Shown here piece by piece: positions 1-64,000 of a stretch of 64,000 bases of DNA. Source of the stretch: Pedococcus bigeumensis (lineage in GTDB: Bacteria > Actinomycetota > Actinomycetes > Actinomycetales > Dermatophilaceae); contig NZ_RCZM01000001.1 in the NCBI RefSeq assembly GCF_006438965.1, forward strand, positions 311,097-375,096. The letters run 5' to 3'. The stretch's first letter is position 1. Each line of letters opens with the position of its first letter. A program made the translations under genes and the position numbers. Under the pieces are notes generated by a model. It saw nothing but the letters and a program-made list of their open reading frames with translations. It was not told the origin of the DNA and ran no database searches.

Positions 1-2
1 GG

Positions 3-800
3 AACTGTGGCGATGAGTGCCTGCTCAACGGGCTGTACACCTGGGCGGAGAACAACGCCGCGAAGTTCCCGGCAGGGACGCAGAGCCCAGGCGTGCTCGC
101 CACCCGCGAGGCCGTCGAGGCGCTGAGCGGCCTGGACATCCAGTACTACGTGATGGTCGACCTCCAGGGCTTCAAGAAGATGGTCGATGCGGTGGGCGGT
201 CTCGACATCAACGTCAAGTACCGCACCCCGATCGGGGGTGGCACCTCGCGGATCACCGGCTGGATCGAGACCGGGCCCCAGCACCTCGATGGCTACCACG
301 CGCTCTGGTACGCCCGGTCCCGTCAGGGCTCCACGAACTACGAGCGGATGGCCCGGCAGCGCTGCGTGATGACCGCGATGTCCGAGCAGCTCGACCCGCA
401 GACGGTGCTGCTGCGCTTCCAGAAGATCGCCGGCGCCACCACCGGGCTGATCAGGACCGACCTGCCGCAGTCCGAGCTCGGCCGGTTCGCCGACCTGGCG
501 ATGAAGACGCGAACCCACAAGATCCGGGGCGTCAACTTCGTGCCGCCGCTGATCAAGCCGTGGGACTACGACGCCGACGTGATCACCTCGACGGTCCAGA
601 GCACCATCAAGGCGTCCGAGAAGGCGGCCGAGGCGACGGCGAAGGGCCCGGCCAAGGGCGCTTCGTCAGGCACGTCCTCGGCCACGACGGCGAAGCCGAA
701 GGCCAAGCCAGGATCCGGGACGGCAGTGCTCGACCCGGCCAAGGCTGCAGGCAACGCGGCGGAGGGCGACCTGTCCTCCGTATGCTCTGCATCCTCATGA
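3..800 (+). CDS. LCP-family (LytR-CpsA-Psr) protein, 5'-truncated by the window
   Basis: The open frame enters from the left edge and ends at TGA 798-800, so only the C-terminal ~265 residues are present. LCP enzymes move lipid-linked teichoic-acid-type polymers onto peptidoglycan on the outer membrane face. Visible family features are the VDLQGFKKMVDAVGGL strand-helix, followed by the WYARSRQGSTNYERMARQR segment, which holds the Arg-rich lipid-phosphate-binding motif (an Asn sits where Asp is common). The last ~55 residues are low-complexity Ala/Lys/Ser. Its stop overlaps the ATG of the next glycosyltransferase (ATGA), so the two are probably cotranscribed. The teichoic-acid genes downstream fit this role. 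Confidence 0.85.
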   Translation, partial: NCGDECLLNGLYTWAENNAAKFPAGTQSPGVLATREAVEALSGLDIQYYVMVDLQGFKKMVDAVGGLDINVKYRTPIGGGTSRITGWIETGPQHLDGYHALWYARSRQGSTNYERMARQRCVMTAMSEQLDPQTVLLRFQKIAGATTGLIRTDLPQSELGRFADLAMKTRTHKIRGVNFVPPLIKPWDYDADVITSTVQSTIKASEKAAEATAKGPAKGASSGTSSATTAKPKAKPGSGTAVLDPAKAAGNAAEGDLSSVCSASS

Positions 801-1849
801 CCAGCACGCCACCAGAACCGCACCTCGTCCGTTCCCCCAGGGTCGGCGTCGTCATGCCCATCCTCAACGAGCAGCGCCACCTCGAGGAGGCGGTGGCCGC
901 GGTGCTCGAGCAGGACTACCCGGGCGACGTCGAGCTGGTGCTGGCCCTCGGCCCGAGCCGCGACGACACCGACGCCATCGCCGAGCGGATCTGCGCTGGC
1001 GACCCGCGGGTCAGCTCCGTGCCCAACCCCTCCGGTCGCACCCCCGAGGGCCTCAACGCGGCCCTGGCCCGGCTGTCCACGGACACCGAGGTCGTCGTCC
1101 GGGTGGACGGGCATGGCCTCCTCGATCCCGACTACATCAGCACCGCCTGTGCCCTGCTCGAGGAGACCGGGGCGGCCAACGTCGGCGGTCTGATGGACGC
1201 TCGCGGGGTGACCAGCTTCGAACGGGCCGTCGCCGCGGCGATGACCTCGCGGCTCGGGGTCGGCGCAGCGGCCTTCCACACCGGGGGAGAGGCCGGCCCG
1301 GCCGACACGGTCTACCTCGGGGTCTTCAGCAAGCCCTGGCTCGACCGGATGGGCGGGTACGACCCCCGGTTCGTGCGCGCCCAGGACTGGGAGCTCAACC
1401 ACCGGATCCGGGAGGCCGGCGGCCTGGTCTGGTTCTCCCCGGGACTGAGGGTGACCTATCGCCCCCGTCCGACCCTGCGCGCGCTGGCCCGCCAGTACCG
1501 TGACTACGGCCGCTGGCGCCGCGCGGTGTCCCGCACCCACGCGGGCACCCTCAACCTGCGCTACCTCGCCCCGCCCGCGGCCCTCGTGGGCGTCGTCGTG
1601 GGTCTCGCGGGGGGCTTCGTCTGGTGGCCCCTGTGGCTGGGCCCCGCGGCATACCTCGCGATCACGACGGTGGGCGGCCTCACGGTGACCGACGAGGACC
1701 TTCGCCCCGCCGACCGGCTCTGGATGCCGCTCGTGCTGCCCACCATGCACCTGTGCTGGGGCTGGGGCTTCATCACCAGTCGCGTCCGCGTCGACGGCGA
1801 GACCGACTCGCGGCCGGCCGCCGAAGCCGGGTCTCAGCCCGCGGGCTGA
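797..1849 (+). CDS. Glycosyltransferase family 2 with C-terminal membrane segments
   Basis: A 350-residue protein starting at ATG 797, which overlaps the preceding stop. The N-terminal GT-A fold starts at VGVVMPILNEQRHLEEAV (residues ~14-31). VVRVDGHG takes the DXD-like position, and RAQDWELNHRIREAG (~200) is the acceptor-side ED-like motif. Two or three hydrophobic segments follow between ~260 and 325, typical of GT2 enzymes that act at the membrane on lipid-linked sugars. The acceptor and sugar donor cannot be told from sequence. Its 3' end overlaps the convergent gene at 1834 by 16 bp, with no room for a separate terminator. Confidence 0.85.
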   Translation: MTSTPPEPHLVRSPRVGVVMPILNEQRHLEEAVAAVLEQDYPGDVELVLALGPSRDDTDAIAERICAGDPRVSSVPNPSGRTPEGLNAALARLSTDTEVVVRVDGHGLLDPDYISTACALLEETGAANVGGLMDARGVTSFERAVAAAMTSRLGVGAAAFHTGGEAGPADTVYLGVFSKPWLDRMGGYDPRFVRAQDWELNHRIREAGGLVWFSPGLRVTYRPRPTLRALARQYRDYGRWRRAVSRTHAGTLNLRYLAPPAALVGVVVGLAGGFVWWPLWLGPAAYLAITTVGGLTVTDEDLRPADRLWMPLVLPTMHLCWGWGFITSRVRVDGETDSRPAAEAGSQPAG

Positions 1850-4140
1850 GCCTGGCGGTCCAGCAGGTCCGGAGCCGCGTCGTCCGGGCTCTCGTCTCGA
1901 GAAGGGTCTCGCCGCCGCCGCCACCAGAGCACGAGGGCCAGCAGCGACCATCCGATCGACGCCACGACGCTCACGGTCCAGGCGGCGAGCTCGACCGGCC
2001 ACCCCGGTGGGTCGAAGCGGAGCGTCACGATCTTGCCCTCTGTCGAGGCAGGCAGGCGCAGGGTGGTGAGGTAGCCGTCGACGAGGTGGTCCGACAGGCT
2101 GCCGCCGCCTTCGACCCGGTAGCCCGGCCAGGCGAGGCGGCTGAAGGCGACCGTGCCGCCCTGGTCGGACACCGCGGTGACCCGCAGGCGCACGGTCCTG
2201 GTGTCTTCGGAGAGGGTCTCCACGCGGGTGCCCGGGGACGACCAGACGACCCCGCCGGCAGCCGGCAGGGGGCGCTCGCGGACCCACATGACAGACAGGG
2301 GCGTCTCGCGGCCCACCCGCCATCCCGGGGGAGGGTTGTCGAGCGTCTTGGCCGAGACGCCTTCCTTGCGGATCAGCACCGTGCTGACGCTCAACAGGTC
2401 GAGCCGGCTCATCCCGGTCTGCGGCTCGGTGCTGCGCAACATGGCCAGCGCGGGGCGGCAGACCCCGCCGATGAGGGTCATGCAGTACCGGTCGTTGTAG
2501 GTCGCGAAGCCGATGGTGGTGTAGGTGTTCTGGATCGGACGACCGTCGACGTACCACGCACTCGCTGTCAGGAAGTCCGAGGTGACCGAGGCGTCGGCCT
2601 GGATCGCGTCGTTGGGCGCGCCGACCATGAAGACGTCACCGACCGACCCGGCGAGGGGCCTGCGGTAGTCGCTGACCAGGGCGGGCATGTTGCGCTCCTT
2701 GGACTGCGGCGTCGGGAAGTACGAGTGCTGCAGGACGAGGAACCCGAAGGAGCACAGAGCCATCACGGCCGCGACGACGGCCGGCAGCTGTCGCCGGAGC
2801 CGGGCCGAGGCGTCGGATGCCGTGCCTCGTCGCCACAGCCACCAGACCAGCAGGATGGCGACGGACACCAGGGCGAAGGAGGTGAGCTGCGCGCGTGTCG
2901 TGTAGAGGGCGTGGCTGCCCGCGAGGAACGCGGCGGCGCCCACCCAGAGGAGGCTCAGCCCGAGCTGACCTCGGGTGGGGCGGGTCGTCGCTCCTGACGC
3001 GAGGATGCCTGCGACCACGAGGGCACAGAGCGTGACGACAGGTAGCAGCCGCACCGGGTACCTCAGCGGACCCACCTGGGTCGGCCCCAGCGACCACAGC
3101 GCGACCGAGACCAGGACGAACAGCAGGCCGGCGGCGGGTCGTAGGGCACTGCTCACGCGGGAAGGGCGGACCCACGCCAGCATCGGGAGGAACCACGCGA
3201 GGTAACCGAGGGGTGTCATGTCCCGCCGGCCGAGGCCGGGTGGCACGACACCGGTCGGGACGACCGAGACGGCGTAGTCCTGCAGCGACACCGGGAGGTT
3301 GTTCGTGTCGAGGACCTCCCAGCTGCCACGGGTGGTCACCGGGGCGGTGAGCAGCCCGGGCAGGTACACGGTGACGGCGAGCAGCCCGGCGCAGACACCC
3401 ACCCCGAGGACGCGGAGGAAGGCCGGCCGCTCGCGGAGGATGGCGGCGTCCAGCAGGCAGCCGATGAGGACCAGGGCCAGGTAGATCGTCCCGTAGACGT
3501 ATCCGACCGTCACCAGGAGGTAGCAGAACACGAGGGCCGGGAAGGGGTTCCGGCCTTGGAGCGTCCGGCGGATGGCCCACCAGGCCCACGGCAGCAGTGC
3601 CCACACGAGGAGCCCCGTGGCCCAGGTCGTCAGGTCGAGGTACTGGGTCACCCCACCCAGGGGGAGAGCGATGCTCACGACGAAGGCGATCTCCCGTCGC
3701 ACCCCGTAGCCGCGACACAGGAGGAAGCCGCCGAGGGAACCCAGGACCGCCACGACGACCTTCAGCACCGTGCAGAAGACCATCGCGTTGGTGGCGAACG
3801 TCGAAGCGACCGAGATCAGCAGGACCAGCGGGTTCCACTGCCCCCACTGACCCTCGGCCACGTAGTTCCCGGCCCGCCAGCGCTGCAGGTCGATGAGCGG
3901 CCAGTGACCGTCACGCAGCTCGGAACCCAGGTGGTACCACTGGCCGAACGAGCCGATCTGGGTGTCGCCGTAGAAGTAGAAGCGGTGGGTGAACCACAGT
4001 GGGACGAGCAGCAGGACAGCCACCGTCACCATGGCAGCCACCGCCCAGATGAGGGTGGCTCGCCGGTCTGACGAGGTGGAGGTGGTGGACGCGGGTCGCG
4101 CGGGTCGCGCGGTGGTCGGTGTCGGCGGCGCGACGGTCAT
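1834..4140 (-). CDS. Large polytopic membrane protein, GT-C/YfhO-like, copy 1 of a tandem pair
   Basis: 768 residues from ATG 4140, which overlaps the upstream gene's stop (ATGA). After a Thr/Pro-rich N-terminus there are about a dozen membrane segments, then a C-terminal extracytoplasmic domain and one last membrane helix. The loop after the first helix (YFYGDTQIG ... QWYHLG) has the acidic residue expected for a GT-C lipid-sugar glycosyltransferase. It is clearly paralogous to the next upstream gene: shared blocks include WRAGNY, EGQWG, ALPLGG, QYLD and LLPWAWWAIRRT. It probably transfers a sugar from a polyprenyl-phosphate donor to a surface polymer. That function is inferred; a YfhO-type role of unknown chemistry is the alternative. 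Confidence 0.7.
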   Translation of the reverse strand: MTVAPPTPTTARPARPASTTSTSSDRRATLIWAVAAMVTVAVLLLVPLWFTHRFYFYGDTQIGSFGQWYHLGSELRDGHWPLIDLQRWRAGNYVAEGQWGQWNPLVLLISVASTFATNAMVFCTVLKVVVAVLGSLGGFLLCRGYGVRREIAFVVSIALPLGGVTQYLDLTTWATGLLVWALLPWAWWAIRRTLQGRNPFPALVFCYLLVTVGYVYGTIYLALVLIGCLLDAAILRERPAFLRVLGVGVCAGLLAVTVYLPGLLTAPVTTRGSWEVLDTNNLPVSLQDYAVSVVPTGVVPPGLGRRDMTPLGYLAWFLPMLAWVRPSRVSSALRPAAGLLFVLVSVALWSLGPTQVGPLRYPVRLLPVVTLCALVVAGILASGATTRPTRGQLGLSLLWVGAAAFLAGSHALYTTRAQLTSFALVSVAILLVWWLWRRGTASDASARLRRQLPAVVAAVMALCSFGFLVLQHSYFPTPQSKERNMPALVSDYRRPLAGSVGDVFMVGAPNDAIQADASVTSDFLTASAWYVDGRPIQNTYTTIGFATYNDRYCMTLIGGVCRPALAMLRSTEPQTGMSRLDLLSVSTVLIRKEGVSAKTLDNPPPGWRVGRETPLSVMWVRERPLPAAGGVVWSSPGTRVETLSEDTRTVRLRVTAVSDQGGTVAFSRLAWPGYRVEGGGSLSDHLVDGYLTTLRLPASTEGKIVTLRFDPPGWPVELAAWTVSVVASIGWSLLALVLWWRRRRDPSRDESPDDAAPDLLDRQAQPAG

Positions 4141-6332
4141 CGTGCTGACGTGGCCGGCTCTGCAGACCGGCGGCGGCGCCTGTCCCACAGCGCCAGGCCG
4201 GTCAGGACGAGCGAGAGGAGGACGCTCAGGGCCCAGGCACCGACGGCGACGCCCCAGGCGGGCGGCGAGTACGAGACCTCGACGGTCCGGCCGGCTGAGC
4301 CTGCGGGCACGTCCAGGGTGAGCAGGTAGCGGTCGACGGGGTCGGCGAAGGTGCCCGCGCTCGTCGAGTAGCCCGGCCACGCCAGCCGGCTGAAGACGAC
4401 CTTGCCACCGGAGGACGGCGCCGCGAGGACCTTGAACCGGACGCTGCGGTCGTCCCGCGAGATGAGTTCGACACGGGTGCCGTCGGAGGTCCAGGCCACA
4501 TCACCCGCGGTCGGCAGCGGCTTGTCGCGCACCCACATCAGTGCGGCGGCGTTGTCCTTCTCCACGTGCCAGCCCGCAGGCGGGTTGGCGATGGCGGCCT
4601 TGTCCTTCTTGAAGTCGGCCTTGCGGATGAGCAGGGTGGACACGCGGAGCAGGTCGACGCGCGGCATACCCGTCGTCGGTTCGACGGTGAAGAGGGTGTC
4701 GAGGAGCTTGGCGCACGTGCCGCCGTTGAAGATCATGCAGTAGCGGTCGTTGTACGCGCTGAAGCCGATCACGGTGTAGGTGTTCTGGATCGGGTAGCCC
4801 GAGACGTACCACGACGACCCCACGAGGAAGTCCTTGGCCGCGCCGGGGTGGGTGAGCGCGTACTCCTGCGGGTCGCCGACCAGCATCGCGCCACCCTGGG
4901 CTCCGGCGAGCTGCTGCTTGTACGCCGAGACCGCGGAGGGCATGTTCCGGTTCGTGGAGTTGGGCAGTGGGTCGAAGTGGTGGGTGACACCGAGCAGGAG
5001 GATGGACCACACGGCCATGAAGGCCACGGTGGGCACGCTGGGGAACCTCGCGGCAGGGTCGCGGCGGGTCAGCAGCCAGACGACGAGGATGCCGATGAGC
5101 ACAAGCACCAGCGACGAGGCCACCTCGGGGGTCTCGGACTTCGCTCGTGAGATGGACAGGTAGGCGGCCACCACCACCCAGCCGAGGCTGGCCGCGAGAC
5201 GGGCGCGGGTGGGGCGGGCACTGGCCCGCGACACCAGCACGACGGTCAGGAGGACCGCGCCGAGCACGATGTAGGGGAGGGTGCGGGCCGGGTAGCGCAG
5301 CGGGCCGACGACGCTGGGGCCGATGGCGTAGAGGATGCTCAGGCCCAGCATCACGAAGACCCCGGTGAGACTCTTCACGAAGGTGCGCATCCGGGCGACG
5401 TCGATCCACATCAGCAACGGCAGGAACCAGGCCGTGTAGTGGATCGGGAAGAAGGACTTCTGGGTCAGCCGTGCCGGGACGATGCCCGTGGGGAGCACGC
5501 TGACCACGAGGTCGCGCAGGTCCACGGGCAGCTTGGCGTCGTAGTAGAGCCCGGTGTCAGCACGTGTCGTGACGGAGGCGCTGAGGATGCCCGGCAGGTA
5601 GACGGTGACCGTCAGCAGCCCGGCACAGACCCCGATGAGGAAGACGCGCAGGACGGCCGCCCGGTCGCGCTGGACCCAGGCGTCGACGAGGCAGGCCACG
5701 ATGACCAGGGCGAGGTACATCGTCCCGTAGACGTAACCCACGGTGACGATGAGGTAGCTGATCGCCAGCGCCGGCAACGGGTTGCGGCGGTGCAGCATCG
5801 TGCGGCGGATCGCCCACCACGCCCACGGCAGCAGCGACCAGACGAGCAGCCCGGTCACCCAGGTGGGGCTGTCGAGGTACTGCGTCTCCCCTCCGAGGGG
5901 GAGGGCGATGCCCACCAGGTATGCCGCGCGGCGCGGGGTGCCGTAGCTGCGCGCCAACACGTACCCGCCGGTCGCGACGGTGACGAACATCAGGGCCTTG
6001 ACGATGACGCAGAAGTACATGGCGTTGCCGGCGAACGAGGCTCCGAGCCCGACCAGCATGATCAGCGGGTTCCAGGTGCCCCACTGACCCTCGGCCGTGT
6101 AGTTCCCAGCTCGCCAGTTGTCTGGGCTCAGAACCGGCCAGTGGCCCGCGCGCAGCTCGGTGCCGAGGTGGTACCACTGCGGGAAGGCGCCGATCTGGGT
6201 GTCGCCGTAGAAGTAGTACCGATGCGTCCAGAACAAGGGGATGGCGAACAGCACCAGAACGGTCGCGACCGTGGCCAGGGGCCAGAAGAGGTCGGACCGG
6301 CGGGCCAGGCGGCTCCTGAGTTGCTCCGTCAC
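4137..6332 (-). CDS. Large polytopic membrane protein, GT-C/YfhO-like, copy 2 of a tandem pair
   Basis: 731 residues from GTG 6332. The frame is open to 6650, but the reading upstream is shadow sequence. A -10 box TACTGT (6341-6346, minus strand) lies 8 nt before this GTG, which supports a leaderless start there. The architecture is as in the downstream paralogue: YFYGDTQIGAFPQWYHLG after the first helix, many helices, a soluble extracytoplasmic C-terminal domain (VSAYKQQLAGAQGG, IQNTYTVIGFSAYNDRYC) and a final helix. The gene diverges from gtrA at 6496, and the GtrB-like enzyme at 7937 is close. One of the two paralogues is therefore a good GtrC candidate, the polymer-specific glycosyltransferase of a GtrABC-type module. 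Confidence 0.7.
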   Translation of the reverse strand: MTEQLRSRLARRSDLFWPLATVATVLVLFAIPLFWTHRYYFYGDTQIGAFPQWYHLGTELRAGHWPVLSPDNWRAGNYTAEGQWGTWNPLIMLVGLGASFAGNAMYFCVIVKALMFVTVATGGYVLARSYGTPRRAAYLVGIALPLGGETQYLDSPTWVTGLLVWSLLPWAWWAIRRTMLHRRNPLPALAISYLIVTVGYVYGTMYLALVIVACLVDAWVQRDRAAVLRVFLIGVCAGLLTVTVYLPGILSASVTTRADTGLYYDAKLPVDLRDLVVSVLPTGIVPARLTQKSFFPIHYTAWFLPLLMWIDVARMRTFVKSLTGVFVMLGLSILYAIGPSVVGPLRYPARTLPYIVLGAVLLTVVLVSRASARPTRARLAASLGWVVVAAYLSISRAKSETPEVASSLVLVLIGILVVWLLTRRDPAARFPSVPTVAFMAVWSILLLGVTHHFDPLPNSTNRNMPSAVSAYKQQLAGAQGGAMLVGDPQEYALTHPGAAKDFLVGSSWYVSGYPIQNTYTVIGFSAYNDRYCMIFNGGTCAKLLDTLFTVEPTTGMPRVDLLRVSTLLIRKADFKKDKAAIANPPAGWHVEKDNAAALMWVRDKPLPTAGDVAWTSDGTRVELISRDDRSVRFKVLAAPSSGGKVVFSRLAWPGYSTSAGTFADPVDRYLLTLDVPAGSAGRTVEVSYSPPAWGVAVGAWALSVLLSLVLTGLALWDRRRRRSAEPATSAR

Positions 6333-6340
6333 GTCGACCC

Positions 6341-6346
6341 ACAGTA
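6341..6346 (-). promoter_or_regulatory. -10 box (TACTGT) for a leaderless start at 6332
   Basis: TACTGT reads toward GTG 6332 with 8 nt between, so the transcript would start at or next to the start codon. No convincing -35 box is seen. Confidence 0.45.
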
Positions 6347-6495
6347 GTCGGCGCAGGATCGCCCCCTGACACGTCCGGCCCGCGTGGCGCGGCGTGGCGC
6401 GGATTGGGGTGGGAGCCTGACCTGACGGTATCCTCGGTCGCTGGGCCGCCAGCGGGCGAGAACACACCGCCGGCCCGTCATCGGAGGAGAACAGC

Positions 6496-7035
6496 GTGAG
6501 CCATGAGGTCGAGCCTGACGCTGACGCGCCCGCGACCGATGCGACGCACAACCCGTCGGTCCCTCCCGGCGTCGGCGGTCCTCCGGGCTGGCTGCTGCGG
6601 GTCATCCACGACCAGCGCGCGGCGTTCCTTGTGGTAGGCGCCGCCAACACCCTGATCGGCCTGTTCTGGTTCGTGACGTTCCAGTACCTCGTCGGTCGCC
6701 ACGTCGGCTACATGGTGACCCTGGCGTGCGCGCACGTCGCGAGCGTCCTGTGCGCGTTCTGGCTCTACCGGCTCGTGGTGTTCCGGGTCCGCGGGCACGT
6801 CCTGCGCGACCTGCTGCGGTTCGAGTCGGTGTACCTCTCCGCCCTCGGGGTGAACGCCGTGCTGCTGCCCCTGCTCGTCGAGATCGGCCACCTGCCGGTG
6901 CTCGTGAGCCAGTTCCTCATCGTCGGCGTGACGTCGCTGATGAGCTGGTTCGGCCACAAGCACTTCTCGTTCCGCCGTCCGGCCGCGGACGGACCGTCGT
7001 CCGACCCCAGCGATTCCCCCCACGATCCGAGGTAG
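6496..7035 (+). CDS. gtrA: GtrA-family membrane protein (polyprenyl-phosphate-sugar flippase type)
   Basis: 179 residues from GTG 6496, behind a strong Shine-Dalgarno GGAGGA at 6483-6488. After a hydrophilic ~35-residue leader there are four membrane helices. The family pattern is clear: FLVVGAANTLIGLFWF in helix 1, then LCAFWLYRLVVFR, and WFGHKHFSFRR at the end of helix 4. GtrA proteins are thought to flip undecaprenyl-phosphate-glucose for side-chain glycosylation of surface polymers. It is followed at 7 bp by a GT2 gene and then by a GtrB-like enzyme, so a Gtr-type module is likely. A -10-like TATCCT lies at 6429-6434. Confidence 0.88.
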   Translation: MSHEVEPDADAPATDATHNPSVPPGVGGPPGWLLRVIHDQRAAFLVVGAANTLIGLFWFVTFQYLVGRHVGYMVTLACAHVASVLCAFWLYRLVVFRVRGHVLRDLLRFESVYLSALGVNAVLLPLLVEIGHLPVLVSQFLIVGVTSLMSWFGHKHFSFRRPAADGPSSDPSDSPHDPR

Positions 7036-7041
7036 CTGCCC

Positions 7042-7884
7042 GTGAGTCCCCGTGTTTCCATCGTCGTGCCGTCCTACAACAACGGCTCGTTCATCGAGGC
7101 CACCATGGAGTCGATCCTGGCCCAGACCTACACGGACTTCGAGCTCGTCGTTGCGGACCACTCCTCGACGGATGACTCGTGGGAGCGGCTCCAGCGGTTC
7201 ACCTCCGACCCGCGGGTGCGGCTGCTGCAGACGCCGGCGGGCGGCGGCGCCCCTGCCAACTGGGAGCGCGTGACCAAGGAAGCCACCGGCGAGCTGGTCA
7301 AGCTGGTCTGCGGTGACGACCTCGTCTACCCGACCTGCCTCGAGCGCCAGGTCGAGGCGATGGACTCTGCTGAGGGCATCGTCATGGTGGCGTCGAAGCG
7401 CGACCTCATCGACGCGCATGCCAACGTCATCGTCCGCTCGCGCGGACTGGCCGGACTCCGCGGCCGGGTGAGCGGCCGGGCCGCGGCCCGCCGGACCGTG
7501 GTGGCGGGAGCCAACATCTTCGGCGAGCCGGCCTGCGTGCTGATGCGTCGGTCGGCCCTGGAAGCCGCTGGGGGCTGGGACGACAGCCACCCGTACGTCA
7601 TCGACGAGGCCAGCTACGTCAACGTCCTCATGCAGGGCGACTTCTACGGCATCGCCGAGGCGCTCGCGGGCTTCCGGCTCAGCGCCGGCCAGTGGAGCGT
7701 GCACCTGGCCGAGGAGCAGTCCAAGCAGGTCCTCGGCTTCCACCACCACCTCGCTGCCGCGCAACCCGGTCTGCTCAGCCGCGCCGACCTCGTCCGTGGC
7801 GACATGCTGGCCCGGGGGATGGCCTACACCCGGCGGCTCGCCTACCTCTGGGTCGGGCGGAAGATGCACGCGAAGCCGGAGTAG
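7042..7884 (+). CDS. Glycosyltransferase family 2
   Basis: 280 residues from GTG 7042, 7 bp after gtrA. It is a canonical GT-A enzyme: VSIVVPSYNNGSFIEATMES at residues 4-23, ADHSSTDDS for the nucleotide-sugar pocket, and KLVCGDDLVYP (~90), which contains the DD metal motif. There are no membrane segments, so it is a cytoplasmic enzyme that adds a sugar to a lipid-linked or soluble acceptor. The C-terminal third (VIDEASYVNVLMQGDFYGI) resembles rhamnosyl- or galactosyl-transferases of polysaccharide clusters, but the specificity is unknown. It is cotranscribed with gtrA. Confidence 0.85.
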   Translation: MSPRVSIVVPSYNNGSFIEATMESILAQTYTDFELVVADHSSTDDSWERLQRFTSDPRVRLLQTPAGGGAPANWERVTKEATGELVKLVCGDDLVYPTCLERQVEAMDSAEGIVMVASKRDLIDAHANVIVRSRGLAGLRGRVSGRAAARRTVVAGANIFGEPACVLMRRSALEAAGGWDDSHPYVIDEASYVNVLMQGDFYGIAEALAGFRLSAGQWSVHLAEEQSKQVLGFHHHLAAAQPGLLSRADLVRGDMLARGMAYTRRLAYLWVGRKMHAKPE

Positions 7885-7923
7885 GCACCGTGCGCGCCAC
7901 CCTTTCCCTTCGGCCCCATGAGG

Positions 7924-7929
7924 TATCGT
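7924..7929 (+). promoter_or_regulatory. -10 box (TATCGT) for a leaderless start at 7937
   Basis: TATCGT lies 7 nt before GTG 7937 and overlaps the alternative upstream GTG at 7928. This favours 7937 as the true start codon. Confidence 0.45.
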
Positions 7930-7936
7930 GCAAATC

Positions 7937-8950
7937 GTGACGGACTCCCTGCCCGACGAGAGCCGACTGCACCGGGTGTCCGTCGTAATCCCTGTCTACG
8001 GAGGCGAATTCACGCTCGGATCCGTCGTCGAGGAGATTGCCCGGTTCGCCGAGCCGAGTGTCACGCCGGACGGCCACCGCTACCAGGTGATCGAGACGTT
8101 GCTGGTCTACGACAACGGCCGCGACCGCTCCGACGAAACGATCCGCGAGCTCGCTGACAAGTACCCGTTCGTCCGGCCGGTGTGGCTCAGCCGCAACTTC
8201 GGCCAGCACCCGGCGACGCTGGCGGGCATGGCCTCCTCGAGCGGCGACTGGATCGTCACCCTCGACGAGGACGGCCAGCACGACCCCGCCGACATGGCGG
8301 CCTTCCTCGACACCGCCCTGCGCGAGAACGTCCAGCTGGTCTATGCCGAGGCCACGAACCCGCCCCCGCACAGTGCGTTCCGCAACCTGACGTCCAAGGG
8401 GGCCAAGTGGCTGTTCGCGACGGTGCTCGCGGGCGGCGCGACCGCGTCCTTCCAGAGCTACCGGCTCGTCCTCGGTGAGGTCGGCCGCAGCGTGGCCGCC
8501 TACGCGGGGTCCGGGGTCTACCTCGACGTCGCGATGCAGTGGGTTTCCGGGGAGCCCGCGGTGTGCCCGGTCGAGCTGCGCGAGGAGGGGGATCGTCGCT
8601 CCGGCTACTCGCTGCGGCGGCTGCTCTCCCACTTCTGGCGCCTCGTCCTCTCCAGTGGCACGCGCGGTCTTCGTCTGGTGAGCGTGCTCGGCGTCGTCTT
8701 CGCCCTCGCGGGGCTGGGCTACGCGGCATACCTCGTCGTCGCCAGCACGACCGGGGACGTTCCGCAGGGCTGGACCTCCACGATGGTGGTGGTGCTCTTC
8801 AGCACCGGCGCAGTGCTCTTCTCGCTGGGGATCATCGCCGAGTACATCGGCGTGGCCGTCAACATGGCCATGGGCAAGCCGCCGTACCTCATCGTGGGTG
8901 ACCCGGCGGACGGTCCGCTCGGAAGCCGGCGCCCGCGCCCCCGCCCGTGA
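7937..8950 (+). CDS. GtrB/Dpm1-type polyprenyl-phosphate glycosyltransferase (GT2)
   Basis: 337 residues from GTG 7937; GTG 7928 would add three residues. The GT2 domain begins HRVSVVIPVYGGEFTLGS. LDEDGQHDP (~110) is the DXD/QHP signature of bactoprenol glucosyl- and dolichol-phosphate mannosyl-transferases. Two C-terminal helices (about 230-255 and 270-295, LVSVLGVVFALAGLGYAAYL and a second) end in a short basic tail, as in GtrB. It makes a polyprenyl-phosphate-sugar on the inner leaflet, which GtrA (6496) could flip. GTGA overlap links it to the next gene. Confidence 0.85.
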   Translation: MTDSLPDESRLHRVSVVIPVYGGEFTLGSVVEEIARFAEPSVTPDGHRYQVIETLLVYDNGRDRSDETIRELADKYPFVRPVWLSRNFGQHPATLAGMASSSGDWIVTLDEDGQHDPADMAAFLDTALRENVQLVYAEATNPPPHSAFRNLTSKGAKWLFATVLAGGATASFQSYRLVLGEVGRSVAAYAGSGVYLDVAMQWVSGEPAVCPVELREEGDRRSGYSLRRLLSHFWRLVLSSGTRGLRLVSVLGVVFALAGLGYAAYLVVASTTGDVPQGWTSTMVVVLFSTGAVLFSLGIIAEYIGVAVNMAMGKPPYLIVGDPADGPLGSRRPRPRP

Positions 8951-9915
8951 CACCGGCGTCCCCCCTCACCTGGGTGGTGGGCAGCGGTGGCCTGCTCGGC
9001 TCGCACCTCGTCCGTTCCGAAGCTGCCCGTGGCCGCCCGATCTGGGCGCCCGGCCCGATCCCCTGGTCGGCCCAGGACGCCCCGCAGATCCTGCACGACC
9101 ACGCCCGCGCGTTCGTCCGCGCGGCTGGGGCAGGTCCCTGGCAGGTCCTGTGGTCGGCCGGCGCCGGCGTCACCGGTGCCTCGAAGGAGTCCCTGGACGA
9201 CGAGCTGAGAGTCTTCGAGGCCGCGTTGGACGGGCTCTCCGAGCCGTCGGCCCCGATGCAGGGGGCGGTCTTCTTCGCGTCATCCGCCGGTGGCCTCTAC
9301 GGCGGCAGCAAGAACCCGCCGTTCGACGAGACGACGCCGGTGAGCCCGTTGGCGCCCTACGGGCGCGCGAAGCTGGCCGCCGAGACGCGCCTCCGGGAGT
9401 GGGGCGCAGCCACCGGGGTCTCGGTACTCTGCGGGCGGATCGCCAACCTGTACGGGCCGGGCCAGAACCTCGCCAAGCCCCAGGGGCTGATCTCACAGAT
9501 GCTCAAGGCCCAGCTCACCGCCCAGCCGCTGTCGATCTACGTCTCGCTGGACACCCTGCGCGACTACATCTACACCCCTGATGCGGCGGAGCTGGTCGCG
9601 GACGCCATGGATCGGCTCCGCACGGAACAGGCCGCGGCCGGTGCGCCGTTGGACGTGACCAAGGTGCTGGCCTCGCTGCGCCCGGTGACCATCGGCGAGA
9701 TCATCGGAGAGGTGCGGCTGATCTCCAAGCGGCGTCCCCGCATCGGCCTCGCCGCCTCGCCGGTGGCGGCGTTCCAGGCTCGCAACCTCAGCCTCCGCTC
9801 GGTCGTGTGGACCGAGCTCGACCACCGCCCGCGCACGCCACTGGCGGTGGGGATCCAGCGCACGGCGGCGGACCTGCAGCTGCGTTGGCAGCGCACTGGT
9901 GGCCTGACGGCCTGA
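8947..9915 (+). CDS. NAD(P)-dependent epimerase/dehydratase (extended SDR)
   Basis: 322 residues from GTG 8947, overlapping the previous stop. A Rossmann fold opens with WVVGSGGLLGSHLV, where GSGGLLG replaces the usual TGxxGxxG loop. SSAGGLYGG carries the catalytic Ser, and YGRAKLAAE (~138) is the YxxxK catalytic pair. RDYIYTPDAAELV is the C-terminal signature of nucleotide-sugar epimerases and reductases. It probably makes or modifies an activated sugar used by the neighbouring glycosyltransferases; which sugar is not evident. The C-terminus is slightly short for the family. Confidence 0.8.
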   Translation: MTPASPLTWVVGSGGLLGSHLVRSEAARGRPIWAPGPIPWSAQDAPQILHDHARAFVRAAGAGPWQVLWSAGAGVTGASKESLDDELRVFEAALDGLSEPSAPMQGAVFFASSAGGLYGGSKNPPFDETTPVSPLAPYGRAKLAAETRLREWGAATGVSVLCGRIANLYGPGQNLAKPQGLISQMLKAQLTAQPLSIYVSLDTLRDYIYTPDAAELVADAMDRLRTEQAAAGAPLDVTKVLASLRPVTIGEIIGEVRLISKRRPRIGLAASPVAAFQARNLSLRSVVWTELDHRPRTPLAVGIQRTAADLQLRWQRTGGLTA

Positions 9916-9988
9916 GGCTTTGTGGGTACTCTGTGTCGCAATCCGACCGGCCTGCCAAGGCCAGCCCCCGACGTCGAGGAGCAGACCC

Positions 9989-10582
9989 ATGAGCACCGAG
10001 GCCCCCGATTACGCCGAGCGGCTTCGCCACAAGCAGATGGTCTGGTGGAAGCGGATCCTGCCTGTCCAGGCGCCCTATCACTGGAACCTGCGGCGCCAGC
10101 AGCTCGGACGGACCCTCGACGTGGGCTGCGGCATCGGCCGCAACCTCGACGTCCTGGAGTCCGGTTCGGTGGGTGTCGACCACAACGCCTCTGCCGTCGC
10201 GTTGGCCCGCTCGCGTGGCCAGATCGCCATGACCGCGGAGGAGTTCCACAAGAGCGACCAGGCCAAGCCGGAGTCGTTCGACGGCATGCTGATCGCGCAC
10301 GTGATCGAGCACATGGACCCGGCCGGCGGCATCGCCCTGCTCAAGGAGTACCTGCCCTACCTGCGTCCGGGCGGCAAGGTCTTCATGGTCTGCCCGCAGG
10401 AGCGTGGCTACGACAGCGACCCGACCCACGTGCGCTTCACCACGGGGGAGGACCTCGTCCAGCTGTCCAAGGACGTCGGCCTCGAGCCCGGCGAGCCGTT
10501 CAGCTTCCCGTTCCCGCGATGGGCGGGCAAGCCCTTCATCTACAACGAGTTCTGCCTGCTGGCGACCAAGCCCGCTGCCTGA
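9989..10582 (+). CDS. SAM-dependent class I methyltransferase
   Basis: 197 residues from ATG 9989, with Shine-Dalgarno GAGGAG at 9976-9981. A -10-like TACTCT (9927-9932) could give it its own promoter. Motif I is LDVGCGIGRNLDVL (~38), the acidic loop is GVDHNASAVALA, motif II is FDGMLIAHVIEHMDP, and motif III is LRPGGKVFMVCP. This is the methyltransferase-11/23 type, often found in polysaccharide loci where it caps or methylates sugars. HVRFTTGEDLVQLSKDVGL and the Phe/Pro-rich tail match glycan-cluster members. The substrate is unknown. A 13-bp sequence spanning its stop codon is repeated 23 bp downstream. Confidence 0.83.
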   Translation: MSTEAPDYAERLRHKQMVWWKRILPVQAPYHWNLRRQQLGRTLDVGCGIGRNLDVLESGSVGVDHNASAVALARSRGQIAMTAEEFHKSDQAKPESFDGMLIAHVIEHMDPAGGIALLKEYLPYLRPGGKVFMVCPQERGYDSDPTHVRFTTGEDLVQLSKDVGLEPGEPFSFPFPRWAGKPFIYNEFCLLATKPAA

Positions 10583-10605
10583 CGATGGCCGAGCCCGCTG
10601 CCTGA
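10570..10605 (+). repeat. 13-bp direct repeat spanning a stop codon
   Basis: GCCCGCTGCCTGA occurs at 10570-10582, where it contains the methyltransferase stop, and again at 10593-10605. This looks like a small tandem duplication of the gene's last codons. Confidence 0.7.
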
Positions 10606-10621
10606 ACGAGGACCGGGGTCG

Positions 10622-12628
10622 TCAGGACCGACGGATGATGACGACCAGGCCGGTCGCCTTCACGTAGCGCACCATCGCCGTGGCGAAGGACTGCGTGTCG
10701 TCGGTCGCGGTCGAGGTCACGGCCGAAGTGGGGAAGCCGAGCGAGGACGCGGGTCCGCCGCGCCCCAGCCAGTAGGTCTGGATGGGGCCGGACGTCGGGT
10801 GGGCACCCGTCGCGGCGCTGTACCAGAGGGTGCCGTGCTGCAGGGGCAGCTTCAGGCCGGACCCCGCCGGCGCCGCTTCGGCCGTCGGGTAGCCGTAGGC
10901 CGAGGCGGGGCCACCGATCGCGGAGTAGCCGGCCACCATCGGGCTGGGCACGGTGTGGATGCCCGAGGGGCCCGAGTAGGTGACCATCCCGCCCTGGAAG
11001 TCCTGGGCGTACCCGGTCGACGTCGGGCGGACCATCGTCGCCGTGGGATAGCCGAGCGGGCCTGATACGTCCCCGCGCTGCGTCCAGTAGTCGCGAACCA
11101 GTCCGTTCGTGTGGTGCGTGCCGACCGCAGAGGTCCACGTCATCGTGATGCCCTTGGTCGTGTCGCTGCGCTGGCCGTTCGGCACGGCGTAGCTGTTGCC
11201 GGTCGGGGCGCCCCACAGGGTCGGGCCCTGGTTGTCCTCGTAGTACGCGCCGAAGGGGGCGCCGAGCTCGATCATCCCGGCCGAGGTGTTCCACAGGCTG
11301 CCGCCGGTGAAGAGGGTGCGCAGCCCGAGGGGCGAGCCGGCCTCGCCGCGCGCGACCAGGCCGAGCCGACCCGTGGGGCCGCCCAACGCGGCATACCTCT
11401 TGTAGACGACGCTGCCGGTGTAGGCCTCCTTGCTGCTCACCGACGTGCGCAGCGTGGCCAACCGGTTCCACAGCTGGGTGCCGGGGCAGCTCGTGTTGAC
11501 GGTGTCGCGGTGGCCGGTGATGACCGGCAGGGTCACGACGGTGCCCTTCGGGTAGCGGGAGCCGCTGTCACCGCTGACCAGCTGTGTCGTGCCGCGGGCG
11601 TCGACGTAGAAGGTGCCGAGCCGCCACGCCATGATCGACGTCACCGCGTTCGTGGCAGCAGCGCTCGGGATGGTGGTCGTGTAGGTGCCGAGGACCGAGA
11701 CGCCGAAGGTGTTGATGTTGAAGCCGAGGGTGTGCGCTCCGATGACGGGGCGGTCGAGGCCGCCGAACCGGCCTTCGAAGATCTGGCCGTACTTGTCGAC
11801 GAGCGCGTTGTAGCCGATGTCGCACCAGCCGAGGCTCTTGGCGTGGTAGGCGTAGATGCCGCGCACGAGACTGGCGGACTGGCTCGCGGTGTAGCTGTTG
11901 GTGCCCGCCGTGTGGTGCAGGACCGCCCCCTTGGTGGTGGCGGCGAACGAGGGGTCGCACGAGCGGATCCGCTCGTCGGCGCCCCAGGCGGCGCGGCTGA
12001 TCACGGTGGGCTTGGCTGCTGCCGCGGTCGCGGAGGCTGCCGGGCGCCGTGCGGGGGCGTCGGCCGGGCTGGTGCCCGGGTCCACGAGATCGATCCGGCC
12101 ACGGGCAACCGCGGCCCGGTCCGAGGCGGCATACCGCACCTGCACCGAGGTGACGCCGTCGCCGAGCCAGGCCGGGTCGGTGCCCATCCGCTGCGCCTTG
12201 GTGGCGGCGGGGTCGCTGTCTCCGGAGACCTCGACGTCCACCCACGGCGTCCAGCCCTTGGCCGTGCGTCCACGAAGCGAGACCTCGGTCCCGACGGCGG
12301 GGGCGGCGCCGGCCGGCCACGACACGGCGGCGAGCTGGGCCTTCGAGGGCGTCGTGGCGACCAGGGTGCGGCGCACGGAGCCCGTGACCGACGGCTTGCC
12401 CGGCGACGACAGCGAGTCCGGGCGCGACGCCTCGGTGCTGGCCAACGACTGGAGCGCGACACCGTGGACCGAGGGTGGAACCGGCTTCGGGCTGGCGGCC
12501 GCCGTGGGCATCGTCGCGACGGGCAGCCCCGTCACCAGGGTGGTGGTGGCGAGGGAGGCGCAGGCCAGCTCGACGAGAAGACGCCGTCCTGAAGCCGCCC
12601 GCGGGACGCGTGTGGCAGGAGTGGTCAT
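10622..12628 (-). CDS. Secreted N-acetylmuramoyl-L-alanine amidase (PGRP/Amidase_2) with LGFP repeats
   Basis: 668 residues from ATG 12628, with an N-terminal signal peptide ending near AAASPKP. A linker/β domain occupies ~50-210. The PGRP amidase domain follows (~225-390): ISRAAWGADE, the zinc ligands in LHHTAGTNSY and TGHRDTVNTSCPG, and FGVSVLGTY. Cys pairs (CDPS, WCDIGYN, SCPG) suggest extracellular disulfides. About five LGFP-type repeats (for example GPLGYPT, SAYGYPT, SSLGFPT) fill 410-650; these anchor enzymes to the actinobacterial envelope. It likely cleaves the stem peptide from MurNAc. Convergent with the methyltransferase. Confidence 0.9.
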   Translation of the reverse strand: MTTPATRVPRAASGRRLLVELACASLATTTLVTGLPVATMPTAAASPKPVPPSVHGVALQSLASTEASRPDSLSSPGKPSVTGSVRRTLVATTPSKAQLAAVSWPAGAAPAVGTEVSLRGRTAKGWTPWVDVEVSGDSDPAATKAQRMGTDPAWLGDGVTSVQVRYAASDRAAVARGRIDLVDPGTSPADAPARRPAASATAAAAKPTVISRAAWGADERIRSCDPSFAATTKGAVLHHTAGTNSYTASQSASLVRGIYAYHAKSLGWCDIGYNALVDKYGQIFEGRFGGLDRPVIGAHTLGFNINTFGVSVLGTYTTTIPSAAATNAVTSIMAWRLGTFYVDARGTTQLVSGDSGSRYPKGTVVTLPVITGHRDTVNTSCPGTQLWNRLATLRTSVSSKEAYTGSVVYKRYAALGGPTGRLGLVARGEAGSPLGLRTLFTGGSLWNTSAGMIELGAPFGAYYEDNQGPTLWGAPTGNSYAVPNGQRSDTTKGITMTWTSAVGTHHTNGLVRDYWTQRGDVSGPLGYPTATMVRPTSTGYAQDFQGGMVTYSGPSGIHTVPSPMVAGYSAIGGPASAYGYPTAEAAPAGSGLKLPLQHGTLWYSAATGAHPTSGPIQTYWLGRGGPASSLGFPTSAVTSTATDDTQSFATAMVRYVKATGLVVIIRRS

Positions 12629-12810
12629 TGCGGCATCCTGACCCAGAGTCGGGGGAGAAGACCGCTTGCGGCCGCATTCTTTGCCGTTTCTTGACTCCCG
12701 GCGGGCGTCGCAGGGCGGCCTTGGTATGCCGTCTCACCGGGTTGGCCACGTCGTCGCGGCGCGCCCGAGGACGGCCGGGAGACGCCCGGTCAGCCGGTAG
12801 TGTTGGGCCG
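12629..12810. promoter_or_regulatory. Divergent promoter region between amidase and CDP-ribitol synthase
   Basis: This 182-bp divergent spacer contains one GTATGCCG motif (12724). A -10 box TAGTGT (12798-12803) lies 7 nt before GTG 12811, giving a leaderless start. I see no clear promoter for the amidase. Confidence 0.5.
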
Positions 12811-14295
12811 GTGATCCCCCTTCGCAACGTCGCCGTCGTCCTTGCGGGTGGGGTGGGCAGCCGGGTCGGGCTGAACATCCCCAAGCAGCTCATCAAGATC
12901 GCGGGACGGCCGATCATCGAGCACACCATCGACGTGTTCAACAGCAGCCCGCTGATCGACGAGGTCGTCGTCATGATGACGCCGGGGCACCTCGACCCGG
13001 TCCGCGCGATCGTCGCAAAGGGCGGCTACACCAAGGTCACCCAGATCCTCGAAGGAGCCGAGACCCGCAACGGCACGACCCAGCGGGCGCTCGAGGCCCT
13101 CGGCGACGAAGAGTGCAACGTCCTCTTCCACGACGCCGTCCGGCCGCTGCTGAGCCAGCGCATCATCGAGGACTGCATCGACGCCCTCGCGACGTATGCC
13201 GCGGTCGACACCGCCATCCCGTCGGCCGACACGATCATCGCGGTCACCGACGAGAACGAGATCAGCGACGTCCTCAAGCGCTCGGAGCTGCGCCGCGGCC
13301 AGACCCCGCAGGCCTTCCGCCGCTCGGTCATCTCGCGCGCCTACGAGCTTGCTGACCAGGACCCCGACTTCACCGCCACCGACGACTGCACGGTCGTGCT
13401 GCGCTACCTGCCCGACGTCCCGATCGCCGTGGTGGCCGGGGACGAGCGCAACATGAAGGTGACCGAGCCGATCGACGTCTATCTCGCCGACAAGCTGTTC
13501 CAGCTGACCAGCCACGACGTCCCGCAGGAACGCACCGAGCGGGAGTACCGCGAGGCCCTGGAGGGCAAGACGGTCGTCGTCTTCGGTGGCAGCTACGGCA
13601 TCGGCGCCGACATGGTGGCCATCGCGGAGAGCTACGGCGCCAAGGTGCACTCCTTCAGCCGGTCCGGCACGCGCACGCACGTCGAGCGCCGCTCCGACAT
13701 CGTCGCCGCCAGGCGCCAGGTGCTTGCGGAGGACGGCCGCGTCGACTACGTCGTGAACACCGCGGGTGTGCTCCCGCGGGGCACCCTCGCCGAGACGACC
13801 GAGGAGACGATCTACGCCGCGACAGAGGTCAACTACATCGCGCCGATCCTCATCGCCCAGGAGTTCTACGACTCCCTGCGCGAGAGCGGCGGCTCGATGC
13901 TGCTCTTCACCTCCAGCTCCTACACGCGGGGGCGCAGCGGCTACAGCCTGTACTCGTCGGCCAAGGCCGCGACCGTCAACCTGACCCAGGCCCTCGCGGA
14001 CGAGTGGGCCGCCACCGGTGTGCGGATCAACTGCGTCAACCCCGAGCGGACCTCGACTCCCATGCGTACCAAGGCTTTCGGGGCTGAGCCGCCGGACTCG
14101 CTGCTCGACAGCGAGACGGTCGCGCGCACCTCGCTGGGGGTGCTCGTCTCGCACCTGACGGGGCACGTCATCGACATCCGCCGCGCCGACCCGATCAGCT
14201 CGCACGAGGTCACTGCCGCGGTGGCCGAGGACATGCACGAGAGCGAGCCCCTCGACGAGATGCCGGCCGGGGCCGAACCCGCCGGGACTCGCTGA
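12811..14295 (+). CDS. Bifunctional CDP-ribitol synthase (ribitol-5-P cytidylyltransferase + ribulose-5-P reductase)
   Basis: 494 residues from GTG 12811. The N-terminal ~235 residues are an IspD/TarI cytidylyltransferase: VVLAGGVGSRVGLNIPKQL (glycine-rich CTP loop), HDAVRPLL and ATDDCTVV. From ~250 it becomes a short-chain reductase: VVVFGGSYGIGADM (cofactor loop), VNTAGVLP, SSSYTRG and the catalytic YSSAK (~383). This order is that of Haemophilus influenzae Bcs1/Acs1 and of a fused TarI-TarJ, which make CDP-ribitol from ribulose-5-phosphate. IspD alone is excluded by the reductase fusion. The adjacent TarP-like and TagF-like genes support ribitol-phosphate polymer synthesis. Confidence 0.85.
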   Translation: MIPLRNVAVVLAGGVGSRVGLNIPKQLIKIAGRPIIEHTIDVFNSSPLIDEVVVMMTPGHLDPVRAIVAKGGYTKVTQILEGAETRNGTTQRALEALGDEECNVLFHDAVRPLLSQRIIEDCIDALATYAAVDTAIPSADTIIAVTDENEISDVLKRSELRRGQTPQAFRRSVISRAYELADQDPDFTATDDCTVVLRYLPDVPIAVVAGDERNMKVTEPIDVYLADKLFQLTSHDVPQERTEREYREALEGKTVVVFGGSYGIGADMVAIAESYGAKVHSFSRSGTRTHVERRSDIVAARRQVLAEDGRVDYVVNTAGVLPRGTLAETTEETIYAATEVNYIAPILIAQEFYDSLRESGGSMLLFTSSSYTRGRSGYSLYSSAKAATVNLTQALADEWAATGVRINCVNPERTSTPMRTKAFGAEPPDSLLDSETVARTSLGVLVSHLTGHVIDIRRADPISSHEVTAAVAEDMHESEPLDEMPAGAEPAGTR

Positions 14296-14318
14296 CGCGG
14301 GGGGTAGGCGACCACACC

Positions 14319-16277
14319 ATGGGATTCGCGGAGCGGATCTCCTCGTGGCGCGAACGCCGGCCGGCGGTCGGCGCCTCGTCGGACGCAGCGTCGCAGTCCC
14401 TGAAGATGAGCGTCGTCGTCGCCGTCCACAACACCGGTGACTACCTCGAGCCCTGTCTCGCCTCACTCGTCGGACAGAGCCTGCCTCCCACCGAGTACGA
14501 GGTCATCCTCGTCGACGACGGGTCCAACGACGGGATCACGGCTGCTCGTCTCGACCATGCCGCGGCCGTCCACCCCCAGGTGAGGGCGATCCACATCCGC
14601 AACTCGGGCTGGCCGGGCAAGCCCCGCAACGTCGGGATCGACGCGGCCCGTGGCGAGTACGTCTACGTCATGGACCACGACGACCTGCTCGCGCCCGAGG
14701 CGCTCGAGCGGATGTACGAGATGGCGAGCCGCAACCACGCCGACGTCGTGATCGGCAAGATCGCCGGTCGGGGCCGACGGGTGCCACCGACCCTGTTCCG
14801 GGAGAACCGCGAGGTGTGCAGCCTCGAGACGGCGCCGCTCATGGAGAGCATGACGCCGCACAAGGGCTTCCGCCGCGCGTTCCTCAAGCAGCACCAGCTC
14901 CGCTTTCCCGAGGGACGCCGCAGGCTCGAGGACCACGTGTTCGTCGTCGAGGCCTATCTGCGTGCTCGGGTGGTCTCGGTGCTGTCGGACTACACCTGCT
15001 ACCTCCACATCGCGCGCGAGGACGAGGCCAACGCGGGCTTTCGGGCCATCGCGCCGGTCGCCTACTACGGCAACCTGCTCGAGGCCGTCGAGGTCGTCGA
15101 GCGGCTCACCGAACCCGGTCCGCGGCGCGACCTCGTGCTGCGGCGCTGGTACTCGGTCGAGATGATGCGCCGGCTGAGCGGCGCGAGCTTTGCTGGGCGG
15201 TCGCCGACGCGGCAGCGGGCCTTCTACACCGAGATCCGACGCCTGGCGCAGGACCACTTCGCCCGGCCGACCATCTGGGAGCCACTGGCCGCCGCCGTCC
15301 GGGTGGTCGCGGAACTGATGCGGGCCGACCGGTTCGACGACCTGGTCGCGCTGGCGGGTTTCGAGGGGTCCCTACGGGTCCAGGCCGATACCGAGGCGTG
15401 GCACTGGGAGGGCGGCCGGCTGCGCTTCCAGGCCCTCGTCGCGGTGGCGTCCGAGTCGGGCCAGCCTGCCATCACCATCGTCGACGGCGTCCCCGTGTAT
15501 GCCGCGCACCTCACCGACGTGCCACTCGAGGCGAGCACCGCGCGCAACCCCGCCGAGGCGTGGCTCCAGCTGGTGCGGCGCGAGTCGCGCACCCGGCTCC
15601 GCCTGCCGCTCGAGGTCGTCACCGTGACCGACGACGGCACTCAGCGGTACCGCGTGCAGGGCGAGCTCGACCCCCTCGATGTCGCCGGCGCCGGGCCGCT
15701 CGAGGCCGGGATCTGGGACGTCTACCTCAAGCTGCGCGCCCCGGATGTCGGCCCCGACCACCTGCGTCGCATCGGCACCGAGCACGGCACCGTCTCCGCG
15801 GACCGTCCCGCCCTCCCGGCCCTGCTCGGGAAGGATGCCCTCGCGGTCGTCCCGTATCTCACCGAGAAGGGCAATCTCAGCCTTGACGTCGGTGCGACCA
15901 GCCGGCTGGTCGAGGCGTTGCGCCCTGGTGTTGCGACCGTTCATCCGGGAGCCGATGGCGCGAGCTCGATCACCGTGTCCCTGCCGCTGCAACTGGCGGA
16001 CGGGGGCGGTGACGGCCTTCGCGTCGTGCGCGCCCTGCCGCATGAGGTCGAGGTCTCCGGCCCCGCGACCCTCCGCCCCGCTGGCCGGCCCGACCAAGTG
16101 GTGCTCGAGAGCCACCTGCCCGTGACGGCGGACCCGGCTGCGACCGACGTCTTGGTCACCCTTTCCCACCCGCACCGCATCCTGTGGTCCGGCGTCCCCA
16201 CGAGCCAGGAGAGCCCCCTGTTGCCTTCCGTCCCGCCAGAGCCTTCCGTGCCGGTCACCGAGCGGGCGGGCGGATGA
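14319..16277 (+). CDS. GT2 glycosyltransferase, TarP/TarS-like with C-terminal β domain
   Basis: 652 residues from ATG 14319, 24 bp after the CDP-ribitol synthase. The GT-A domain lies at ~30-260: SVVVAVHNTGDYLEPCL, VILVDDGSNDG, GKPRNVGID and YVMDHDDLL. This 'GxPRNxGI...DHDD' set is typical of TarS/TarP and related poly-ribitol-phosphate glycosyltransferases. The C-terminal ~300 residues are predicted mostly β, as in the trimerisation domains of those enzymes. Together with CDP-ribitol synthesis next door, it probably decorates a ribitol-phosphate polymer in the cytoplasm. Sugar type and linkage are unknown. Its ATGA stop overlaps the next gene. Confidence 0.75.
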   Translation: MGFAERISSWRERRPAVGASSDAASQSLKMSVVVAVHNTGDYLEPCLASLVGQSLPPTEYEVILVDDGSNDGITAARLDHAAAVHPQVRAIHIRNSGWPGKPRNVGIDAARGEYVYVMDHDDLLAPEALERMYEMASRNHADVVIGKIAGRGRRVPPTLFRENREVCSLETAPLMESMTPHKGFRRAFLKQHQLRFPEGRRRLEDHVFVVEAYLRARVVSVLSDYTCYLHIAREDEANAGFRAIAPVAYYGNLLEAVEVVERLTEPGPRRDLVLRRWYSVEMMRRLSGASFAGRSPTRQRAFYTEIRRLAQDHFARPTIWEPLAAAVRVVAELMRADRFDDLVALAGFEGSLRVQADTEAWHWEGGRLRFQALVAVASESGQPAITIVDGVPVYAAHLTDVPLEASTARNPAEAWLQLVRRESRTRLRLPLEVVTVTDDGTQRYRVQGELDPLDVAGAGPLEAGIWDVYLKLRAPDVGPDHLRRIGTEHGTVSADRPALPALLGKDALAVVPYLTEKGNLSLDVGATSRLVEALRPGVATVHPGADGASSITVSLPLQLADGGGDGLRVVRALPHEVEVSGPATLRPAGRPDQVVLESHLPVTADPAATDVLVTLSHPHRILWSGVPTSQESPLLPSVPPEPSVPVTERAGG

Positions 16278-17074
16278 GCGCGACCACGCCCGGGCCGACC
16301 GCGGCCGGGCGCCGCCCGACCCTGGACGAGCTGCGGGCGGTCACCCAGCCGGAGTCGACCATGAGCCGGCGCAACGCCGAGCACTGGCTGGCGCGCCTGT
16401 TCCTGCGCAAGGTCTCGCTGCGCGTGACCGCACTGTTGATCCGGACACCGGTCTCGGCCAACGCGCTCACCGGCTGGATGATCATCGTCGGGCTCGTGGG
16501 TGCGCTCGTGCTGGCGCTGGTGGGCGGCTGGCTGGGCATCGTCCTCACCTTCGTCCTGGTGCAGGTCTACTTCCTGCTCGACCTCTGTGACGGCGAGGTC
16601 GCGAGGTGGCGCCGGACCACCTCGATCACCGGTGTCTACCTCGACCGGGTCGGCCACTACGTCGTCGAGGGGGCTCTGCTCAGTGGCCTCGGCCTGCGTG
16701 CGGGAGATGGTGGCTTCGGGGGCTGGTCGACGATCGGTGTCGCAACCGGGCTCTGCGCGATCCTCATCAAGGCGGAGTCCGACCTCGTCGACGTGGCCCG
16801 CGTGAGGGCCGGCGCCCCGCTGCCCACCGAGGCATCGGTCGAGCTCCGCAGCAACACCTTGAGCGGCCTGCGTCGGGCGGCCCAGGTCCTGAAGATCCAC
16901 CAGGTGACCGGCGCCCTCGAGCTGTCCTTCATCCTGCTCGTCGCGATGGTCGTCGACCTGGCTGCTGGTGACCTGCTCGGCACGAGGATCACCGCGGTCG
17001 TGATGGCCGTGGTCGCCGGGACCATGGTCGTCGTGCACCTCGTGAGCATCCTGCTCTCCCGGCGGCTCGATTGA
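16274..17074 (+). CDS. CDP-alcohol phosphotransferase family, variant active site
   Basis: 266 residues from ATG 16274, overlapping the previous stop. About five to six membrane helices. The CDP-alcohol signature is DGEVARWRRTTSITGVYLD (~100-118), but the last position of DGxxARx8GxxxDxxxD is His: GVYLDRVGHY. In studied enzymes the last Asp acts as the catalytic base. The family joins a CMP-activated alcohol to a second alcohol at the membrane. Next to the CDP-ribitol synthase it may link a polyol-phosphate to a lipid, or make an unusual phospholipid. TTGA overlap with the following GT2 suggests translational coupling. Confidence 0.75.
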   Translation: MSATTPGPTAAGRRPTLDELRAVTQPESTMSRRNAEHWLARLFLRKVSLRVTALLIRTPVSANALTGWMIIVGLVGALVLALVGGWLGIVLTFVLVQVYFLLDLCDGEVARWRRTTSITGVYLDRVGHYVVEGALLSGLGLRAGDGGFGGWSTIGVATGLCAILIKAESDLVDVARVRAGAPLPTEASVELRSNTLSGLRRAAQVLKIHQVTGALELSFILLVAMVVDLAAGDLLGTRITAVVMAVVAGTMVVVHLVSILLSRRLD

Positions 17075-17937
17075 GCTCGCCCAGCCTGTCCTGCGTCGTC
17101 ATCACGATGGGGGACCGTCCCGCCGAGCTCGGTCGGGCGCTGCAGTCCCTGCACGACCAGGACGGCGACCCGATCGAGGTGGTGGTCGTCGGCAACGGTT
17201 CCGACGTCTCCGACCTGCCCCCGGGGGTGCGGTTCCTGCGCCTTCCCGAGAACGTCGGCATCCCGGCAGGGCGCAACGCGGGGGCAGCCGAGACGACCGG
17301 TGACCTGCTGCTGTTCCTCGACGACGACGGCTGGTTGTCGCAGCGAGGCACCGCCGAGCGGATCCGCGCGGCGTTCGCCGGCGACCCCCGGCTGGGTGTG
17401 GTGTCGCTGCGCATCGTCGATCCGGACACCGGCGAGACCCAGCGACGGCACGTGCCACGGCTGCGCGTCGGTGACCCGCTGCGCTCGTCGGCCGTCACGA
17501 CGTTCCTCGGCGGCGCCAGTGTGGTGCGTCGACAGGCCTTCGAGCAGGCGGGAGGGCTACCGGACGCATTCTTCTTCGCGCACGAGGAGACGGACCTCGC
17601 CTGGCGGGTGCTCGACCACGGCTGGGACATCCGCTACGACGCTGGAGCCGTGATGTGCCACCCCGCGACGTCACCCGCACGGCACGACGTGTACTTCCGG
17701 CTCAACGCGCGCAACCGCGTCTGGCTGGCCCGACGCAACCTGCCCCTGCCGCTGGTGCCGCTCTACCTCGGCGTCTGGGTCCTCCTTACCGTGGCTCGCA
17801 ACCGTGACGCGCACGCGCTGCGCACCTGGTGCCGGGGGTTCCTCGAGGGATGGCGCACCGAGCCCGGGCCGCGCCGGCCGATCGGCTGGGGCACCGTGTG
17901 GCGGATGACGCGACTCGGTCGGCCACCCGTCATCTAG
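17071..17937 (+). CDS. Glycosyltransferase family 2, rhamnosyltransferase-like
   Basis: 288 residues, probably starting at TTG 17071 inside the previous stop (TTGA). Motifs are LSCVVITMGDRPAELGRAL, RLPENVGIPAGRNAGA, LLFLDDDGWLS (DDD metal motif) and FFFAHEETDLAWRVLDHG (catalytic ED-type motif). It resembles actinobacterial GT2 rhamnosyl/galactofuranosyl transferases. One hydrophobic stretch (LPLVPLYLGVWVLLTVAR, ~225) may touch the membrane. It is cotranscribed from the CDP-ribitol synthase onward (12811-17937, four genes with overlaps). The rare TTG start is an inference from the overlap. Confidence 0.8.
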   Translation: MSSPSLSCVVITMGDRPAELGRALQSLHDQDGDPIEVVVVGNGSDVSDLPPGVRFLRLPENVGIPAGRNAGAAETTGDLLLFLDDDGWLSQRGTAERIRAAFAGDPRLGVVSLRIVDPDTGETQRRHVPRLRVGDPLRSSAVTTFLGGASVVRRQAFEQAGGLPDAFFFAHEETDLAWRVLDHGWDIRYDAGAVMCHPATSPARHDVYFRLNARNRVWLARRNLPLPLVPLYLGVWVLLTVARNRDAHALRTWCRGFLEGWRTEPGPRRPIGWGTVWRMTRLGRPPVI

Positions 17938-17952
17938 CGTGCGTACCGCCCG

Positions 17953-19866
17953 TCACCCAGCCGCGCCCGGAAGGGATGGCTTCCCGACGAGCCCGTCGAG
18001 GGCTGCGGCGAACCGCTCCGCGCCACCGTCCTGGGTGATGCCCAGCAGCTCCGCCCGGGCCAGGGACCGACCGACGGCTGTCGGGTCCTGCCCTGCCCGG
18101 ACCGCGGCGATGAGCTCGACGAGGCCGGCAGCACCGCTCCCGAGGACCAGACCACCGCGGCTGCTGGGATAGCGGGCCGCGAACTCCTCGGCACTGAGTC
18201 CGGCTGGGTTCGCGAGCGCGAGCGGGCGGTCCTGGGCGAGCCAGTCCGACACGACACCCGACACGTCGGCCACGAGGACGTCGGCCTCGGCCAGCACGCT
18301 CTCGAGTCCTGGCCAGTCGCCCTCGGCGATGCGGTGGGTCGTCGGGGAGTGGGCCGCCCAGAACGATGACCGGTCGTCGACGACCGGTGCAGACCCCGAG
18401 CCCGACCCTGCGGCGGCAACCATGAGCGAGACCTCGTCACCAGTGGCAGGGTGAGCGGCCGGCGCCACCTCCTGCGGCGCACCAGCAGCGCGGAGCAGGC
18501 CGAGGACCTCGCGGTGGGCCCGTCGCAGCGCGACGTCACGGGTGCCGGTGAGGGGGTGGGGACGGTAGACGACTCGCACCCCCGGAGTCGCGAGCAGGGT
18601 GCGCACCAGGTCCGGCCCGTCGTGCGCGAGCGAGGAGTGGTGGCTCTCGTCGCCCCACCCCTCCCAGGTGGGGGCGTAGACCACGGTCAGCGGACGGTCA
18701 GCGGCGGACGGACGGGCGTCCGCGCCTGCCTGGGGACGACCCACCTCACGGATGCGCCCGAGCACGGCGCCGAGTCCCGCGTCGGCATACCGCCTCGCAC
18801 CAGCCGGACCCGCGACCCACACCTCGTCGTAGACGCGCACGAACGGGTTGCTGCTGCTTGCCTTGTCGCTGTCGCCGTGGCCGATGAAGGCGGTGCGCAT
18901 GCCACCCATGCGCAGCAGGTGCATGTTGGACATGCCGTTGGCCACGAACAGCGCCCCGCGCACCGTGCCCAGGTCGAAGGACACGAGGGTGGTCGCCGCC
19001 GGGATGCACACCACGGGCAAGGTCGTCGGTCCGAGGCGGCGCCACGCGTCGCGGTCACGCATCAGCACCAGCGGGCGGTGGCCGCCGGTCTCGAGCGTCC
19101 GCAGCCACATCTCCACCTGGTAGACCGCTTCGGCCGTGCCGCCGTAGTAGAGGACGACGTCGGGTGCGTACCCGGTCACGGCCTCCTGCACGGCCTCGGG
19201 TACCCGCTGCCGGAGGCCGGCCCGGCGGGCGGTCTGCGTCGCACGCAGCGCCAGGGCTCCGACCAGGGCCGTCAGCAACAGCGCCACGACAGCCGCAGCG
19301 GTCTGCGTGCCGCTGTCGTCCGAGGCGACGGCGGAGCCCGTGCCCAGGAGCAGCCCGAGCTGGACGGGTATCAGGCACGCGTCGCGCCACCGGAGCAGCC
19401 ACCCGGGCGGGGCCGGGACGCGAAGGTCTCCGAGGGGAAGGTTCCAGCTGAGCACGGGGGACTTGCGCAGCAGCGCCACGACCTCGGCCACGCCTGCGAG
19501 GGCCCCGGCCGCCAGTCCCACGCCCACGGCTGCCGCCACCGTCCACACCAGCGCGCCGGTCGTGAGATCCGCACGGGCGGCCAGCACGACCAGCAGGACG
19601 GCCTGCACGGCCCACCGCCAGGGCAGTCCGAGCCCTACCCGCGCCAGGGCCCACGGGAGGAACGGCGCAGCGACGGCCAGGCCGACCTCGGCTGCCGCAA
19701 CGAGCAATGCCGCCACGACGAACCACCCGCCGGAGCCGGCGAAGGCGGCGGCAGCAAGCACGGCATACGCGAGGACCGCGATGGCCACCACGAGCACACC
19801 ACCGGGCCCCGGCCGGCTCGGGACGCGGTCCGTGCGGGTGAGGGCGGTGGGTGTCGTCGGCGCCAT
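17953..19866 (-). CDS. CDP-glycerol glycerophosphotransferase-like (TagB/TagF) fused to membrane domain, copy 1
   Basis: 637 residues from ATG 19866; the open frame continues upstream but is antisense shadow. Residues ~25-220 hold about six hydrophobic helices. The C-terminal half is TagB/TagF-like: FIGHGDSDK (~328, corresponding to the HGT/HG active-site loop of TagF), VVYAPTWEGW, RVVYRPHPLTGT and VLVADVSGVVSDWL. TagF enzymes polymerise glycerol- or ribitol-phosphate from CDP-alcohols. Classic Firmicute TagF lacks the membrane domain. Two paralogues lie at 21763 and 23535. It faces the GT2 operon with only 15 bp between the two stops. Confidence 0.78.
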   Translation of the reverse strand: MAPTTPTALTRTDRVPSRPGPGGVLVVAIAVLAYAVLAAAAFAGSGGWFVVAALLVAAAEVGLAVAAPFLPWALARVGLGLPWRWAVQAVLLVVLAARADLTTGALVWTVAAAVGVGLAAGALAGVAEVVALLRKSPVLSWNLPLGDLRVPAPPGWLLRWRDACLIPVQLGLLLGTGSAVASDDSGTQTAAAVVALLLTALVGALALRATQTARRAGLRQRVPEAVQEAVTGYAPDVVLYYGGTAEAVYQVEMWLRTLETGGHRPLVLMRDRDAWRRLGPTTLPVVCIPAATTLVSFDLGTVRGALFVANGMSNMHLLRMGGMRTAFIGHGDSDKASSSNPFVRVYDEVWVAGPAGARRYADAGLGAVLGRIREVGRPQAGADARPSAADRPLTVVYAPTWEGWGDESHHSSLAHDGPDLVRTLLATPGVRVVYRPHPLTGTRDVALRRAHREVLGLLRAAGAPQEVAPAAHPATGDEVSLMVAAAGSGSGSAPVVDDRSSFWAAHSPTTHRIAEGDWPGLESVLAEADVLVADVSGVVSDWLAQDRPLALANPAGLSAEEFAARYPSSRGGLVLGSGAAGLVELIAAVRAGQDPTAVGRSLARAELLGITQDGGAERFAAALDGLVGKPSLPGAAG

Positions 19867-20085
19867 CAGAGTCCCCGAGCCATCAGTGGCGCGGGCGGCA
19901 CGGAGCGGAGGACGGTGCGCAGGCAGGTCGTCCGCAGCGGGCGCAGTGGCGGCACGGCATGGGCGGGCGGGACCTTCCTGACGGGGCGGGCGGCGCCTGG
20001 CCGGCGCACCGTTACGGTAGCGCAGCGGTCCCGGCGTCGTAGGGTGTGCGTGCCCTGCTCCCCACGCTCGATCCCGAGGTTGCCG

Positions 20086-21723
20086 ATGACCCGCGCCGAG
20101 ATCCGCCGGCCGGTCGCGCCCGTCGTGCTGTTGGTCGCAGGTCCCGGCGTAGCCGATGAGGTCGTCGAGACGGTGGCCACCCGCGCAACTGCCGAGAGCG
20201 GCGTGCCCGCGGTCGTCGTCGATCCCGCGGGTGACACGCTGGCATCGGCTCTTGCCACGGCCTCCACTCGTGGCAGCGGCATCGTGCTCCTCGACGCCCG
20301 CTGGCTGGCGCCGGCCACGGTCTACGGTGACCTCGTCGCCGACCCCCGTGACGAACCGGCCGTGCTGGCTGACCCCGACGGCACGGTCGTGGGCGTCCGC
20401 CTGACGACTGGGGCCGAACTGCCCGGCTCTGGCACCGGCGGTGACCTGCTCGCGGCGGCTGCCACGGTGGCCCGAGGTCATGGCGCCCGTGAGCTGGGAC
20501 CGGGCTCGTTCCCGACCGCCTGGACCGACGGGGGCCTTGCGACCGCCCTCGCCACGGTCGACGCCGCCGACGAGCGGGCGCTACGGCTGCGCCGCGCCTC
20601 GCGCAGCGATGACGGGTTCCTCTCGGCGTTCCTCGTCCGTCCCCTGTCCCGTCAGGTGACCCGACAGGCCGTCCGGCTCGGCCTGCGGCCGGCGCAGATC
20701 ACCGCGGTCTCCCTCGCCCTGGGAATCGCCAGTGCCGTCGCGTTCGCAGGGGGCACCACCGGGTGGCGCGTGGTCGGCGCCCTGCTGCTCTTCTGCTCGC
20801 TCGTCGTCGACTGCGTCGACGGTGAGGTGGCGCGCTACACCCGCACCTTCTCCCCGCTCGGTGGCTGGCTCGACGTCGCCTCCGACCGGGTCAAGGAGTA
20901 TGCCGTCTACGCCGGTCTCGTCGTCGGTGCCGACCGAGTTGGTCAGGGCCACGGGTGGCAGGCCGCCCTGGCCGCCATGGCTGTGCTCGTTGTGCGGCAC
21001 TTCGTGGACTTCGGCTTTGCCGCGTCACCCGCCACCCGGTCGTCGGGGTCCGCCGTCGCCGGGCTGTCCGAGGCCACCTCGGCCCGACCCGGCCTGATCT
21101 GGGCCAAGCGGGCCGTCATCATGCCGGTCGGGGAGCGGACCGTCCTGCTGGTCGTGCTGGCCCCACTGCTCGGGGCGAAGTCGGTCCTGTGGCTGCTGTT
21201 CGCCCTCGGCGTGCTGGCCGGGGTCTACACGAGCGCTGGTCGGCTCGGGCGCAGCTGGTCCGCGGGCCGGGAGCAGTCGCTCGCGGCTCCCGGCGCGCAG
21301 CGGCTGGCGGCGCAGTGCGACGCCAGTCCCGTGCCCGAGGCCGCGCTCCTCGTGACCTCGCGACTGGGGTGGCTCGCCCCCGCGGTGGCCCGGACCCTCG
21401 AGCTCGTCGTCGTCGGTGGCACCGCCCTGCTCGTCGGTGGCGACGCTGCCCTCGCCGGGGCCTACGCGCTCCTCGCCGTGGCTGCGTTCCGCGACTACGA
21501 CCTCGCCTACCGCCAGCGGCTCACCGGCGTCGTCCGTCCCCGCGACGGCCTCACCCCGATCGGCTGGCCGGTCCGCTCGGTCGGCGGGGCGCTCCTGGTC
21601 GTCTGGGCGGCATCCGGCCCGTCCTGGCCACCGCTCGTCGCGGCGGCCGTCGTCGGCCTGCTCGCCCTGGGCGTCAACGTGCGGTGGTGGGCCGCACGGT
21701 CGTCCGCGCACCCGACCGGCTGA
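20086..21723 (+). CDS. CDP-alcohol phosphotransferase with N-terminal domain and C-terminal extension (DUF5941-like)
   Basis: 545 residues from ATG 20086 (GAGG at 20075-20078). A -10-like TAGGGT sits at 20040-20045. The N-terminal ~190 residues look like a degenerate nucleotidyltransferase or α/β fold (VVLLVAGPG, IVLLDARWLAPATVYGDLVADP). The CDP-alcohol phosphotransferase domain follows with a complete signature: DCVDGEVARYTR...GGWLDVASD. A second membrane region fills the last ~200 residues and resembles actinobacterial DUF5941. The intact motif contrasts with the His variant at 16274. Divergent from the TagF-like gene at 19866, and part of the same polymer cluster. The substrate is unknown. 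Confidence 0.72.
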   Translation: MTRAEIRRPVAPVVLLVAGPGVADEVVETVATRATAESGVPAVVVDPAGDTLASALATASTRGSGIVLLDARWLAPATVYGDLVADPRDEPAVLADPDGTVVGVRLTTGAELPGSGTGGDLLAAAATVARGHGARELGPGSFPTAWTDGGLATALATVDAADERALRLRRASRSDDGFLSAFLVRPLSRQVTRQAVRLGLRPAQITAVSLALGIASAVAFAGGTTGWRVVGALLLFCSLVVDCVDGEVARYTRTFSPLGGWLDVASDRVKEYAVYAGLVVGADRVGQGHGWQAALAAMAVLVVRHFVDFGFAASPATRSSGSAVAGLSEATSARPGLIWAKRAVIMPVGERTVLLVVLAPLLGAKSVLWLLFALGVLAGVYTSAGRLGRSWSAGREQSLAAPGAQRLAAQCDASPVPEAALLVTSRLGWLAPAVARTLELVVVGGTALLVGGDAALAGAYALLAVAAFRDYDLAYRQRLTGVVRPRDGLTPIGWPVRSVGGALLVVWAASGPSWPPLVAAAVVGLLALGVNVRWWAARSSAHPTG

Positions 21724-21762
21724 GCCGGCCCCGCGAGGCGGGTCGAGCGGCCGCGCCCCGGG
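21724..21762. other. Short convergent spacer with weak hairpin
   Basis: It contains CCCGC-GAG-GCGGG, a weak candidate terminator shared by two converging genes. There is no U-tract. Confidence 0.3.
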
Positions 21763-23538
21763 TCAGGCGTGGTGGTCGGCGGTGATCTGCTGCTGCTTCG
21801 CCAGCACCGTGTCAACGGCCTCGACGAACCGGGTCACCGGGTCGGACTGCGAGTCGCCCAGCAGGTACTCGGTGGTCCGCCGGCGCGCCGCGGCGTGCGA
21901 GTCGTGCTCGATGGCATCCGTCACGTGCTCGGTGACGTCGGACCCGCTGCCCGAGAGGACGTAGGCCCCCTGCGCTGACGGGAACTGGGCACGGAAGGTG
22001 TCGTCGTCGAGGGCGCCGGAGTTGGTCACGACGTAGGGCTTGCCCGAGGCGAGGAAGTCGGTGATCACGCTGGAGACGTCGCTGACCAGCAGGTCGGCGC
22101 GGTTGAACGCGTGGTACAGCCCCTCGGCGCCGGTCACCACCTCGTGCGGGACGCCCGCGGCCTCCACCATGGCGGTGAGGCGCAGGACCTCGAGCCCGTA
22201 TGCCGGGTCGTCGGTGCCCGTGCCCGGGTGCGGTTTGAAGAGCACTCGCACCCCCGGCATACCGAGCAGGCCGGTGAGGATCCCCTCGCCCTGGGTGAGG
22301 ATCGAGGAGTACTCCCAGGCGGCGAAGAAGCCTTCGCGGGTGGGGGCGTAGAGCACGGTGTAGTCCCAGCTCGACACCCCGTCGGTGCCGGCGTGGGACT
22401 CGCTGAGCGGGGTGGCGTGCCGCTCGATCTCGGCGAGCTGCGGCCGTCCGACCTCACGGATCTGTTCGTCGCGCACTCCGACGTCGGCGATGCGGTAGCG
22501 GTCGCGGGCGGCCGGCCCGCTGACCCACGCCTCGTCGAAGATGCGCGTGAGGACGGTGGCGCTGCCGCCCTTGTCGCTGTCGCCGTGGCCGATGAACACG
22601 TCGAAGATGCCGGGCAGGCGCAGCAGGTGGTTGTTCTTGGCGACGTTGGACGGGTAGAGGGCCAGGCCGAGCGACGGTGGGACGACACGCTCGAGGTCAC
22701 CGGCCCGGCGCACCTCGATCACGGGGAGCCGGTCGGTCTCGACCAGCTCGGCGTTGTAGGCCTCGCGGCAGATGACGACGGCGCGCTGCGGGAGCTGCTC
22801 GAGGGTCTGCACCCACACGTTGGCGATGTAGCCGATGGCTTCGGGGCGGCTGTAGTAGAGCCCGACCCGGGGGGCGAAGTCGGCCAGGGCTGCCCCGAGC
22901 AGGTCGACGACCGTCTCGAGCGGGGTGTCGCGACGGGCCCGGAGGAAGTCGATGACCGCGACCAGGGCGGTGGCGAGCGCGGTCGCGGCGGAGACGGCGG
23001 CTGCGATGACGACGACCGTCGCGGTGGCACCGAGCAGGTGGGCGGAGAGGGCGATCGCCAGCACCAGCGAGCCGCTCGAGGGCCAGTTCACCGCGTCGGA
23101 GAGGGCACCGGTGCCGAGGGGCTCGCTGCGGCGAACCCCGGGCACCTCGAAGTTGCGCCACGAGACCGGCACGGCACGGAGCTGCTGCGAGCGCCGTTGG
23201 CCGAGGATCGTCACCAGGCGGCAGGCCCAGATGAAGAGCACGGTCACCCCGGTGACGCGAAGGATGTCGGTGCCGGTGTCGTGGGCACTGGCGGCCACGG
23301 CCACGAGGAGCACGTCGCGCAGACCGGCGCGGAACGTGTCGTCGGCCTGCAGTCGCCGCAGTCCCGCAGCGATCGTGGGGGCGCGCCACACCAGGACCTC
23401 GGCGACAACGCTGCCGAGCACGCCGAGCGCCAGGAAGAGTCCCGCCAGCTCACGCGAGGCGCCGACCACCAGGACCGCGAGCATGAGCGCCACGATCGAG
23501 CCAGCAAGGAGGGCCAACGCCGGCAGGGCCTTCCTCAT
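21763..23538 (-). CDS. CDP-glycerol glycerophosphotransferase-like (TagB/TagF) fused to membrane domain, copy 2
   Basis: 591 residues from ATG 23538, which overlaps the upstream gene's stop (ATGA). The N-terminal ~210 residues contain four to six helices. The TagF-like domain shows VFIGHGDSDK (~318), VLYAPTREGFFAAWEYSS, VRVLFKPHPGTGTD and DLLVSDVSSVITDFLASGKPYVVTN. The last motif is the conserved DxSS sugar/nucleotide-binding block. It shares the whole architecture with its neighbours at 17953 and 23535, so the three are paralogues. Coupled translation with 23535 suggests two polymerase or primase steps (compare TagB/TagF), but which does which cannot be read from sequence. Confidence 0.8.
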   Translation of the reverse strand: MRKALPALALLAGSIVALMLAVLVVGASRELAGLFLALGVLGSVVAEVLVWRAPTIAAGLRRLQADDTFRAGLRDVLLVAVAASAHDTGTDILRVTGVTVLFIWACRLVTILGQRRSQQLRAVPVSWRNFEVPGVRRSEPLGTGALSDAVNWPSSGSLVLAIALSAHLLGATATVVVIAAAVSAATALATALVAVIDFLRARRDTPLETVVDLLGAALADFAPRVGLYYSRPEAIGYIANVWVQTLEQLPQRAVVICREAYNAELVETDRLPVIEVRRAGDLERVVPPSLGLALYPSNVAKNNHLLRLPGIFDVFIGHGDSDKGGSATVLTRIFDEAWVSGPAARDRYRIADVGVRDEQIREVGRPQLAEIERHATPLSESHAGTDGVSSWDYTVLYAPTREGFFAAWEYSSILTQGEGILTGLLGMPGVRVLFKPHPGTGTDDPAYGLEVLRLTAMVEAAGVPHEVVTGAEGLYHAFNRADLLVSDVSSVITDFLASGKPYVVTNSGALDDDTFRAQFPSAQGAYVLSGSGSDVTEHVTDAIEHDSHAAARRRTTEYLLGDSQSDPVTRFVEAVDTVLAKQQQITADHHA

Positions 23539-25319
23539 CGTGCACTCTCCCCGGCCGCGGAGAGTCGTGGGGGAGTGCGCTCGACGGCGCGTTCGACTTC
23601 TGCGACGAAGTGGGCGATCGGGTCGCCGACAGGGTGGCCGAGGAAGTAGGTCGCGAGCTCCTCGCGGTGCTCGCGGAAGCGGTCCTCGCCCAGCGCCTCA
23701 CGGATCGCCTGAGCCAGCCCCTCGACGTCGGGCCGGATCAGCGCTCCTGCAGCAGTCGACGGGAAGTCCGCGTGGAAGGCCGCCTGTTCGGTGTCGCGCG
23801 GGTTGGTGACGAGATAGGGCTTGCGTGAGGCCAGGAAGTCGGCCACCACGCTGGAGATGTCGGCCACGAGCACGTCGGCCTCGTTGAAGGCGCTGTAGAG
23901 CGCGTCCGGCGCCGTGCCGACCACCCGGTGCGGAGTGCCGGGAGCGCTCAGCCGGGCCTCGATCGCGGCGCGGGCAGCGGCTGCCGCGCCGAGGCGGGTG
24001 CCGGTGGCAGGGTGGGCCTTGAACAGCACGGTCAGCCCGAGGGCGGGGTCGGTGAGCACGTCGACGATGCGCTCGCCCATCGTGGCCACCGAGCTGTAGT
24101 CGACCCCGGAGAAGTTGCCCTCCCAGGTCGGGGCGTACAGCACCGTGCCCGACGTGCGGGGCCGCTCCGTGAGCCGCTCGATGTGGGCCAGCTGCGGGCG
24201 GCCGACCCGGTGCAGCTGGTCGGGGCGAATGCCCTCGCCCCGGTTCAGGTAGCGGTCACACCCGGCCTGGCCGGCCACCCAGATCTCGTCGAACACGCGG
24301 TGCAGGGGGCTGTAGGTCACCGACTTGTCACCATCGCCGTGGTTGATGAAGACGTGTCGCGGGCCGGGCAGCCGGATCATGTGGTTGTTCTTGATGACCG
24401 TCGTCGGGTAGAGCACGACCCGGATGCTGGGGACACAGAAGGCTTCGACATCGCGGGCTCGCGGCAGCACGACCACCGGGGTGCTGGTGGGGAGTAGCTC
24501 GTCGAGGTGGTGCCGCTCGCGGACGAAGATCACCGCGGGGCGGGTGAGCCGGTCGATCGTCTCGATCCAGACGTTGAGCTGGTAGGTCGTGCCGCGACCG
24601 CCGCTGAAGTACACGGCCACCTCGGGTGCGTGGTCCACCAGCGCCCCGAAGAGGCGGGCGTTGTCCTCCTCCGGGAGCGGCAGACTGCGGACGAGCCGGA
24701 TCCGGGCGAGCACCCGCCACGCCACGACGGCCGCGCAGACGACGACGCCAACCAGCATCACCACGACCGGGACGGGCGACGTCGACGCCCAGGAGACCAG
24801 GAGGCCGACGAGGACCAGGACGTCCAGCTGGAGCACGCCCTGCGAGCCAACAGGGAGCGGGGGCGGCGACGGGACGGGTGGGCCGAGCGGCGCCGGGGAC
24901 TCGGTGCGGCCATCGACCTCGAGGCCGCGCCATACCAACCGGGCCCGGTCCATCCGCGCGAAGGGTGCGGTGGCCGCGCGGTAGACCACGTGGACTCCGT
25001 GGACGATGCCCACCGCGGTGACCGCGGCGACGACGGTCCAGGGGGAGGGGCGGGTGGCCAGCGCCCAGCCGAGCAGGGCGACGCCCTCGCGGAAGAGGGC
25101 CCTGTCGACGGCCCCCATCTCGTGGAGCTCGAGCCACCGCGGGAACTGGGGGTCTTCGCCGGAGTGCAGGAGCAGGTCGCTCACGACCAGGACCAGCAGC
25201 GCGATGCCGAGCACCACCCCCCACCCGGCGAGGGCGGCAACGACGCTGACGACCGCTGAGAGGGCCCAGAGACCGGCAGCCCAGTTCTCGAGCCGTCGCA
25301 GGTGCGCCGCGGCATTCAT
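23535..25319 (-). CDS. CDP-glycerol glycerophosphotransferase-like (TagB/TagF) fused to membrane domain, copy 3
   Basis: 594 residues from ATG 25319; the open frame to 25457 has no better start. The membrane N-terminus (~15-260) contains a Pro-rich loop (SPAPLGPPVPSPPPLP). The C-terminal TagF-like domain shows VFINHGDGDK (~325), VLYAPTWEGNFSGVDYSS, LTVLFKAHPATGT and VLVADISSVVADFLASRKPYLVTN. It diverges from the TagG/TagH exporter over a 196-bp gap. The exporter plus this operon forms a compact polymerise-and-export unit. This copy and 21763 are probably cotranscribed. Confidence 0.8.
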   Translation of the reverse strand: MNAAAHLRRLENWAAGLWALSAVVSVVAALAGWGVVLGIALLVLVVSDLLLHSGEDPQFPRWLELHEMGAVDRALFREGVALLGWALATRPSPWTVVAAVTAVGIVHGVHVVYRAATAPFARMDRARLVWRGLEVDGRTESPAPLGPPVPSPPPLPVGSQGVLQLDVLVLVGLLVSWASTSPVPVVVMLVGVVVCAAVVAWRVLARIRLVRSLPLPEEDNARLFGALVDHAPEVAVYFSGGRGTTYQLNVWIETIDRLTRPAVIFVRERHHLDELLPTSTPVVVLPRARDVEAFCVPSIRVVLYPTTVIKNNHMIRLPGPRHVFINHGDGDKSVTYSPLHRVFDEIWVAGQAGCDRYLNRGEGIRPDQLHRVGRPQLAHIERLTERPRTSGTVLYAPTWEGNFSGVDYSSVATMGERIVDVLTDPALGLTVLFKAHPATGTRLGAAAAARAAIEARLSAPGTPHRVVGTAPDALYSAFNEADVLVADISSVVADFLASRKPYLVTNPRDTEQAAFHADFPSTAAGALIRPDVEGLAQAIREALGEDRFREHREELATYFLGHPVGDPIAHFVAEVERAVERTPPRLSAAGESAR

Positions 25320-25515
25320 GGTGCCATCAAAGACGGGATCGATGGAGCACTGCAAACCAGCCCTGCTGGTGAGCACGACAAAGCTTCCAGGCGGTGGACT
25401 ACCCCGAACAGCCCGGTCAGGCGATGGCGTAACCTCTGCCCGTGCCATCACTCCCATCTAGGCTGTGGCGGAGACGCGCCGGCCGATGGCCCGGACCCGG
25501 ACCATCGAAGGAACC
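25320..25515. promoter_or_regulatory. Divergent promoter region between TagF-like operon and TagG/H exporter
   Basis: A -10 box TAGGCT (25459-25464) reads toward tagG and directly abuts GTG 25465, so that GTG cannot be the start if this promoter is used. A short palindrome CCAGC-CCT-GCTGG lies in the middle. No operator is recognised. Confidence 0.45.
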
Positions 25516-26325
25516 ATGGAACTGATCTCGCGCTATCGGGCTCTGTCCAAGCGGCGCACGGTGCTCTGGACGCTGGTCGTCAGGGACCTCCGGGTGCGGT
25601 ACTCGCGCAGTGTCCTGGGCTACCTGTGGACGGTCCTGGACCCGCTGCTGATGTCGCTCATCTACTTCCTGGTGTTCGTCTACATCTTCAAGCGGGGCGA
25701 CGTCGGCCACAAGCCGTACTTCTTGTTCCTCATCATCGGTCTGCTCTCGTGGCAGTGGTTCTCCGGCTCGCTCACCGACACCTCCCGGGCCCTCGTGGCC
25801 GAGGCCAAGCTGGTGCGCTCGACCAACCTGCCCCGCGAGATCTGGGTGGTCCGCGTCGTGCTGTCCAAGGGCATCGAGTACCTGCTCTCCGTGCCCGTGC
25901 TGATCCTGTTCCTGATGGGCTACCTGATCCGAGGGGAAGCGCACCTCAACGCCGCGCTCGTGCTGTTCCCACTGGGGATCGTCGTCGAGTTCGTCGCCCT
26001 GGTCGGCCTCGGCCTGGTGCTCGCCCCGGTCACGGCCCTGGTCAGCGACACCCAGCGGGTCGTCCGCATCCTGCTCCGGATGTTGTTCTACGCGACACCG
26101 GTCATCTATGCCGGCCACCTGGTGCCGTCCCCCTGGGACAAGGTGACCTGGTTGAACCCCATGACGGGCATCCTCGAGGCGATGCGCGCGGGCTTCTTCA
26201 CGCACGACAAGTACCCGATCCTCTGGGGTCCGATCATCGCCTCGGTCGTCATCTCCGTGTTCCTGCTCGTCGTCGGCTCGATGGTCTTCCGACGCTTCGA
26301 GCGAGCCGTCCTGAAGGAGATCTAG
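25516..26325 (+). CDS. tagG: ABC transporter permease, polysaccharide/teichoic-acid export (TagG/Wzm type)
   Basis: 269 residues from ATG 25516, chosen for Shine-Dalgarno GAAGGA at 25507-25512 and for the promoter position. ATG 25486 is an alternative. The ABC-2 permease fold starts with the conserved RDLRVRYSRSVLGYLWTVLDPLLMSLIYFLVF block, split here over residues ~22-53, then five further helices and the C-terminal WLNPMTGILEAMRAG motif. With the ATPase at 26328 it exports a lipid-linked polymer across the membrane, as TagGH does for wall teichoic acid. The spacing of 2 bp to the ATPase gene indicates one operon. Confidence 0.88.
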   Translation: MELISRYRALSKRRTVLWTLVVRDLRVRYSRSVLGYLWTVLDPLLMSLIYFLVFVYIFKRGDVGHKPYFLFLIIGLLSWQWFSGSLTDTSRALVAEAKLVRSTNLPREIWVVRVVLSKGIEYLLSVPVLILFLMGYLIRGEAHLNAALVLFPLGIVVEFVALVGLGLVLAPVTALVSDTQRVVRILLRMLFYATPVIYAGHLVPSPWDKVTWLNPMTGILEAMRAGFFTHDKYPILWGPIIASVVISVFLLVVGSMVFRRFERAVLKEI

Positions 26326-26327
26326 CC

Positions 26328-27098
26328 GTGAGCAACGCCGTCCAGCAGGACCTTGCCCCGGTCATCTCGGCACAGGGCCTCGGCATCGAGTTCTACCGCG
26401 CCAAACGCCGCCAGTTCTCCTTGCGGGAGATGCTGTTCCACGGGCGCACGGGCACGTCCAAGGAGACGTTCTGGGCGCTGCACGACGTGAGCTTCGACAT
26501 CCGGCCGGGCGAGGCCGTCGGCCTGGTGGGCGGCAACGGCAGTGGCAAGAGCACGCTGCTGCGGTGCATCGCGGGGGTGCTGCTGCCCGACGCGGGGGAG
26601 GTCGACGTCATCGGCGGCGTCGCCCCGCTCATCGAGCTCACCGGTGGCTTCGTCGGCGAGCTCACCGCCCGGGACAACATCTACCTCACCGCCGGGCTGC
26701 ACGGGCTCAGCAAGGCGCGCATCGAGGAGCACTTCGACGACATCGTGGCCTTCGCCGGCCCTGAGGTCCGTGAGGGGCTGGACATGCCCTACCGGCACTT
26801 CTCGTCGGGGATGAAGGTCCGGCTCGGGTTCGCGGTCATCACCACCCTGGACGAGCCGATCGTCCTCGTCGACGAGGTGCTGGCCGTGGGTGACCGTGCC
26901 TTCCGGGAGAAGTGCTACACGCGGATGGAGTCGCTGCTCGAGGACGGCAGGACGCTGTTCCTGGTGTCGCACTCCGAGCGAGACCTGCGCCGGTTCAGCA
27001 CCCGGGGGCTCTACCTGCAGCGGGGCAAGCTCGTCATGGACGGTCCGATGGCTGACGTGCTCGAGACCTACAACGCCGACCTCGACGCCCAGCCCTGA
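26328..27098 (+). CDS. tagH: ABC transporter ATPase, polysaccharide/teichoic-acid export (TagH/Wzt type)
   Basis: 256 residues from GTG 26328, Shine-Dalgarno AAGGAG at 26314-26319. Walker A is GLVGGNGSGKSTLL (~65), the signature motif is FSSGMKVRLGFAV, Walker B is PIVLVDEVLAVGD and the H-loop is VSHSERDL. The N-terminal LGIEFYRAKRRQFSLREML and the ELTGGFVGELTARDNIYL insert are typical of TagH/Wzt exporters. It lacks the long C-terminal carbohydrate-binding domain of some Wzt proteins, so substrate choice probably rests elsewhere. It powers the permease at 25516. Confidence 0.9.
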   Translation: MSNAVQQDLAPVISAQGLGIEFYRAKRRQFSLREMLFHGRTGTSKETFWALHDVSFDIRPGEAVGLVGGNGSGKSTLLRCIAGVLLPDAGEVDVIGGVAPLIELTGGFVGELTARDNIYLTAGLHGLSKARIEEHFDDIVAFAGPEVREGLDMPYRHFSSGMKVRLGFAVITTLDEPIVLVDEVLAVGDRAFREKCYTRMESLLEDGRTLFLVSHSERDLRRFSTRGLYLQRGKLVMDGPMADVLETYNADLDAQP

Positions 27099-27306
27099 CG
27101 GACCTGAGTCGGACCCGACCCTGACCCCGACCTGAGTCGGCCCTGATCCAAGCCTGAGGTGGGGCTCGACCTGTTCCGAGGGGGCCCGTTGGCCCGGCTC
27201 GGGACAAGGGTCACAATCGGCGCACAAATCCACTCGAACCCCACCCGCGCGCCTGCCGCCGGGGTTAGCCTCCAGGGAAAACCCCATCCGAAGGGACCGC
27301 TTCCGC
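27099..27306. promoter_or_regulatory. Spacer with short direct repeats and a probable promoter
   Basis: GACCTGAGTCGG occurs at 27101-27112 and 27129-27140. A -10-like TAGCCT near 27265-27270 would give the SpoIID-type gene a ~35-nt leader. No terminator is obvious after tagH. Confidence 0.4.
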
Positions 27307-28959
27307 ATGCCCGCTCTCCAGCGCTGGTCACGTCTCGCAACGTGCACCGCCGCCGTCCTGGTAGGGGCCCTCGTCGGCCCATTCGCTTCGTCGCCCGCGT
27401 CGGCGGCCGCCGACGACGTCGTCCTCATCGGGCACGGCTACGGCCACGGCCGCGGGATGGGCCAGTACGGCTCGTACGGCTATGCGGTCGACCACGGGTG
27501 GACCTCGGCGATGATCCTCGACCACTTCTACGGCGGCACCAAGGCCGGGAGCGTCGGCAACCCGAACATCAGCGTCCGACTCAGCTCGATCGAGTCGTCC
27601 TCGACTGTCGACACCTGGATCACGAGCGCCAAGCCGTTCAAGGTCGGCACGGTCGACGTGGGCGCCGGCTCGGGTGCCCGCATCGTCTGGACCACCACGG
27701 GCTGGCAGATGTACACGAAGTTCGAGGGCTGCACCTCGCTGCCCAAGACCTACGGCCCCTACGCCCTGGGGTCGGCCACCACCCTCCCGATCACGCTGGG
27801 CGCGGCGCCGGTGGCCCTCACGGACCTGCTGACCGTCTGCGACAGCGGGCGGGGCTACCGCGGCACCCTGTCGTACGTCCGCGACGGGTCGACCAACAAG
27901 CTCGTCAACACACTGCCCCTGCAGAGCTACCTCAAGGGTGTCGTCCCGCGCGAGAGCCCGGCGAGCTGGGGCGACGTCCGTGGCGGTTGGGGCATCGAGG
28001 CGCTCAAGGCACAGTCGGTCGCCGCCCGCTCCTACGCGTGGTCCTCGAACCGCTACCCGTACGCGAAGCTGTGCGACACCGAGGCGTGTCAGGTCTACGG
28101 AGGTGCCGCCGGTGACGGCGTCGCCCTCGAGGACGCCCGCACCAACCGGGCAGTGGACGGCACGAGCGGACTGGTTCGGCTGAGCAACGCCAACGGTGCC
28201 GTCGTGAGCACCGAGTTCTCTTCCGGCACAGGCGGATACACGGCCGGCGGCACCTTCCCGGCGGTCGTCGACGACGGCGACCGCAAGTCCCCCAACGCCA
28301 GCTGGACGGTGCGGCTGTCCGGTAGCGCGATCGCCAGCGCCTACGCCGTGGGTACCTTCAAGCAGCTCAAGATCATCCGCCAGAACACGCTCGGCGTCGC
28401 CGGGGGCCGCGTCCAGCAGGTCGACGTCGTCGGCGCCACCAAGACGGTCTCAGTGACCGGCGACGCGTTCCGCCAGAAGTTCGGCCTGAAGTCGGACTGG
28501 TTCTTCCCCGTGATCCAGCCGACCCAGCAGGTCAAGTCCGTGGCCTACAAGAAGCTCGCCTTCTCCGACGTGGTCTACCGCCAGGTGGCCGGCCCGAGCT
28601 ACAGCCCGTGGACCCAGCACGCCAGCGTCACCGCGGCTGACTACGCCGCCTCGGGCAGCCCGGCCACGACGGTCCAGGCGTCGTCCTACGTCAAGTACTC
28701 GTGGTCGAGCACCGTCTACGCCGTCACCGCCTGGGCGGGCGAGCGGCTGCCCCAGGTCGACATGCTGAGCTACGACCAGTGGAAGCGCGCGGGGTTCCCG
28801 ACTGTCCGCAACGCCGCGACGGTCTACGGGACGATGTACTACCGGTTCGGGTCCGACCCGGCCATCTACGCCGAAGGTCCCGACGAGGTCCGGCACCACC
28901 TGACCTACGCCGAGTGGACTGCGGCCGGCCAGCCGGCCCCCGTGGTGCGTCCGGCCTGA
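27307..28959 (+). CDS. Secreted SpoIID/LytB-domain protein
   Basis: 550 residues from ATG 27307. A signal peptide ends at SPASAAA (~33). IGHGYGHGRGMGQYGSYGYA (~40) is the SpoIID/LytB hallmark, continued by LPLQSYLKGVVPRESPASW, IEALKAQSVAARSYA and FSSGTGGYTAGG. SpoIID is a lytic transglycosylase that works on denuded glycan strands. Here, in what is probably a non-sporulating actinomycete, it more likely acts as a peptidoglycan hydrolase or binder at the envelope. The ~150-residue C-terminal tail has repeats of aromatic residues without a named domain. A strong hairpin lies just downstream. Confidence 0.87.
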   Translation: MPALQRWSRLATCTAAVLVGALVGPFASSPASAAADDVVLIGHGYGHGRGMGQYGSYGYAVDHGWTSAMILDHFYGGTKAGSVGNPNISVRLSSIESSSTVDTWITSAKPFKVGTVDVGAGSGARIVWTTTGWQMYTKFEGCTSLPKTYGPYALGSATTLPITLGAAPVALTDLLTVCDSGRGYRGTLSYVRDGSTNKLVNTLPLQSYLKGVVPRESPASWGDVRGGWGIEALKAQSVAARSYAWSSNRYPYAKLCDTEACQVYGGAAGDGVALEDARTNRAVDGTSGLVRLSNANGAVVSTEFSSGTGGYTAGGTFPAVVDDGDRKSPNASWTVRLSGSAIASAYAVGTFKQLKIIRQNTLGVAGGRVQQVDVVGATKTVSVTGDAFRQKFGLKSDWFFPVIQPTQQVKSVAYKKLAFSDVVYRQVAGPSYSPWTQHASVTAADYAASGSPATTVQASSYVKYSWSSTVYAVTAWAGERLPQVDMLSYDQWKRAGFPTVRNAATVYGTMYYRFGSDPAIYAEGPDEVRHHLTYAEWTAAGQPAPVVRPA

Positions 28960-28984
28960 CGGCCCACCGCCGACCTGCGCCGCG

Positions 28985-29014
28985 GGTATGCCGGGTGGCA
29001 CCACCCGGCATACC
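28985..29014. terminator. Bidirectional hairpin terminator built from two GTATGCCG motifs
   Basis: A near-perfect palindrome: GGTATGCCGGGTG pairs with CACCCGGCATACC around a 4-nt loop, between convergent genes ending at 28959 and 29020. Each arm carries the window-wide GTATGCCG motif. Confidence 0.75.
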
Positions 29015-29019
29015 CTCGC

Positions 29020-29673
<654 letters not shown>

Positions 29674-29676
29674 CGG

Positions 29677-30489
29677 TCAGGCCTCCTTCGCGGTGGTCGT
29701 GGTGGGCGTGGTGGTCTCGGTGCGGGGGCGGACGGTCCGGCGTTCGATCCGCTTCTCCTTGGCCTGGTCGGCCGTCAGCGGCAGGACCCGGTGGACGTAG
29801 ATGCCGGGCAGGTGGACCTGGTCGGGGTCGAGCTCGCCCGGTTCGACGAGCTCCTCGACCTCGGCGATCGTGACCCGCCCTGCCATCGCGGCGAGCGGGT
29901 TGAAGTTCCGTGCCGACTGGTTGAAGACGAGGTTGCCGTGCCGGTCGCCCTTCCAGGCCCGGACCAGACCGAAGTCGGCCACGATCGCGCGCTCGAGGAC
30001 GAACTCCTTCTCGACGCCGTCGACCTCGAAGACCTTGACCTCCTTGGGCGGTGAGGCCTTCGCGACGGTGCCGTCCGCGGCATACAGCCAGGGCAGCCCA
30101 CCATCGGCGACCTGGGTCCCGGCGCCGGTCACGGTGTAGAAGGCGGGGATGCCGGAGCCACCGGCGCGCAGCCGCTCGGCCAGGGTGCCCTGCGGCGTCA
30201 GCTCGACCTCGAGCTCACCGGAGAGGTACTGGCGCTCGAACTCCTTGTTCTCCCCGACGTAGGAGGAGACCATCCGGGCGATCCGCTTGTCCTTCAGCAG
30301 GATGCCCAGGCCCCAGTCGTCGATGCCGCAGTTGTTCGAGATCGCTTCGAGCCCGCTCACCTCCGCATCGTGGATCGCCGCGATGAGCACGCTCGGGATG
30401 CCGCAGAGCCCGAACCCGCCCACCGAGAGGGAGGAGCCGTCGACGATCCCGTCGATGGCTTCGGCCGCGGTGGAGACGACTTTGTCCAT
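29677..30489 (-). CDS. scoA: 3-oxoacid CoA-transferase subunit A
   Basis: 270 residues from ATG 30489; the open frame extends upstream, but a -10 box TAGAGT lies 7 nt before this ATG. Typical features are MDKVVSTAAEAIDGIVDGSSLSVGGF in two conserved pieces, GLCGIPSVLI, the SNNCGIDDWGLGILL loop and VFNQSARNFNPLAA. It forms the heteromeric CoA-transferase with scoB. The C-terminus carries a Thr-rich tail (ETTTPTTTTAKEA) not needed for catalysis. The pair forms a two-gene operon transcribed away from the secreted peptidase-like gene at 30783. Confidence 0.92.
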   Translation of the reverse strand: MDKVVSTAAEAIDGIVDGSSLSVGGFGLCGIPSVLIAAIHDAEVSGLEAISNNCGIDDWGLGILLKDKRIARMVSSYVGENKEFERQYLSGELEVELTPQGTLAERLRAGGSGIPAFYTVTGAGTQVADGGLPWLYAADGTVAKASPPKEVKVFEVDGVEKEFVLERAIVADFGLVRAWKGDRHGNLVFNQSARNFNPLAAMAGRVTIAEVEELVEPGELDPDQVHLPGIYVHRVLPLTADQAKEKRIERRTVRPRTETTTPTTTTAKEA

Positions 30490-30496
30490 GGCGTGG

Positions 30497-30502
30497 ACTC
30501 TA
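30497..30502 (-). promoter_or_regulatory. -10 box (TAGAGT) for a leaderless scoA
   Basis: TAGAGT lies 7 nt before ATG 30489 on the minus strand, which places the transcript start at or beside the start codon. Confidence 0.5.
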
Positions 30503-30514
30503 GCCGGAGGCATA

Positions 30515-30535
30515 GGGACCACCGTGCGTGGTCCC
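30515..30535. promoter_or_regulatory. Palindrome upstream of scoA (possible operator)
   Basis: GGGACCAC-CGTGC-GTGGTCCC has perfect 8-bp arms just upstream of the scoA -10 box. If scoA is leaderless this cannot act in its mRNA and is better read as a regulator site overlapping the -35 region. Confidence 0.5.
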
Positions 30536-30782
30536 TGCCCACAGTCCGGGGTATGCCGCGTGGTCACCGCACATGGGCTCGGGCCAGCCGTTTCCGATCG
30601 GCGCGCATCAGCCGTTCGGGGAGGAGAAACGAATTCCGTGGTTGTAGTTCACCCGAACCGCTTGTGACGACAGTGCACTGGTGGGACAAATGTCCTACCT
30701 GCTGCTGGAGTGACCTCTGGGGCTGGTGTCCAACTCGTCCAGCGGCTCGGGATCCGAGGCGCCATCCCCCGTGGAGTGTTCT
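30536..30782. promoter_or_regulatory. Upstream region of the peptidase/PG-binding gene
   Basis: It holds a GTATGCCG motif (30551) and the palindrome GGACA-AA-TGTCC (30684-30695). A possible -35 TTGTGA (30662-30667) is spaced 17 nt from GACAAA (30685-30690), which lies inside the palindrome. Weak evidence for a regulated promoter. Confidence 0.35.
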
Positions 30783-32393
30783 GTGTCGCGTGTCGTGCGT
30801 GCCTTCGGAGTCCTGGCCATCCCGGTCCTCACTGTGCCTGTGGGCATGGCGACCGCGGATGCCGCGACCCTGCCCAAGCCACCCACCAAGACCCTCCCGT
30901 CGGCGCTGGACATCGCGCCGCCCTACCAGGCCCAGCGCCTCTGCGATCCCCACGCCAAGCCGGGTGTCGTGGCGTTCGCCAAGCTGATGACGGCCAACTA
31001 CAAGCTCGGCAGCGCCGACGGGGGCATCACCCGCAACTGCAACAGCGGGCTCACCGAGCACTCCGAGGGGCGCGCCTGGGACTGGATGCTCAGCGTCAAC
31101 AAGCCGAACGAGAAGGCTGTCGCCGACGCCGTGACGCAGTGGTTGTCGGCACCGGACGCGCAGGGGCGCCCGGGCGCCATGGCCCGTCGCTTCGGGATCA
31201 TGTACATCATCTGGAACCACAAGATGTGGCGTGCCTACGACCCGGCGAGGGGCTGGGCCACCTACACCGGACCGGTCCCGCACACCGACCACGTCCACTT
31301 CTCGTTCTCGTGGGACGGCGCCTACGGCCACACGTCTTGGTGGACCGGCAAGGCTCTCACCAAGGTCGACCCGGGGCCCGCCTCGACGCCCAAGCCCACC
31401 ACACCTCCCCAGCCGCCCTCGGCGGTCTACTCGCTGCTCATCCAGGGCGCGACCGGCCCCGATGTCGCGCTGGCGCAGAAGGTCATCGGCACCACGGCGG
31501 ACGGGGTGTTCGGGCCGAAGACGACCACTGCGCTCCGCGCCTGGCAGGCAGCTCACGGCGTCAAGGTGACCGGCCAGCTCGACCCGGCCACCTGGGCGAA
31601 GATGGTTGCGCTCAAGCTGATCCCGCCGCGCGGCGCCACCACGCCGCCGAAGCCCACCACCCCGCCGCCGCCTGCGAAGCCGCCGACGACCACACCGTCC
31701 AGCCCGCTCGCCCCCTACGCGAAGCTGACCATCGCCAAGGGCGCCAAGGGCGCGGCCGTGACGGCCCTCCAGAAGGCCCTCGGCATCGCCGCCGACGGCG
31801 CCTTCGGACCCCAGACCGAAGCGGCGGTCAAGGCGTTCCAGACGCGTCGCAACCTGCCCGCGAACGGCATCGTCGGCCCGAGCACGTGGGCCGCCCTCAT
31901 GACGACCGACGGATCCGCCGGGCCGGTGTCGCGCGGCAACCCCTCACCCCGCATGGTCACGCCCTACACCGCGCTGATGGCGACGGTGCTCAAGGCTGGC
32001 TCACGCGGCGAGGCCGTCAAGACGTTGCAGCGCGCCGTCGGCGGCGTCGCCGTCGACGGTGGCTTCGGCGCCCGCACCACCACGGCGGTCAAGGCGTTCC
32101 AGAAGTCCCACCACCTGCCCCAGACCGGCGTCGTCGACACCAAGTTCTGGCAGGCGCTGGAGAACCGCGACTACCCGCTGCGGGCCTACTACGACACCGT
32201 GATCCGCGTGGGCTCGCGGGGCGCCGCGGTCACGGCCCTGCAGAAGGCGCTGCGGATCACGGCCGACGGCGCCTTCGGGCCCGGTACCGAGTCTGCGGTG
32301 AAGGCCATGCAGGGTCGGGCCAAGATCGCGCGGACCGGAGTGGTGGCCAAGGTGACCTGGCAGGCACTGGAAGCCGAGCTGCGTCGCCGCTAG
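30783..32393 (+). CDS. Secreted peptidase-like protein with four peptidoglycan-binding domains
   Basis: 536 residues from GTG 30783, preferred over an upstream GTG (30726) because GGAG (30773-30776) precedes it and a signal peptide (VVRAFGVLAIPVLTVPVGMA...ADA) follows at once. Residues ~45-200 resemble actinobacterial M15-like/ARB_07466 domains: LTEHSEGRAWDWML and PHTDHVHFSFSWDG supply His/Asp metal ligands. Four PG_binding_1 repeats follow, each with a D-GxFGxxTxxAVKxFQ-type core (ADGVFGPKT, ADGAFGPQT, VDGGFGART, ADGAFGPGT), separated by Pro/Thr linkers. Probably a wall-bound endopeptidase or carboxypeptidase. It converges with the next gene and overlaps it by 4 bp. Confidence 0.8.
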   Translation: MSRVVRAFGVLAIPVLTVPVGMATADAATLPKPPTKTLPSALDIAPPYQAQRLCDPHAKPGVVAFAKLMTANYKLGSADGGITRNCNSGLTEHSEGRAWDWMLSVNKPNEKAVADAVTQWLSAPDAQGRPGAMARRFGIMYIIWNHKMWRAYDPARGWATYTGPVPHTDHVHFSFSWDGAYGHTSWWTGKALTKVDPGPASTPKPTTPPQPPSAVYSLLIQGATGPDVALAQKVIGTTADGVFGPKTTTALRAWQAAHGVKVTGQLDPATWAKMVALKLIPPRGATTPPKPTTPPPPAKPPTTTPSSPLAPYAKLTIAKGAKGAAVTALQKALGIAADGAFGPQTEAAVKAFQTRRNLPANGIVGPSTWAALMTTDGSAGPVSRGNPSPRMVTPYTALMATVLKAGSRGEAVKTLQRAVGGVAVDGGFGARTTTAVKAFQKSHHLPQTGVVDTKFWQALENRDYPLRAYYDTVIRVGSRGAAVTALQKALRITADGAFGPGTESAVKAMQGRAKIARTGVVAKVTWQALEAELRRR

Positions 32394-33109
32394 ACCTCGA
32401 GGGTCACACCTTCGGACGTCAGCCGCGCCGCGCGTCCCGGGGCGCCCTCGGGCCCGCGCGAGAGCACGACCGAGCCGTCGGCCGCCCACGCGGCCAGCGT
32501 GGTGGCAAGGAACGACCCGAGCGCGGTCTCGGACGTGTGCACGCGCACGCCTCGTGCCCAGTCCCGTTGCGGCACAACGCCTTCGTATGCCGTGTCCGCG
32601 CCACCGTCGCGCAGGGCGGCGTCGCTGGGACTCGCCTCGTCCCACGGACTGAACTGGTCGGCATACGTCGCCAGCTCGCGGGCCTCGTCCATCGCGCCGG
32701 GAGGGACCGGCGCGCCCGCACCACGGGCCAGGGCGGCAAGCGTCACGAGCACCGTCGGGACGGTGCTCGCGGTGCTCGCGGCGGCGACCTCGACGTCGTC
32801 GGTGACCACGAGGTCAGCGCGGGTGTCGTCGAGGACGACGGTGGCACCCACCGACCAGACGGCGAGAGCCCAGTAGAGCGAGCGCCAGTGCGGGGGCAGG
32901 GCGACGCGGACGCACGAGCCGGGGGCGATGTCCCACTCGTCCTGCAGGGCGTTGGCAGCCTTGTTGACCCAGTTGGTGAACACCTTGGCACTCAGCTCGA
33001 TCCGCTCACCCTGGGTGGGACCGGGGCTGTCCTCGTAGAAGGTGACCCGAGGGCCTGCCGGGTCGGAGCGGAGCATCGCCGCGAGGACCTCCGCCGGGGT
33101 GGCCGGCAT
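32390..33109 (-). CDS. TIGR03089-type protein (truncated acyl-CoA synthetase-like)
   Basis: 239 residues from ATG 33109, overlapping the stop of the gene upstream (TGATG). The sequence matches the start of adenylate-forming enzymes (RVTFYEDSPG..RIELSAKVFTNWVNKAANALQDE, split by loops; ALPPHWRSLYWALAVWSVGATVVL). It lacks the AMP-binding TSGTTG signature and the rest of the fold. Such short proteins form an actinobacterial family (TIGR03089) with no established reaction. It is often found beside LCP or wall-polymer genes; here it is coupled to the TagD-like gene. Confidence 0.75.
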   Translation of the reverse strand: MPATPAEVLAAMLRSDPAGPRVTFYEDSPGPTQGERIELSAKVFTNWVNKAANALQDEWDIAPGSCVRVALPPHWRSLYWALAVWSVGATVVLDDTRADLVVTDDVEVAAASTASTVPTVLVTLAALARGAGAPVPPGAMDEARELATYADQFSPWDEASPSDAALRDGGADTAYEGVVPQRDWARGVRVHTSETALGSFLATTLAAWAADGSVVLSRGPEGAPGRAARLTSEGVTLEV

Positions 33110-33579
33110 CAGGCGGTGTTGGCGATGTGTTCGATGAGCTCGGTCGTGGACACGGACGGGGTGCGCGGGAAGTAGACGACCTCGCACAGGTCGGACACGA
33201 AGTCGAAGCGGCCCTTCCAGTCGTCGCCCATCGCGAGCACGTCGGCCCGGTGCTCGACGATGTAGTCGCGCTTGAGCTCGAGGCTCTCCTCGACGAAGAC
33301 CTCGTCGACGAACTTGAGGCTGCTGATGATCTCGACCCGCTCGTCCTGCGAGAAGACCGGGGCGCGACCCTTCTTGGACTCGTTGAGCGCGTCGGCGGAC
33401 ACACCCACGACCAGCCGGTCCCCGAGCTCTGCGGCCCGCTTGAGGATCCGGATGTGCCCGACGTGCAGCACGTCGAAGGTCCCGAAGGTGATCACAGTGC
33501 GCGGGGAGGCGCCGTCGGGACCGGTGGCGGGTCCGGTGGCGGGTCCGGCGTCGGGTCCGGCGGTATCGGCAGCAGGCAT
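33109..33579 (-). CDS. tagD: Glycerol-3-phosphate cytidylyltransferase-like (TagD)
   Basis: 156 residues from ATG 33579, with -10 box TAACCT (33587-33592) 7 nt upstream. After a Gly/Pro/Ala-rich leader of ~25 residues comes the nucleotidyltransferase core: TFGTFDVLHVGHIRIL (HxGH motif), VGVSADALNESKKGR, and RTPSVSTTELI, the RTxxISTT CTP-binding motif of TagD. The enzyme makes CDP-glycerol from CTP and glycerol-3-phosphate, the building block for TagB/TagF enzymes. With the CDP-ribitol synthase at 12811, the cell may make both activated polyols. Related ethanolamine-phosphate or FAD-synthetase-like members cannot be fully excluded. Confidence 0.8.
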   Translation of the reverse strand: MPAADTAGPDAGPATGPATGPDGASPRTVITFGTFDVLHVGHIRILKRAAELGDRLVVGVSADALNESKKGRAPVFSQDERVEIISSLKFVDEVFVEESLELKRDYIVEHRADVLAMGDDWKGRFDFVSDLCEVVYFPRTPSVSTTELIEHIANTA

Positions 33580-33586
33580 GGCCGTG

Positions 33587-33592
33587 AGGTTA
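33587..33592 (-). promoter_or_regulatory. -10 box (TAACCT) for a leaderless tagD
   Basis: TAACCT ends 7 nt before ATG 33579 on the minus strand. Confidence 0.45.
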
Positions 33593-33696
33593 TCGCGAGA
33601 CCGGTGCGGTGCTCACATCGTCGACCCTGCAGGTTCGGTCGCCCCCTCGGCAGACGGCAACGCAAGCCGGTGCACCGGCATGCGTTCGTGGAGCAG

Positions 33697-33702
33697 TAGC
33701 GT
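33697..33702 (+). promoter_or_regulatory. -10 box (TAGCGT) for a leaderless start at 33711
   Basis: TAGCGT ends 8 nt before GTG 33711. This sets the start codon well inside a longer open frame. Confidence 0.45.
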
Positions 33703-33710
33703 TGCCGTCT

Positions 33711-35825
33711 GTGAGCAGCCGCGAGCCCCGCAGCTACCCGTATGCCCCCGATCCCGGCGATCTCCCGCTGCTGCGGGGTGAGGCGTGGGGCGGCTGGCTC
33801 GTGACCCGCACCGTCGTCTGGTCCGGGCTGTGGCTCGTGCTCGGCTCCGTTGCCGCGGCACTGTTGGCCCTCGTGGGCCTGTGGCACCCGTGGGTCGCCG
33901 CGCCGGTCCTGCTCGTGCTAGCCGTGGTAGCCGGACTGGCCACGGCGATGGTGCCCGTACGCCCGCTCCCGGTGTGGTCGGCCACCCTGCTCGTGGTCCT
34001 GTCGCTGGCGGCGGTGGCCTGGGCCGGCGTCACCCACTCGGAGCAGGTGCTGCCGCGCCGGGACTCGGGCTCCTACCTCCAGTCCGCCATCGAGCTCGCG
34101 TCCGGGCACGCGCGACCCATCGCGGTGTCGCCCGAGTCGGTCGGCGGCGCGGACGTGCTGGCCATCGACGGCATCACCCTGGCGAGTCCGGCGTTCTACG
34201 CGACGGGCAGTGCGCAGGCCCCCCGCATCCAGCCGCAGTTCCCGATCGGGGCCTCGGCCTGGTACTCCGTCGCGTGGTGGGTCGGGGGACCGGCCGCGGT
34301 GGCCTGGGCGCCGGCCATCCTGTTCGGAATCACCGTGCTCGGCGTCGGTCTGCTGGCCTCCACCGTCGTCGGCCCCCGATGGGGGCCGCTAGCCGCCCTC
34401 GGCACCGGCCTGCTCTTCCCCCTCGTGCACGTCGCCCGCTCGACCTACTCCGAACCCGTGGCCCTGCCCGTGCTGGCGACGGGGCTCGTGACGATGGTGC
34501 TCGCCGCGCGAAGCGCCAGGGTCCCTGACATCGTCGTGGCCCGTCGCACGGCCGTCGTCGCCGGCGTCCTCATGGGCGGGGCCGTGGTGATCCGCGTGGA
34601 CGCCCTGCGCGAGGTCGTCCTCGTCGTGCCGGTGGTCGTGCTTGCCGCGCTCCAGCGGCAGGCCCATGCCAGGGCGCTCGGCGTCGCCACGGCTCTCTCT
34701 GCCGCTGTCGCCTTCGGCGTGACCTGGCTGACCTCGAGCGAGTACCTCGGAAGCATCGCGGGTTCGTTGCTCCCGCTTGTCGCCCTGGGCGTCGCGGCGT
34801 GCGTCCTCGGTGCGGTCCTGCTGTTCGGTGCCGCACGAGGGTGGGCGATGCCGCCGCTCGTCCAGGCCTGGCTCCCGCGAGTGCTTGCCAGCGGCTTCGC
34901 GCTGGTCGGCGTCGTGCTGGCCAGCCGGCCCTGGTGGCAGGTCGTGCGTCAGTCGGCTGCCGATCCCGGGGCGCGCGTGGTCGCCGGCCTCCAGGCCCGT
35001 CAGGGTCTGACGGTCGACGGCGGACGCACCTACGCGGAGCAGACCGTCACCTGGCTGTCGTGGTGGCTCGGCCCGGTCGCGATCGCCCTCGCCCTGGTGG
35101 CGACGGCGGTGCTGGCCCACCGCGCCGCCTCGTCCTGGGTCGACGGCCGGGAGCTGCCCGGGTGGACCGGCCCGGCCGTCGTCGCGATCGGCTCCACCCT
35201 GCTGACGCTCTACCGCCCCGGCATCACGCCCGACCACCCGTGGGCGGACCGGCGTCTGGTCATCGCCCTGCCGACCGTCGTGCTCCTCACCGTCGCGTCC
35301 GCCGCCGTGGTGTCGCGGTGGTCCACCCGCCGACTCCCGTATGCCGTGAACGTCGCCGTGAGCTGCGGCGTCGCGGCCGCACTGCTCATTCCGACCGGTC
35401 TGGCGACCTGGCCGCACGCGGACGAGCGGGTGGAACAGGGGGAGTGGGCCGCGGTGGACCACGTCTGCGCCGCGATGCGGCCCGGCGACGTCGCCCTGAT
35501 GGTTGACTCCCGCGCGGCGAACGAGTGGCCCCAGGTGCTGCGGGGGTACTGCGGGGTGGGCGCGCTGTCGACGACCTCGGCATTGCGCAACGACCCGACG
35601 CGCCTCGCCGCCGCGGTCGAGCAGATCCGTCGCGCCGTCGACGCGCGCGGAGGCCGGCTGGTGCTGGTGGCGGCGGACTCGACCGAGGCGCTCAGCAAGC
35701 TCGGGCTGAGGACCGCCGTGGTCGCCGTCGACACCCGGGTCGACGAGGACGCCCGGTTGCTCGAGAAGCGCCCGGACTCGTTGGTGCAGCTGCCGATCCA
35801 GGTCTGGCTCGGCCGCACCGACTGA
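33711..35825 (+). CDS. Polytopic GT-C-like membrane protein (PMT/ArnT-like)
   Basis: 704 residues from GTG 33711. About 12 helices follow a short cytoplasmic head. The first large loop after the second or third helix contains LPRRDSGSYLQSAIELASG, where the Asp matches the catalytic acidic residue of GT-C enzymes. QPQFPIGASAWYS and STYSEPVALPVLATG recur in lipid-sugar transferases. A ~120-residue extracytoplasmic C-terminal domain (WAAVDHVCAAMRPGDVALMVDSRAANEWPQ split across the domain) ends the protein. Predicted polyprenyl-phosphate-sugar-dependent glycosyltransferase; donor and acceptor unknown. It diverges from tagD over 131 bp. Confidence 0.72.
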   Translation: MSSREPRSYPYAPDPGDLPLLRGEAWGGWLVTRTVVWSGLWLVLGSVAAALLALVGLWHPWVAAPVLLVLAVVAGLATAMVPVRPLPVWSATLLVVLSLAAVAWAGVTHSEQVLPRRDSGSYLQSAIELASGHARPIAVSPESVGGADVLAIDGITLASPAFYATGSAQAPRIQPQFPIGASAWYSVAWWVGGPAAVAWAPAILFGITVLGVGLLASTVVGPRWGPLAALGTGLLFPLVHVARSTYSEPVALPVLATGLVTMVLAARSARVPDIVVARRTAVVAGVLMGGAVVIRVDALREVVLVVPVVVLAALQRQAHARALGVATALSAAVAFGVTWLTSSEYLGSIAGSLLPLVALGVAACVLGAVLLFGAARGWAMPPLVQAWLPRVLASGFALVGVVLASRPWWQVVRQSAADPGARVVAGLQARQGLTVDGGRTYAEQTVTWLSWWLGPVAIALALVATAVLAHRAASSWVDGRELPGWTGPAVVAIGSTLLTLYRPGITPDHPWADRRLVIALPTVVLLTVASAAVVSRWSTRRLPYAVNVAVSCGVAAALLIPTGLATWPHADERVEQGEWAAVDHVCAAMRPGDVALMVDSRAANEWPQVLRGYCGVGALSTTSALRNDPTRLAAAVEQIRRAVDARGGRLVLVAADSTEALSKLGLRTAVVAVDTRVDEDARLLEKRPDSLVQLPIQVWLGRTD

Positions 35826-35841
35826 CCCCTGCATTCAACCT

Positions 35842-36079
35842 CGACTTGTTGCCTTCAGCTGGTCATGCGACCCCCCGTTCGGCCGTCCGGTGACCACGAG
35901 GCGGCAACAAGTCGGGAAGGGCTTCGACGTGTTGCTCTGCGCTGGTCACGGATCGCCGAAATCGTCGTCCGGTGACCACCCGTCGGCAACAAGTCGGGGA
36001 GGGCTTCGACGTGTTGCATCCTGCTGGTCATGCGACCCCCCGTTCGGCCGTCCGGTGACCCCGAGGCGGCAACAAGTGG
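35842..36079. repeat. Tandem array of three 72-73-bp palindromic elements
   Basis: Units lie at 35842-35914, 35925-35996 and 36007-36079, separated by near-identical 10-bp spacers (GGAAGGGCTT / GGGAGGGCTT). Unit ends are inverted repeats (CGACTTGTTGC ... GCAACAAGTCG, perfect in unit 1). An inner pair GGTCAC/GTGACC (GGTCA/TGACC in units 1 and 3) allows a nested hairpin. Units 1 and 3 are nearly identical inside; unit 2 differs in the middle. A diverged fourth copy is at 46772. This is REP/MITE-like, with no coding potential. Confidence 0.85.
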
Positions 36080-36101
36080 AGTCCTGGGTATGCCGTTGCG
36101 G

Positions 36102-36410
36102 TCAGTTGGGGGCGAGCTGCCAGGCGGTGGTCGTGCCGTCCGGCCCGACCAGACTGCCTGCGGCCAAGGCCTCACGGACCCGCTCGCGGACCTGCTGCTC
36201 CTCGTGGGCTGCCGCGTCGAAGTACACAGTCACCACTACGGCTGCATCAACGACCTCGGGCCTGGTGAAGTGCTCCCACCGGCACGGTCCGTCATGTTCC
36301 CAGTGGCCGCAGAGCGCGACGGTCACGGCACCACCGAGGGCGGCCACATCCCCGCGAAGGGCGCCCACGCGGCATACCTGCTCGTAGGTCCAGTCCCGGA
36401 CGGCTGCCAT
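36102..36410 (-). CDS. Small hypothetical protein
   Basis: 102 residues from ATG 36410; -10 box TACGCT (36418-36423) lies 7 nt upstream. It contains a Cys/His-rich segment (VALCGHWEHDGPCRWEHFT, ~33-52) that could bind metal, then VVDAAVVVTVYFDAAAHEEQQVRERVREAL. I do not recognise a family beyond a resemblance to small uncharacterised actinobacterial proteins with this CxHWxHxGxC pattern. It diverges from the acetyltransferase at 36465. The codon pattern is normal for the genome, so it is probably real. Confidence 0.6.
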   Translation of the reverse strand: MAAVRDWTYEQVCRVGALRGDVAALGGAVTVALCGHWEHDGPCRWEHFTRPEVVDAAVVVTVYFDAAAHEEQQVRERVREALAAGSLVGPDGTTTAWQLAPN

Positions 36411-36417
36411 GCAATGG

Positions 36418-36423
36418 AGCGTA
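36418..36423 (-). promoter_or_regulatory. -10 box (TACGCT) for a leaderless start at 36410
   Basis: TACGCT lies 7 nt before ATG 36410. It pairs with a divergent -10 box at 36453, so two leaderless promoters share a 54-bp gap. Confidence 0.45.
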
Positions 36424-36452
36424 AGACCCTGCGCCCCCGGGCGCCGGATGGC

Positions 36453-36458
36453 TAGCCT
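36453..36458 (+). promoter_or_regulatory. -10 box (TAGCCT) for a leaderless start at 36465
   Basis: TAGCCT ends 6 nt before GTG 36465. Confidence 0.45.
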
Positions 36459-36464
36459 CGACCT

Positions 36465-37628
36465 GTGAGCCTCGACTTCCGCCCGCTGACCGAGTCCGAC
36501 CTCGATGCGATGCTGGACGTGCGGGTCAGGGCGTTCGGGCCGATGTCGGGTTCGGGAGCCGGGCTGTGGCGTGCGGTCAACACCGAGCTGATCGCCGACG
36601 GGCGGCAGTTCGGCGTCTTCGACGGGGACCAGATGGCCGGGTGCGGCAAGGCCCGCGGGTTCGAGCAGGCGTGGCACGGTCGGCTGGTGCCGATGGCCGG
36701 GATGGCCGGGATCACCGTGCTGCCCGAGTTCCGCGGCCGGGGGGTGGGGACGCGGCTGATGCGCGGACTGTCGGAGGTCTCGGTCGCGCGAGGGGAACCG
36801 ATCTCCGCGCTCTACCCCGCGACGGTGCCGGTCTACCGCCATCTCGGCTGGGAGCTGGTCGGTGCGCAGAGTCGGTACGCCCTTCCCGCAGCTCAGCTGA
36901 GGACCCTCGGTGGCGACACGCGGCTGCGGAGGGTGGGGACAGACGACATCCCGGAGCTGCGCGAGCTGTGCGCGGCGGCCCTGAGAGGGGGCCGTGTCAG
37001 CGGGCCGCTGCTCTGGCCGGAGAACGAGTGGCTCCGCCGGGTGACCGACGCCGAGACCTTCATCTACCGGGCCGACGACGGCGTGGTCGTCTACGGCTGG
37101 CACGGCAGCGACCTGCTGGTGCATTTCCTGTGGGGTGCGACGGAGAGCACCCTGCGCAGCCTCTGGGCCGTGGTGGGTTCGGGCTCGTCGGTGGCCAAGA
37201 CAGTGCATGCCTACCTGTCCCCGGACGACCCGCTCTTCTGGCTGTTGCCCGAGGAGGCCGGGCACGAGGTCGAGCAGCACGGGTGGATGCTGCGGATCCT
37301 CGACGTGGCAGCTGCCCTGACGGCGCGCGGCTACCCCGCCGGTGTCGACGGGTCGTTCACGTTCAGCGTCGCTGACGGCCAGGGTGATGCTGACGCCGGC
37401 GGGTACCGGCTGACCGTCGGCAGTGGCGAGGGGACCGTGGAGCGGACGCCGGCGGCCCAGCCGGAAGCCCTGCGGCTCACGAGCCGCGGGCTCGCCGCGC
37501 TCTACGCGGGCCGACCGCTCGCGGCCATCAAGGCTGCGGGGCTGGGCTCCGGCGGCGATTCTGGGGCGGCCGAGCTCATCGACTCCGTGTTCGCGACTTC
37601 CACCGCCTACCTGACCGACTACTTCTGA
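36465..37628 (+). CDS. Eis-family GNAT N-acetyltransferase
   Basis: 387 residues from GTG 36465. Three parts match Eis: an N-terminal GNAT domain with ITVLPEFRGRGVGTRLM (~88-104, acetyl-CoA loop), a second degenerate GNAT region, and a C-terminal sterol-carrier-like domain (GSFTFSVAD, LTSRGLAALYAG). The protein ends in a free Phe (YLTDYF), as in Eis, where the C-terminal carboxylate acts in catalysis. Mycobacterial Eis acetylates aminoglycosides and other amines at several positions; the natural substrate here is unknown. It stands alone, convergent with the phosphatase gene downstream. Confidence 0.87.
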   Translation: MSLDFRPLTESDLDAMLDVRVRAFGPMSGSGAGLWRAVNTELIADGRQFGVFDGDQMAGCGKARGFEQAWHGRLVPMAGMAGITVLPEFRGRGVGTRLMRGLSEVSVARGEPISALYPATVPVYRHLGWELVGAQSRYALPAAQLRTLGGDTRLRRVGTDDIPELRELCAAALRGGRVSGPLLWPENEWLRRVTDAETFIYRADDGVVVYGWHGSDLLVHFLWGATESTLRSLWAVVGSGSSVAKTVHAYLSPDDPLFWLLPEEAGHEVEQHGWMLRILDVAAALTARGYPAGVDGSFTFSVADGQGDADAGGYRLTVGSGEGTVERTPAAQPEALRLTSRGLAALYAGRPLAAIKAAGLGSGGDSGAAELIDSVFATSTAYLTDYF

Positions 37629-37634
37629 GGTCTC

Positions 37635-37649
37635 GCGGGCAGCGCCCGC
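37635..37649. terminator. Hairpin between convergent genes
   Basis: GCGGGC-AGC-GCCCGC sits in the 40-bp gap between stops at 37628 and 37669. Short but GC-rich; no U-tract. Confidence 0.5.
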
Positions 37650-37668
37650 CAGGACGACGTGGCGCGTG

Positions 37669-38460
37669 TCAGCTGCGCTTGGCGAAGGCCTCGGCGGCGT
37701 GGCGACGGACGGCGGCATACGTGCCCTTGTCAGCGGCAGCGATGATGCCGGGCGTGAGAACCGTTGGGGAGTAGGGCGTTCCGTCGGTGTGCCCGACGAA
37801 GCCACCCGCCTCGGTGACCATCAGCGAACCGGGCGAGTGGTCCCACGGACTGTTGCGGGCGTAGAGGATGTAGTCGGTCGCGCCCTCCATCAGGCGGGGG
37901 TAGTCGACGCCGCAGCAGACCCACGAGCCGACGAGTGCGGGCAGCTTCCCGAGCGAGTGCCCGCGCAGCGGCCAGATCGACGTGACGCCGCGAGGATCCT
38001 CGTCGTCGGCGACGGGCTCGCGGACGACGCGCTCGCCGTCGCGGTAGACGCCGGCACCCTTCTCGGCCACCCAGGCGACCTCGTGCTCGGGCTGCCAGAT
38101 CCAGGCCCGCACCGTCTCGCCACGGACGACCTCACTGACCATGACAGCGTGGTCGGGGGAGCCGTGGACGAAGTTCTTGGTGCCGTCGACCGGGTCGACC
38201 GTGAACGCGTGCTCGGCCTCGACGTAGCGGTCGAGGGTCGTCGGGTCGGCAGAGGTGAGCTCCTCGCCGAGGATGAACGCACCGGGAAACGCGGCCGACA
38301 GCTCGCGGGTGAGGATCGCCTCTGACTCGTGGTCGGCGATCGTGACCAGGTCGCCCGGGTTCTTCTCCATCACCTCGCCGTCGGCCAGCGCGCGGAACCG
38401 CGGCGTGATGACGTCGGCCGCGACTGTCTTCATCAGGTCAAGCACCTGTTGGGTGTCCAC
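37669..38460 (-). CDS. hisN: Inositol monophosphatase-family phosphatase, probably histidinol-phosphatase (HisN)
   Basis: 263 residues from GTG 38460; GTG 38478 would add six residues. The metal-binding motifs are GEEL (Glu, ~71), DPVDGTKNFVHG (~94-105, DPxDGTxxF) and SPWDHSPGSLMVTEAGG (WDxxxGxxxxxEAG). These define the Mg2+/Li+-sensitive phosphatase family. Actinobacterial HisN, which dephosphorylates histidinol-phosphate, is the closest in length and motif spacing, but no other his genes are near. An inositol- or fructose-bisphosphatase role is possible. Confidence 0.8.
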   Translation of the reverse strand: MDTQQVLDLMKTVAADVITPRFRALADGEVMEKNPGDLVTIADHESEAILTRELSAAFPGAFILGEELTSADPTTLDRYVEAEHAFTVDPVDGTKNFVHGSPDHAVMVSEVVRGETVRAWIWQPEHEVAWVAEKGAGVYRDGERVVREPVADDEDPRGVTSIWPLRGHSLGKLPALVGSWVCCGVDYPRLMEGATDYILYARNSPWDHSPGSLMVTEAGGFVGHTDGTPYSPTVLTPGIIAAADKGTYAAVRRHAAEAFAKRS

Positions 38461-38548
38461 GACCCCACCGTTCCACACCGGCCGACCGCACGGTCCATCG
38501 GTCCGTGGTTGCCTCGCCCATCGCCAAGGGCCCGGCCATGCGTGGGAC

Positions 38549-38608
38549 CCCCACGACTTTGAAGGATTCTCCGGATCCTGACCCGGAGAATCCTTCAGGG
38601 TCGCGGGG
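38549..38608. repeat. 60-bp palindromic repeat, upstream copy
   Basis: Core GAAGGATTCTCCGG - ATCCTGAC - CCGGAGAATCCTTC is a perfect 14-bp inverted repeat. Outer arms CCCCACGAC / GTCGCGGGG also pair with one mismatch. The element ends 6 bp before ATG 38615. A matching copy in the same orientation is at 39645-39704. Confidence 0.85.
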
Positions 38609-38614
38609 CTGTGG

Positions 38615-39628
38615 ATGACGGACGAGGCGGTGGCAAGCGTCAGCCAGAGTGGTCGAATGCCGGTCGACTGGACGACGCTGCGTCAGCACGCGACGCGCCA
38701 GTCCGACCTGCTCACCCGGCGGCAGTGTCTGGCCGCAGGGATGACGGACGATGCGCTGCAGTGGCGCGTCTCGTCGGGCCGATGGGCTCGGCTGCGCGTC
38801 GGCGTCTTCCTCACGAGGCCGGGACGGGACGACTGGCACGTCACGGCGACCGCTGACCTCCTGCGGTGCCTGTCGGGCGCGCCCGCCGCCGATGCGGCCT
38901 TCTGCGGTCGCTCTGCCCTCTACCTGTGGGGCCTGGAGCGCAAGCCGCCGGTGGTCACCGAGGTGGTGGTTCCCTACGAGCGTGCCATCGCCTCTGGACC
39001 GACCCTGATGGTGCGACGGTCGGTGCGGTGGGAGGACCTCGTGGATGAGACGGCGTACCCGTGGCGCACCACGCTCCCCGCCACTCTCCTGGACGTGGCC
39101 GCCAGGGGGTCCGCGATCGATGCGCTCTCTGCCGTCGCCCGCGCTGTGCAGAAGGAGGTCGTCTCGGTCGGCGAGCTTCGCGGAGAGCTCGCCAGGCGGC
39201 AAGGGCACCGCCACAGCCGCGTCCTCGGTCCCGCCCTGGCGGACGTCGAGGAGGGTGCCCAGAGTGGCGCCGAGGTGCTCTATGTCCGCGATGTCGAGCG
39301 CGCTCACGGGCTGCCCAGCACGACACGACAGGCGCTGTCGGACGTCGGTCGTCGACGGTTGCACGACAACGAGTACGCGGGCTACGGCCTGGTTGTCGAG
39401 GTGGACGGGAGGCTCGGCCACGAGCAGTGGCAGGACCGGGTGAAGGACGGTCGGCGGGACCGCCAGCTGCTGTCCACCGCCCGCGCCACCACCAGGGTCT
39501 TCTGGGCCGATGTTGCGGTCACGCCGTGCGACACCGCGGTGGACATCGGGGCAGTCCTGCGCGCTCGCGGGTGGCCCGGCCGTCCCCGTCGCTGCAGACG
39601 TGCCGGCTGCGCGGTCCCGCCCGGCTGA
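38615..39628 (+). CDS. AbiEi-like N-terminal domain fused to DUF559/Vsr-like nuclease domain
   Basis: 337 residues from ATG 38615, though without a clear Shine-Dalgarno because the 60-bp repeat occupies that place. The N-terminus (LRQHATRQSDLLTRRQCLAAGM..ALQWRVSSGRWARLRVGVFL in pieces, ~15-65) is the winged-helix seen in AbiEi antitoxin-type proteins. The C-terminus carries VVEVDGRLGHEQW ... DGRRDRQL, the E-VDG-H-D-RD pattern of DUF559/Vsr-type PD-(D/E)XK nucleases. Such fusions are common solitary genes in actinobacteria, without proven function. No partner toxin is adjacent. Being flanked by two 60-bp repeats suggests a cassette that moves or was inserted. Confidence 0.75.
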   Translation: MTDEAVASVSQSGRMPVDWTTLRQHATRQSDLLTRRQCLAAGMTDDALQWRVSSGRWARLRVGVFLTRPGRDDWHVTATADLLRCLSGAPAADAAFCGRSALYLWGLERKPPVVTEVVVPYERAIASGPTLMVRRSVRWEDLVDETAYPWRTTLPATLLDVAARGSAIDALSAVARAVQKEVVSVGELRGELARRQGHRHSRVLGPALADVEEGAQSGAEVLYVRDVERAHGLPSTTRQALSDVGRRRLHDNEYAGYGLVVEVDGRLGHEQWQDRVKDGRRDRQLLSTARATTRVFWADVAVTPCDTAVDIGAVLRARGWPGRPRRCRRAGCAVPPG

Positions 39629-39644
39629 CAACCTCGTGCCTTGA

Positions 39645-39704
39645 CCCCGCGGCTTTGAAGGATCGTCCGGATCCTGACCCGGGAAATCCTTCAGAGTCGC
39701 GGGG
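39645..39704. repeat. 60-bp palindromic repeat, downstream copy
   Basis: Same length and orientation as 38549-38608, with outer arms CCCCGCGGC / GTCGCGGGG and core GAAGGATCGTCCGG - ATCCTGAC - CCGGGAAATCCTTC. The inner stem is less perfect here. It lies 16 bp after the AbiEi-like gene. Confidence 0.85.
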
Positions 39705-39766
39705 TGGAACGGCATGGGCGAGGTGGCGGCGGCAGGCGGCGGCGCGCGGGTAGGCTCGCGGACGAG

Positions 39767-40933
39767 ATGAGTGACTACCCCACACAGACGTTCCCGTCCC
39801 CGGATGTGCCCGCCACCGAGGTGATCAGCACCGGTCAGCAGGCTCCCGCCGCGGCACCGGCCACCCCGACGCAGGCCGTCCCCGCCCCGACGCAGGCCGT
39901 CCCCGCCCCGACGCAGACCACCCCGGCCCCGCAGGCAGCCCCAGCCAGCACCGAGGGTGAGCCGCCCGTGAACCCGGCGGACGCGGCATACCTGCCGGCG
40001 CGTGAGCCGGTGGCGGCGCCGCTGCCCGGCGAACCCGGCCACGGCAAGCCCTTCGTCACCATCGTGCTGCCCTGCTTCAACGAGGCCGCGCACGTGCTCC
40101 AGGAGATCGACCGGATCACCGTCGCGATGAACGCCAGCGAGTTCACCTACGAGCTGTTGTGCATCGACGACGCCTCCACGGACAACACCCTCGAGGTGCT
40201 TCGCGACGCGGCCAGCCGCTACGCCAACATCCGGGTGATGCCGTTCCGCCGCAACGGCGGCAGTGGCACGGCCCGCCGGATCGGCACCCAGCAGGCGTTT
40301 GGCGAGATCGTGGTGTGGACCGACGCGGACATGACCTACGAGAACGAGCGGATCCCCGAGCTCGTCCGGATCCTGCGCGACGACGACTCCTACGACCAGG
40401 TCGTCGGCGCCCGCACCACCGAGGAAGGTACCCACAAGTGGGCGCGTGTCCCGGCGAAGTGGCTGATCCGCAAGATCGCCGAGAAGCTCACCAACCAGAC
40501 GATCCCCGACCTCAACAGCGGGTTGCGTGCGTTCCGGCGCGAGGTGTCGCTGCCCTACCTGCGGCTGCTGCCACCGGGATTCAGCTGCGTCACGACGATC
40601 ACGCTGGCGTTCCTGTCCAACCAGCACGACATCAAGTACGTCCCGACGAGCTATGCCAAGCGGGCCGGCGTCAGCAAGTTCCACTTCGTCCGCGACGCCT
40701 ACCGCTACATCCTCCAGGTGCTGCGCATGGTCATGTACTTCGACCCGCTCAAGGTGCTCATGCCACCGGCCCTCTGGCTGATCGTCATCGGGCTGCTCAA
40801 GGGCATCGTGGACATGTTCCGCCACCCGTTCTACTTCCCGGCGAGCACGGTGCTGCTCATCGTCAGCGGGATCATGATCGGTTCCCTGGCGCTGCTGTCC
40901 GACCTCGTCGTGCGGTCGCGGACGGGCGTGTGA
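39767..40933 (+). CDS. Polyprenyl/dolichyl-phosphate GT2 with long Pro/Ala/Thr N-terminus
   Basis: 388 residues from ATG 39767; -10-like TAGGCT at 39751-39756. The first ~75 residues are disordered, with a PAPTQAV repeat. The GT2 domain then opens FVTIVLPCFNEAAHVLQEID, with LLCIDDASTDNTLEV, RNGGSGTARRIGTQQAFGE and WTDADMTYENE (DAD metal motif). PDLNSGLRAFRRE and the C-terminal pair of helices (MPPALWLIVIGLLKGIVD; STVLLIVSGIMIGSL) match DPM-like enzymes of glycan clusters. It starts a second surface-glycan operon (39767-44896). Confidence 0.85.
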   Translation: MSDYPTQTFPSPDVPATEVISTGQQAPAAAPATPTQAVPAPTQAVPAPTQTTPAPQAAPASTEGEPPVNPADAAYLPAREPVAAPLPGEPGHGKPFVTIVLPCFNEAAHVLQEIDRITVAMNASEFTYELLCIDDASTDNTLEVLRDAASRYANIRVMPFRRNGGSGTARRIGTQQAFGEIVVWTDADMTYENERIPELVRILRDDDSYDQVVGARTTEEGTHKWARVPAKWLIRKIAEKLTNQTIPDLNSGLRAFRREVSLPYLRLLPPGFSCVTTITLAFLSNQHDIKYVPTSYAKRAGVSKFHFVRDAYRYILQVLRMVMYFDPLKVLMPPALWLIVIGLLKGIVDMFRHPFYFPASTVLLIVSGIMIGSLALLSDLVVRSRTGV

Positions 40934-41009
40934 GCGCGCGTCGGTATGCCGCGCTGTCGGCCCCTGAGCTGGCGTGCGGCCGCGCGCAGTCGGCTGGGGG
41001 ACGGCTTCG
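40934..41009. other. 76-bp gap inside a glycan operon
   Basis: It holds one GTATGCCG motif (40944). GTG 40974 is in frame with the next gene but has no better ribosome-binding site than GTG 41010. Confidence 0.4.
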
Positions 41010-42932
41010 GTGACGCCCAGCGCTGCCCTCAAGGTCGCCGTGGTCGGCCCCACCCATCCGTACAAGGGCGGCGTGGCTGCCCACACGACCAGCCTCGCGC
41101 ACGAGCTGGCCGAAGCGGGGCACGACGTGACCCTGGTGTCCTGGTCGCACCTCTACCCTTCGAAGCTCTACCCGGGTGAGCAGGCCGTGCCCGGCGGCGC
41201 CCCGGACGTCGAGTCGTTTCCGCGCACGGTCCGCGCCCTGAGCTGGGCCCGTCCGGACACCTGGGTGCGCACCGGTCGCCGGCTGCGCAGCTTCGACGTC
41301 ATCGTCGTGGTCCACGTGATCCCGGCTGTCGTGCCTGCCCACCTGGCCCTGCTGCGCGCGGCGGGCGTGGGTCGCCGAAACGCCCAGCGGGGTATCGGAC
41401 ACGCAGGCCCTCGCACCGTCGTGATCGCCCACAACGTGCTGCCGCACGAGACGCACCTCGGCGACCGCGAGCTGATGCACACCTTCTTCGAGCGCGTGGA
41501 TTCCGTTCTGGTGCACAGTGATTCGCAAGCGCGGATCGCCTACGAGCTCGGTGCACCGAGGGTCTCGGTCACCGACCTGCCACCGCACCTGCCGGGTGGC
41601 GCACCAGTGGAGCGCGCGGCCCACGAGGGTCCGCCGCGACTGCTCGCCCTGGGGATCGTCCGGGACTACAAGGGTGTCGACCTGCTCATGGAGGCGCTCG
41701 CTGAGGTGCCCGGCCCGACCCTGACCGTGGCCGGCGAGATGTGGGGAGCCAGCGGCGACCGCGTCAAGGAGCTGGCCCAGGACCCGCGGCTGCGGGACCG
41801 GGTCGAGGTCCACGGCGGCTACGTCCCGGCGGATCGGCTGGCACCGCTGCTCGCCTCCCACGACGTGCTGGCCCTGACCTACCGCAGTGCCACGGCTTCG
41901 CAGAACGCGCTGCTCGGCCAGCACCACGGACTGCCCGTGCTGGCCTCCGACGTCGGCACGTTCGCCGGCCAGGTGAGGGATGGCGTCGACGGGCTGCTGG
42001 TGCCGCCGGGGGACAAGCAGGCGCTGGTGGACGCCCTCCAGAGACTCGCCGAACCCGGTTGTGCCGACCAGCTGCGGTCCCAGGTCCGCCAACCCGACCT
42101 CTCGGGGCCCTGGGCGCGCTACGTCGGGACGATCGAGGCTCTCGCCGCGGTAGAGCCCGCCGCCGAGCCGGACGACCACGGGTCGTCCGAGGACGCTCCG
42201 GCCACCGGGGCTGCTGCCGTCGTCGGCCACCTCCGCCACCGCACCTCCAGTGCCGTCCGAGCGGTCGTCGCAGCCTCACGGCCCGAGGTCGAGCTGGGCA
42301 GGGGCGACCTCCCGGAGTGGATCCACGCCTCCGACATCCTCGCTGACGGCCAGGACGCCGACGACGCCAAGGCGTTCGCCCGCAGCCTCGGCCTGCCGCG
42401 CTGCAGCGACGGGATCGCTGCCTGGGCAGCCCTGGGCGCGCTCGCTGCGATCGTCCGGGTCCGCGACGACGGCCGCCGCAGCGCGGTCATCGTCGACGAG
42501 TCCGGCAGCCGCTCGCCGCTGTCGAAGTGGGCCCGCGCCATCGGGTTCGCCCCGGTGGAGCTCGAGCTGACCGGCCACCGCTCGAGCGTCGAGGTGCTCG
42601 ACGTCGACACCGCATCGCTCGACGTCATCGTGCGACTGCATCCGGGGGGCTGCGACGCCGACGACATCGACGAAGCCATGAGCCAGGCTTCCTGGGCACT
42701 GAAGTCCGGTGGGTTGCTCTGCGTGACGCTGCCGGTCGGTCACTCCGGAGCCGAGGGTGCGCTCGGGCCGGCCGACGTCCGCGCGGTCCTGGCGCGCTCC
42801 CACGACTTCGGGTTCGTTCTGGTGGGCGATCTCGACGGCGACATCGCCGGACGCATCCGGATGGCATCGGACACCTCCACTCGCACCGACGCGGCATACG
42901 GGCTGCTCCGGTTGACGCTGCGGAGGCGCTGA
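41010..42932 (+). CDS. GT4 glycosyltransferase fused to a degenerate methyltransferase-like domain
   Basis: 640 residues from GTG 41010. Residues 1-~380 form a GT-B enzyme of family 4: VAVVGPTHPYKGGVAAHTTSLAHEL, HNVLPHETHLGDRELM, LLALGIVRDYKGVDLLMEAL (donor-side Lys) and LTYRSATASQNALLGQHHGLPVLAS (EX7E-like region). After a spacer, residues ~400-640 look like the second half of a Rossmann methyltransferase (LDVIVRLHP, EAMSQASWALKSGGLLCVTLP, VLARSHDFGFVLVG). A clear glycine-rich SAM motif I is missing. Gene coupling to a flippase-like gene suggests polymer assembly. Confidence 0.75.
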   Translation: MTPSAALKVAVVGPTHPYKGGVAAHTTSLAHELAEAGHDVTLVSWSHLYPSKLYPGEQAVPGGAPDVESFPRTVRALSWARPDTWVRTGRRLRSFDVIVVVHVIPAVVPAHLALLRAAGVGRRNAQRGIGHAGPRTVVIAHNVLPHETHLGDRELMHTFFERVDSVLVHSDSQARIAYELGAPRVSVTDLPPHLPGGAPVERAAHEGPPRLLALGIVRDYKGVDLLMEALAEVPGPTLTVAGEMWGASGDRVKELAQDPRLRDRVEVHGGYVPADRLAPLLASHDVLALTYRSATASQNALLGQHHGLPVLASDVGTFAGQVRDGVDGLLVPPGDKQALVDALQRLAEPGCADQLRSQVRQPDLSGPWARYVGTIEALAAVEPAAEPDDHGSSEDAPATGAAAVVGHLRHRTSSAVRAVVAASRPEVELGRGDLPEWIHASDILADGQDADDAKAFARSLGLPRCSDGIAAWAALGALAAIVRVRDDGRRSAVIVDESGSRSPLSKWARAIGFAPVELELTGHRSSVEVLDVDTASLDVIVRLHPGGCDADDIDEAMSQASWALKSGGLLCVTLPVGHSGAEGALGPADVRAVLARSHDFGFVLVGDLDGDIAGRIRMASDTSTRTDAAYGLLRLTLRRR

Positions 42933-42950
42933 CATGACAGAGGCATCACG

Positions 42951-44006
42951 GTGACCCGGTCCCGCCTCTTCTCAGGACTGCGAATCCTGTTGGCCCTGTT
43001 GGTCGTCGCCGCTGTCAGCATCGCCGTGGCGCGCAACTGGCGGGACGTGTCGGCCGACATCGGACGGATCGACGCCGGGACGTTCGCCCTCGCAGCAGTG
43101 CTCGTCTGCCTGCCCCCGCTCTTCACGGTCCTGGGCTGGCGCATCCTGCTGGCTGACCTCGGGTCCCCGCTCCACCTCGCGCCGGCCGGCGGCATCTTCT
43201 TCGTGGGCCAGCTGGGCAAGTACGTCCCGGGCGCGGTCTGGAGCATCGTCGCCCAGGCCGAGATGGGGGTACGGCTGCACATCCCGCGCCGCCGAATGGC
43301 GGTGGTGGCGTTCGTGTCGGTCGCGATCGCCGCGATCTGCGGCCTGATCGTCGGTGTCCCCGCGCTGCCGCTGCTCATCACCCGCGACGACTCCGCGGCG
43401 AAGACCGGGTGGGTGGTGCTGCTCGCCATGCCGCTGCTGGCCGTGGTGCTGTGGCCGCGGTTGCTCAACTGGGCCATCGCGACGGTGCTGCGGATCCTGC
43501 GCCGGGAACCGCTCGAGCGCCAGCTCTCCGGCCGCGCCGTGCTGTCGGCCACGCTGCTGTTCATCGGCGCCTGGGTGTGCTCGGGCTTGCACGTGCTCGT
43601 CCTTGCGCGGGCGACCAGCACCGACTACGAGACCGGCCAGCTGCTCCTCGCGACCGTGTCGGGTTTCGCGCTCGCTTCCTCGCTGGCGATGTTCAGCGTC
43701 GTCCTGCCCGCGGGAGTCGGCGTCCGTGAAGGGGTGCTGGTGCTGATCCTCGCGCCGGTCACCTCCACGTCCGCGGCGACCGCGGTCGTGGTGATCTCGC
43801 GCTTCCTCACCGTGGCGGCCGACGTCGTCTTCGCCTTGCTCGGGTGGGCCTACGCGCGCTCGCACCACCTCCTCACCTCCCCTCAGGAACGCGAGCACGA
43901 CCACATCGTTGTCGACCCGTCCGACGGCGACGACAGTGATGACAGTGATGGCGGCGGGGAAGCGCTCGAGTCGCAGGCTCCCGGCCCGAGGAGCCCGCGG
44001 TCATGA
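42951..44006 (+). CDS. Lysylphosphatidylglycerol synthase-TM/YbhN-like membrane protein
   Basis: 351 residues from GTG 42951. About eight helices of the LPG_synthase_TM family, with the conserved FFVGQLGKYVPGAVWSIVAQAEMG block (~80-103) and SMAMFS-like/VVLPAGVGVREGVLVL (~245-260). These proteins include the flippase part of MprF and free-standing forms in glycan clusters, where they are thought to move a lipid-linked intermediate. There is no synthase domain. The tail is highly acidic (DPSDGDDSDDSDGGG). The stop overlaps the next gene by ATGA, so it is cotranscribed with the methyltransferase. Confidence 0.82.
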   Translation: MTRSRLFSGLRILLALLVVAAVSIAVARNWRDVSADIGRIDAGTFALAAVLVCLPPLFTVLGWRILLADLGSPLHLAPAGGIFFVGQLGKYVPGAVWSIVAQAEMGVRLHIPRRRMAVVAFVSVAIAAICGLIVGVPALPLLITRDDSAAKTGWVVLLAMPLLAVVLWPRLLNWAIATVLRILRREPLERQLSGRAVLSATLLFIGAWVCSGLHVLVLARATSTDYETGQLLLATVSGFALASSLAMFSVVLPAGVGVREGVLVLILAPVTSTSAATAVVVISRFLTVAADVVFALLGWAYARSHHLLTSPQEREHDHIVVDPSDGDDSDDSDGGGEALESQAPGPRSPRS

Positions 44007-44896
44007 GCGGAGAACCCGCTGGTGCGGACCTCCCCGACGACGTGCCCACCAATGCCGAGCCCACCAACGCCGAGCCCACCAATGCCGAGCCCACCAACAG
44101 CGAGCCCACCAGACGGGCGGAGCAGCTTGCCTACTCCGAGCTGATGGGCGCGATGCTCGACGAGAAGAAGCGGCGCCAGAAGGCCCAGAAGATCCTCGCC
44201 GTCGTGCGCCACGCGCTCGGTCGCGACGACCTGGCCGGTCTGCGTGCCCTCGACGTCGGCTGTTCGGCCGGCTTCATCGCCGACGAGCTGGCCCTGGCCG
44301 GGGCGCACACGACGGGCGTCGACATCGACGAACCCGGCCTGATCGCCGCGCGCGAGCGCTTCGGTGAGCGCGTCGAGTTCCGCCTGGCCCGCGGAGAGGC
44401 GCTGCCGTTCGAGGACGGCTCGATGGACGTCGTGGTGTTCAACCACATCTACGAGCACGTCGTCGACCCCGAGTCGGTCGTGGCCGACATCCACCGCGTG
44501 CTGAGCCCCACCGGCGTTCTGTACCTCGGCATCGGGCACCGTCACCAGGTCGTCGAGCCGCACTACAAGCTGCCGTTCCTGTCCTGGCTGCCCCGGGGCG
44601 CAGCCGACCGCTACATGCGGCTCACCGGACGAGGCGAGCACTACTACGAGCACTACTACTCCCGGGCCGGGCTGCGCCGCCTCTTCGCGGCGTTCGACGT
44701 CTGGGACTACACGCTGCCGGTGATCGCGGACAGCGGTGCCTTCGCCGGGACCGACCAGATCCCCCAGTGGGTGTCGCGTGTCCCCGCGCCGGTGCTCGAG
44801 CGGGCGGCGCCGATGGCCCCGACCTACATCTGGGCGGCCTTCAAGGACGCCGCACCGGCAGGTCCGACGCTGCGCGTCAGCCCCGTTCACCTCTGA
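44003..44896 (+). CDS. SAM-dependent methyltransferase with EPTNA repeats
   Basis: 297 residues from ATG 44003. The N-terminus has four 15-bp-coded repeats, EPTNA x3 then EPTNS (~16-35). Class I methyltransferase motifs follow: RALDVGCSAGFIADEL (~84), TGVDIDEPGLIAA, GEALPFEDGSMDVVVFNHIYEHV and LSPTGVLYLGIG. The C-terminal half (HYKLPFLSWLPRGAADRYMRL, HYYEHYYSRAGLRRLF) is typical of glycan-cluster methyltransferases that act on lipid-linked or polymer sugars. It is the last gene of the 39767-44896 operon. The repeat number may vary between strains. Confidence 0.82.
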   Translation: MSGEPAGADLPDDVPTNAEPTNAEPTNAEPTNSEPTRRAEQLAYSELMGAMLDEKKRRQKAQKILAVVRHALGRDDLAGLRALDVGCSAGFIADELALAGAHTTGVDIDEPGLIAARERFGERVEFRLARGEALPFEDGSMDVVVFNHIYEHVVDPESVVADIHRVLSPTGVLYLGIGHRHQVVEPHYKLPFLSWLPRGAADRYMRLTGRGEHYYEHYYSRAGLRRLFAAFDVWDYTLPVIADSGAFAGTDQIPQWVSRVPAPVLERAAPMAPTYIWAAFKDAAPAGPTLRVSPVHL

Positions 44897-44904
44897 CCGG
44901 CCAC

Positions 44905-44943
44905 CCTGACCGAGCCGCCTGACCGAGCCGCCTGACCGAGCCA
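44905..44943. repeat. Three 13-bp tandem repeats after a stop codon
   Basis: Three units of CCTGACCGAGCC(G/A) at 44905-44917, 44918-44930 and 44931-44943, starting 9 bp after the methyltransferase gene. Confidence 0.8.
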
Positions 44944-44964
44944 CTCGACCTGGCCACAGACGCA

Positions 44965-45000
44965 GGTATGCCGCCCGCTGAGGCCAGCGGGCGGCATACC
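44965..45000. terminator. Perfect 16-bp hairpin terminator built from two GTATGCCG motifs
   Basis: GGTATGCCGCCCGCTG pairs perfectly with CAGCGGGCGGCATACC around loop AGGC, between convergent genes (stops at 44896 and 45036). Both arms contain the window-wide 8-mer. Confidence 0.8.
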
Positions 45001-45035
45001 AAAGGTGGTGCGTGGGCGTGCGGCCCGTGGCGCGG

Positions 45036-45737
45036 TCAGGCCGCGCCCGGCTCCTGGGTGTTGTCCTTGGGGAACTTCTTGACGAAGTCGACGACGACCT
45101 GGCCGGAGATGTCGCCGCACATCTCGCGGTGGCCGGCGTCCTTGGCCCAGTGGACGAGGGCGTAGGGCTTGTCCGCCGGGAAGGCGCCACGGCTGGCGTC
45201 CCACTCGACGACCTTGAACTTGCCGCTCGAGTCCGCCAGCTTGTTGCCCTGGTCGGCGATGTCCTTGAGGAGGGTGGTGTCCTTCACCTTGGCGCCGTCG
45301 TACCAGAGGATCGTGTAGCCGTGCTCGAGGTTGTGGACCAAGGTCTCGACGACGGGACGGTCTGCCGCGGTGTAGAAGTCGCGGCCGCTGACGTCGGGGC
45401 TGACGAAGTGCGGCCCGTTGCTCGGCGGGATGGTGGCGTACTTCACCGAGGTCTCGTCGGGCTTCGAGGTCCCCGGGCCGACGTGCTCGCCCGAACCGGC
45501 GTTCGCGTCGGTCGTCACGGGGTCACACTTCGCGGCGCCGACCGAGACACCGAGGTTGGGCAGCTGCTTTGCCTTCGCGTCGTTGATCGCAAAGAGGACG
45601 ACGCCCGTGAGGCCGGCGAGCAGGACGAGGCAGCCGACGACGATGCCGGCGACGACCTTGCGTTCCTTCGCCTTCTGCTGGTTCTGGATCTCGGCCAGTC
45701 GGGCCTTGCGGTCCTGGCTCGCGCGCTTGTTTGCCAC
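45036..45737 (-). CDS. DUF3105 membrane-anchored protein
   Basis: 233 residues from ATG 45737; -10-like TAGACT at 45773-45778. A charged N-terminus with a Lys/Arg/Gln helix is followed by one transmembrane helix (VVAGIVVGCLVLLAGLTGVVLF, split as residues ~28-50). The extracytoplasmic domain then shows the DUF3105 pattern: YATIPPSNGPHFVSPDVSG, LVHNLEHGYTILWYDG and ALVHWAKDAGH. The His/Glu residues of HNLEHG could bind metal. The function of the family is not established. Confidence 0.85.
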   Translation of the reverse strand: MANKRASQDRKARLAEIQNQQKAKERKVVAGIVVGCLVLLAGLTGVVLFAINDAKAKQLPNLGVSVGAAKCDPVTTDANAGSGEHVGPGTSKPDETSVKYATIPPSNGPHFVSPDVSGRDFYTAADRPVVETLVHNLEHGYTILWYDGAKVKDTTLLKDIADQGNKLADSSGKFKVVEWDASRGAFPADKPYALVHWAKDAGHREMCGDISGQVVVDFVKKFPKDNTQEPGAA

Positions 45738-45826
45738 TGGTTCCTCGGGTGGTTCGGGGGCGGGTCGCGCAGAGTCTACGTCGCCCGCCTGCGGACTTTG
45801 TCACCCCAACGCGCAACACTGGCAGC

Positions 45827-46759
45827 ATGTCCCCGACCGCCGAGACGACCCGTGTCTGGCGGCCGGGGCGGCCGACGGCGGTCGGCCTGATCGTCTCGGC
45901 TTTCCGTCGTGGGGGCGGCGATCCGACGTTCCAGTCCGACCGCGGCGATGGCTGGTGGCTCGGCCTGCCGACGCCCGCGGGACCCGCGACGCTCCGGCTG
46001 GTGCAACGGAGCGACCTCGGGGACGTGGTCGCGACGGCATGGGGCGATGGTGCGCCGTGGGCCCTGGACCAGGTGCCTGCGCTGCTCGGCGATGGTGACG
46101 ACGACGGCGACTTCGTGACGCACCACCCGCAGGTGGCCAGTGCGTGGAAACGGTATGCCGCGTGGCACGTGCCCCGCTCCGGCCTGGTCATGCACGCGCT
46201 GGTCCCGGCGGCGATCGAGCAGAAGGTGACCGGCCAGGAGGCGTTCGGCGGCTACCGGACGCTCGTCCACCGGTTCGGGTCGCGGGCCCCCGGGCCGGGA
46301 GAACAGCGACGACTGTGGGTGGCGCCGACCGCCAAGGAGTGGGCGGCCGTCCCGTCCTGGGAGTGGCTGGCCGCGTCGGTCGACGGCGCGAGGTCGGGGA
46401 CGGTGGTGCGGGCGGTGCGGGTGGCCGGCCGGCTCGAGGAGTCCGCGTCGCTACCCCTGGCCGAGGCGCGCCGACGACTTCGCTCGGTGCCGGGCATCGG
46501 GGTGTGGACCGCGGCCGAGGTCGCGCAGCGGGCGCTGGGGGACCCCGACTCGGTGAGCTTCGGCGACTACCACGTGGCCAAGAACCTCACCTGGGCGCTG
46601 CTCGGCGAGGCCCGCGACGACGACGTGCTGGCCGAGCTGCTCCAGCCCTACCGCGGCCACCGCTACCGCGTGCAGCACCTCCTCGAGCTGTCCGGCGCGG
46701 CCCGGCCCCGACGTGGACCGCGCATGGCGCCGCGCACCCACCTGCCGACCCGCCGCTGA
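45827..46759 (+). CDS. AlkA-like DNA-3-methyladenine glycosylase (HhH-GPD)
   Basis: 310 residues from ATG 45827; ORF sequence before it overlaps the divergent gene and is unlikely to be translated. The C-terminal half holds the helix-hairpin-helix RLRSVPGIGVWTAAEVAQRALG, followed by SVSFGDYHVAKN, in which the Asp is the catalytic residue of the GPD loop. The region AAIEQKVTGQEAFGGYRTLVHRFG is also conserved. It removes alkylated bases in base-excision repair. The N-terminal ~100 residues lack the AlkA TBP-like motif in clear form. Transcribed alone. Confidence 0.85.
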   Translation: MSPTAETTRVWRPGRPTAVGLIVSAFRRGGGDPTFQSDRGDGWWLGLPTPAGPATLRLVQRSDLGDVVATAWGDGAPWALDQVPALLGDGDDDGDFVTHHPQVASAWKRYAAWHVPRSGLVMHALVPAAIEQKVTGQEAFGGYRTLVHRFGSRAPGPGEQRRLWVAPTAKEWAAVPSWEWLAASVDGARSGTVVRAVRVAGRLEESASLPLAEARRRLRSVPGIGVWTAAEVAQRALGDPDSVSFGDYHVAKNLTWALLGEARDDDVLAELLQPYRGHRYRVQHLLELSGAARPRRGPRMAPRTHLPTRR

Positions 46760-46771
46760 CGCTTCCCTTCG

Positions 46772-46843
46772 CGACTTGGTGCTCGGTGGTGGTCACGGAT
46801 CGCCGATTCGAGGGGTCGGTGACGGTCTGACTGCAACAGGTCG
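46772..46843. repeat. Diverged copy of the 73-bp palindromic element
   Basis: It shares GGTCACGGATCGCCGA with unit 2 of the 35842 array and the same end pattern (CGACTTGGTGC ... GCAACAGGTCG), with inner arms GGTCAC/GGTGAC. It lies between convergent genes and is single. Confidence 0.7.
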
Positions 46844-46860
46844 TGGGCGCTGACGCCAGG

Positions 46861-47895
46861 TCAGCGGTCGTGGACCTCGAGCCGGACGTCCAGGCCGCTC
46901 ACCTCGGCGGGGACGTCGACAGCCAGGCCTTCGCCCCACAGGGCCACGTGCAGGCGGCTCACCGCCACCCCCAGCTGGTATGCCGTGGGCGCACTGACAC
47001 TGACGACTGTCCCGCCGACGTCCACCCCGGCCTCCGGTGCGCCGCGCAGCGTGACGGCGACCGCCCTACGCACCCGCGTGGCGACGTCCTCGGGGATGAC
47101 GGCTGCGATGCCGTCGTCGATCGCGTCCTGGCTGCCGGGAGCCGTGCCGAGAGCGGCGCGGATGGACTCGGCTCGTCCGTGGTCGAACCAGTCCTCGGGT
47201 CCGACGCGGATGAGCGCCCGCGCCCCGGCCCCGCGGTGGTCGATCGCGCAGGCGGTTCCGCGCACGAGGGCGGCGGGGATCGCCTCGGCCTTGCCCTTGA
47301 CGAGATCGGCCGCGGCGGCCAGCTCGTCGCCGACGGCCCTGCTGGTGACCGTGAGGGCCTTGCCGTCCGCGTCGACACCACCGCGCAGGTCATCCACGAC
47401 TGCGACGCCAGCCGCACCGAGTGCGAAGTCGGTCTGCCCGAACCTCCAAGGCCGTCCAGCGGTGTCGCTGAGGACCACACCCACGCGTCGCAGGCCGGTC
47501 GCCTCGAGCAGCGCCACGCGCAGGTGCTCCGCCTCCGCATCGGGGTCGGCGGGCAGGAGCAGCACGTCGTCGCGGCATCCCGTGTTGGACGCGTCGACTC
47601 CGGCGGCAGCCATGGTCGGTCCAGCCATCGACTGCACGATGCGGGTGATCCGGTCGCCGGTCAGGCGCTCCGCCACGACCCTGACCGTCTGGCTCGCTAC
47701 CGCCGCACTCCTGTCGGCCGAATCTGCCCACAGGCCAAGCGATTTGGAAACGATCTTGCTCGAGACGACGAGGACGTCACCGTCAGTCAGCGGGGCGTCT
47801 GCGGAGGCCGCAGCGTCGAGCAGGAGCTGGACCAGGCTGTCGCCCGCCGCCACCTCGGGCATCCCCGTCAGGGGGATGAGGGAGACCACGGACAC
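46861..47895 (-). CDS. cofE: Coenzyme F420-0:L-glutamate ligase (CofE) with unusual C-terminal extension
   Basis: 344 residues from GTG 47895, two bases after cofD's stop (GTG 47889 also possible). Residues ~1-240 are the F420 ligase domain: LIPLTGMPEVAAGDSL, DVLVVSSKIVSKSLG, HRGAG near the end, and VVLSDTAGRPWRFGQTDFALGAAG (metal/GTP region). It adds glutamates to F420-0. Mycobacterial FbiB carries a C-terminal nitroreductase-like domain; here ~100 residues of unrelated sequence (IRAALGTAPGSQDAIDDG..VSVSAPTAYQLGVAVSR) take its place. The dehydro-F420 reduction that FbiB's C-domain performs must occur elsewhere. Confidence 0.85.
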   Translation of the reverse strand: MSVVSLIPLTGMPEVAAGDSLVQLLLDAAASADAPLTDGDVLVVSSKIVSKSLGLWADSADRSAAVASQTVRVVAERLTGDRITRIVQSMAGPTMAAAGVDASNTGCRDDVLLLPADPDAEAEHLRVALLEATGLRRVGVVLSDTAGRPWRFGQTDFALGAAGVAVVDDLRGGVDADGKALTVTSRAVGDELAAAADLVKGKAEAIPAALVRGTACAIDHRGAGARALIRVGPEDWFDHGRAESIRAALGTAPGSQDAIDDGIAAVIPEDVATRVRRAVAVTLRGAPEAGVDVGGTVVSVSAPTAYQLGVAVSRLHVALWGEGLAVDVPAEVSGLDVRLEVHDR

Positions 47896-47897
47896 AG

Positions 47898-48872
47898 TCA
47901 GGCGCCCTTGAGCTCGAGCGCGAGTTCCAGTGCGGCACCAGCGATCTCGGCCGCGGCGTCGGCATCGGACATGAGCAACGGCCGCCCGCGAACGGCGGCC
48001 CGCGCCAGGCGCAGCGACGCCTCGTCCTCGGTGGACACGAGCCAGCCATCGAGGAAGTCCTCGTAGAGCCCAGCCACGGCTGCGGTCGTGGACTCCACGC
48101 CGATGGCCCGGAGGCACGCGTCCGCGTGGCCCCGAACCGGCATACCGCCGATGAGCGGCGAGACGCCGACGACGGGAGCGGCGCTGCCGCGCAATGCATC
48201 TCGCACGCCGGGCACGCCCAGGATGATGCCGATCGAGACCACCGGGTTGCTCGGCGGGAGGAGCACCACGTCGGCGGTACGGATCGCGTCGAGGACCCCC
48301 GGGGCTGCGGTCGCACGGTCCATGCCCACGGCCTGGAATCGCTGTGCCGGGATCGAGGCCTGGTGACGAACCCACCACTCCTGGAAGTGGATTGCGCGCT
48401 GACCGTCTTCGTCCTCGACGACGACGTGCGTCTCCACGGGGGAGTCGCTCATCGGCAGCAGGGTGATCCGCTGGTCGGGAAGCCCCCAGCGCGCCGCGAG
48501 CCGGGCGGTCACCTCGGTGAGGGAGACGCCCTGGCCGAGCCACTGGGAGCGGACGATGTGCGTGCCGAAGTCCAGGTCACCGAGGGCGAACCACTGCGGC
48601 ACCGCACCGTAGGCCGCGAGCTCACCCTGGACCCGGTGGCTCTCGTCCGCGCGACCCCAGCCCTGGCCCTCGTGGATGCCGCCGCCGAGGGTGTAGAGCA
48701 GCGTGTCGAGGTCGGGACAGACCCGCAGGCCGAACAGGCTGATGTCGTCACCGGTGTTGCCGATGATGGTCAGCTCGGCGTCCGCGAGGTCGGGGGAGCG
48801 GTCCAGGTGGGTGCGGAGGCCGCGCAGGAAGCGGGCACCTCCGACGCCGCCGGCCAGTGCCGTGATGCGCAT
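47898..48872 (-). CDS. cofD: 2-phospho-L-lactate/phosphoenolpyruvate transferase (CofD/FbiA)
   Basis: 324 residues from ATG 48872. The opening MRITALAGGVGGARFL and IGNTGDDISLFGLRVCPDLDT are signatures of CofD. TLLPMSDSPVETHV, VLLPPSNPVVSIGIILGVP and GVSPLIGG complete the family pattern. CofD transfers a phospholactyl or phosphoenolpyruvyl group from its GDP/guanosine-activated form to the deazaflavin Fo, giving (dehydro-)F420-0; CofE follows directly. This places F420 in the organism's metabolism. Divergent from whiB2, as in the mycobacterial order fbiA-whiB2. Confidence 0.93.
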   Translation of the reverse strand: MRITALAGGVGGARFLRGLRTHLDRSPDLADAELTIIGNTGDDISLFGLRVCPDLDTLLYTLGGGIHEGQGWGRADESHRVQGELAAYGAVPQWFALGDLDFGTHIVRSQWLGQGVSLTEVTARLAARWGLPDQRITLLPMSDSPVETHVVVEDEDGQRAIHFQEWWVRHQASIPAQRFQAVGMDRATAAPGVLDAIRTADVVLLPPSNPVVSIGIILGVPGVRDALRGSAAPVVGVSPLIGGMPVRGHADACLRAIGVESTTAAVAGLYEDFLDGWLVSTEDEASLRLARAAVRGRPLLMSDADAAAEIAGAALELALELKGA

Positions 48873-49097
48873 GCTCCGCAGTCTTGCAGCCCGGCTCCCG
48901 GCCCTGCGCCGGGGTCCACGTGGGGCTCCGGGTCCTTCTAGCGCACCTCTAGCGTCTTGGGAAGCGGCGTTATCAAGGTTCGTCCGATCGGGCAAATATC
49001 AGACTTCCGCTTGACGAACGACGTATGACACGCGTGTAATTCCATTGTTGTGATCACGCAAGATCGCACAACGGCGAACCGGGTCGAGGAGGAAGCC
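48873..49097. promoter_or_regulatory. cofD-whiB2 divergent region with a strong whiB2 promoter
   Basis: -35 TTGACG (49011-49016), 18-nt spacer, -10 TGTAAT (49035-49040) reads toward whiB2 and gives a ~50-nt leader. The region is notably AT-richer than its surroundings. Confidence 0.65.
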
Positions 49098-49361
49098 GTG
49101 CAGGAACTTCAGTTGGTCACCTTTGAAGGTGGCGAAGAGGTGGAGATGTCGTGGCAGGAGCGTTCGCTCTGCGCCCAGACCGATCCCGAGGCGTTCTTCC
49201 CTGAGAAGGGCGGATCGACGCGTGAGGCCAAGAAGGTCTGCGTCGGGTGCGAGGTGCGGGCCGAGTGCCTGGAGTACGCCCTCGCCCACGACGAGCGGTT
49301 CGGCATCTGGGGTGGGCTGTCCGAGCGGGAGCGTCGCAAGCTCAAGAAGCGTGCGGTCTAG
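49098..49361 (+). CDS. whiB2: WhiB-family iron-sulfur transcription factor (WhiB2/WhmD type)
   Basis: 87 residues from GTG 49098, chosen for Shine-Dalgarno GAGGAGG at 49087-49093; GTG 49050 would add 16 residues. Four Cys ligate a [4Fe-4S] cluster: LCAQTDPEAFFPEKGG, then VCVGCEVRAECLEYA (CxxCx5C). IWGGLSERERR is the G[I/V]WGG turn, and the KLKKRA tail binds DNA. WhiB2 homologues control septation with partner sigma factors. Synteny (cofD, the metallopeptidase-like gene, DUF3499, manB) identifies this as the WhiB2/WhmD orthologue rather than another paralogue. Confidence 0.92.
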   Translation: MQELQLVTFEGGEEVEMSWQERSLCAQTDPEAFFPEKGGSTREAKKVCVGCEVRAECLEYALAHDERFGIWGGLSERERRKLKKRAV

Positions 49362-49394
49362 TCGCCCGCGCGGCGACACCCTCGTGACCAGCGC

Positions 49395-52300
49395 ATGACG
49401 CTAGCCCCGCCCCATGACCTGACCGACCCCACAGGATCTCCTGCGGCGGTCGCGACAGTGACGGCGGTTCTCGTCCTCCGCGGCCCCACCTCGGCTCTCG
49501 CCGAGACCCTCGACTCCCTCGCGCGCCAGACGCGCAGCCCCGAACGCCTCGTGGTCGTCGACCCCGGGCTGGACGGCAACGCCGTCGAGACCGTGCGTGG
49601 CCACGCCGCAGTGGCCGAGGCCATCGGCTCGATCACCTTCGTCACCGTCCCCGGTGCCGCTTCCCTCGCGTATGCCGTGCGGTCGGCCCTCGCGCAGACC
49701 GACCAGCTCGTGCCGCGGCAGGACCAGGGAGCCGACGGGGTGACCCACGTCTGGGTGCTCACCTCTGACAGCGCCGCCGCGCCGATGACCCTCGCGCGCC
49801 TGCTCGACGCCGTGCGACGCAGCCCGTCGGTCGGTGCCGCCGGTCCCAAGCTGCTCGACTGGACCCGCCCCGGCGCACTGCGGTCGGTCGGCGTCCAGCT
49901 GACCCGCAGCGGCCGGATGATCCCGTCTCCAGCCCCCGGCGAGCCTGACCAGGGCCAGTACGACCGCCGGACCGACGTGCTCGCAATCCCGACGACGGGC
50001 ATGCTCGTCGAACGCGGGATGCTCGACGACCTGGGCGGGCCGGAGCGCGTCTTCGGCGACTTCGGTGCCGACGTGGACTTCTCCTGGCGTGCCCAGCAGT
50101 CCGGGCGGCGGGTCGTCGTCGTGCCGCGCGCGACCCTGCGCACCGGTGCCGAGGCCGCCCCTGACGATATCGTGCCGGTGGACTCGGTCACCCGGATGCG
50201 GCGCCAGGCCCGGCGAGTGGCCTTGGCCAGGTGCGCGTGGCTGACGTTGCCGTTGCTGGCGGCCTGGATCGTCCTGTCGAGCACCGTCGCAGCCCTCGCG
50301 CTGCTGCTGGCCAAGCGGCCCCGCGCTGCGTGGGCCGAGTTCTCCGACATCGGTGCCGTGCTGACCCCTGGTCGCGTCCTCGGCGCCCGCTGGCGCTCGC
50401 GCGGCACCCGGCAGGTCCGACGCCGTGACCTGCAGGGGCTGTTCGTCCCGCCACGGACCGTGCTGCGGCACACCACCGACCTCATCCACGACGAGGTCGC
50501 GCTCGAGCCCGGGCAGGCCGACGCGGCCCGTGGCGACGCCGTCGAGTCCGGCCCTGTCGCGGACGAGGCGCAGGACCTCAACATCCTCGGCGCCACCTGG
50601 GCGTCCCGCGCCGCGCGCAACCCGGGTCTGCTCGCCACCCTCGTCATGACCGTCGTCGCCGTCCTGGCCAGCCGTCAGCTCGGCGGCAGCTTCGTCGACC
50701 GCCTCGACCACGGAGTGGCCGGTGGTGAGACCGTCGGCGTCAGGGCCGGGGCCGGCACCCTCTGGCAGGCCTGGTTCGACGGCTGGCACGGTGCAGGACT
50801 CGGCAGCGCGGGGGAGCAGGGGCCGCACCTCGTGGTGCTGTCGGCGCTCTCCTGGCTGGTGGCCCACCTCCCACTGCTCAGCCCGCCCGCGTCTCCCGCG
50901 GGTGCGGTGACGGTCATCCTGGTCATGTTCGCCCTGCCGCTGGCCACGCTCACTGGCTACCTCGGCGCCCGCGTGGTCACCCACTCACGATGGCCGCGGG
51001 CGATCGCCGCCCTGGCGTGGTCCACCACCGCCGTGCTCGCCACGGCGGTCGGCTCCGGCCGGTTGGGCGGCATCGTCGCCGCGATCCTGCTCCCACTGGT
51101 GGCCGCCGGGATCGCCCTGGCCGGCCGACGCGCCGGTACCGCGACCGTCACCGCGGCGACGGTCCTCGCCGCTGCCGTCCTGGGCGCCTTCGTTCCGGCC
51201 CTCCTTGTCCTCGTGCTGGTCGCCGGTCTGGCCGTCGTCCTCGTCGGTCATGGCTCGGCACGCGTGCGTGGGCTGGCGATCCTCGTCGGTCCGGTGCTCC
51301 TGCTCGGATCGTGGGTGCCCGAGCTGGTCGCGCGCCCTGCCCTGCTGTTCACCGGCCCCGGTCTCTCGGTCTGGGGGACCGCACAGGCACAGCCGTGGCA
51401 GATCGCGCTCCTGCACCCCGGTGGCCCTGGGTCCTACCCCGTACTGCTCTCGGTGCCACTGGTGCTCGCCGGGCTCCTCGGCCTGCTGCGTGCCGGCCGA
51501 CGTGGCCGCGCCGCCAACGTCCTCGGCATCGTGGCCCTGGTCGGCCTCGCCTACGCCGTCGCCGCCCCTCGCGTCCAGCTCGGGGTCGTGCCTCAAGGGC
51601 TGCCCGACGCGGGGAAGCCGATCACCGCGTGGGCGGGTGTCGGCCTGCTCGTCTTCGCCCTGGCGCTGGTAGCCGCAGCCCTGCTGGGAGCCGACGGCCT
51701 CGCCGTGCGTCGGTCCCGCGGCGGGTGGCAGGCGCTGGCGCGCTGGCCGGTCGCTGCCGCGCTCATCGGCGGCGTGCTGCTCAGCGCCGGGTGGCTCAGC
51801 TGGCGCACGGTGGGCACCGAGCTGCACGCCTGGGCGGACCCTCGCCCCGCCGTCGCGGTCGACCAGGCGGAGAGCGGCATCAGCAACCGCATGCTGCTCC
51901 TCACGCCGGAGGGCGACGCCCTGACCTACCAGCTGCTCGGCCGCGAGGTCGGGGACGTCACCCGGATCCTGCCCGCCCCCGCGGCCGCCCGGCCCAGCTC
52001 CGCCGCGCTGGCCGCCTCGGTGAGCGCGCTGTTCGAGCAGGGCGCCGCACCAGGTGCCCTCACCCCTGCTGCCGACCTGGCGCGCCAGGCGGTGGGTTTC
52101 GTCGGCCTGCGTGCCGAACCGACCGACCCCCGCATCCGGTCGCTCGACGCGACTGCCGGCCTGAGCCGGCTCGGCGAGCACGACGGCGTCCTGTTTTGGC
52201 GCGTCCTGCCCGGAGGCGGTGGCACTGCTGACGACGCCGTTGCCCCGTCACGCGCCAGCCTGGTGACCCGCACCGGCGAGCAGGCTCTCCCGGTGTCTGG

Positions 52301-52589
52301 TTCCCATTCTCAGCTCGAGGTGAAATCCGTTGTCCCGCAGGGCGCTTCGCTCGTCCTGGCCGAACCCGGCGAATGGGTCCGGCACGCACGGGTGACCGTC
52401 GACGGCCGGGTGCTCGCCCCCAGCGGCGACGCCGCGGCATACGCGCTGCCTGCGGGCCCGGCCACGATCTCCGTGGACGTGCTCCCGACCAACTCGGCCT
52501 GGCGTTACGCGCAAGGCCTGCTGCTGCTCGTCGTCCTGTTCCTGGCCGTCCCCTTCGGCAACCGCTCCTCGAGGCGGAGGCGCCCGTGA
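49395..52589 (+). CDS. Large GT2 glycosyltransferase with multi-helix membrane C-terminus
   Basis: 1064 residues from ATG 49395. The N-terminal GT2 domain has VTAVLVLRGPTSALAETLDSL, PERLVVVDPG, VWVLTSDSAAAP and FGDFGADVDFSWRAQQSGRRV, with a weak DXD. After ~300 the protein becomes a 12-14-helix membrane protein with a final extracytoplasmic domain (HARVTVDGRVLAPSGD) and a last helix. Such giant GT2 proteins precede DUF5719 genes in many actinobacteria; their glycan is unknown but an envelope role is likely. The GTGA overlap with the DUF5719 gene marks a conserved pair. It is too long to be a simple GT2, so the membrane part may itself be GT-C-like. Confidence 0.8.
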   Translation: MTLAPPHDLTDPTGSPAAVATVTAVLVLRGPTSALAETLDSLARQTRSPERLVVVDPGLDGNAVETVRGHAAVAEAIGSITFVTVPGAASLAYAVRSALAQTDQLVPRQDQGADGVTHVWVLTSDSAAAPMTLARLLDAVRRSPSVGAAGPKLLDWTRPGALRSVGVQLTRSGRMIPSPAPGEPDQGQYDRRTDVLAIPTTGMLVERGMLDDLGGPERVFGDFGADVDFSWRAQQSGRRVVVVPRATLRTGAEAAPDDIVPVDSVTRMRRQARRVALARCAWLTLPLLAAWIVLSSTVAALALLLAKRPRAAWAEFSDIGAVLTPGRVLGARWRSRGTRQVRRRDLQGLFVPPRTVLRHTTDLIHDEVALEPGQADAARGDAVESGPVADEAQDLNILGATWASRAARNPGLLATLVMTVVAVLASRQLGGSFVDRLDHGVAGGETVGVRAGAGTLWQAWFDGWHGAGLGSAGEQGPHLVVLSALSWLVAHLPLLSPPASPAGAVTVILVMFALPLATLTGYLGARVVTHSRWPRAIAALAWSTTAVLATAVGSGRLGGIVAAILLPLVAAGIALAGRRAGTATVTAATVLAAAVLGAFVPALLVLVLVAGLAVVLVGHGSARVRGLAILVGPVLLLGSWVPELVARPALLFTGPGLSVWGTAQAQPWQIALLHPGGPGSYPVLLSVPLVLAGLLGLLRAGRRGRAANVLGIVALVGLAYAVAAPRVQLGVVPQGLPDAGKPITAWAGVGLLVFALALVAAALLGADGLAVRRSRGGWQALARWPVAAALIGGVLLSAGWLSWRTVGTELHAWADPRPAVAVDQAESGISNRMLLLTPEGDALTYQLLGREVGDVTRILPAPAAARPSSAALAASVSALFEQGAAPGALTPAADLARQAVGFVGLRAEPTDPRIRSLDATAGLSRLGEHDGVLFWRVLPGGGGTADDAVAPSRASLVTRTGEQALPVSGSHSQLEVKSVVPQGASLVLAEPGEWVRHARVTVDGRVLAPSGDAAAYALPAGPATISVDVLPTNSAWRYAQGLLLLVVLFLAVPFGNRSSRRRRP

Positions 52590-54076
52590 ACCTCTCCATC
52601 AGTGGCATCGTCCGCACGACCCTCGTGACCGCCGCCGGAGCAGGCCTCGTCGTGGGCGCCATGCACAGCCAGGGCGCCTTCGCCGTCGCCTCTACGCGCG
52701 CCGTCGACACGGCCACCGGGTCGGCCACGAGCCCGGTGCGCAGCGCGTCCCTCGTCTGCCCCGGGCCGGAGCTCAAGGGGCTCAAGGGCGTCGCTGACCT
52801 CGACGTCGGCGTGCGGGTTGCGGCCGCCGCGGCTCCGGTGCGCGCCATGACCGGCACGGCCCCCGCCGCCGCGCCCGGTGAGGTCAGCCTGAGCCGGATG
52901 CCGCGCGGCAGCCTTGGCGCACCAGTCACCGCGCGGGGTGTCAGCCTGCTTGCTGACCAGACCCGGGCGGAGAGCGTGCTCGTGTCGGGCACCGAGTCGA
53001 TGGCCGCCGGTGTCGCGGCAGCGCAGAACTGGCTGGTGCCCTCGGGTGACCAGCGCTCCCTGGGTGGAGCCGCGTGCGGCCAGCCGGGGGCCGACTTCTG
53101 GATCATGGCGGGCGGGGGAGCCCCCGGTCGTCAGGAGCGACTCCTCCTGACCAACCCGGGCGGCAACGCCGTCACCGTCGACGTCACCCTCCACGGCGCG
53201 AAGGGAGCGCTCTCGTCCCCGAACGGCAAGGGCATCGTCGTGCCGGCCCACGGTCGGACGGCGTTCCTGCTCGACTCGATCAACAGCGACCTGGCCAACC
53301 CCGTGGTCCACGTCGTCGCCGACGGGGGCGTCGTCGGCGCGGTCGTCAACGACCTGTGGCTCGACGGAGCTCGCGCCGGTGGCTCCGACGATGCCGTCCC
53401 CACAGCTGCACCCTCTCGCGACCAGGTCATCCCGGCGGTCGCGGCGGACGGTCAGGCGGTGCTGCGGGTCGCGGTGCCGGGCAACGACGAAGCAGTCGTC
53501 CAGGCCCGGGTGCTCACCGCCCAGGGCCCCCGCGCACTCCCCGCAGGCGGGGTGATCCGGATCGACGGCGGTACCGTGACCGACATCGACATCTCCGCCC
53601 TGCCGGTCGGCACGTACGGCCTCCAGGTGCGGGCCGACATGCCGATCGTGGCTGCCGCCGTCGTCACGCGGACCGCCCCGGGCAAGCCGGGCGACTTCGC
53701 CTGGACGTCCTCCACGCCGCCGATCACCGGTGTCGCGGGTATGCCGCTCGCAGTCCCCGAGGGCACGTCCGCCCCGATCCAGAGGTCCTTGTCGGTCACT
53801 GCATCCGGTGACACGGCCAGCGTCGAGGTGGTGACCGTCGACGCCCAAGGGGTGGAGACCTCCCGCCGTCCGGAGGTCGGGGTCGACGCAACAGCCGTTC
53901 TCGACGTCACCGGCGCGACCTCCGTCTGGGTGCACCGGGTCGGGGGCAACGGCCAGGTGCGCGCGGGCGTGGTGTCGTGGCTGGATGACGCGCAGGGCCG
54001 GCTCATCACGGCCACCCCGCTGCGTGACACCGCCCTGCGCACCACGACCGTCGGCCTGCGCGAGGTCAGCCACTAG
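52586..54076 (+). CDS. DUF5719 secreted/anchored protein
   Basis: 496 residues from GTG 52586 inside the previous stop. An N-terminal hydrophobic stretch (VRTTLVTAAGAGLVVGAM) is a signal or anchor. The rest is Ala/Gly/Val-rich β sequence with LVCPGPELKG, LTNPGGNAVTVDVTLHGAKG and VVPAHGRTAFLLDSI, the repeated β-sandwich pattern of DUF5719. The family is restricted to actinobacteria, lies next to a large GT2 gene and has no known activity. It may be the extracytoplasmic partner of that protein. Convergent with the metallopeptidase-like gene. Confidence 0.8.
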   Translation: MNLSISGIVRTTLVTAAGAGLVVGAMHSQGAFAVASTRAVDTATGSATSPVRSASLVCPGPELKGLKGVADLDVGVRVAAAAAPVRAMTGTAPAAAPGEVSLSRMPRGSLGAPVTARGVSLLADQTRAESVLVSGTESMAAGVAAAQNWLVPSGDQRSLGGAACGQPGADFWIMAGGGAPGRQERLLLTNPGGNAVTVDVTLHGAKGALSSPNGKGIVVPAHGRTAFLLDSINSDLANPVVHVVADGGVVGAVVNDLWLDGARAGGSDDAVPTAAPSRDQVIPAVAADGQAVLRVAVPGNDEAVVQARVLTAQGPRALPAGGVIRIDGGTVTDIDISALPVGTYGLQVRADMPIVAAAVVTRTAPGKPGDFAWTSSTPPITGVAGMPLAVPEGTSAPIQRSLSVTASGDTASVEVVTVDAQGVETSRRPEVGVDATAVLDVTGATSVWVHRVGGNGQVRAGVVSWLDDAQGRLITATPLRDTALRTTTVGLREVSH

Positions 54077-54118
54077 GTTCGCGGCCGCTCGGTCGCCGGC
54101 GCGGCTGCTGAAGCCGGC

Positions 54119-54565
54119 TCAGCTGCCGTCGTCGTACCTCGGGTCGAGGTCGCCCGGAGGCAGGTTGAACAGGGCCGCGACCTGCTCGACCACCACATCC
54201 TGGACGATGGCGGTGAGCTCGCGCTGGCTCTCTGCCCGGCTCTCGATCGGCCTGCGGTAGATGACGATCCGCGCGGGCGTCTTGCCGTGCGAAGGGAAGG
54301 CGCGGCCCAGTGGCGCGCCCTCGCGCTCCCACGGTGCCGGGTCGGTCGGTGGCACGTCCTCGACCGCGAACTCGAGCTCCTGGAAGCTCGGACCCAGCCG
54401 AGTCTCCAGCCGGGCCGCACTGTCCAGGACGAGGTCGTCGAACTGCTGCCGACGGGTGGCCATCGCAGGCACGGCGGGCCACGCCAGCGGACCCCGGACG
54501 CCGCGGCCGCGACGGTCCCGCCGAGCCGGCCCGGAGCGCCCTGTCTGGGGGCCGGTCGAAGTCAC
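54119..54565 (-). CDS. Metallopeptidase-family protein without HExxH
   Basis: 148 residues from GTG 54565; the RRDRRGRGVRGPL opening is conserved in actinobacterial homologues, which argues for this start over ATG 54463. The core RQQFDDLVLDSAARLETRLG, FAVEDVPP and RIVIYRRPIESRA matches the small zinc-metallopeptidase-like family (PF06262) that includes Rv3259. Where the family has HExxH, this protein reads IVQDVVVEQVAALF, so the zinc ligands are absent. It is probably non-catalytic. Its place beside whiB2, DUF3499 and manB is conserved. Confidence 0.78.
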   Translation of the reverse strand: MTSTGPQTGRSGPARRDRRGRGVRGPLAWPAVPAMATRRQQFDDLVLDSAARLETRLGPSFQELEFAVEDVPPTDPAPWEREGAPLGRAFPSHGKTPARIVIYRRPIESRAESQRELTAIVQDVVVEQVAALFNLPPGDLDPRYDDGS

Positions 54566-54612
54566 CCGGTCAGCCTACGGCGTGCCGAACGGGGGGCTTC
54601 GCCCCACTGGCA

Positions 54613-54618
54613 TAGAGT
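54613..54618 (+). promoter_or_regulatory. -10 box (TAGAGT) for a leaderless DUF3499 gene
   Basis: TAGAGT ends 7 nt before GTG 54626. Confidence 0.5.
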
Positions 54619-54625
54619 CCGCGAC

Positions 54626-55021
54626 GTGAGTCTGTCCAGGAGGTGCTCCCGCACCGCGTGCTCGAAGCCCGCCATAGCGACGCTCACCTACGTCTACGGC
54701 GACCAGACCGCAGTGGTCGGACCACTCGCGACGTTCGCCGAACCACACACCTACGACCTGTGCGCGAACCACGCCGAGGGCCTGACCGCCCCGCGCGGCT
54801 GGGAGATCGTGCGCCTCTCGGGCGAGTACGTCGAGCCCGAGCCGTCGCACGACGACCTGTTGGCGCTGGCCAACGCCGTCCGCGAAGCAGGCCGGCCCCG
54901 TCTCGGCGAGGCGCCCAGGCAGGCGCAGGCCCAGGCGCGACGCCAGCCGGCCGACGAGGACGCCTCTGGCGCGATCGAGACGGGTCGCCGCGGGCACCTG
55001 CGCGTCCTGCGCGACAACTGA
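54626..55021 (+). CDS. DUF3499 family protein
   Basis: 131 residues from GTG 54626, with a leaderless-type promoter. The N-terminal RRCSRTACSKPAIATLTYVYGDQTAV and LCANHAEGLTAPRGWEIVRL (two pieces, ~5-75) contain a C-x4-C ... C-x2-H set that could form a zinc ribbon. The family is actinobacterial (Rv3258c orthologue) and uncharacterised; conservation next to manB and whiB2 suggests an envelope or division role. The C-terminal third is Gln/Arg/Ala-rich and likely disordered. Confidence 0.85.
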   Translation: MSLSRRCSRTACSKPAIATLTYVYGDQTAVVGPLATFAEPHTYDLCANHAEGLTAPRGWEIVRLSGEYVEPEPSHDDLLALANAVREAGRPRLGEAPRQAQAQARRQPADEDASGAIETGRRGHLRVLRDN

Positions 55022-55027
55022 CACCGC

Positions 55028-55033
55028 TAGGGT
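55028..55033 (+). promoter_or_regulatory. -10 box (TAGGGT) for a leaderless manB
   Basis: TAGGGT ends 7 nt before GTG 55041. Confidence 0.5.
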
Positions 55034-55040
55034 TTCGGGC

Positions 55041-56483
55041 GTGCCCTCGCCCCTTCTCTCCGACTTCGTCAAGGCCTATGACGTCCGTGGCCTGGTCCCC
55101 GAACAGCTCAACGTCGACGTGGCGTGGGCGCTCGGCGCAGCCTTCGCCCAGACTGTCGTCGGCCCGGAGAGTGCTCCTGGCGTCGTCATCGGGCACGACA
55201 TGCGTCCGTCGTCGCCAGAGCTGTCCCGGGCCTTTGCGGCAGGGGTCACCGCGCACGGGCTCGACGCGACGCTGATCGGCCTCTGCAGCACCGACGGCCT
55301 CTACTACGCCAGTGGTGCCCTCGACCTCCCGGGCGCCATGTTCACGGCCTCGCACAACCCGGCCCAGTACAACGGCATCAAGCTGTGCCGCTCGGGCGCA
55401 CGCCCGGTGGGGCAGGACACCGGACTGGCCGACGTGAGCGCCCTCGCCCAGCATCTCCTCGACTCGGGTGTCAGTGCCGGGCCTGCGGAGACGACTCAGG
55501 GCCAGGTCGTCGAGCGCGACCTCCTGGGCGACTACGCGGCCTTCCTGCGCGGGCTGGTCGACCTGTCCGGCGGCCGTCGGCTCAAGGTCGTCGTCGATGC
55601 CGGCAACGGCATGGGTGGCCACACCGTGCCTGCCGTCCTCGGCACGGGCACCGGCCTACCAGAGCTGCCGCTCGAGATCGTCCCGCTCTACTTCGAGCTC
55701 GACGGCACCTTCCCCAACCACGAGGCCAACCCGCTCGAGCCCGAGAACCTGCGCGACCTCCAGGCTGCTGTCATCAAGCACGGTGCCGACATCGGCCTGG
55801 CGTTCGACGGTGACGCTGACCGCTGCTTCGTCATCGACGAGCGGGGCGAGCCCGTGAGCCCCAGCGCAGTCACCGCCCTGGTGGCGACCCGTGAGGTGGC
55901 CAAGCAGGTCGCGGCGGGCACCCCCGCCGCCGACGTCGCCGTCGTCTACAACGTCATCTCCTCGGCCGCGGTCCCGGAGATCATCGCCGAGCAGGGCGCC
56001 CGTGGCGTGCGCACCCGCGTCGGCCACTCCTTCATCAAGGCCGAGATGGCCCGGGAGGACGCCGTCTTCGGCGGGGAGCACAGCGCGCACTACTACTTCC
56101 GCGACTTCTGGTTCGCCGACACCGGCATGCTCGCCGCGATGCACGTCCTCGCCGCGCTCGGTGAGCAGGACGAGCCACTGAGCAGCCTCACCGCGGCATA
56201 CAGCCGGTATGCCGCCTCCGGAGAGATCAACTCGACGGTCACCGATGCGCCGGCGGCGACCGCGACGGTCCGCCGCTGGGCGGCCGAGCGCGGCGCCGAG
56301 TTCGACGAGCTCGACGGGCTGACGGCGACCTACGCGGGCACCGACGACGCCCCGATGTGGTGGCTGAACCTGCGGGCCTCCAACACCGAACCCCTGCTGC
56401 GCCTCAATGTCGAGGCAGCTGACCAAGACACGATGACCCAGGTGCGGGACGATGTCCTTGCCCTGGTGAGAGGAGAACGCTGA
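55041..56483 (+). CDS. manB: Phosphomannomutase/phosphoglucomutase
   Basis: 480 residues from GTG 55041. The α-D-phosphohexomutase landmarks are complete: FTASHNPAQYNGIK with the phospho-Ser (~104), AFDGDADRCFVID for Mg2+ (~256), GGEHSAHYYF for sugar specificity (~348), and RASNTEPLLRLNVEA for phosphate binding (~455). It interconverts mannose-6-P and mannose-1-P, feeding GDP-mannose for lipomannan-type glycans and polyprenyl-P-mannose, and may also act on glucose. This fits the many membrane glycosyltransferases in the window. It overlaps the Trm112-like gene by one base. Confidence 0.93.
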   Translation: MPSPLLSDFVKAYDVRGLVPEQLNVDVAWALGAAFAQTVVGPESAPGVVIGHDMRPSSPELSRAFAAGVTAHGLDATLIGLCSTDGLYYASGALDLPGAMFTASHNPAQYNGIKLCRSGARPVGQDTGLADVSALAQHLLDSGVSAGPAETTQGQVVERDLLGDYAAFLRGLVDLSGGRRLKVVVDAGNGMGGHTVPAVLGTGTGLPELPLEIVPLYFELDGTFPNHEANPLEPENLRDLQAAVIKHGADIGLAFDGDADRCFVIDERGEPVSPSAVTALVATREVAKQVAAGTPAADVAVVYNVISSAAVPEIIAEQGARGVRTRVGHSFIKAEMAREDAVFGGEHSAHYYFRDFWFADTGMLAAMHVLAALGEQDEPLSSLTAAYSRYAASGEINSTVTDAPAATATVRRWAAERGAEFDELDGLTATYAGTDDAPMWWLNLRASNTEPLLRLNVEAADQDTMTQVRDDVLALVRGER

Positions 56484-56689
56484 TGTCGCAAGGACATGGG
56501 CAGGACGTCCGGATCGAGCCGTGGCTGCGGGAGATCCTGAGGTGCCCGGCCTGCCGTTCGGAGCTCGTCGACGCCACCGTCGACGACAAGCCCGAGCTGC
56601 ACTGCACCAACGCCGAGTGCGGCCTGCAGTACCGCATCGACGACGGTGTGCCGGTGCTGCTGGTCGACGAAGCCCGCAAGCCGGTCTGA
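56483..56689 (+). CDS. Trm112-family zinc-ribbon protein
   Basis: 68 residues from ATG 56483 (TGATG with the manB stop). LREILRCPACRSELV and LHCTNAECGLQYRIDDGVPVLL give the C-x2-C ... C-x4-C zinc ribbon and the DDGIPxLL-type ending of Trm112/YcaR proteins. In eukaryotes Trm112 activates methyltransferases; bacterial members are small, stable proteins of unclear partner. In actinobacteria it commonly sits between manB and the SIS gene, as here. Confidence 0.87.
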   Translation: MSQGHGQDVRIEPWLREILRCPACRSELVDATVDDKPELHCTNAECGLQYRIDDGVPVLLVDEARKPV

Positions 56690-56714
56690 CGGACTGCCGG
56701 GCGGGATCGCGACG

Positions 56715-57911
56715 ATGGCACCCTTCTTCGACGAGTCTCGCATCGACAGCGACGAGGCCCTGGCGGCGCTCGACTCACGCCAGACGCTGAGGGGGCTGGC
56801 CACGGCCGGCGCCCAGGTGCGTGAGGCCGTCGACCTGTCCGCCGAGGGGAGCATCGAGCGGGTCGGCGGCGGCGAGCGGCCCCGGTCGGTCCTCGTGGCC
56901 TCGCTCGGGGGCTCGGCCGTCGTGTGCGACGTCCTCGAGCTGTTGGCCGAGCCCGGGTCTCCGGTACCCGTGAGCGTGCGGCGCAACCTGCCACTACCCG
57001 GATGGGTGGGCCCGCTCGACCTGGTCATCGCCGTGTCCCTGTCCGGTCGTGCTCCCGGACCTCTCGCGCTCGCGGCCGAGGCGGCCCGCCGGGGGGCGTC
57101 GCTGCTCACCGTGGGCGCCGTCGACTCGCCCCTCGCCGATGTCGCGGCCCAGGCCCGGGGCGTCCACATCGGCGTCGGCCGCGGCCGTAGCACCTCCCGT
57201 ACGGCCCTGTGGTCATTGCTCGCACCCGTCCTGCTGGGTGCGGGGCGGCTGGGCATTGTCGACGTCGACGACCGGGTCCTTGCCGAGACCGCAGACCGGC
57301 TGGACGAGATCGCGGAGTCCTGCCGACCGTCGTCGGAGTCCTTCGTCAACCCGGCCAAGGTGCTGGCCGCTGACCTCGCCGAGGGCGTGCCCGTCGTCCT
57401 CGGAGACGGCCCGCTCAATGGCGTGGCTGCCGCGCGGGCCACCTCGATGCTCGCCCGCACCGCCCGCGTGCCCGCCACGTCCGGGGAGCTCCCCGACGAC
57501 GCGGCCCAGGTCGTCGCGTGCTTCGACGGCCCGTTCACGGCGGCGTACTCCGGCGGCTCAGCCGGCAGCTCCGGTGGCGGCCGAGGGGACGACGACGACA
57601 TCTTCACCGATCCCTTTCTCGATGGTCCCGCCGCTCCGCGACTGTCGCTGCTGATGCTCCGCGACGTCCTGCCGGACCGGATGACGCGCGAGGCCGACGA
57701 GGCGCGGTCGCTGGCCGAAACCGTGGCATCGGCGGCCCGGGACGTGGGGGTTCGGGTCAGCGAGGTGACCGCTCAGCCCGGGCACCCGTTGACCCGGCTC
57801 GCCGGCCAGATCGCGACCACCGACTTCGCGGCCACCTACCTCGCCCTCGGCCTGGGTCTCGACCCGGCGGTGTCACCGCACGTCGCAGACCTGCGCGGTC
57901 GCGCAGGCTGA
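56715..57911 (+). CDS. SIS-domain protein, phosphoglucose/phosphomannose isomerase-like
   Basis: 398 residues from ATG 56715, 25 bp after the Trm112-like gene. A SIS fold is seen at ~55-190: SVLVASLGGSAVVCDVLEL, LDLVIAVSLSGRAPGPLALA (the SxSG loop) and GASLLTVGAVDSPLADVA. The second half matches the bifunctional phosphoglucose/phosphomannose isomerase C-domain weakly (GDGPLNGVAAARATSML). It is the Rv3256c-type neighbour of manB, so a role in fructose-6-P/mannose-6-P conversion is reasonable. Residues DDDDIFTDPF interrupt the core. Function not proven. Confidence 0.75.
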   Translation: MAPFFDESRIDSDEALAALDSRQTLRGLATAGAQVREAVDLSAEGSIERVGGGERPRSVLVASLGGSAVVCDVLELLAEPGSPVPVSVRRNLPLPGWVGPLDLVIAVSLSGRAPGPLALAAEAARRGASLLTVGAVDSPLADVAAQARGVHIGVGRGRSTSRTALWSLLAPVLLGAGRLGIVDVDDRVLAETADRLDEIAESCRPSSESFVNPAKVLAADLAEGVPVVLGDGPLNGVAAARATSMLARTARVPATSGELPDDAAQVVACFDGPFTAAYSGGSAGSSGGGRGDDDDIFTDPFLDGPAAPRLSLLMLRDVLPDRMTREADEARSLAETVASAARDVGVRVSEVTAQPGHPLTRLAGQIATTDFAATYLALGLGLDPAVSPHVADLRGRAG

Positions 57912-57955
57912 CCCCCCGCTCGCTCGCTCGCCGCCGCCGGCTGCTCGCTCGCAGG

Positions 57956-58666
57956 TCAGGGACGGACGGAGCGGATCAGCTCGACGACGTCCCCGACCAC
58001 GCCCCGCATGCCGGGCAACCGGCTCAGCCGGACCAGCTTGTCGACGAGCGGCACCACCTGGCGCACCAGCGCGCGGGTGCGCTTCTGGTCCGTGCTGGAG
58101 TCGTGCACCCAGAACAGCACGACCCCCATCTGCAGCAGCCAGAGCAGCTCGGGCAGCTCGGCCCGGATGGCGGCGGGCACCTTGAGGTCGGAGCCGTCCA
58201 CGACCTGGCGGAACAGGCCGATGCTGGTTTCCCTGGCACCACGGGACTCGCTGCTGAAGGGGGAGAGCGGGCTGGTCGGCTCGGCCGCGATCTTGAAGAA
58301 CTTCCCGGCGAACCCGTGGAACGGCTCAGCCACGTCCACCCAGGTGGTCAGCACGCTGCGCAGCCGGTCGCCGAACTTGTCGCTGCTGGCCAGGGACTGC
58401 TCGGCCGCGGCCGCATGCGCCACCTGGATCTGGTCGTAGAAGGCCTGGACCAGGTGCTCCTTGGAGGCGAAGTAGTAGTAGGCGTTGCCGATGCTGACGC
58501 CGGCCCGGTCGGCGACGGCCCGCATCGTCGTCTTGTCGTAGCCGCGCTCGAGGAACAGCTCCTGGGCGGCGGCTGCGATGGCGGTCCGGGTCTGCTCGCC
58601 GCGGTCGGACCGGCTGGCAGGGTCAGCCCGGTTGGCAGAGTCCGTCACAGTCGTCAGCGTAACCAT
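57956..58666 (-). CDS. TetR-family transcriptional regulator
   Basis: 236 residues from ATG 58666; GTG 58648 would avoid part of a 44-bp overlap with the preceding gene. The N-terminal helix-turn-helix is canonical: AIAAAAQELFLERGYDKTTMRAVADRAGVSIGNAYYYFASKE split over ~30-72. The C-terminal ligand domain is ~160 residues. It is the last gene of a four-gene minus-strand operon (59868-57956) whose promoter holds two TTGAACnnGTTCAA sites. Autoregulation through these sites is the simplest model. A TetR gene (Rv3249c) also lies near ahcY in mycobacteria. The effector is unknown. Confidence 0.85.
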   Translation of the reverse strand: MVTLTTVTDSANRADPASRSDRGEQTRTAIAAAAQELFLERGYDKTTMRAVADRAGVSIGNAYYYFASKEHLVQAFYDQIQVAHAAAAEQSLASSDKFGDRLRSVLTTWVDVAEPFHGFAGKFFKIAAEPTSPLSPFSSESRGARETSIGLFRQVVDGSDLKVPAAIRAELPELLWLLQMGVVLFWVHDSSTDQKRTRALVRQVVPLVDKLVRLSRLPGMRGVVGDVVELIRSVRP

Positions 58667-59039
58667 TGCCCTTCACCGCCTCGGGCACGCGCGTGGTGGT
58701 GAGGGAGGCACGCAGTCCGGCCGCGGCATACGCCATCGCCTTGGCCACGGGGAGGCCGAGAGGGGTGGACAGGCGGACGGCGAGGTCGCGGTGCTCGGCC
58801 GTCGCCCACAGGCAGACGACCCAGGCGTGGGCGCCGGTCCAGACCTGGCCGCCGTTGCCCACGACCGATATCTCGCGGAGCGTGGCCGCGTGGTCGAGGT
58901 GGGGCAGGAGGGCGCGGGCCGCAGCGGAGCCGGCCGGCACCGCGGTCACCGCCAGGAGGTGGGGCTGCTCGATGAGCCAGGTGCGAAAGCGTGAGCACAT
59001 CGGGCAGCCGGCGTCGTAGAGGACGACGAGCCGGTTCAC
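58623..59039 (-). CDS. DUF393 (DCC family) thiol-disulfide-like protein
   Basis: 138 residues from GTG 59039, overlapping the upstream stop (GTGA). VVLYDAGCPMCSRFRTWL (~5-22) carries the DxxCPxC motif of DUF393/DCC proteins, a thioredoxin-like group. WTGAHAWVVCLWATAEHRDLA fits the family. An additional Cys pair lies at the C-terminus (DDCDGLC). Probably a redox protein; its substrate is unknown. Its 3' end overlaps the TetR gene by 44 bp, which ties the two in one transcript. Confidence 0.8.
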   Translation of the reverse strand: MNRLVVLYDAGCPMCSRFRTWLIEQPHLLAVTAVPAGSAAARALLPHLDHAATLREISVVGNGGQVWTGAHAWVVCLWATAEHRDLAVRLSTPLGLPVAKAMAYAAAGLRASLTTTRVPEAVKGNGYADDCDGLCQPG

Positions 59040-59449
59040 GTCGGAGTCTTCGCGGGACTGGCACTGAGGGCGGCGAGGACCGCCAGCCCCAGCCCTGCGA
59101 CAGCCGGCACGAGGAACAGGCCGATGCTGAGCAGGCTGAGGATGGTCAGGGCGCCGAGCAGGGCCACGATCACCGCGGCGGCGACCTGCGCGGCCCGCCC
59201 GGCCCGCCCGGCCGGCCCGAGCAGCAACGTGCCGACCACGACACAGGCGGCGAGCGGGATGCCTGCGAGGACCAGACCCCACCACCCGTTCACCTCGACG
59301 AGGGTGGCCGTGGTCGAGCTGCTCGTGGCCGCCCCGGTCGAGTCCGTTCCCGCCGTGTCGCCCGAGTACGCCGGGAGCGCGAGTGCCCCCACCACCAGGG
59401 CGATGCTCCACACCGTGGCCCCGGCGAGGGCGAACCGGACCGTCGTCAC
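59036..59449 (-). CDS. Small membrane protein, unknown
   Basis: 137 residues from GTG 59449. Four hydrophobic helices are visible: the first after a short start (FALAGATVWSIALVVGALAL), then ~52-75, ~85-110 and ~112-130, with a Ser/Thr/Ala-rich loop between the first two on one side. No family is recognised. It lies 5 bp after the membrane-protein gene 59455-59868 and overlaps the DUF393 gene, so it belongs to the TetR operon. It may form a membrane redox or transport unit with those neighbours; this is inference. Confidence 0.65.
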   Translation of the reverse strand: MTTVRFALAGATVWSIALVVGALALPAYSGDTAGTDSTGAATSSSTTATLVEVNGWWGLVLAGIPLAACVVVGTLLLGPAGRAGRAAQVAAAVIVALLGALTILSLLSIGLFLVPAVAGLGLAVLAALSASPAKTPT

Positions 59450-59454
59450 GACCG

Positions 59455-59868
59455 TCAGCCCATCGGGGCGGGGAACGGCTGGGTGTACGCCTGCGGCGGC
59501 ACCGGGGGAGCAGTCATGGCGTCGAGGCGGCCACGGCGGCGGATCTTGTTGAAGACGTAGACGTTGGTGAGGTGCACGAAGCCGAGCATCAGCAGCACGA
59601 CGCCCATCTTGACGCTGAGCACCTCGACGACGGCTCGGGCGTTGGCGAGGGTGTCGTCGACGCGCAGGTAGAGCGCGACGACGCCGAGGTTGAGCAGGTA
59701 GAACCCGACGACGAGCAGCTTGTTGACCGCTTCCGCGAGCTCGTCGTTGCCGTCGAAGACGTCGACCAGGAAGACCCGGCCGTTGCGGGACAGCGTCGAG
59801 CCGACCCAGATGGTGACAGGGATGGCGATGAGCAGATAGAGGATGTAGGCGATGACTGCGTTGTCCAC
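59455..59868 (-). CDS. Small membrane protein, first gene of the TetR operon
   Basis: 137 residues from GTG 59868, with Shine-Dalgarno AAGGAG at 59875-59880. The longer open frame to 59973 would run through the operator and is rejected. Three helices: AVIAYILYLLIAIPVTIWVG, KLLVVGFYLLNLGVVALYL and VKMGVVLLMLGFVHLTNVYVF, then a basic RRRGRLDAM and a Pro-rich tail. A conserved-looking middle (FLVDVFDGNDELAEAVNKL) precedes helix 2. I do not recognise the family. It is the main target of the double operator just upstream. Confidence 0.7.
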   Translation of the reverse strand: MDNAVIAYILYLLIAIPVTIWVGSTLSRNGRVFLVDVFDGNDELAEAVNKLLVVGFYLLNLGVVALYLRVDDTLANARAVVEVLSVKMGVVLLMLGFVHLTNVYVFNKIRRRGRLDAMTAPPVPPQAYTQPFPAPMG

Positions 59869-59880
59869 GAGAGACTCCTT

Positions 59881-59937
59881 TTGAACGTGTTCAAGTTGAT
59901 GGTCCTGACCGTAGCAGAGAAACTTGAACACGTTCAA
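59881..59937. promoter_or_regulatory. Double palindromic operator for a TetR-type regulator
   Basis: Two sites, TTGAACGTGTTCAA (59881-59894) and TTGAACACGTTCAA (59924-59937), are each palindromic in TTGAAC-nn-GTTCAA and are inverted copies of each other over ~18 bp. Centres are 43 bp apart, about four helix turns. They sit directly upstream of the Shine-Dalgarno of the 59868 gene, where the promoter must be. The pattern fits TnnAACnnGTTnnA sites of several TetR proteins. Confidence 0.8.
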
Positions 59938-59992
59938 ATGGGACGCCATGAAAGTGCAGGCCGGGAACGCCAAGGGTTGGAGCGGCAGTCCC

Positions 59993-60520
59993 TCAGAGCG
60001 AGAGCGGCAGGACCTCGGCGGTGGCCAGCGTGGCCAGCTCCGACGCCGGGACGAGCACCTTGCTGCCCCGGATGCCGCTGCCGATCACGACATCTCCGGC
60101 AGCCACGACGGCTTCGTCGACCAGCACCGGCCAGTCGGCGGGGAGCCCGATCGGGGTGATCCCGCCGAACTCCATCCCGGTCAGCTCGACCGCCTGGTCC
60201 ATCGGGGCGAAGCTGATCTTGCGCACGTCGAGGTGCCTGCGGACGGCACCGTTGATGTCGGCGCGCATCGAGGCGAGCACCAGCACCGCGGCATACCGCA
60301 CCTCGCCACCGCGCTTGCCCGCGACGACCACGCAGTTGGCCGAGCTCTCCATCGCCACGTCGTACGCCGCGCAGAAGGCCGCCGTGTCGGCGAGCTCGGC
60401 GTCGATGGGCGCGACCCTGGCCGAGGGCGTGGCGGCGATCGCCCGCGCCACCGGCCCAGCCAACAGCTCGGTATGCCGGGTGGCCGGCTCCCAGGTCAGG
60501 TTTCCTTCAGCGCTGCTCAT
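59993..60520 (-). CDS. YbaK/EbsC-family protein (aminoacyl-tRNA deacylase-like)
   Basis: 175 residues from ATG 60520, -10 box TAGCCT (60527-60532) 6 nt upstream. The YbaK fold is seen in ANCVVVAGKRGGEVRYAAVLV (~62-82, with the conserved Lys), ADINGAVRRHLDVRKISFAP and GMEFGGITPIGLP (GxxxGGxxPxG motif). Family members hydrolyse mischarged aminoacyl-tRNA (for example Cys-tRNAPro or Ala-tRNAPro). It starts its own transcript and has no operon partner; the membrane gene at 60530 lies 9 bp upstream on the same strand and may read into it. Confidence 0.85.
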   Translation of the reverse strand: MSSAEGNLTWEPATRHTELLAGPVARAIAATPSARVAPIDAELADTAAFCAAYDVAMESSANCVVVAGKRGGEVRYAAVLVLASMRADINGAVRRHLDVRKISFAPMDQAVELTGMEFGGITPIGLPADWPVLVDEAVVAAGDVVIGSGIRGSKVLVPASELATLATAEVLPLSL

Positions 60521-60526
60521 CCCGTG

Positions 60527-60532
60527 AGGCTA
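60527..60532 (-). promoter_or_regulatory. -10 box (TAGCCT) for a leaderless YbaK gene
   Basis: TAGCCT ends 6 nt before ATG 60520 on the minus strand. It lies across the end of the upstream gene. Confidence 0.45.
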
Positions 60533-61981
60533 GCCACTGCTCGGCTGGAGGAGGAGGTAGCCGGCACCACGGGCCGTGACGGTCCAGCCGCGTTGGTCCT
60601 GCAGGGCCCGAGCCAACGGCGCGGAGTCGGCCACGAGCGCCGCGTCGGGGCCGAGCTCGTCGAACAGCGGCTGCCACCCCACCCCCGCGTCCATCACGGT
60701 GAAGTAGTTCTTGATCGCGGCCGGACCGTAGACCTCCACGCGGGTGTCGAAGGTCTGGCGGACGCGGGGGTGGTCCAGCATGAGCCAGCCGCCCAGGCGG
60801 TCCGTGTTGAAGACGGTCGCGCCGGCCGGAAGGGCGTCGAGCGCACGATCCGCCTGGTGAGGCACGCCGACCATGGCTGAGGAACCAGTGGCAGCCAGCA
60901 GCCCGGCCAGCGCGAGGCTGAGCGCCAGCGCCGCACTCACCGCGACGCGTTCGAGCCTGTCCACGGCGGGCCGATCACGTCCGATCAGCACGCTGAGTGA
61001 CTCGGCGACGAGGGGCGCCAGCACGACGGCGCCCACGGCGACCGTCCGCTGGTGCCACAGCGTCCACACGACCGCGAAGGCGACGAGGCCCAGGGTCACC
61101 CCACGCGGCAGCGTGCTCCGGCGAACGGTGAGGAGGACCACGGCGGCCATGAGGAGCGTGACCAGCGTGGAGGGTGAGGTGAGCGACGCGCGACGCCACT
61201 CCTCGATGTAGGGGCTGACGGCCTGGACAGCGGAGATCGACTCGACCGACCGGAGACCGAGGGGGGTGAGCAGACCAGCCGCAGCGCAGCCGAGCACCAG
61301 GCCCACAAGCCCACCCAGCTCGGCCCGCGACAGCGTGCGGTGGGCGAGCAGCCCTGCGACGACGACCAGGCCGACCATGGGTCCGAGGATCCAGGTCCCG
61401 TGAGAACACGCCCAGACCCACGACAGCGGTACGAGCCACCAGCGGACTCGATGGTCGCGCGCCGTGGCGAGCCACGCCCCCACGGTCACGACCAGGAGAA
61501 CGAGACCGACCACCTGTGGGCGTGGGCTCAGGCTGCCCGCAGCCCCGAGGGCAGCCATCCCCGCGGCAACCACGGCGCCGAGGTGGCCGCCCCACCGGCG
61601 GCTCACGAAGTACACGGTCACGCACAGGGTCGAGATGCCCAGCGAGGCGAGCCAGGTGACGGCGGGCAGCCCACCGACCCGGTAGGCACCTGCCATCGCC
61701 AGCTCGGGCAGCCACTGCGTGAGGATCCACGGGCGGTGGCTGAAGTCGGACAACGGGTCAGGGCCGGCGAACTGCCAGGTGGCGGCGAGCTCCCGCCCGG
61801 CGACGACGTGCCACGGCGCGTCGGGGTCGCTCAGCCCTCGCGCGGCCTGGCGGGTGAAGGACAGGAGCAGCAGGGCGAACCCGGCAATCGGGATCCACCT
61901 CGAGATGCCCGGGCCGGCCGGCGCCGCGGAGCGCGTCTCCGCAGCCGGAGTGTCCCGGGTGCTCGCAGGTGTCCTGGGCAT
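60530..61981 (-). CDS. Polytopic membrane protein, GT-C-like
   Basis: 483 residues from ATG 61981; upstream extension of the frame is antisense to the cation efflux gene. Ten to twelve helices. The first loop contains GLSDPDAPWHVVAGRELAATWQF (acidic residues of the DPD type in a GT-C position) and FSHRPWILTQWLPELAMAG. The C-terminal ~110 residues are soluble and extracytoplasmic (VFNTDRLGGWLMLDHPRV, FDTRVEVYG). Similar proteins are annotated only as membrane proteins. A glycosyltransferase role is inferred from topology. It stands beside no other glycan gene. Confidence 0.65.
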   Translation of the reverse strand: MPRTPASTRDTPAAETRSAAPAGPGISRWIPIAGFALLLLSFTRQAARGLSDPDAPWHVVAGRELAATWQFAGPDPLSDFSHRPWILTQWLPELAMAGAYRVGGLPAVTWLASLGISTLCVTVYFVSRRWGGHLGAVVAAGMAALGAAGSLSPRPQVVGLVLLVVTVGAWLATARDHRVRWWLVPLSWVWACSHGTWILGPMVGLVVVAGLLAHRTLSRAELGGLVGLVLGCAAAGLLTPLGLRSVESISAVQAVSPYIEEWRRASLTSPSTLVTLLMAAVVLLTVRRSTLPRGVTLGLVAFAVVWTLWHQRTVAVGAVVLAPLVAESLSVLIGRDRPAVDRLERVAVSAALALSLALAGLLAATGSSAMVGVPHQADRALDALPAGATVFNTDRLGGWLMLDHPRVRQTFDTRVEVYGPAAIKNYFTVMDAGVGWQPLFDELGPDAALVADSAPLARALQDQRGWTVTARGAGYLLLQPSSG

Positions 61982-62076
61982 GGATTCGAGTATGCGGGAG
62001 GGCCGCGCCTCCTGTCGGGCGGCGCGTCGAGACGCTGGCTGAAGGGACGACCCCCGGGCCGGTGATTCCCCACCGC

Positions 62077-62082
62077 TACGCT
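62077..62082 (+). promoter_or_regulatory. -10 box (TACGCT) for a leaderless start at 62090
   Basis: TACGCT ends 7 nt before ATG 62090. Confidence 0.5.
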
Positions 62083-62089
62083 GTCGGCC

Positions 62090-63133
62090 ATGTCGACAGA
62101 GGGTGGGACTAAGGCCGTCGTGGCGGCGCTGCTGGCAAACCTGGGAATCGCGCTCACGAAGTTCATCGCGTTCTTCCTCACAGGTTTCAGCTCCATGCTC
62201 GCCGAGGCGATCCACTCCCTGGCCGACTCCGGCAACCAGCTGCTGCTGCTGACCGGCGGACGCCGGGCCAAGCGGGCGGCGACGCCGGAGCACCCCTTCG
62301 GCTACGGCCGCGAGCGCTACGTCTACGCGTTCATCGTCTCGATCGTGTTGTTCAGCATCGGCGGCCTCTTCGCGCTCTACGAGGCGTACCACAAGTGGCA
62401 CGAGACGCACGCGATGCACGACTTCGACCCGTTCAGCGACGCGCACGGTGGTAGCGCCCGGTGGTGGTGGGTCCCGGTCGTCGTGCTGGCCGTCGCGATC
62501 GTCCTCGAGTCGTTCTCGTTCCGCACCGCGATCCTGGAGTCCAACAAGGTCCGCGGTCGGCGCAAGTGGCTCGAGTTCGTCCGCGGCGCCAAAGCGCCCG
62601 AGCTGCCGGTCATCCTGCTGGAGGACCTCGCGGCCCTGTTCGGCCTCGTCTTCGCCCTGCTCGGCGTGGGGCTGATGCTGCTCACCAAGAACCCGGTCTT
62701 CGACGTCATCGGCACCGGCCTGATCGGCCTGCTCCTCGTGGCGGTCGCCGTCTTCCTCGCCGTCGAGATGAAGTCGCTCCTCCTCGGTGAGTCCGCGTCG
62801 CCGGCGCACATCGGCCGGATCGTGGCGGCCATCGAGTCCGTCGACGGCATCGACCGGGTCATCCACCAGCGCACCCTGCACGTGGGGCCGGAGGAGGTGG
62901 TCGTCGCCGCCAAGGTCGCCGTACCGTCAGGGACCACGGCCGAGGACATCGCCGACGCGATCAACGCCGCCGAGGTCAAGGCCCGCGAGGCCGCACCCGA
63001 CCTCACGCTGTTGATGTACCTGGAGCCGGACATCGACACCGGCACGCAGGAGCGCCCCGTCTGGCAGCACAGTGCGGCCACCCTGACCGACGCGGCCGAC
63101 GACCCGCTGCCGCCGACTGGCGGCGCCCACTAG
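62090..63133 (+). CDS. Cation diffusion facilitator family transporter
   Basis: 347 residues from ATG 62090. Six helices with CDF landmarks: AEAIHSLADSGNQ (metal-site His and Asp in helix 2), HPFGYGRERYVYAF, and LLEDLAALFGLVFALLG in helix 5 (Glu-Asp site). The cytoplasmic C-domain starts near GIDRVIHQRTLHVGPEEV. An unusual His/Asp-rich loop (HKWHETHAMHDFDPFSDAHGG) between helices 3 and 4 could bind Zn2+ or Co2+. It exports divalent metal by proton exchange. It is convergent with the acidic-protein gene and overlaps it by 4 bp. Confidence 0.88.
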   Translation: MSTEGGTKAVVAALLANLGIALTKFIAFFLTGFSSMLAEAIHSLADSGNQLLLLTGGRRAKRAATPEHPFGYGRERYVYAFIVSIVLFSIGGLFALYEAYHKWHETHAMHDFDPFSDAHGGSARWWWVPVVVLAVAIVLESFSFRTAILESNKVRGRRKWLEFVRGAKAPELPVILLEDLAALFGLVFALLGVGLMLLTKNPVFDVIGTGLIGLLLVAVAVFLAVEMKSLLLGESASPAHIGRIVAAIESVDGIDRVIHQRTLHVGPEEVVVAAKVAVPSGTTAEDIADAINAAEVKAREAAPDLTLLMYLEPDIDTGTQERPVWQHSAATLTDAADDPLPPTGGAH

Positions 63134-63411
63134 GACTGGCTGGAGTCGGACTCTGACTCTGAGTCGGACTCTGACTCGGCCGCTGCCGAGTCGCCGCCGT
63201 CGACCTGGTAGTCGCCCTTGACCTCGTCCCACGCGTCGACCTTGTCCTGGTCGATGTCGAGCTCGACGGTCGACGGGGTGTCCTCGGCGGATGACTCCTC
63301 GGTGGATGACTCCTCGGCGGATGACTCCTCGGTGGACGAGTCCCCGGCGGATGAGTCCTCGACCTCGGCGTCGGCGCTCTCGTCGGGTACCGAACTGCTG
63401 GGCTCGCTCAT
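63130..63411 (-). CDS. Highly acidic Ser/Glu/Asp-repeat protein
   Basis: 93 residues from ATG 63411 with a GGAG Shine-Dalgarno. Residues ~20-42 are repeats of DSSxEESSAEE type encoded by near-identical 15-bp units. A short conventional segment (VELDIDQDKVDAWDEVKGDYQV, ~47-70, in two parts) is followed by ESDSESESDSS. The predicted charge is extremely negative. I do not recognise a family; it may bind cations or act as a disordered spacer. Repeat number could vary. Confidence 0.6.
   Translation of the reverse strand: MSEPSSSVPDESADAEVEDSSAGDSSTEESSAEESSTEESSAEDTPSTVELDIDQDKVDAWDEVKGDYQVDGGDSAAAESESDSESESDSSQS

Positions 63412-64000
<589 letters not shown>

What the first reader, a model, noticed from the sequence alone, without database searches (positions are those of the whole stretch)
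1648..60477. Uptake-sequence-like 8-mer GTATGCCG repeated about 40 times
By eye GTATGCC occurs 20 times on the plus strand (5919, 12724, 13194, 15497, 20898, 22198, 28986, 30551, 32585, 33740, 35339, 36088, 40944, 44966, 46153, 46978, 49670, 53739, 56207, 60471) and 21 times on the minus strand (plus-strand GGCATAC at 1648, 4663, 8725, 11390, 12129, 18784, 19762, 22256, 29007, 30079, 32660, 36371, 37714, 39985, 42893, 44993, 48139, 52436, 56195, 58725, 60290). All but 33740 extend to GTATGCCG. At ~70% GC simple base composition predicts about 2 copies of the 8-mer. Copies fall in coding sequence as TAT-GCC, GCA-TAC, ATG-CCG, CAT-ACC and GTA-TGC, so all frames are used, and also in intergenic DNA and terminators. 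There is no strand bias. Density (about one per 1.5 kb), strand balance and paired copies in terminators are the traits of DUS/USS elements of Neisseria and Haemophilus; I know of none described in actinomycetes.
Basis: partly seen in the sequence, partly recalled or inferred. Interest (0 to 1): 0.9.

Follow-up and report, generated by a model that had tools for sequence, protein, structure and literature searches.

The report
Short DNA self-tag in actinobacteria
Many members of one bacterial family carry thousands of copies of a short DNA word that looks like the 'own DNA' tags some other bacteria use when they take up DNA, and the spacing of the copies suggests that the tag is read on one strand at a time.

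Summary
In detail: 40 GTATGCCG in the window (0.84 expected), 2551 in the 4.22 Mb genome against 74 for the reversed word. Codon usage does not explain it: 229 coding copies in 419 kb against 12.4 under synonymous shuffling. It is enriched in 106 of 186 genomes of the family and in none of 139 genomes of 19 other families of the order. Some lineages use other words, chiefly GGATGCCG; two genomes carry both. Sites are conserved between species, denser between genes, paired in terminator-like hairpins, strand-balanced, and rare in elements inserted in tadA. Genomes with no trace of one tad-1-like Tad locus are never enriched (0 of 10, against 92 of 153), but genomes with a broken tadA there often are. 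New here: same-strand copies avoid each other within about 1.5 kb, opposite-strand copies do not, so the word seems to be read on one strand. Best reading: an uptake- or transformation-linked self-recognition sequence; I found no earlier report in actinobacteria. Uptake was not tested, no receptor was found, and a Chi-like recombination signal is the main rival.

The parts
1647..1654 (-). motif copy, in coding sequence (GCA-TAC)
4662..4669 (-). motif copy, in coding sequence (GGT-ATG-CCG)
5919..5926 (+). motif copy, in coding sequence (GCA-TAC)
8724..8731 (-). motif copy, in coding sequence (GCA-TAC)
11389..11396 (-). motif copy, in coding sequence (TAT-GCC)
12127..12134 (-). motif copy, in coding sequence (TAT-GCC)
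12724..12731 (+). motif copy, intergenic (divergent genes)
13194..13201 (+). motif copy, in coding sequence (TAT-GCC)
15497..15504 (+). motif copy, in coding sequence (TAT-GCC)
18783..18790 (-). motif copy, in coding sequence (TAT-GCC)
19761..19768 (-). motif copy, in coding sequence (TAT-GCC)
20898..20905 (+). motif copy, in coding sequence (TAT-GCC)
22198..22205 (+). motif copy, in coding sequence (GCA-TAC)
22255..22262 (-). motif copy, in coding sequence (GGT-ATG-CCG)
28980..29020 (.). inverted pair of motif copies (28986-28993 + and 29006-29013 -) in a terminator-like hairpin between convergent genes, -32.3 kcal/mol
30078..30085 (-). motif copy, in coding sequence (TAT-GCC)
30551..30558 (+). 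motif copy, intergenic
32585..32592 (+). motif copy, in coding sequence (GCA-TAC)
32659..32666 (-). motif copy, in coding sequence (TAT-GCC)
35339..35346 (+). motif copy, in coding sequence (TAT-GCC)
36088..36095 (+). motif copy, intergenic
36370..36377 (-). motif copy, intergenic
37713..37720 (-). motif copy, in coding sequence (TAT-GCC)
39984..39991 (-). motif copy, in coding sequence (GCA-TAC)
40944..40951 (+). motif copy, intergenic
42892..42899 (-). motif copy, in coding sequence (GCA-TAC)
44960..45006 (.). inverted pair of motif copies (44966-44973 + and 44992-44999 -) in a terminator-like hairpin between convergent genes, -36.5 kcal/mol
46153..46160 (+). motif copy, in coding sequence (TAT-GCC)
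46978..46985 (+). motif copy, in coding sequence (GCA-TAC)
48138..48145 (-). motif copy, in coding sequence (GGT-ATG-CCG)
49670..49677 (+). motif copy, in coding sequence (TAT-GCC)
52435..52442 (-). motif copy, in coding sequence (GCA-TAC)
53739..53746 (+). motif copy, in coding sequence (GGT-ATG-CCG)
56194..56214 (.). inverted pair (56194-56201 - and 56207-56214 +) inside a coding sequence, hairpin -16.0 kcal/mol
58724..58731 (-). motif copy, in coding sequence (TAT-GCC)
60289..60296 (-). motif copy, in coding sequence (TAT-GCC)
60471..60478 (+). motif copy, in coding sequence (CGG-CAT-ACC)

Best explanation
GTATGCCG is a self-recognition sequence of a natural transformation system built from a Tad pilus (tad-1-like and tad-2-like loci) plus ComEA/ComEC. 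DNA carrying the word is taken up, or kept and recombined after entry, more efficiently, so copies spread and are preserved by biased exchange within and between related species, and foreign mobile DNA has few. Shown here: enrichment, lineage-specific words, conservation, strand-specific spacing, scarcity in elements inserted in tadA, and the lack of enrichment wherever the tad-1-like locus has left no trace. Inferred: that the step is DNA uptake or transformation; that the word is read in single-stranded form (for example at or after ComEC), because redundancy is seen only among same-strand copies; and that some protein of the system, possibly a Tad minor pilin, recognises it. No receptor is identified.
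For: Genome-wide 1264+1287 copies against 35+39 for the reversed word. Coding copies 229 against 12.4 from synonymous shuffling; TAT is used in 123 of 132 G-Tyr-GCCG contexts and 156 of 2604 elsewhere. Intergenic density 1.45/kb against 0.55/kb coding; convergent gaps 2.12/kb, divergent 1.03/kb. Enriched in 106 of 186 family genomes, 30 of 53 genera; none of 139 genomes of 19 other families reaches 400 copies, highest 167 by eye. GGATGCCG genome-wide in G017, G018, G034, G035, G178 (3619-4480 copies, 8.7-17.6 times control; highest ratio elsewhere by eye 6.6 in G105), and both words in G036 and G037. At 83% identity 18 of 23 aligned sites are identical against 29% of flanking 8-mers, P 1.9e-6. 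No trace of TadA-B: 0 of 10 genomes enriched, others 92 of 153, P 1.7e-4; by genus 0 of 6 against 30 of 47, P 0.004. M. luteus needs two tad clusters for transformation (passages of PMC4322843). Serine-recombinase-like open frames at a broken tadA-B in 6 genomes (Pfam checked for two). Stretches taken as inserted DNA: 5 copies against 42.9 expected in 114 kb. Same-strand pairs 100-1500 bp apart 55 against 129, opposite-strand 139 against 128; 183 control 8-mers average 1.04, minimum 0.65, for same-strand; pooled in six other-genome sets 314 against 424, P 1.4e-8.
Against: No uptake experiment exists. No receptor: ComEC (180 of 186) and ComEA (179 of 186 at E 0.001, 97 over the curated cut-off) occur whether or not the motif is present, and tad-1-like loci with full pilin sets exist in genomes where no enriched word was found (G008, G114, G010, G021). 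The association is only with complete absence of the locus: if broken or fragmentary tadA-B genes are counted with the absent ones, 12 of 25 genomes are enriched against 80 of 138, P 0.39, so recent breakage has to be assumed. G178 has lost the adjacent pilins yet keeps GGATGCCG. G093 has only a remnant yet is rich in CGAAGGGG. G101 (73% complete, 2160 copies) has only a 34% cross-match. None of the tests is corrected for shared ancestry beyond the genus count. Strand-specific spacing is not what orientation-independent uptake predicts (passages of PMC1939737). In two of the six other-genome sets (G090, G083) the spacing deficit is not significant.
Confidence: 0.62

Rival explanations
1. A Chi-like recombination signal: a helicase-nuclease that processes broken DNA ends reads the word on one strand as it unwinds, switches to recombination, and coverage in both directions is selected.
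For: Strand-specific spacing with independent opposite strands is what a directional signal read on one strand would give. Mean same-strand gap is 3.1 kb, a Chi-like density (Chi density recalled). Chi is read as a single strand (title of a reference listed in PMC1939737).
Against: No local strand skew in 22 stretches of 20 kb; 140:151 overall, P 9e-23 against a 75:25 split (the skew of E. coli Chi is recalled, and replichores were not mapped). Preference for intergenic DNA and inverted pairs, absence of enrichment where the tad-1-like locus is gone, co-existing words and lack in 23 of 53 genera are not Chi traits as I recall them.
Confidence: 0.18
2. A binding site of a nucleoid or chromosome-organising protein, with regular spacing selected for compaction.
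For: Spacing is more even than random (variance/mean 0.54-0.63).
Against: Opposite-strand copies ignore each other and pair up in hairpins; different words within one genus; absence where the tad-1-like locus is gone.
Confidence: 0.08
3. A methylation or restriction-modification target or another defence-related self tag.
For: A self tag would also be scarce in mobile DNA.
Against: Restriction sites are usually avoided, not enriched (recalled); I recall no R-M type that would give a 34-fold enriched non-palindromic 8-mer with strand-specific spacing.
Confidence: 0.06
4. A by-product of codon usage, base composition or a dispersed longer repeat.
For: None after testing.
Against: Markov and synonymous-codon backgrounds predict about 1 in the window and 12.4 against 229 coding copies in 419 kb; reversed word at background; flanks carry under 0.5 bit per position, the strongest being C and G at the two positions 3' of the word.
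Confidence: 0.01

Closest known systems
DNA uptake sequence (DUS) dialects of Neisseriaceae
   Same: Thousands of copies of a short non-palindromic word; related words differing by single changes in related species; two words co-existing in one genome (S. muelleri) and pairs in dyad symmetry (passages of PMC3630211).
   Different: A different phylum with a Tad locus instead of a type IV pilus; no ComP-like receptor found; an 8-mer rather than a 10-12-mer; strand-specific spacing; uptake untested.
Uptake signal sequence (USS) of Pasteurellaceae
   Same: Over-representation, excess in non-coding DNA, and even spacing reported for H. influenzae (passages of PMC1939737).
   Different: Uptake by H. 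influenzae is reported there to be independent of orientation; here redundancy is confined to one strand, and no AT tracts flank the word (the USS tracts are recalled).
Chi recombination hotspots
   Same: A short over-represented word that acts in an oriented way (recalled).
   Different: No strand skew, inverted hairpin pairs, intergenic preference, lack or change within genera.
tad-1/tad-2 transformation system of Micrococcus luteus
   Same: Two Tad loci plus ComEA/ComEC; locus B of this family has the order tadA-tadB-tadC-small pilin-tadE-tadF-tadG.
   Different: The M. luteus Flp-pilus paper does not use the words 'uptake sequence' (0 occurrences in PMC4322843). Correspondence of the loci is inferred from gene order and naming only.

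Membership tests
DNA uptake sequence (DUS/USS) | strong genome-wide over-representation of a short word on both strands | tested here: met
   2551 vs 74 reversed control; 106 of 186 genomes
DNA uptake sequence (DUS/USS) | no chromosomal strand bias | tested here: met
   140:151 in 460 kb; no skew across 22 stretches of 20 kb
DNA uptake sequence (DUS/USS) | excess between genes and inverted pairs in hairpins | tested here: met
   1.45 vs 0.55 per kb; 10 intergenic gaps with two copies, opposite in all 10; hairpins
DNA uptake sequence (DUS/USS) | related dialects in related species | tested here: met
   GGATGCCG genome-wide in 5 genomes and mixed in 2; GTACGCCG and CGATGCGG in 40 kb samples only
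DNA uptake sequence (DUS/USS) | competence machinery present | tested here: met
   ComEC 180 of 186, ComEA 179 of 186 at E 0.001; a class-A TadA match in 184, of which 174 by eye below 1e-70; not discriminating
DNA uptake sequence (DUS/USS) | DNA bearing the word is preferentially taken up | not testable with these tools
   needs an experiment
DNA uptake sequence (DUS/USS) | a cognate surface receptor whose sequence follows the dialect | tested here: inconclusive
   locus-B pilins found in 24 of 26 stretches; sequences of G034, G036, G037 looked at by eye, no statistical test made
DNA uptake sequence (DUS/USS) | action independent of orientation | tested here: inconclusive
   same-strand-only avoidance suggests orientation matters; uptake itself not measured
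Chi hotspot | strand skew along replication | tested here: not met
   no local skew in 22 stretches; replichores not mapped
Chi hotspot | recognition by RecBCD/AddAB | not tested
KOPS/AIMS polar sequences | strong strand polarity toward the terminus | tested here: not met
Restriction-modification target | methylation of the word | not testable with these tools
   no methylome

The most novel reading that the evidence does not exclude
An actinobacterial transformation system recognises self DNA in single-stranded form: GTATGCCG and its dialects are read on the entering strand (at ComEC or by a cytoplasmic partner), each copy covering about 1-1.5 kb of its own strand, which is why copies avoid each other only on the same strand. 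It would be a transformation self-tag outside the two proteobacterial families where I know of one, tied to a Tad pilus, with several dialects, and opposed by mobile elements that integrate into tadA.
Probability: 0.3. Interest if true: 0.95.

Novelty: new variant of a known kind. Interest (0 to 1): 0.87.

Why it matters
I know of sequence-specific DNA uptake only from Neisseriaceae and Pasteurellaceae (recalled), which leaves open how often and by what machine it evolves. A family with 106 enriched genomes, close relatives without enrichment and a single-letter change of word within one genus is a natural experiment for finding the recogniser. Same-strand-only spacing is a quantitative clue about mechanism that can be checked at once in Neisseria and Haemophilus genomes. 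If confirmed, the word would help predict which of these bacteria exchange DNA with each other.

Tried and rejected
Codon usage, composition, Markov background: rejected. Polar chromosome signals: rejected. RNA element: no Rfam family at gathering score and no tRNA in the window. PilT-type pilus as the machine: over cut-off in 2 of 186 genomes. ComEC or ComEA presence as the discriminating gene: near-universal. The Flp-type Tad locus just right of the window (G000:C1:382327-390693) as the machine: its TadA has only cross-match E-values in motif-rich genus g4, and the locus overlaps the largest motif gap of the 460 kb, 384534-395650. Present-day intactness of tadA-B as the discriminator: no association (12 of 25 against 80 of 138). 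Loss of locus-B pilins as a general explanation for motif-free genomes: fits G084 but not G008, G114, G010, G021. CGAAGGGG as tied to locus B: G093 argues against, though its strand-specific spacing and hairpin pairs look alike. Near-miss analysis: of 24 single-change variants three are 1.8-fold or more above a second-order model, the rest near or below it. A first control for the spacing test had nine words and included the motif itself; it was replaced. Naming the organism: the best TadA match among genome contigs was one Dermatophilaceae metagenome bin (73%; near records may be left out there); the family name rests on that alone.

Full report
OBSERVATION. GTATGCCG occurs 40 times in the 64 kb window at the positions given; dinucleotide shuffles give 0.84 on average and 4 at most in 100. 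GTATGCC occurs 41 times and only 33740 fails to extend. The window is G000:C1:311097-375096 of a 4.22 Mb genome in 13 contigs that holds 1264 copies on one strand and 1287 on the other, against 35 and 39 for the word read backwards.

BACKGROUND MODELS. In 460 kb of the own genome (own simple gene caller, 402 genes in the shuffle) there are 291 copies, 140 plus and 151 minus. Coding sequence holds 139 sense and 90 antisense copies; 100 shuffles that keep every protein and the codon pool give 7.9 and 4.5 (largest 14 and 10), while the reversed word shows 3 and 4 against 3.6 and 2.6. Tyrosine is written TAT in 123 of 132 places where the context would complete the word, and in 156 of 2604 places elsewhere; alanine is GCA in 60 of 112 completing contexts and 2 of 216 other GCN-TAC contexts. 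Between genes there are 60 copies in 41.4 kb where a second-order model predicts 1.2; density is highest between convergent genes (2.12/kb) and lowest between divergent ones (1.03/kb), which argues against a promoter or operator role. Ten intergenic gaps hold two copies, opposite in orientation in all ten; two such pairs lie in the window.

WHO HAS IT. 186 genomes of the family were counted. With 'enriched' set by me at 400 copies or more and 2.5 times the reversed word or more, 106 of 186 genomes in 30 of 53 genera are enriched; 14 genomes lie between 150 and 399 copies. In an even draw of 149 genomes of the order (10 of them in the family), none of the 139 genomes of 19 other families reaches 400 copies; the highest total is 167 with 184 for the control, read by eye. 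Other words were not counted outside the family.

DIALECTS. In 40 kb samples of 20 motif-poor genomes the outstanding word was GGATGCCG in G034 and G178, GTACGCCG or its overlapping form CGTACGCC in G090 and more weakly G002, G015 and G019, CGATGCGG in G083, CGAAGGGG in G092 and CGAAGGGGG in G052; a longer repeat stood out in G184; GGATGCCG was slightly raised in G153; the other nine showed nothing clear. Genome-wide counts of GGATGCCG (motif against control) confirm G034 4480/262, G035 3619/206, G178 3949/289, G017 3816/392 and G018 3838/439. This control is poorly matched: the ratio is about 1 to 4 in most genomes and up to 6.6 (G105), so G153 (1210/280) and G158 (1336/310) are not clear cases. 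G036 and G037 carry both words (2195/207 and 2099/200, together with 1217/97 and 1189/85 for GTATGCCG). This parallels the Neisseriaceae, where S. muelleri carries two dialects differing by one transversion (passages of PMC3630211). GTACGCCG, CGATGCGG and CGAAGGGG were not counted genome-wide, and CGAAGGGG does not resemble the others.

CONSERVATION. Against sibling G144 (83.1% identity over 32.4 kb) 18 of 23 aligned window sites are identical, 4 differ and 1 has a gap, while 29.4% of flanking 8-mers are identical (Fisher 1.9e-6). Against motif-poor sibling G143 (79.4%) 5 of 18 are kept, no more than the flanks (19.8%; P 0.38). 17 and 22 of the 40 sites did not align and were set aside.

MACHINERY. 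PilT passed its cut-off in 2 of 186 genomes. ComEC is matched in 180 and ComEA in 179 of 186 (97 over the ComEA cut-off). One TadA (class A, tad-2-like) has a match in 184 of 186 genomes, in 174 of them below 1e-70 by eye; the weaker ones may be cross-matches. A second TadA (class B) heads a locus tadA-tadB-tadC-small pilin-tadE-tadF-tadG, like the tad-1 cluster of Micrococcus luteus; deletions in either M. luteus cluster abolish transformation, except tadB, which lowers it more than 100-fold (passages of PMC4322843). No trace of class B beyond 33-42% cross-matches was found in 10 genomes at least 90% complete: G001, G022, G038, G068, G069, G070, G096 and G023, G097, G098 (best E-value only). 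None is enriched for GTATGCCG; of the 153 others at that completeness 92 are (P 1.7e-4); by genus 0 of 6 against 30 of 47 (P 0.004). One search had counted G093, which keeps a remnant, as an eleventh (P 6.7e-5). If broken and fragmentary genes are counted as absent, 12 of 25 are enriched against 80 of 138 (P 0.39). Five of the ten (G001, G022, G038, G068, G096) were sampled for other words with nothing clear. Less complete genomes without class B were left out: G095 (43 copies), G024 (55), G071 (100), G101 (2160) and G181 (341). So the locus seems needed for the GTATGCCG state over evolutionary time, but it is not sufficient and its intactness today is not required.

MOBILE ELEMENTS. Class-B tadA is interrupted in several genomes. 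Of 15 genomes read (16 stretches), chosen because their match was partial, G080, G172, G175 and G163 show two parts of the gene 8.2-14.0 kb apart in one stretch, G146 about 79 kb apart, and G121, G124, G111, G123 and G007 one part abutting other DNA; G119 has only frame changes, and G093, G118, G073 and G074 show fragments. Breaks lie near codons 79-89, 205-237 and 292-297 (G175 not sharply placed). Open frames related to large serine recombinases lie at the break in G146, G172, G175, G163, G111 and G007 (E below 1e-20); Pfam domains were checked for G172 and G111. The G175 insert encodes a phage head protein, and transposases occur in the G080, G121, G124 and G007 stretches. Integration into competence genes is a known theme of conflict with transformation (listings). 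In nine such stretches from enriched genomes (114 kb; five of them cut where I chose, so some host DNA may be included) there are 5 copies against 42.9 expected from genome density (P 3e-13); the stretches are a little poorer in G+C than their surroundings in all nine, in G172 and G124 only slightly, which the expectation ignores.

STRAND-SPECIFIC SPACING. Found after the other analyses and therefore checked in other genomes. In 460 kb neighbouring copies lie on opposite strands in 192 of 288 cases (P 1.6e-8; 166 of 254 after removing pairs closer than 100 bp). Same-strand pairs 100-1500 bp apart number 55 against 129 expected, opposite-strand pairs 139 against 128, with no consistent difference between the two opposite arrangements except a hairpin excess below 100 bp (12 and 4 against 4.6 each). 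Pairs within one gene are 11 same and 52 opposite, between two genes 24 and 43, involving intergenic DNA 20 and 44. 183 control 8-mers give a same-strand ratio of 1.04 (sd 0.14, minimum 0.65) against 0.43, and alternation 0.489 (maximum 0.607) against 0.667. In six other-genome sets covering five words the same-strand ratio is below 1 in 6 of 6 (G077 0.63, G034 0.85, G178 0.57, G090 0.69, G083 0.90, G092/G093 0.53) and pooled 314 against 424 (P 1.4e-8), opposite-strand 459 against 405; G090 and G083 are not significant alone, and alternation of neighbours is not significant in G034, G090 and G083. G144 (0.47), whose stretch corresponds to the window, was left out of the pool. Pairs are not independent events, so these P values are rough.

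READING. The evidence fits a self-recognition sequence for transformation. The spacing adds a constraint: if any copy in a double-stranded fragment served equally, copies of both orientations should be mutually redundant. They are not. The simplest inference is that the word is read on one strand, either on DNA being converted to or already in single-stranded form during transformation, or by a Chi-like enzyme. I favour the first because of the lack of enrichment where locus B is gone, the intergenic hairpins, the dialects and the lack in many genera, and keep the second as the main rival.

NOVELTY. Searches of the paper library for uptake sequences in actinobacteria or Gram-positive bacteria (capped lists) and for the word itself (643 papers hold the letters, 20 listings seen, none on this subject) showed no report; the library holds open-licence papers only.

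Noticed in passing
G000:C1:382327-390693 and on to 395650 (7 kb right of the window; L081): A Flp-type Tad locus, followed by two-component regulators, a comF-like open frame and hpf (last two named by eye), overlaps the largest motif gap (11.1 kb) of 460 kb; patchy across the family, so probably acquired.
   Followed up: partly
L246-L261 (tadA of locus B in G080, G146, G172, G175, G163, G111, G007 and others): Mobile elements, several with serine-recombinase-like frames, integrate into about three spots of the class-B tadA gene.
   Followed up: partly
L043 (G184:C1:1000001-1020000): 16 copies of a longer repeat containing GTCGAGTAGGTGCGG in one 20 kb stretch, none in the second stretch.
   Followed up: no
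L071, L072, L222, L223 (G092, G093) and L031, L032 (G052): A different word, CGAAGGGG(G), strand-balanced, with hairpin pairs and same-strand avoidance in g36; it persists in G093, which has only a remnant of tadA-B.
   Followed up: partly
L189 and L237 (G178): Downstream of tadC the pilin genes of locus B are replaced by other open frames, one resembling a DUF262 protein (name recalled, not scanned); a tadG remnant remains.
   Followed up: partly
genera g4 and g18: The reversed control word GCCGTATG is itself raised (453-578 copies in five of seven genomes), perhaps from overlapping copies such as those at G005:C1:15914-15928.
   Followed up: no
L272-L281, L047, L048 (G034): Same-strand GGATGCCG pairs closer than 100 bp are in excess (27 against 14.2), unlike the other sets.
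   Followed up: no
L114 (Hamadaea tsunoensis), L142, L131 (Agromyces), L130 (Cryobacterium): In 21 kb stretches of other families, GTACGCCG occurs 20 times (control 0) in L114 and GGATGCCG 15, 12 and 12 times (control 0, 3, 2) in L142, L131, L130; no background model was run, so similar words may exist outside the family.
   Followed up: no
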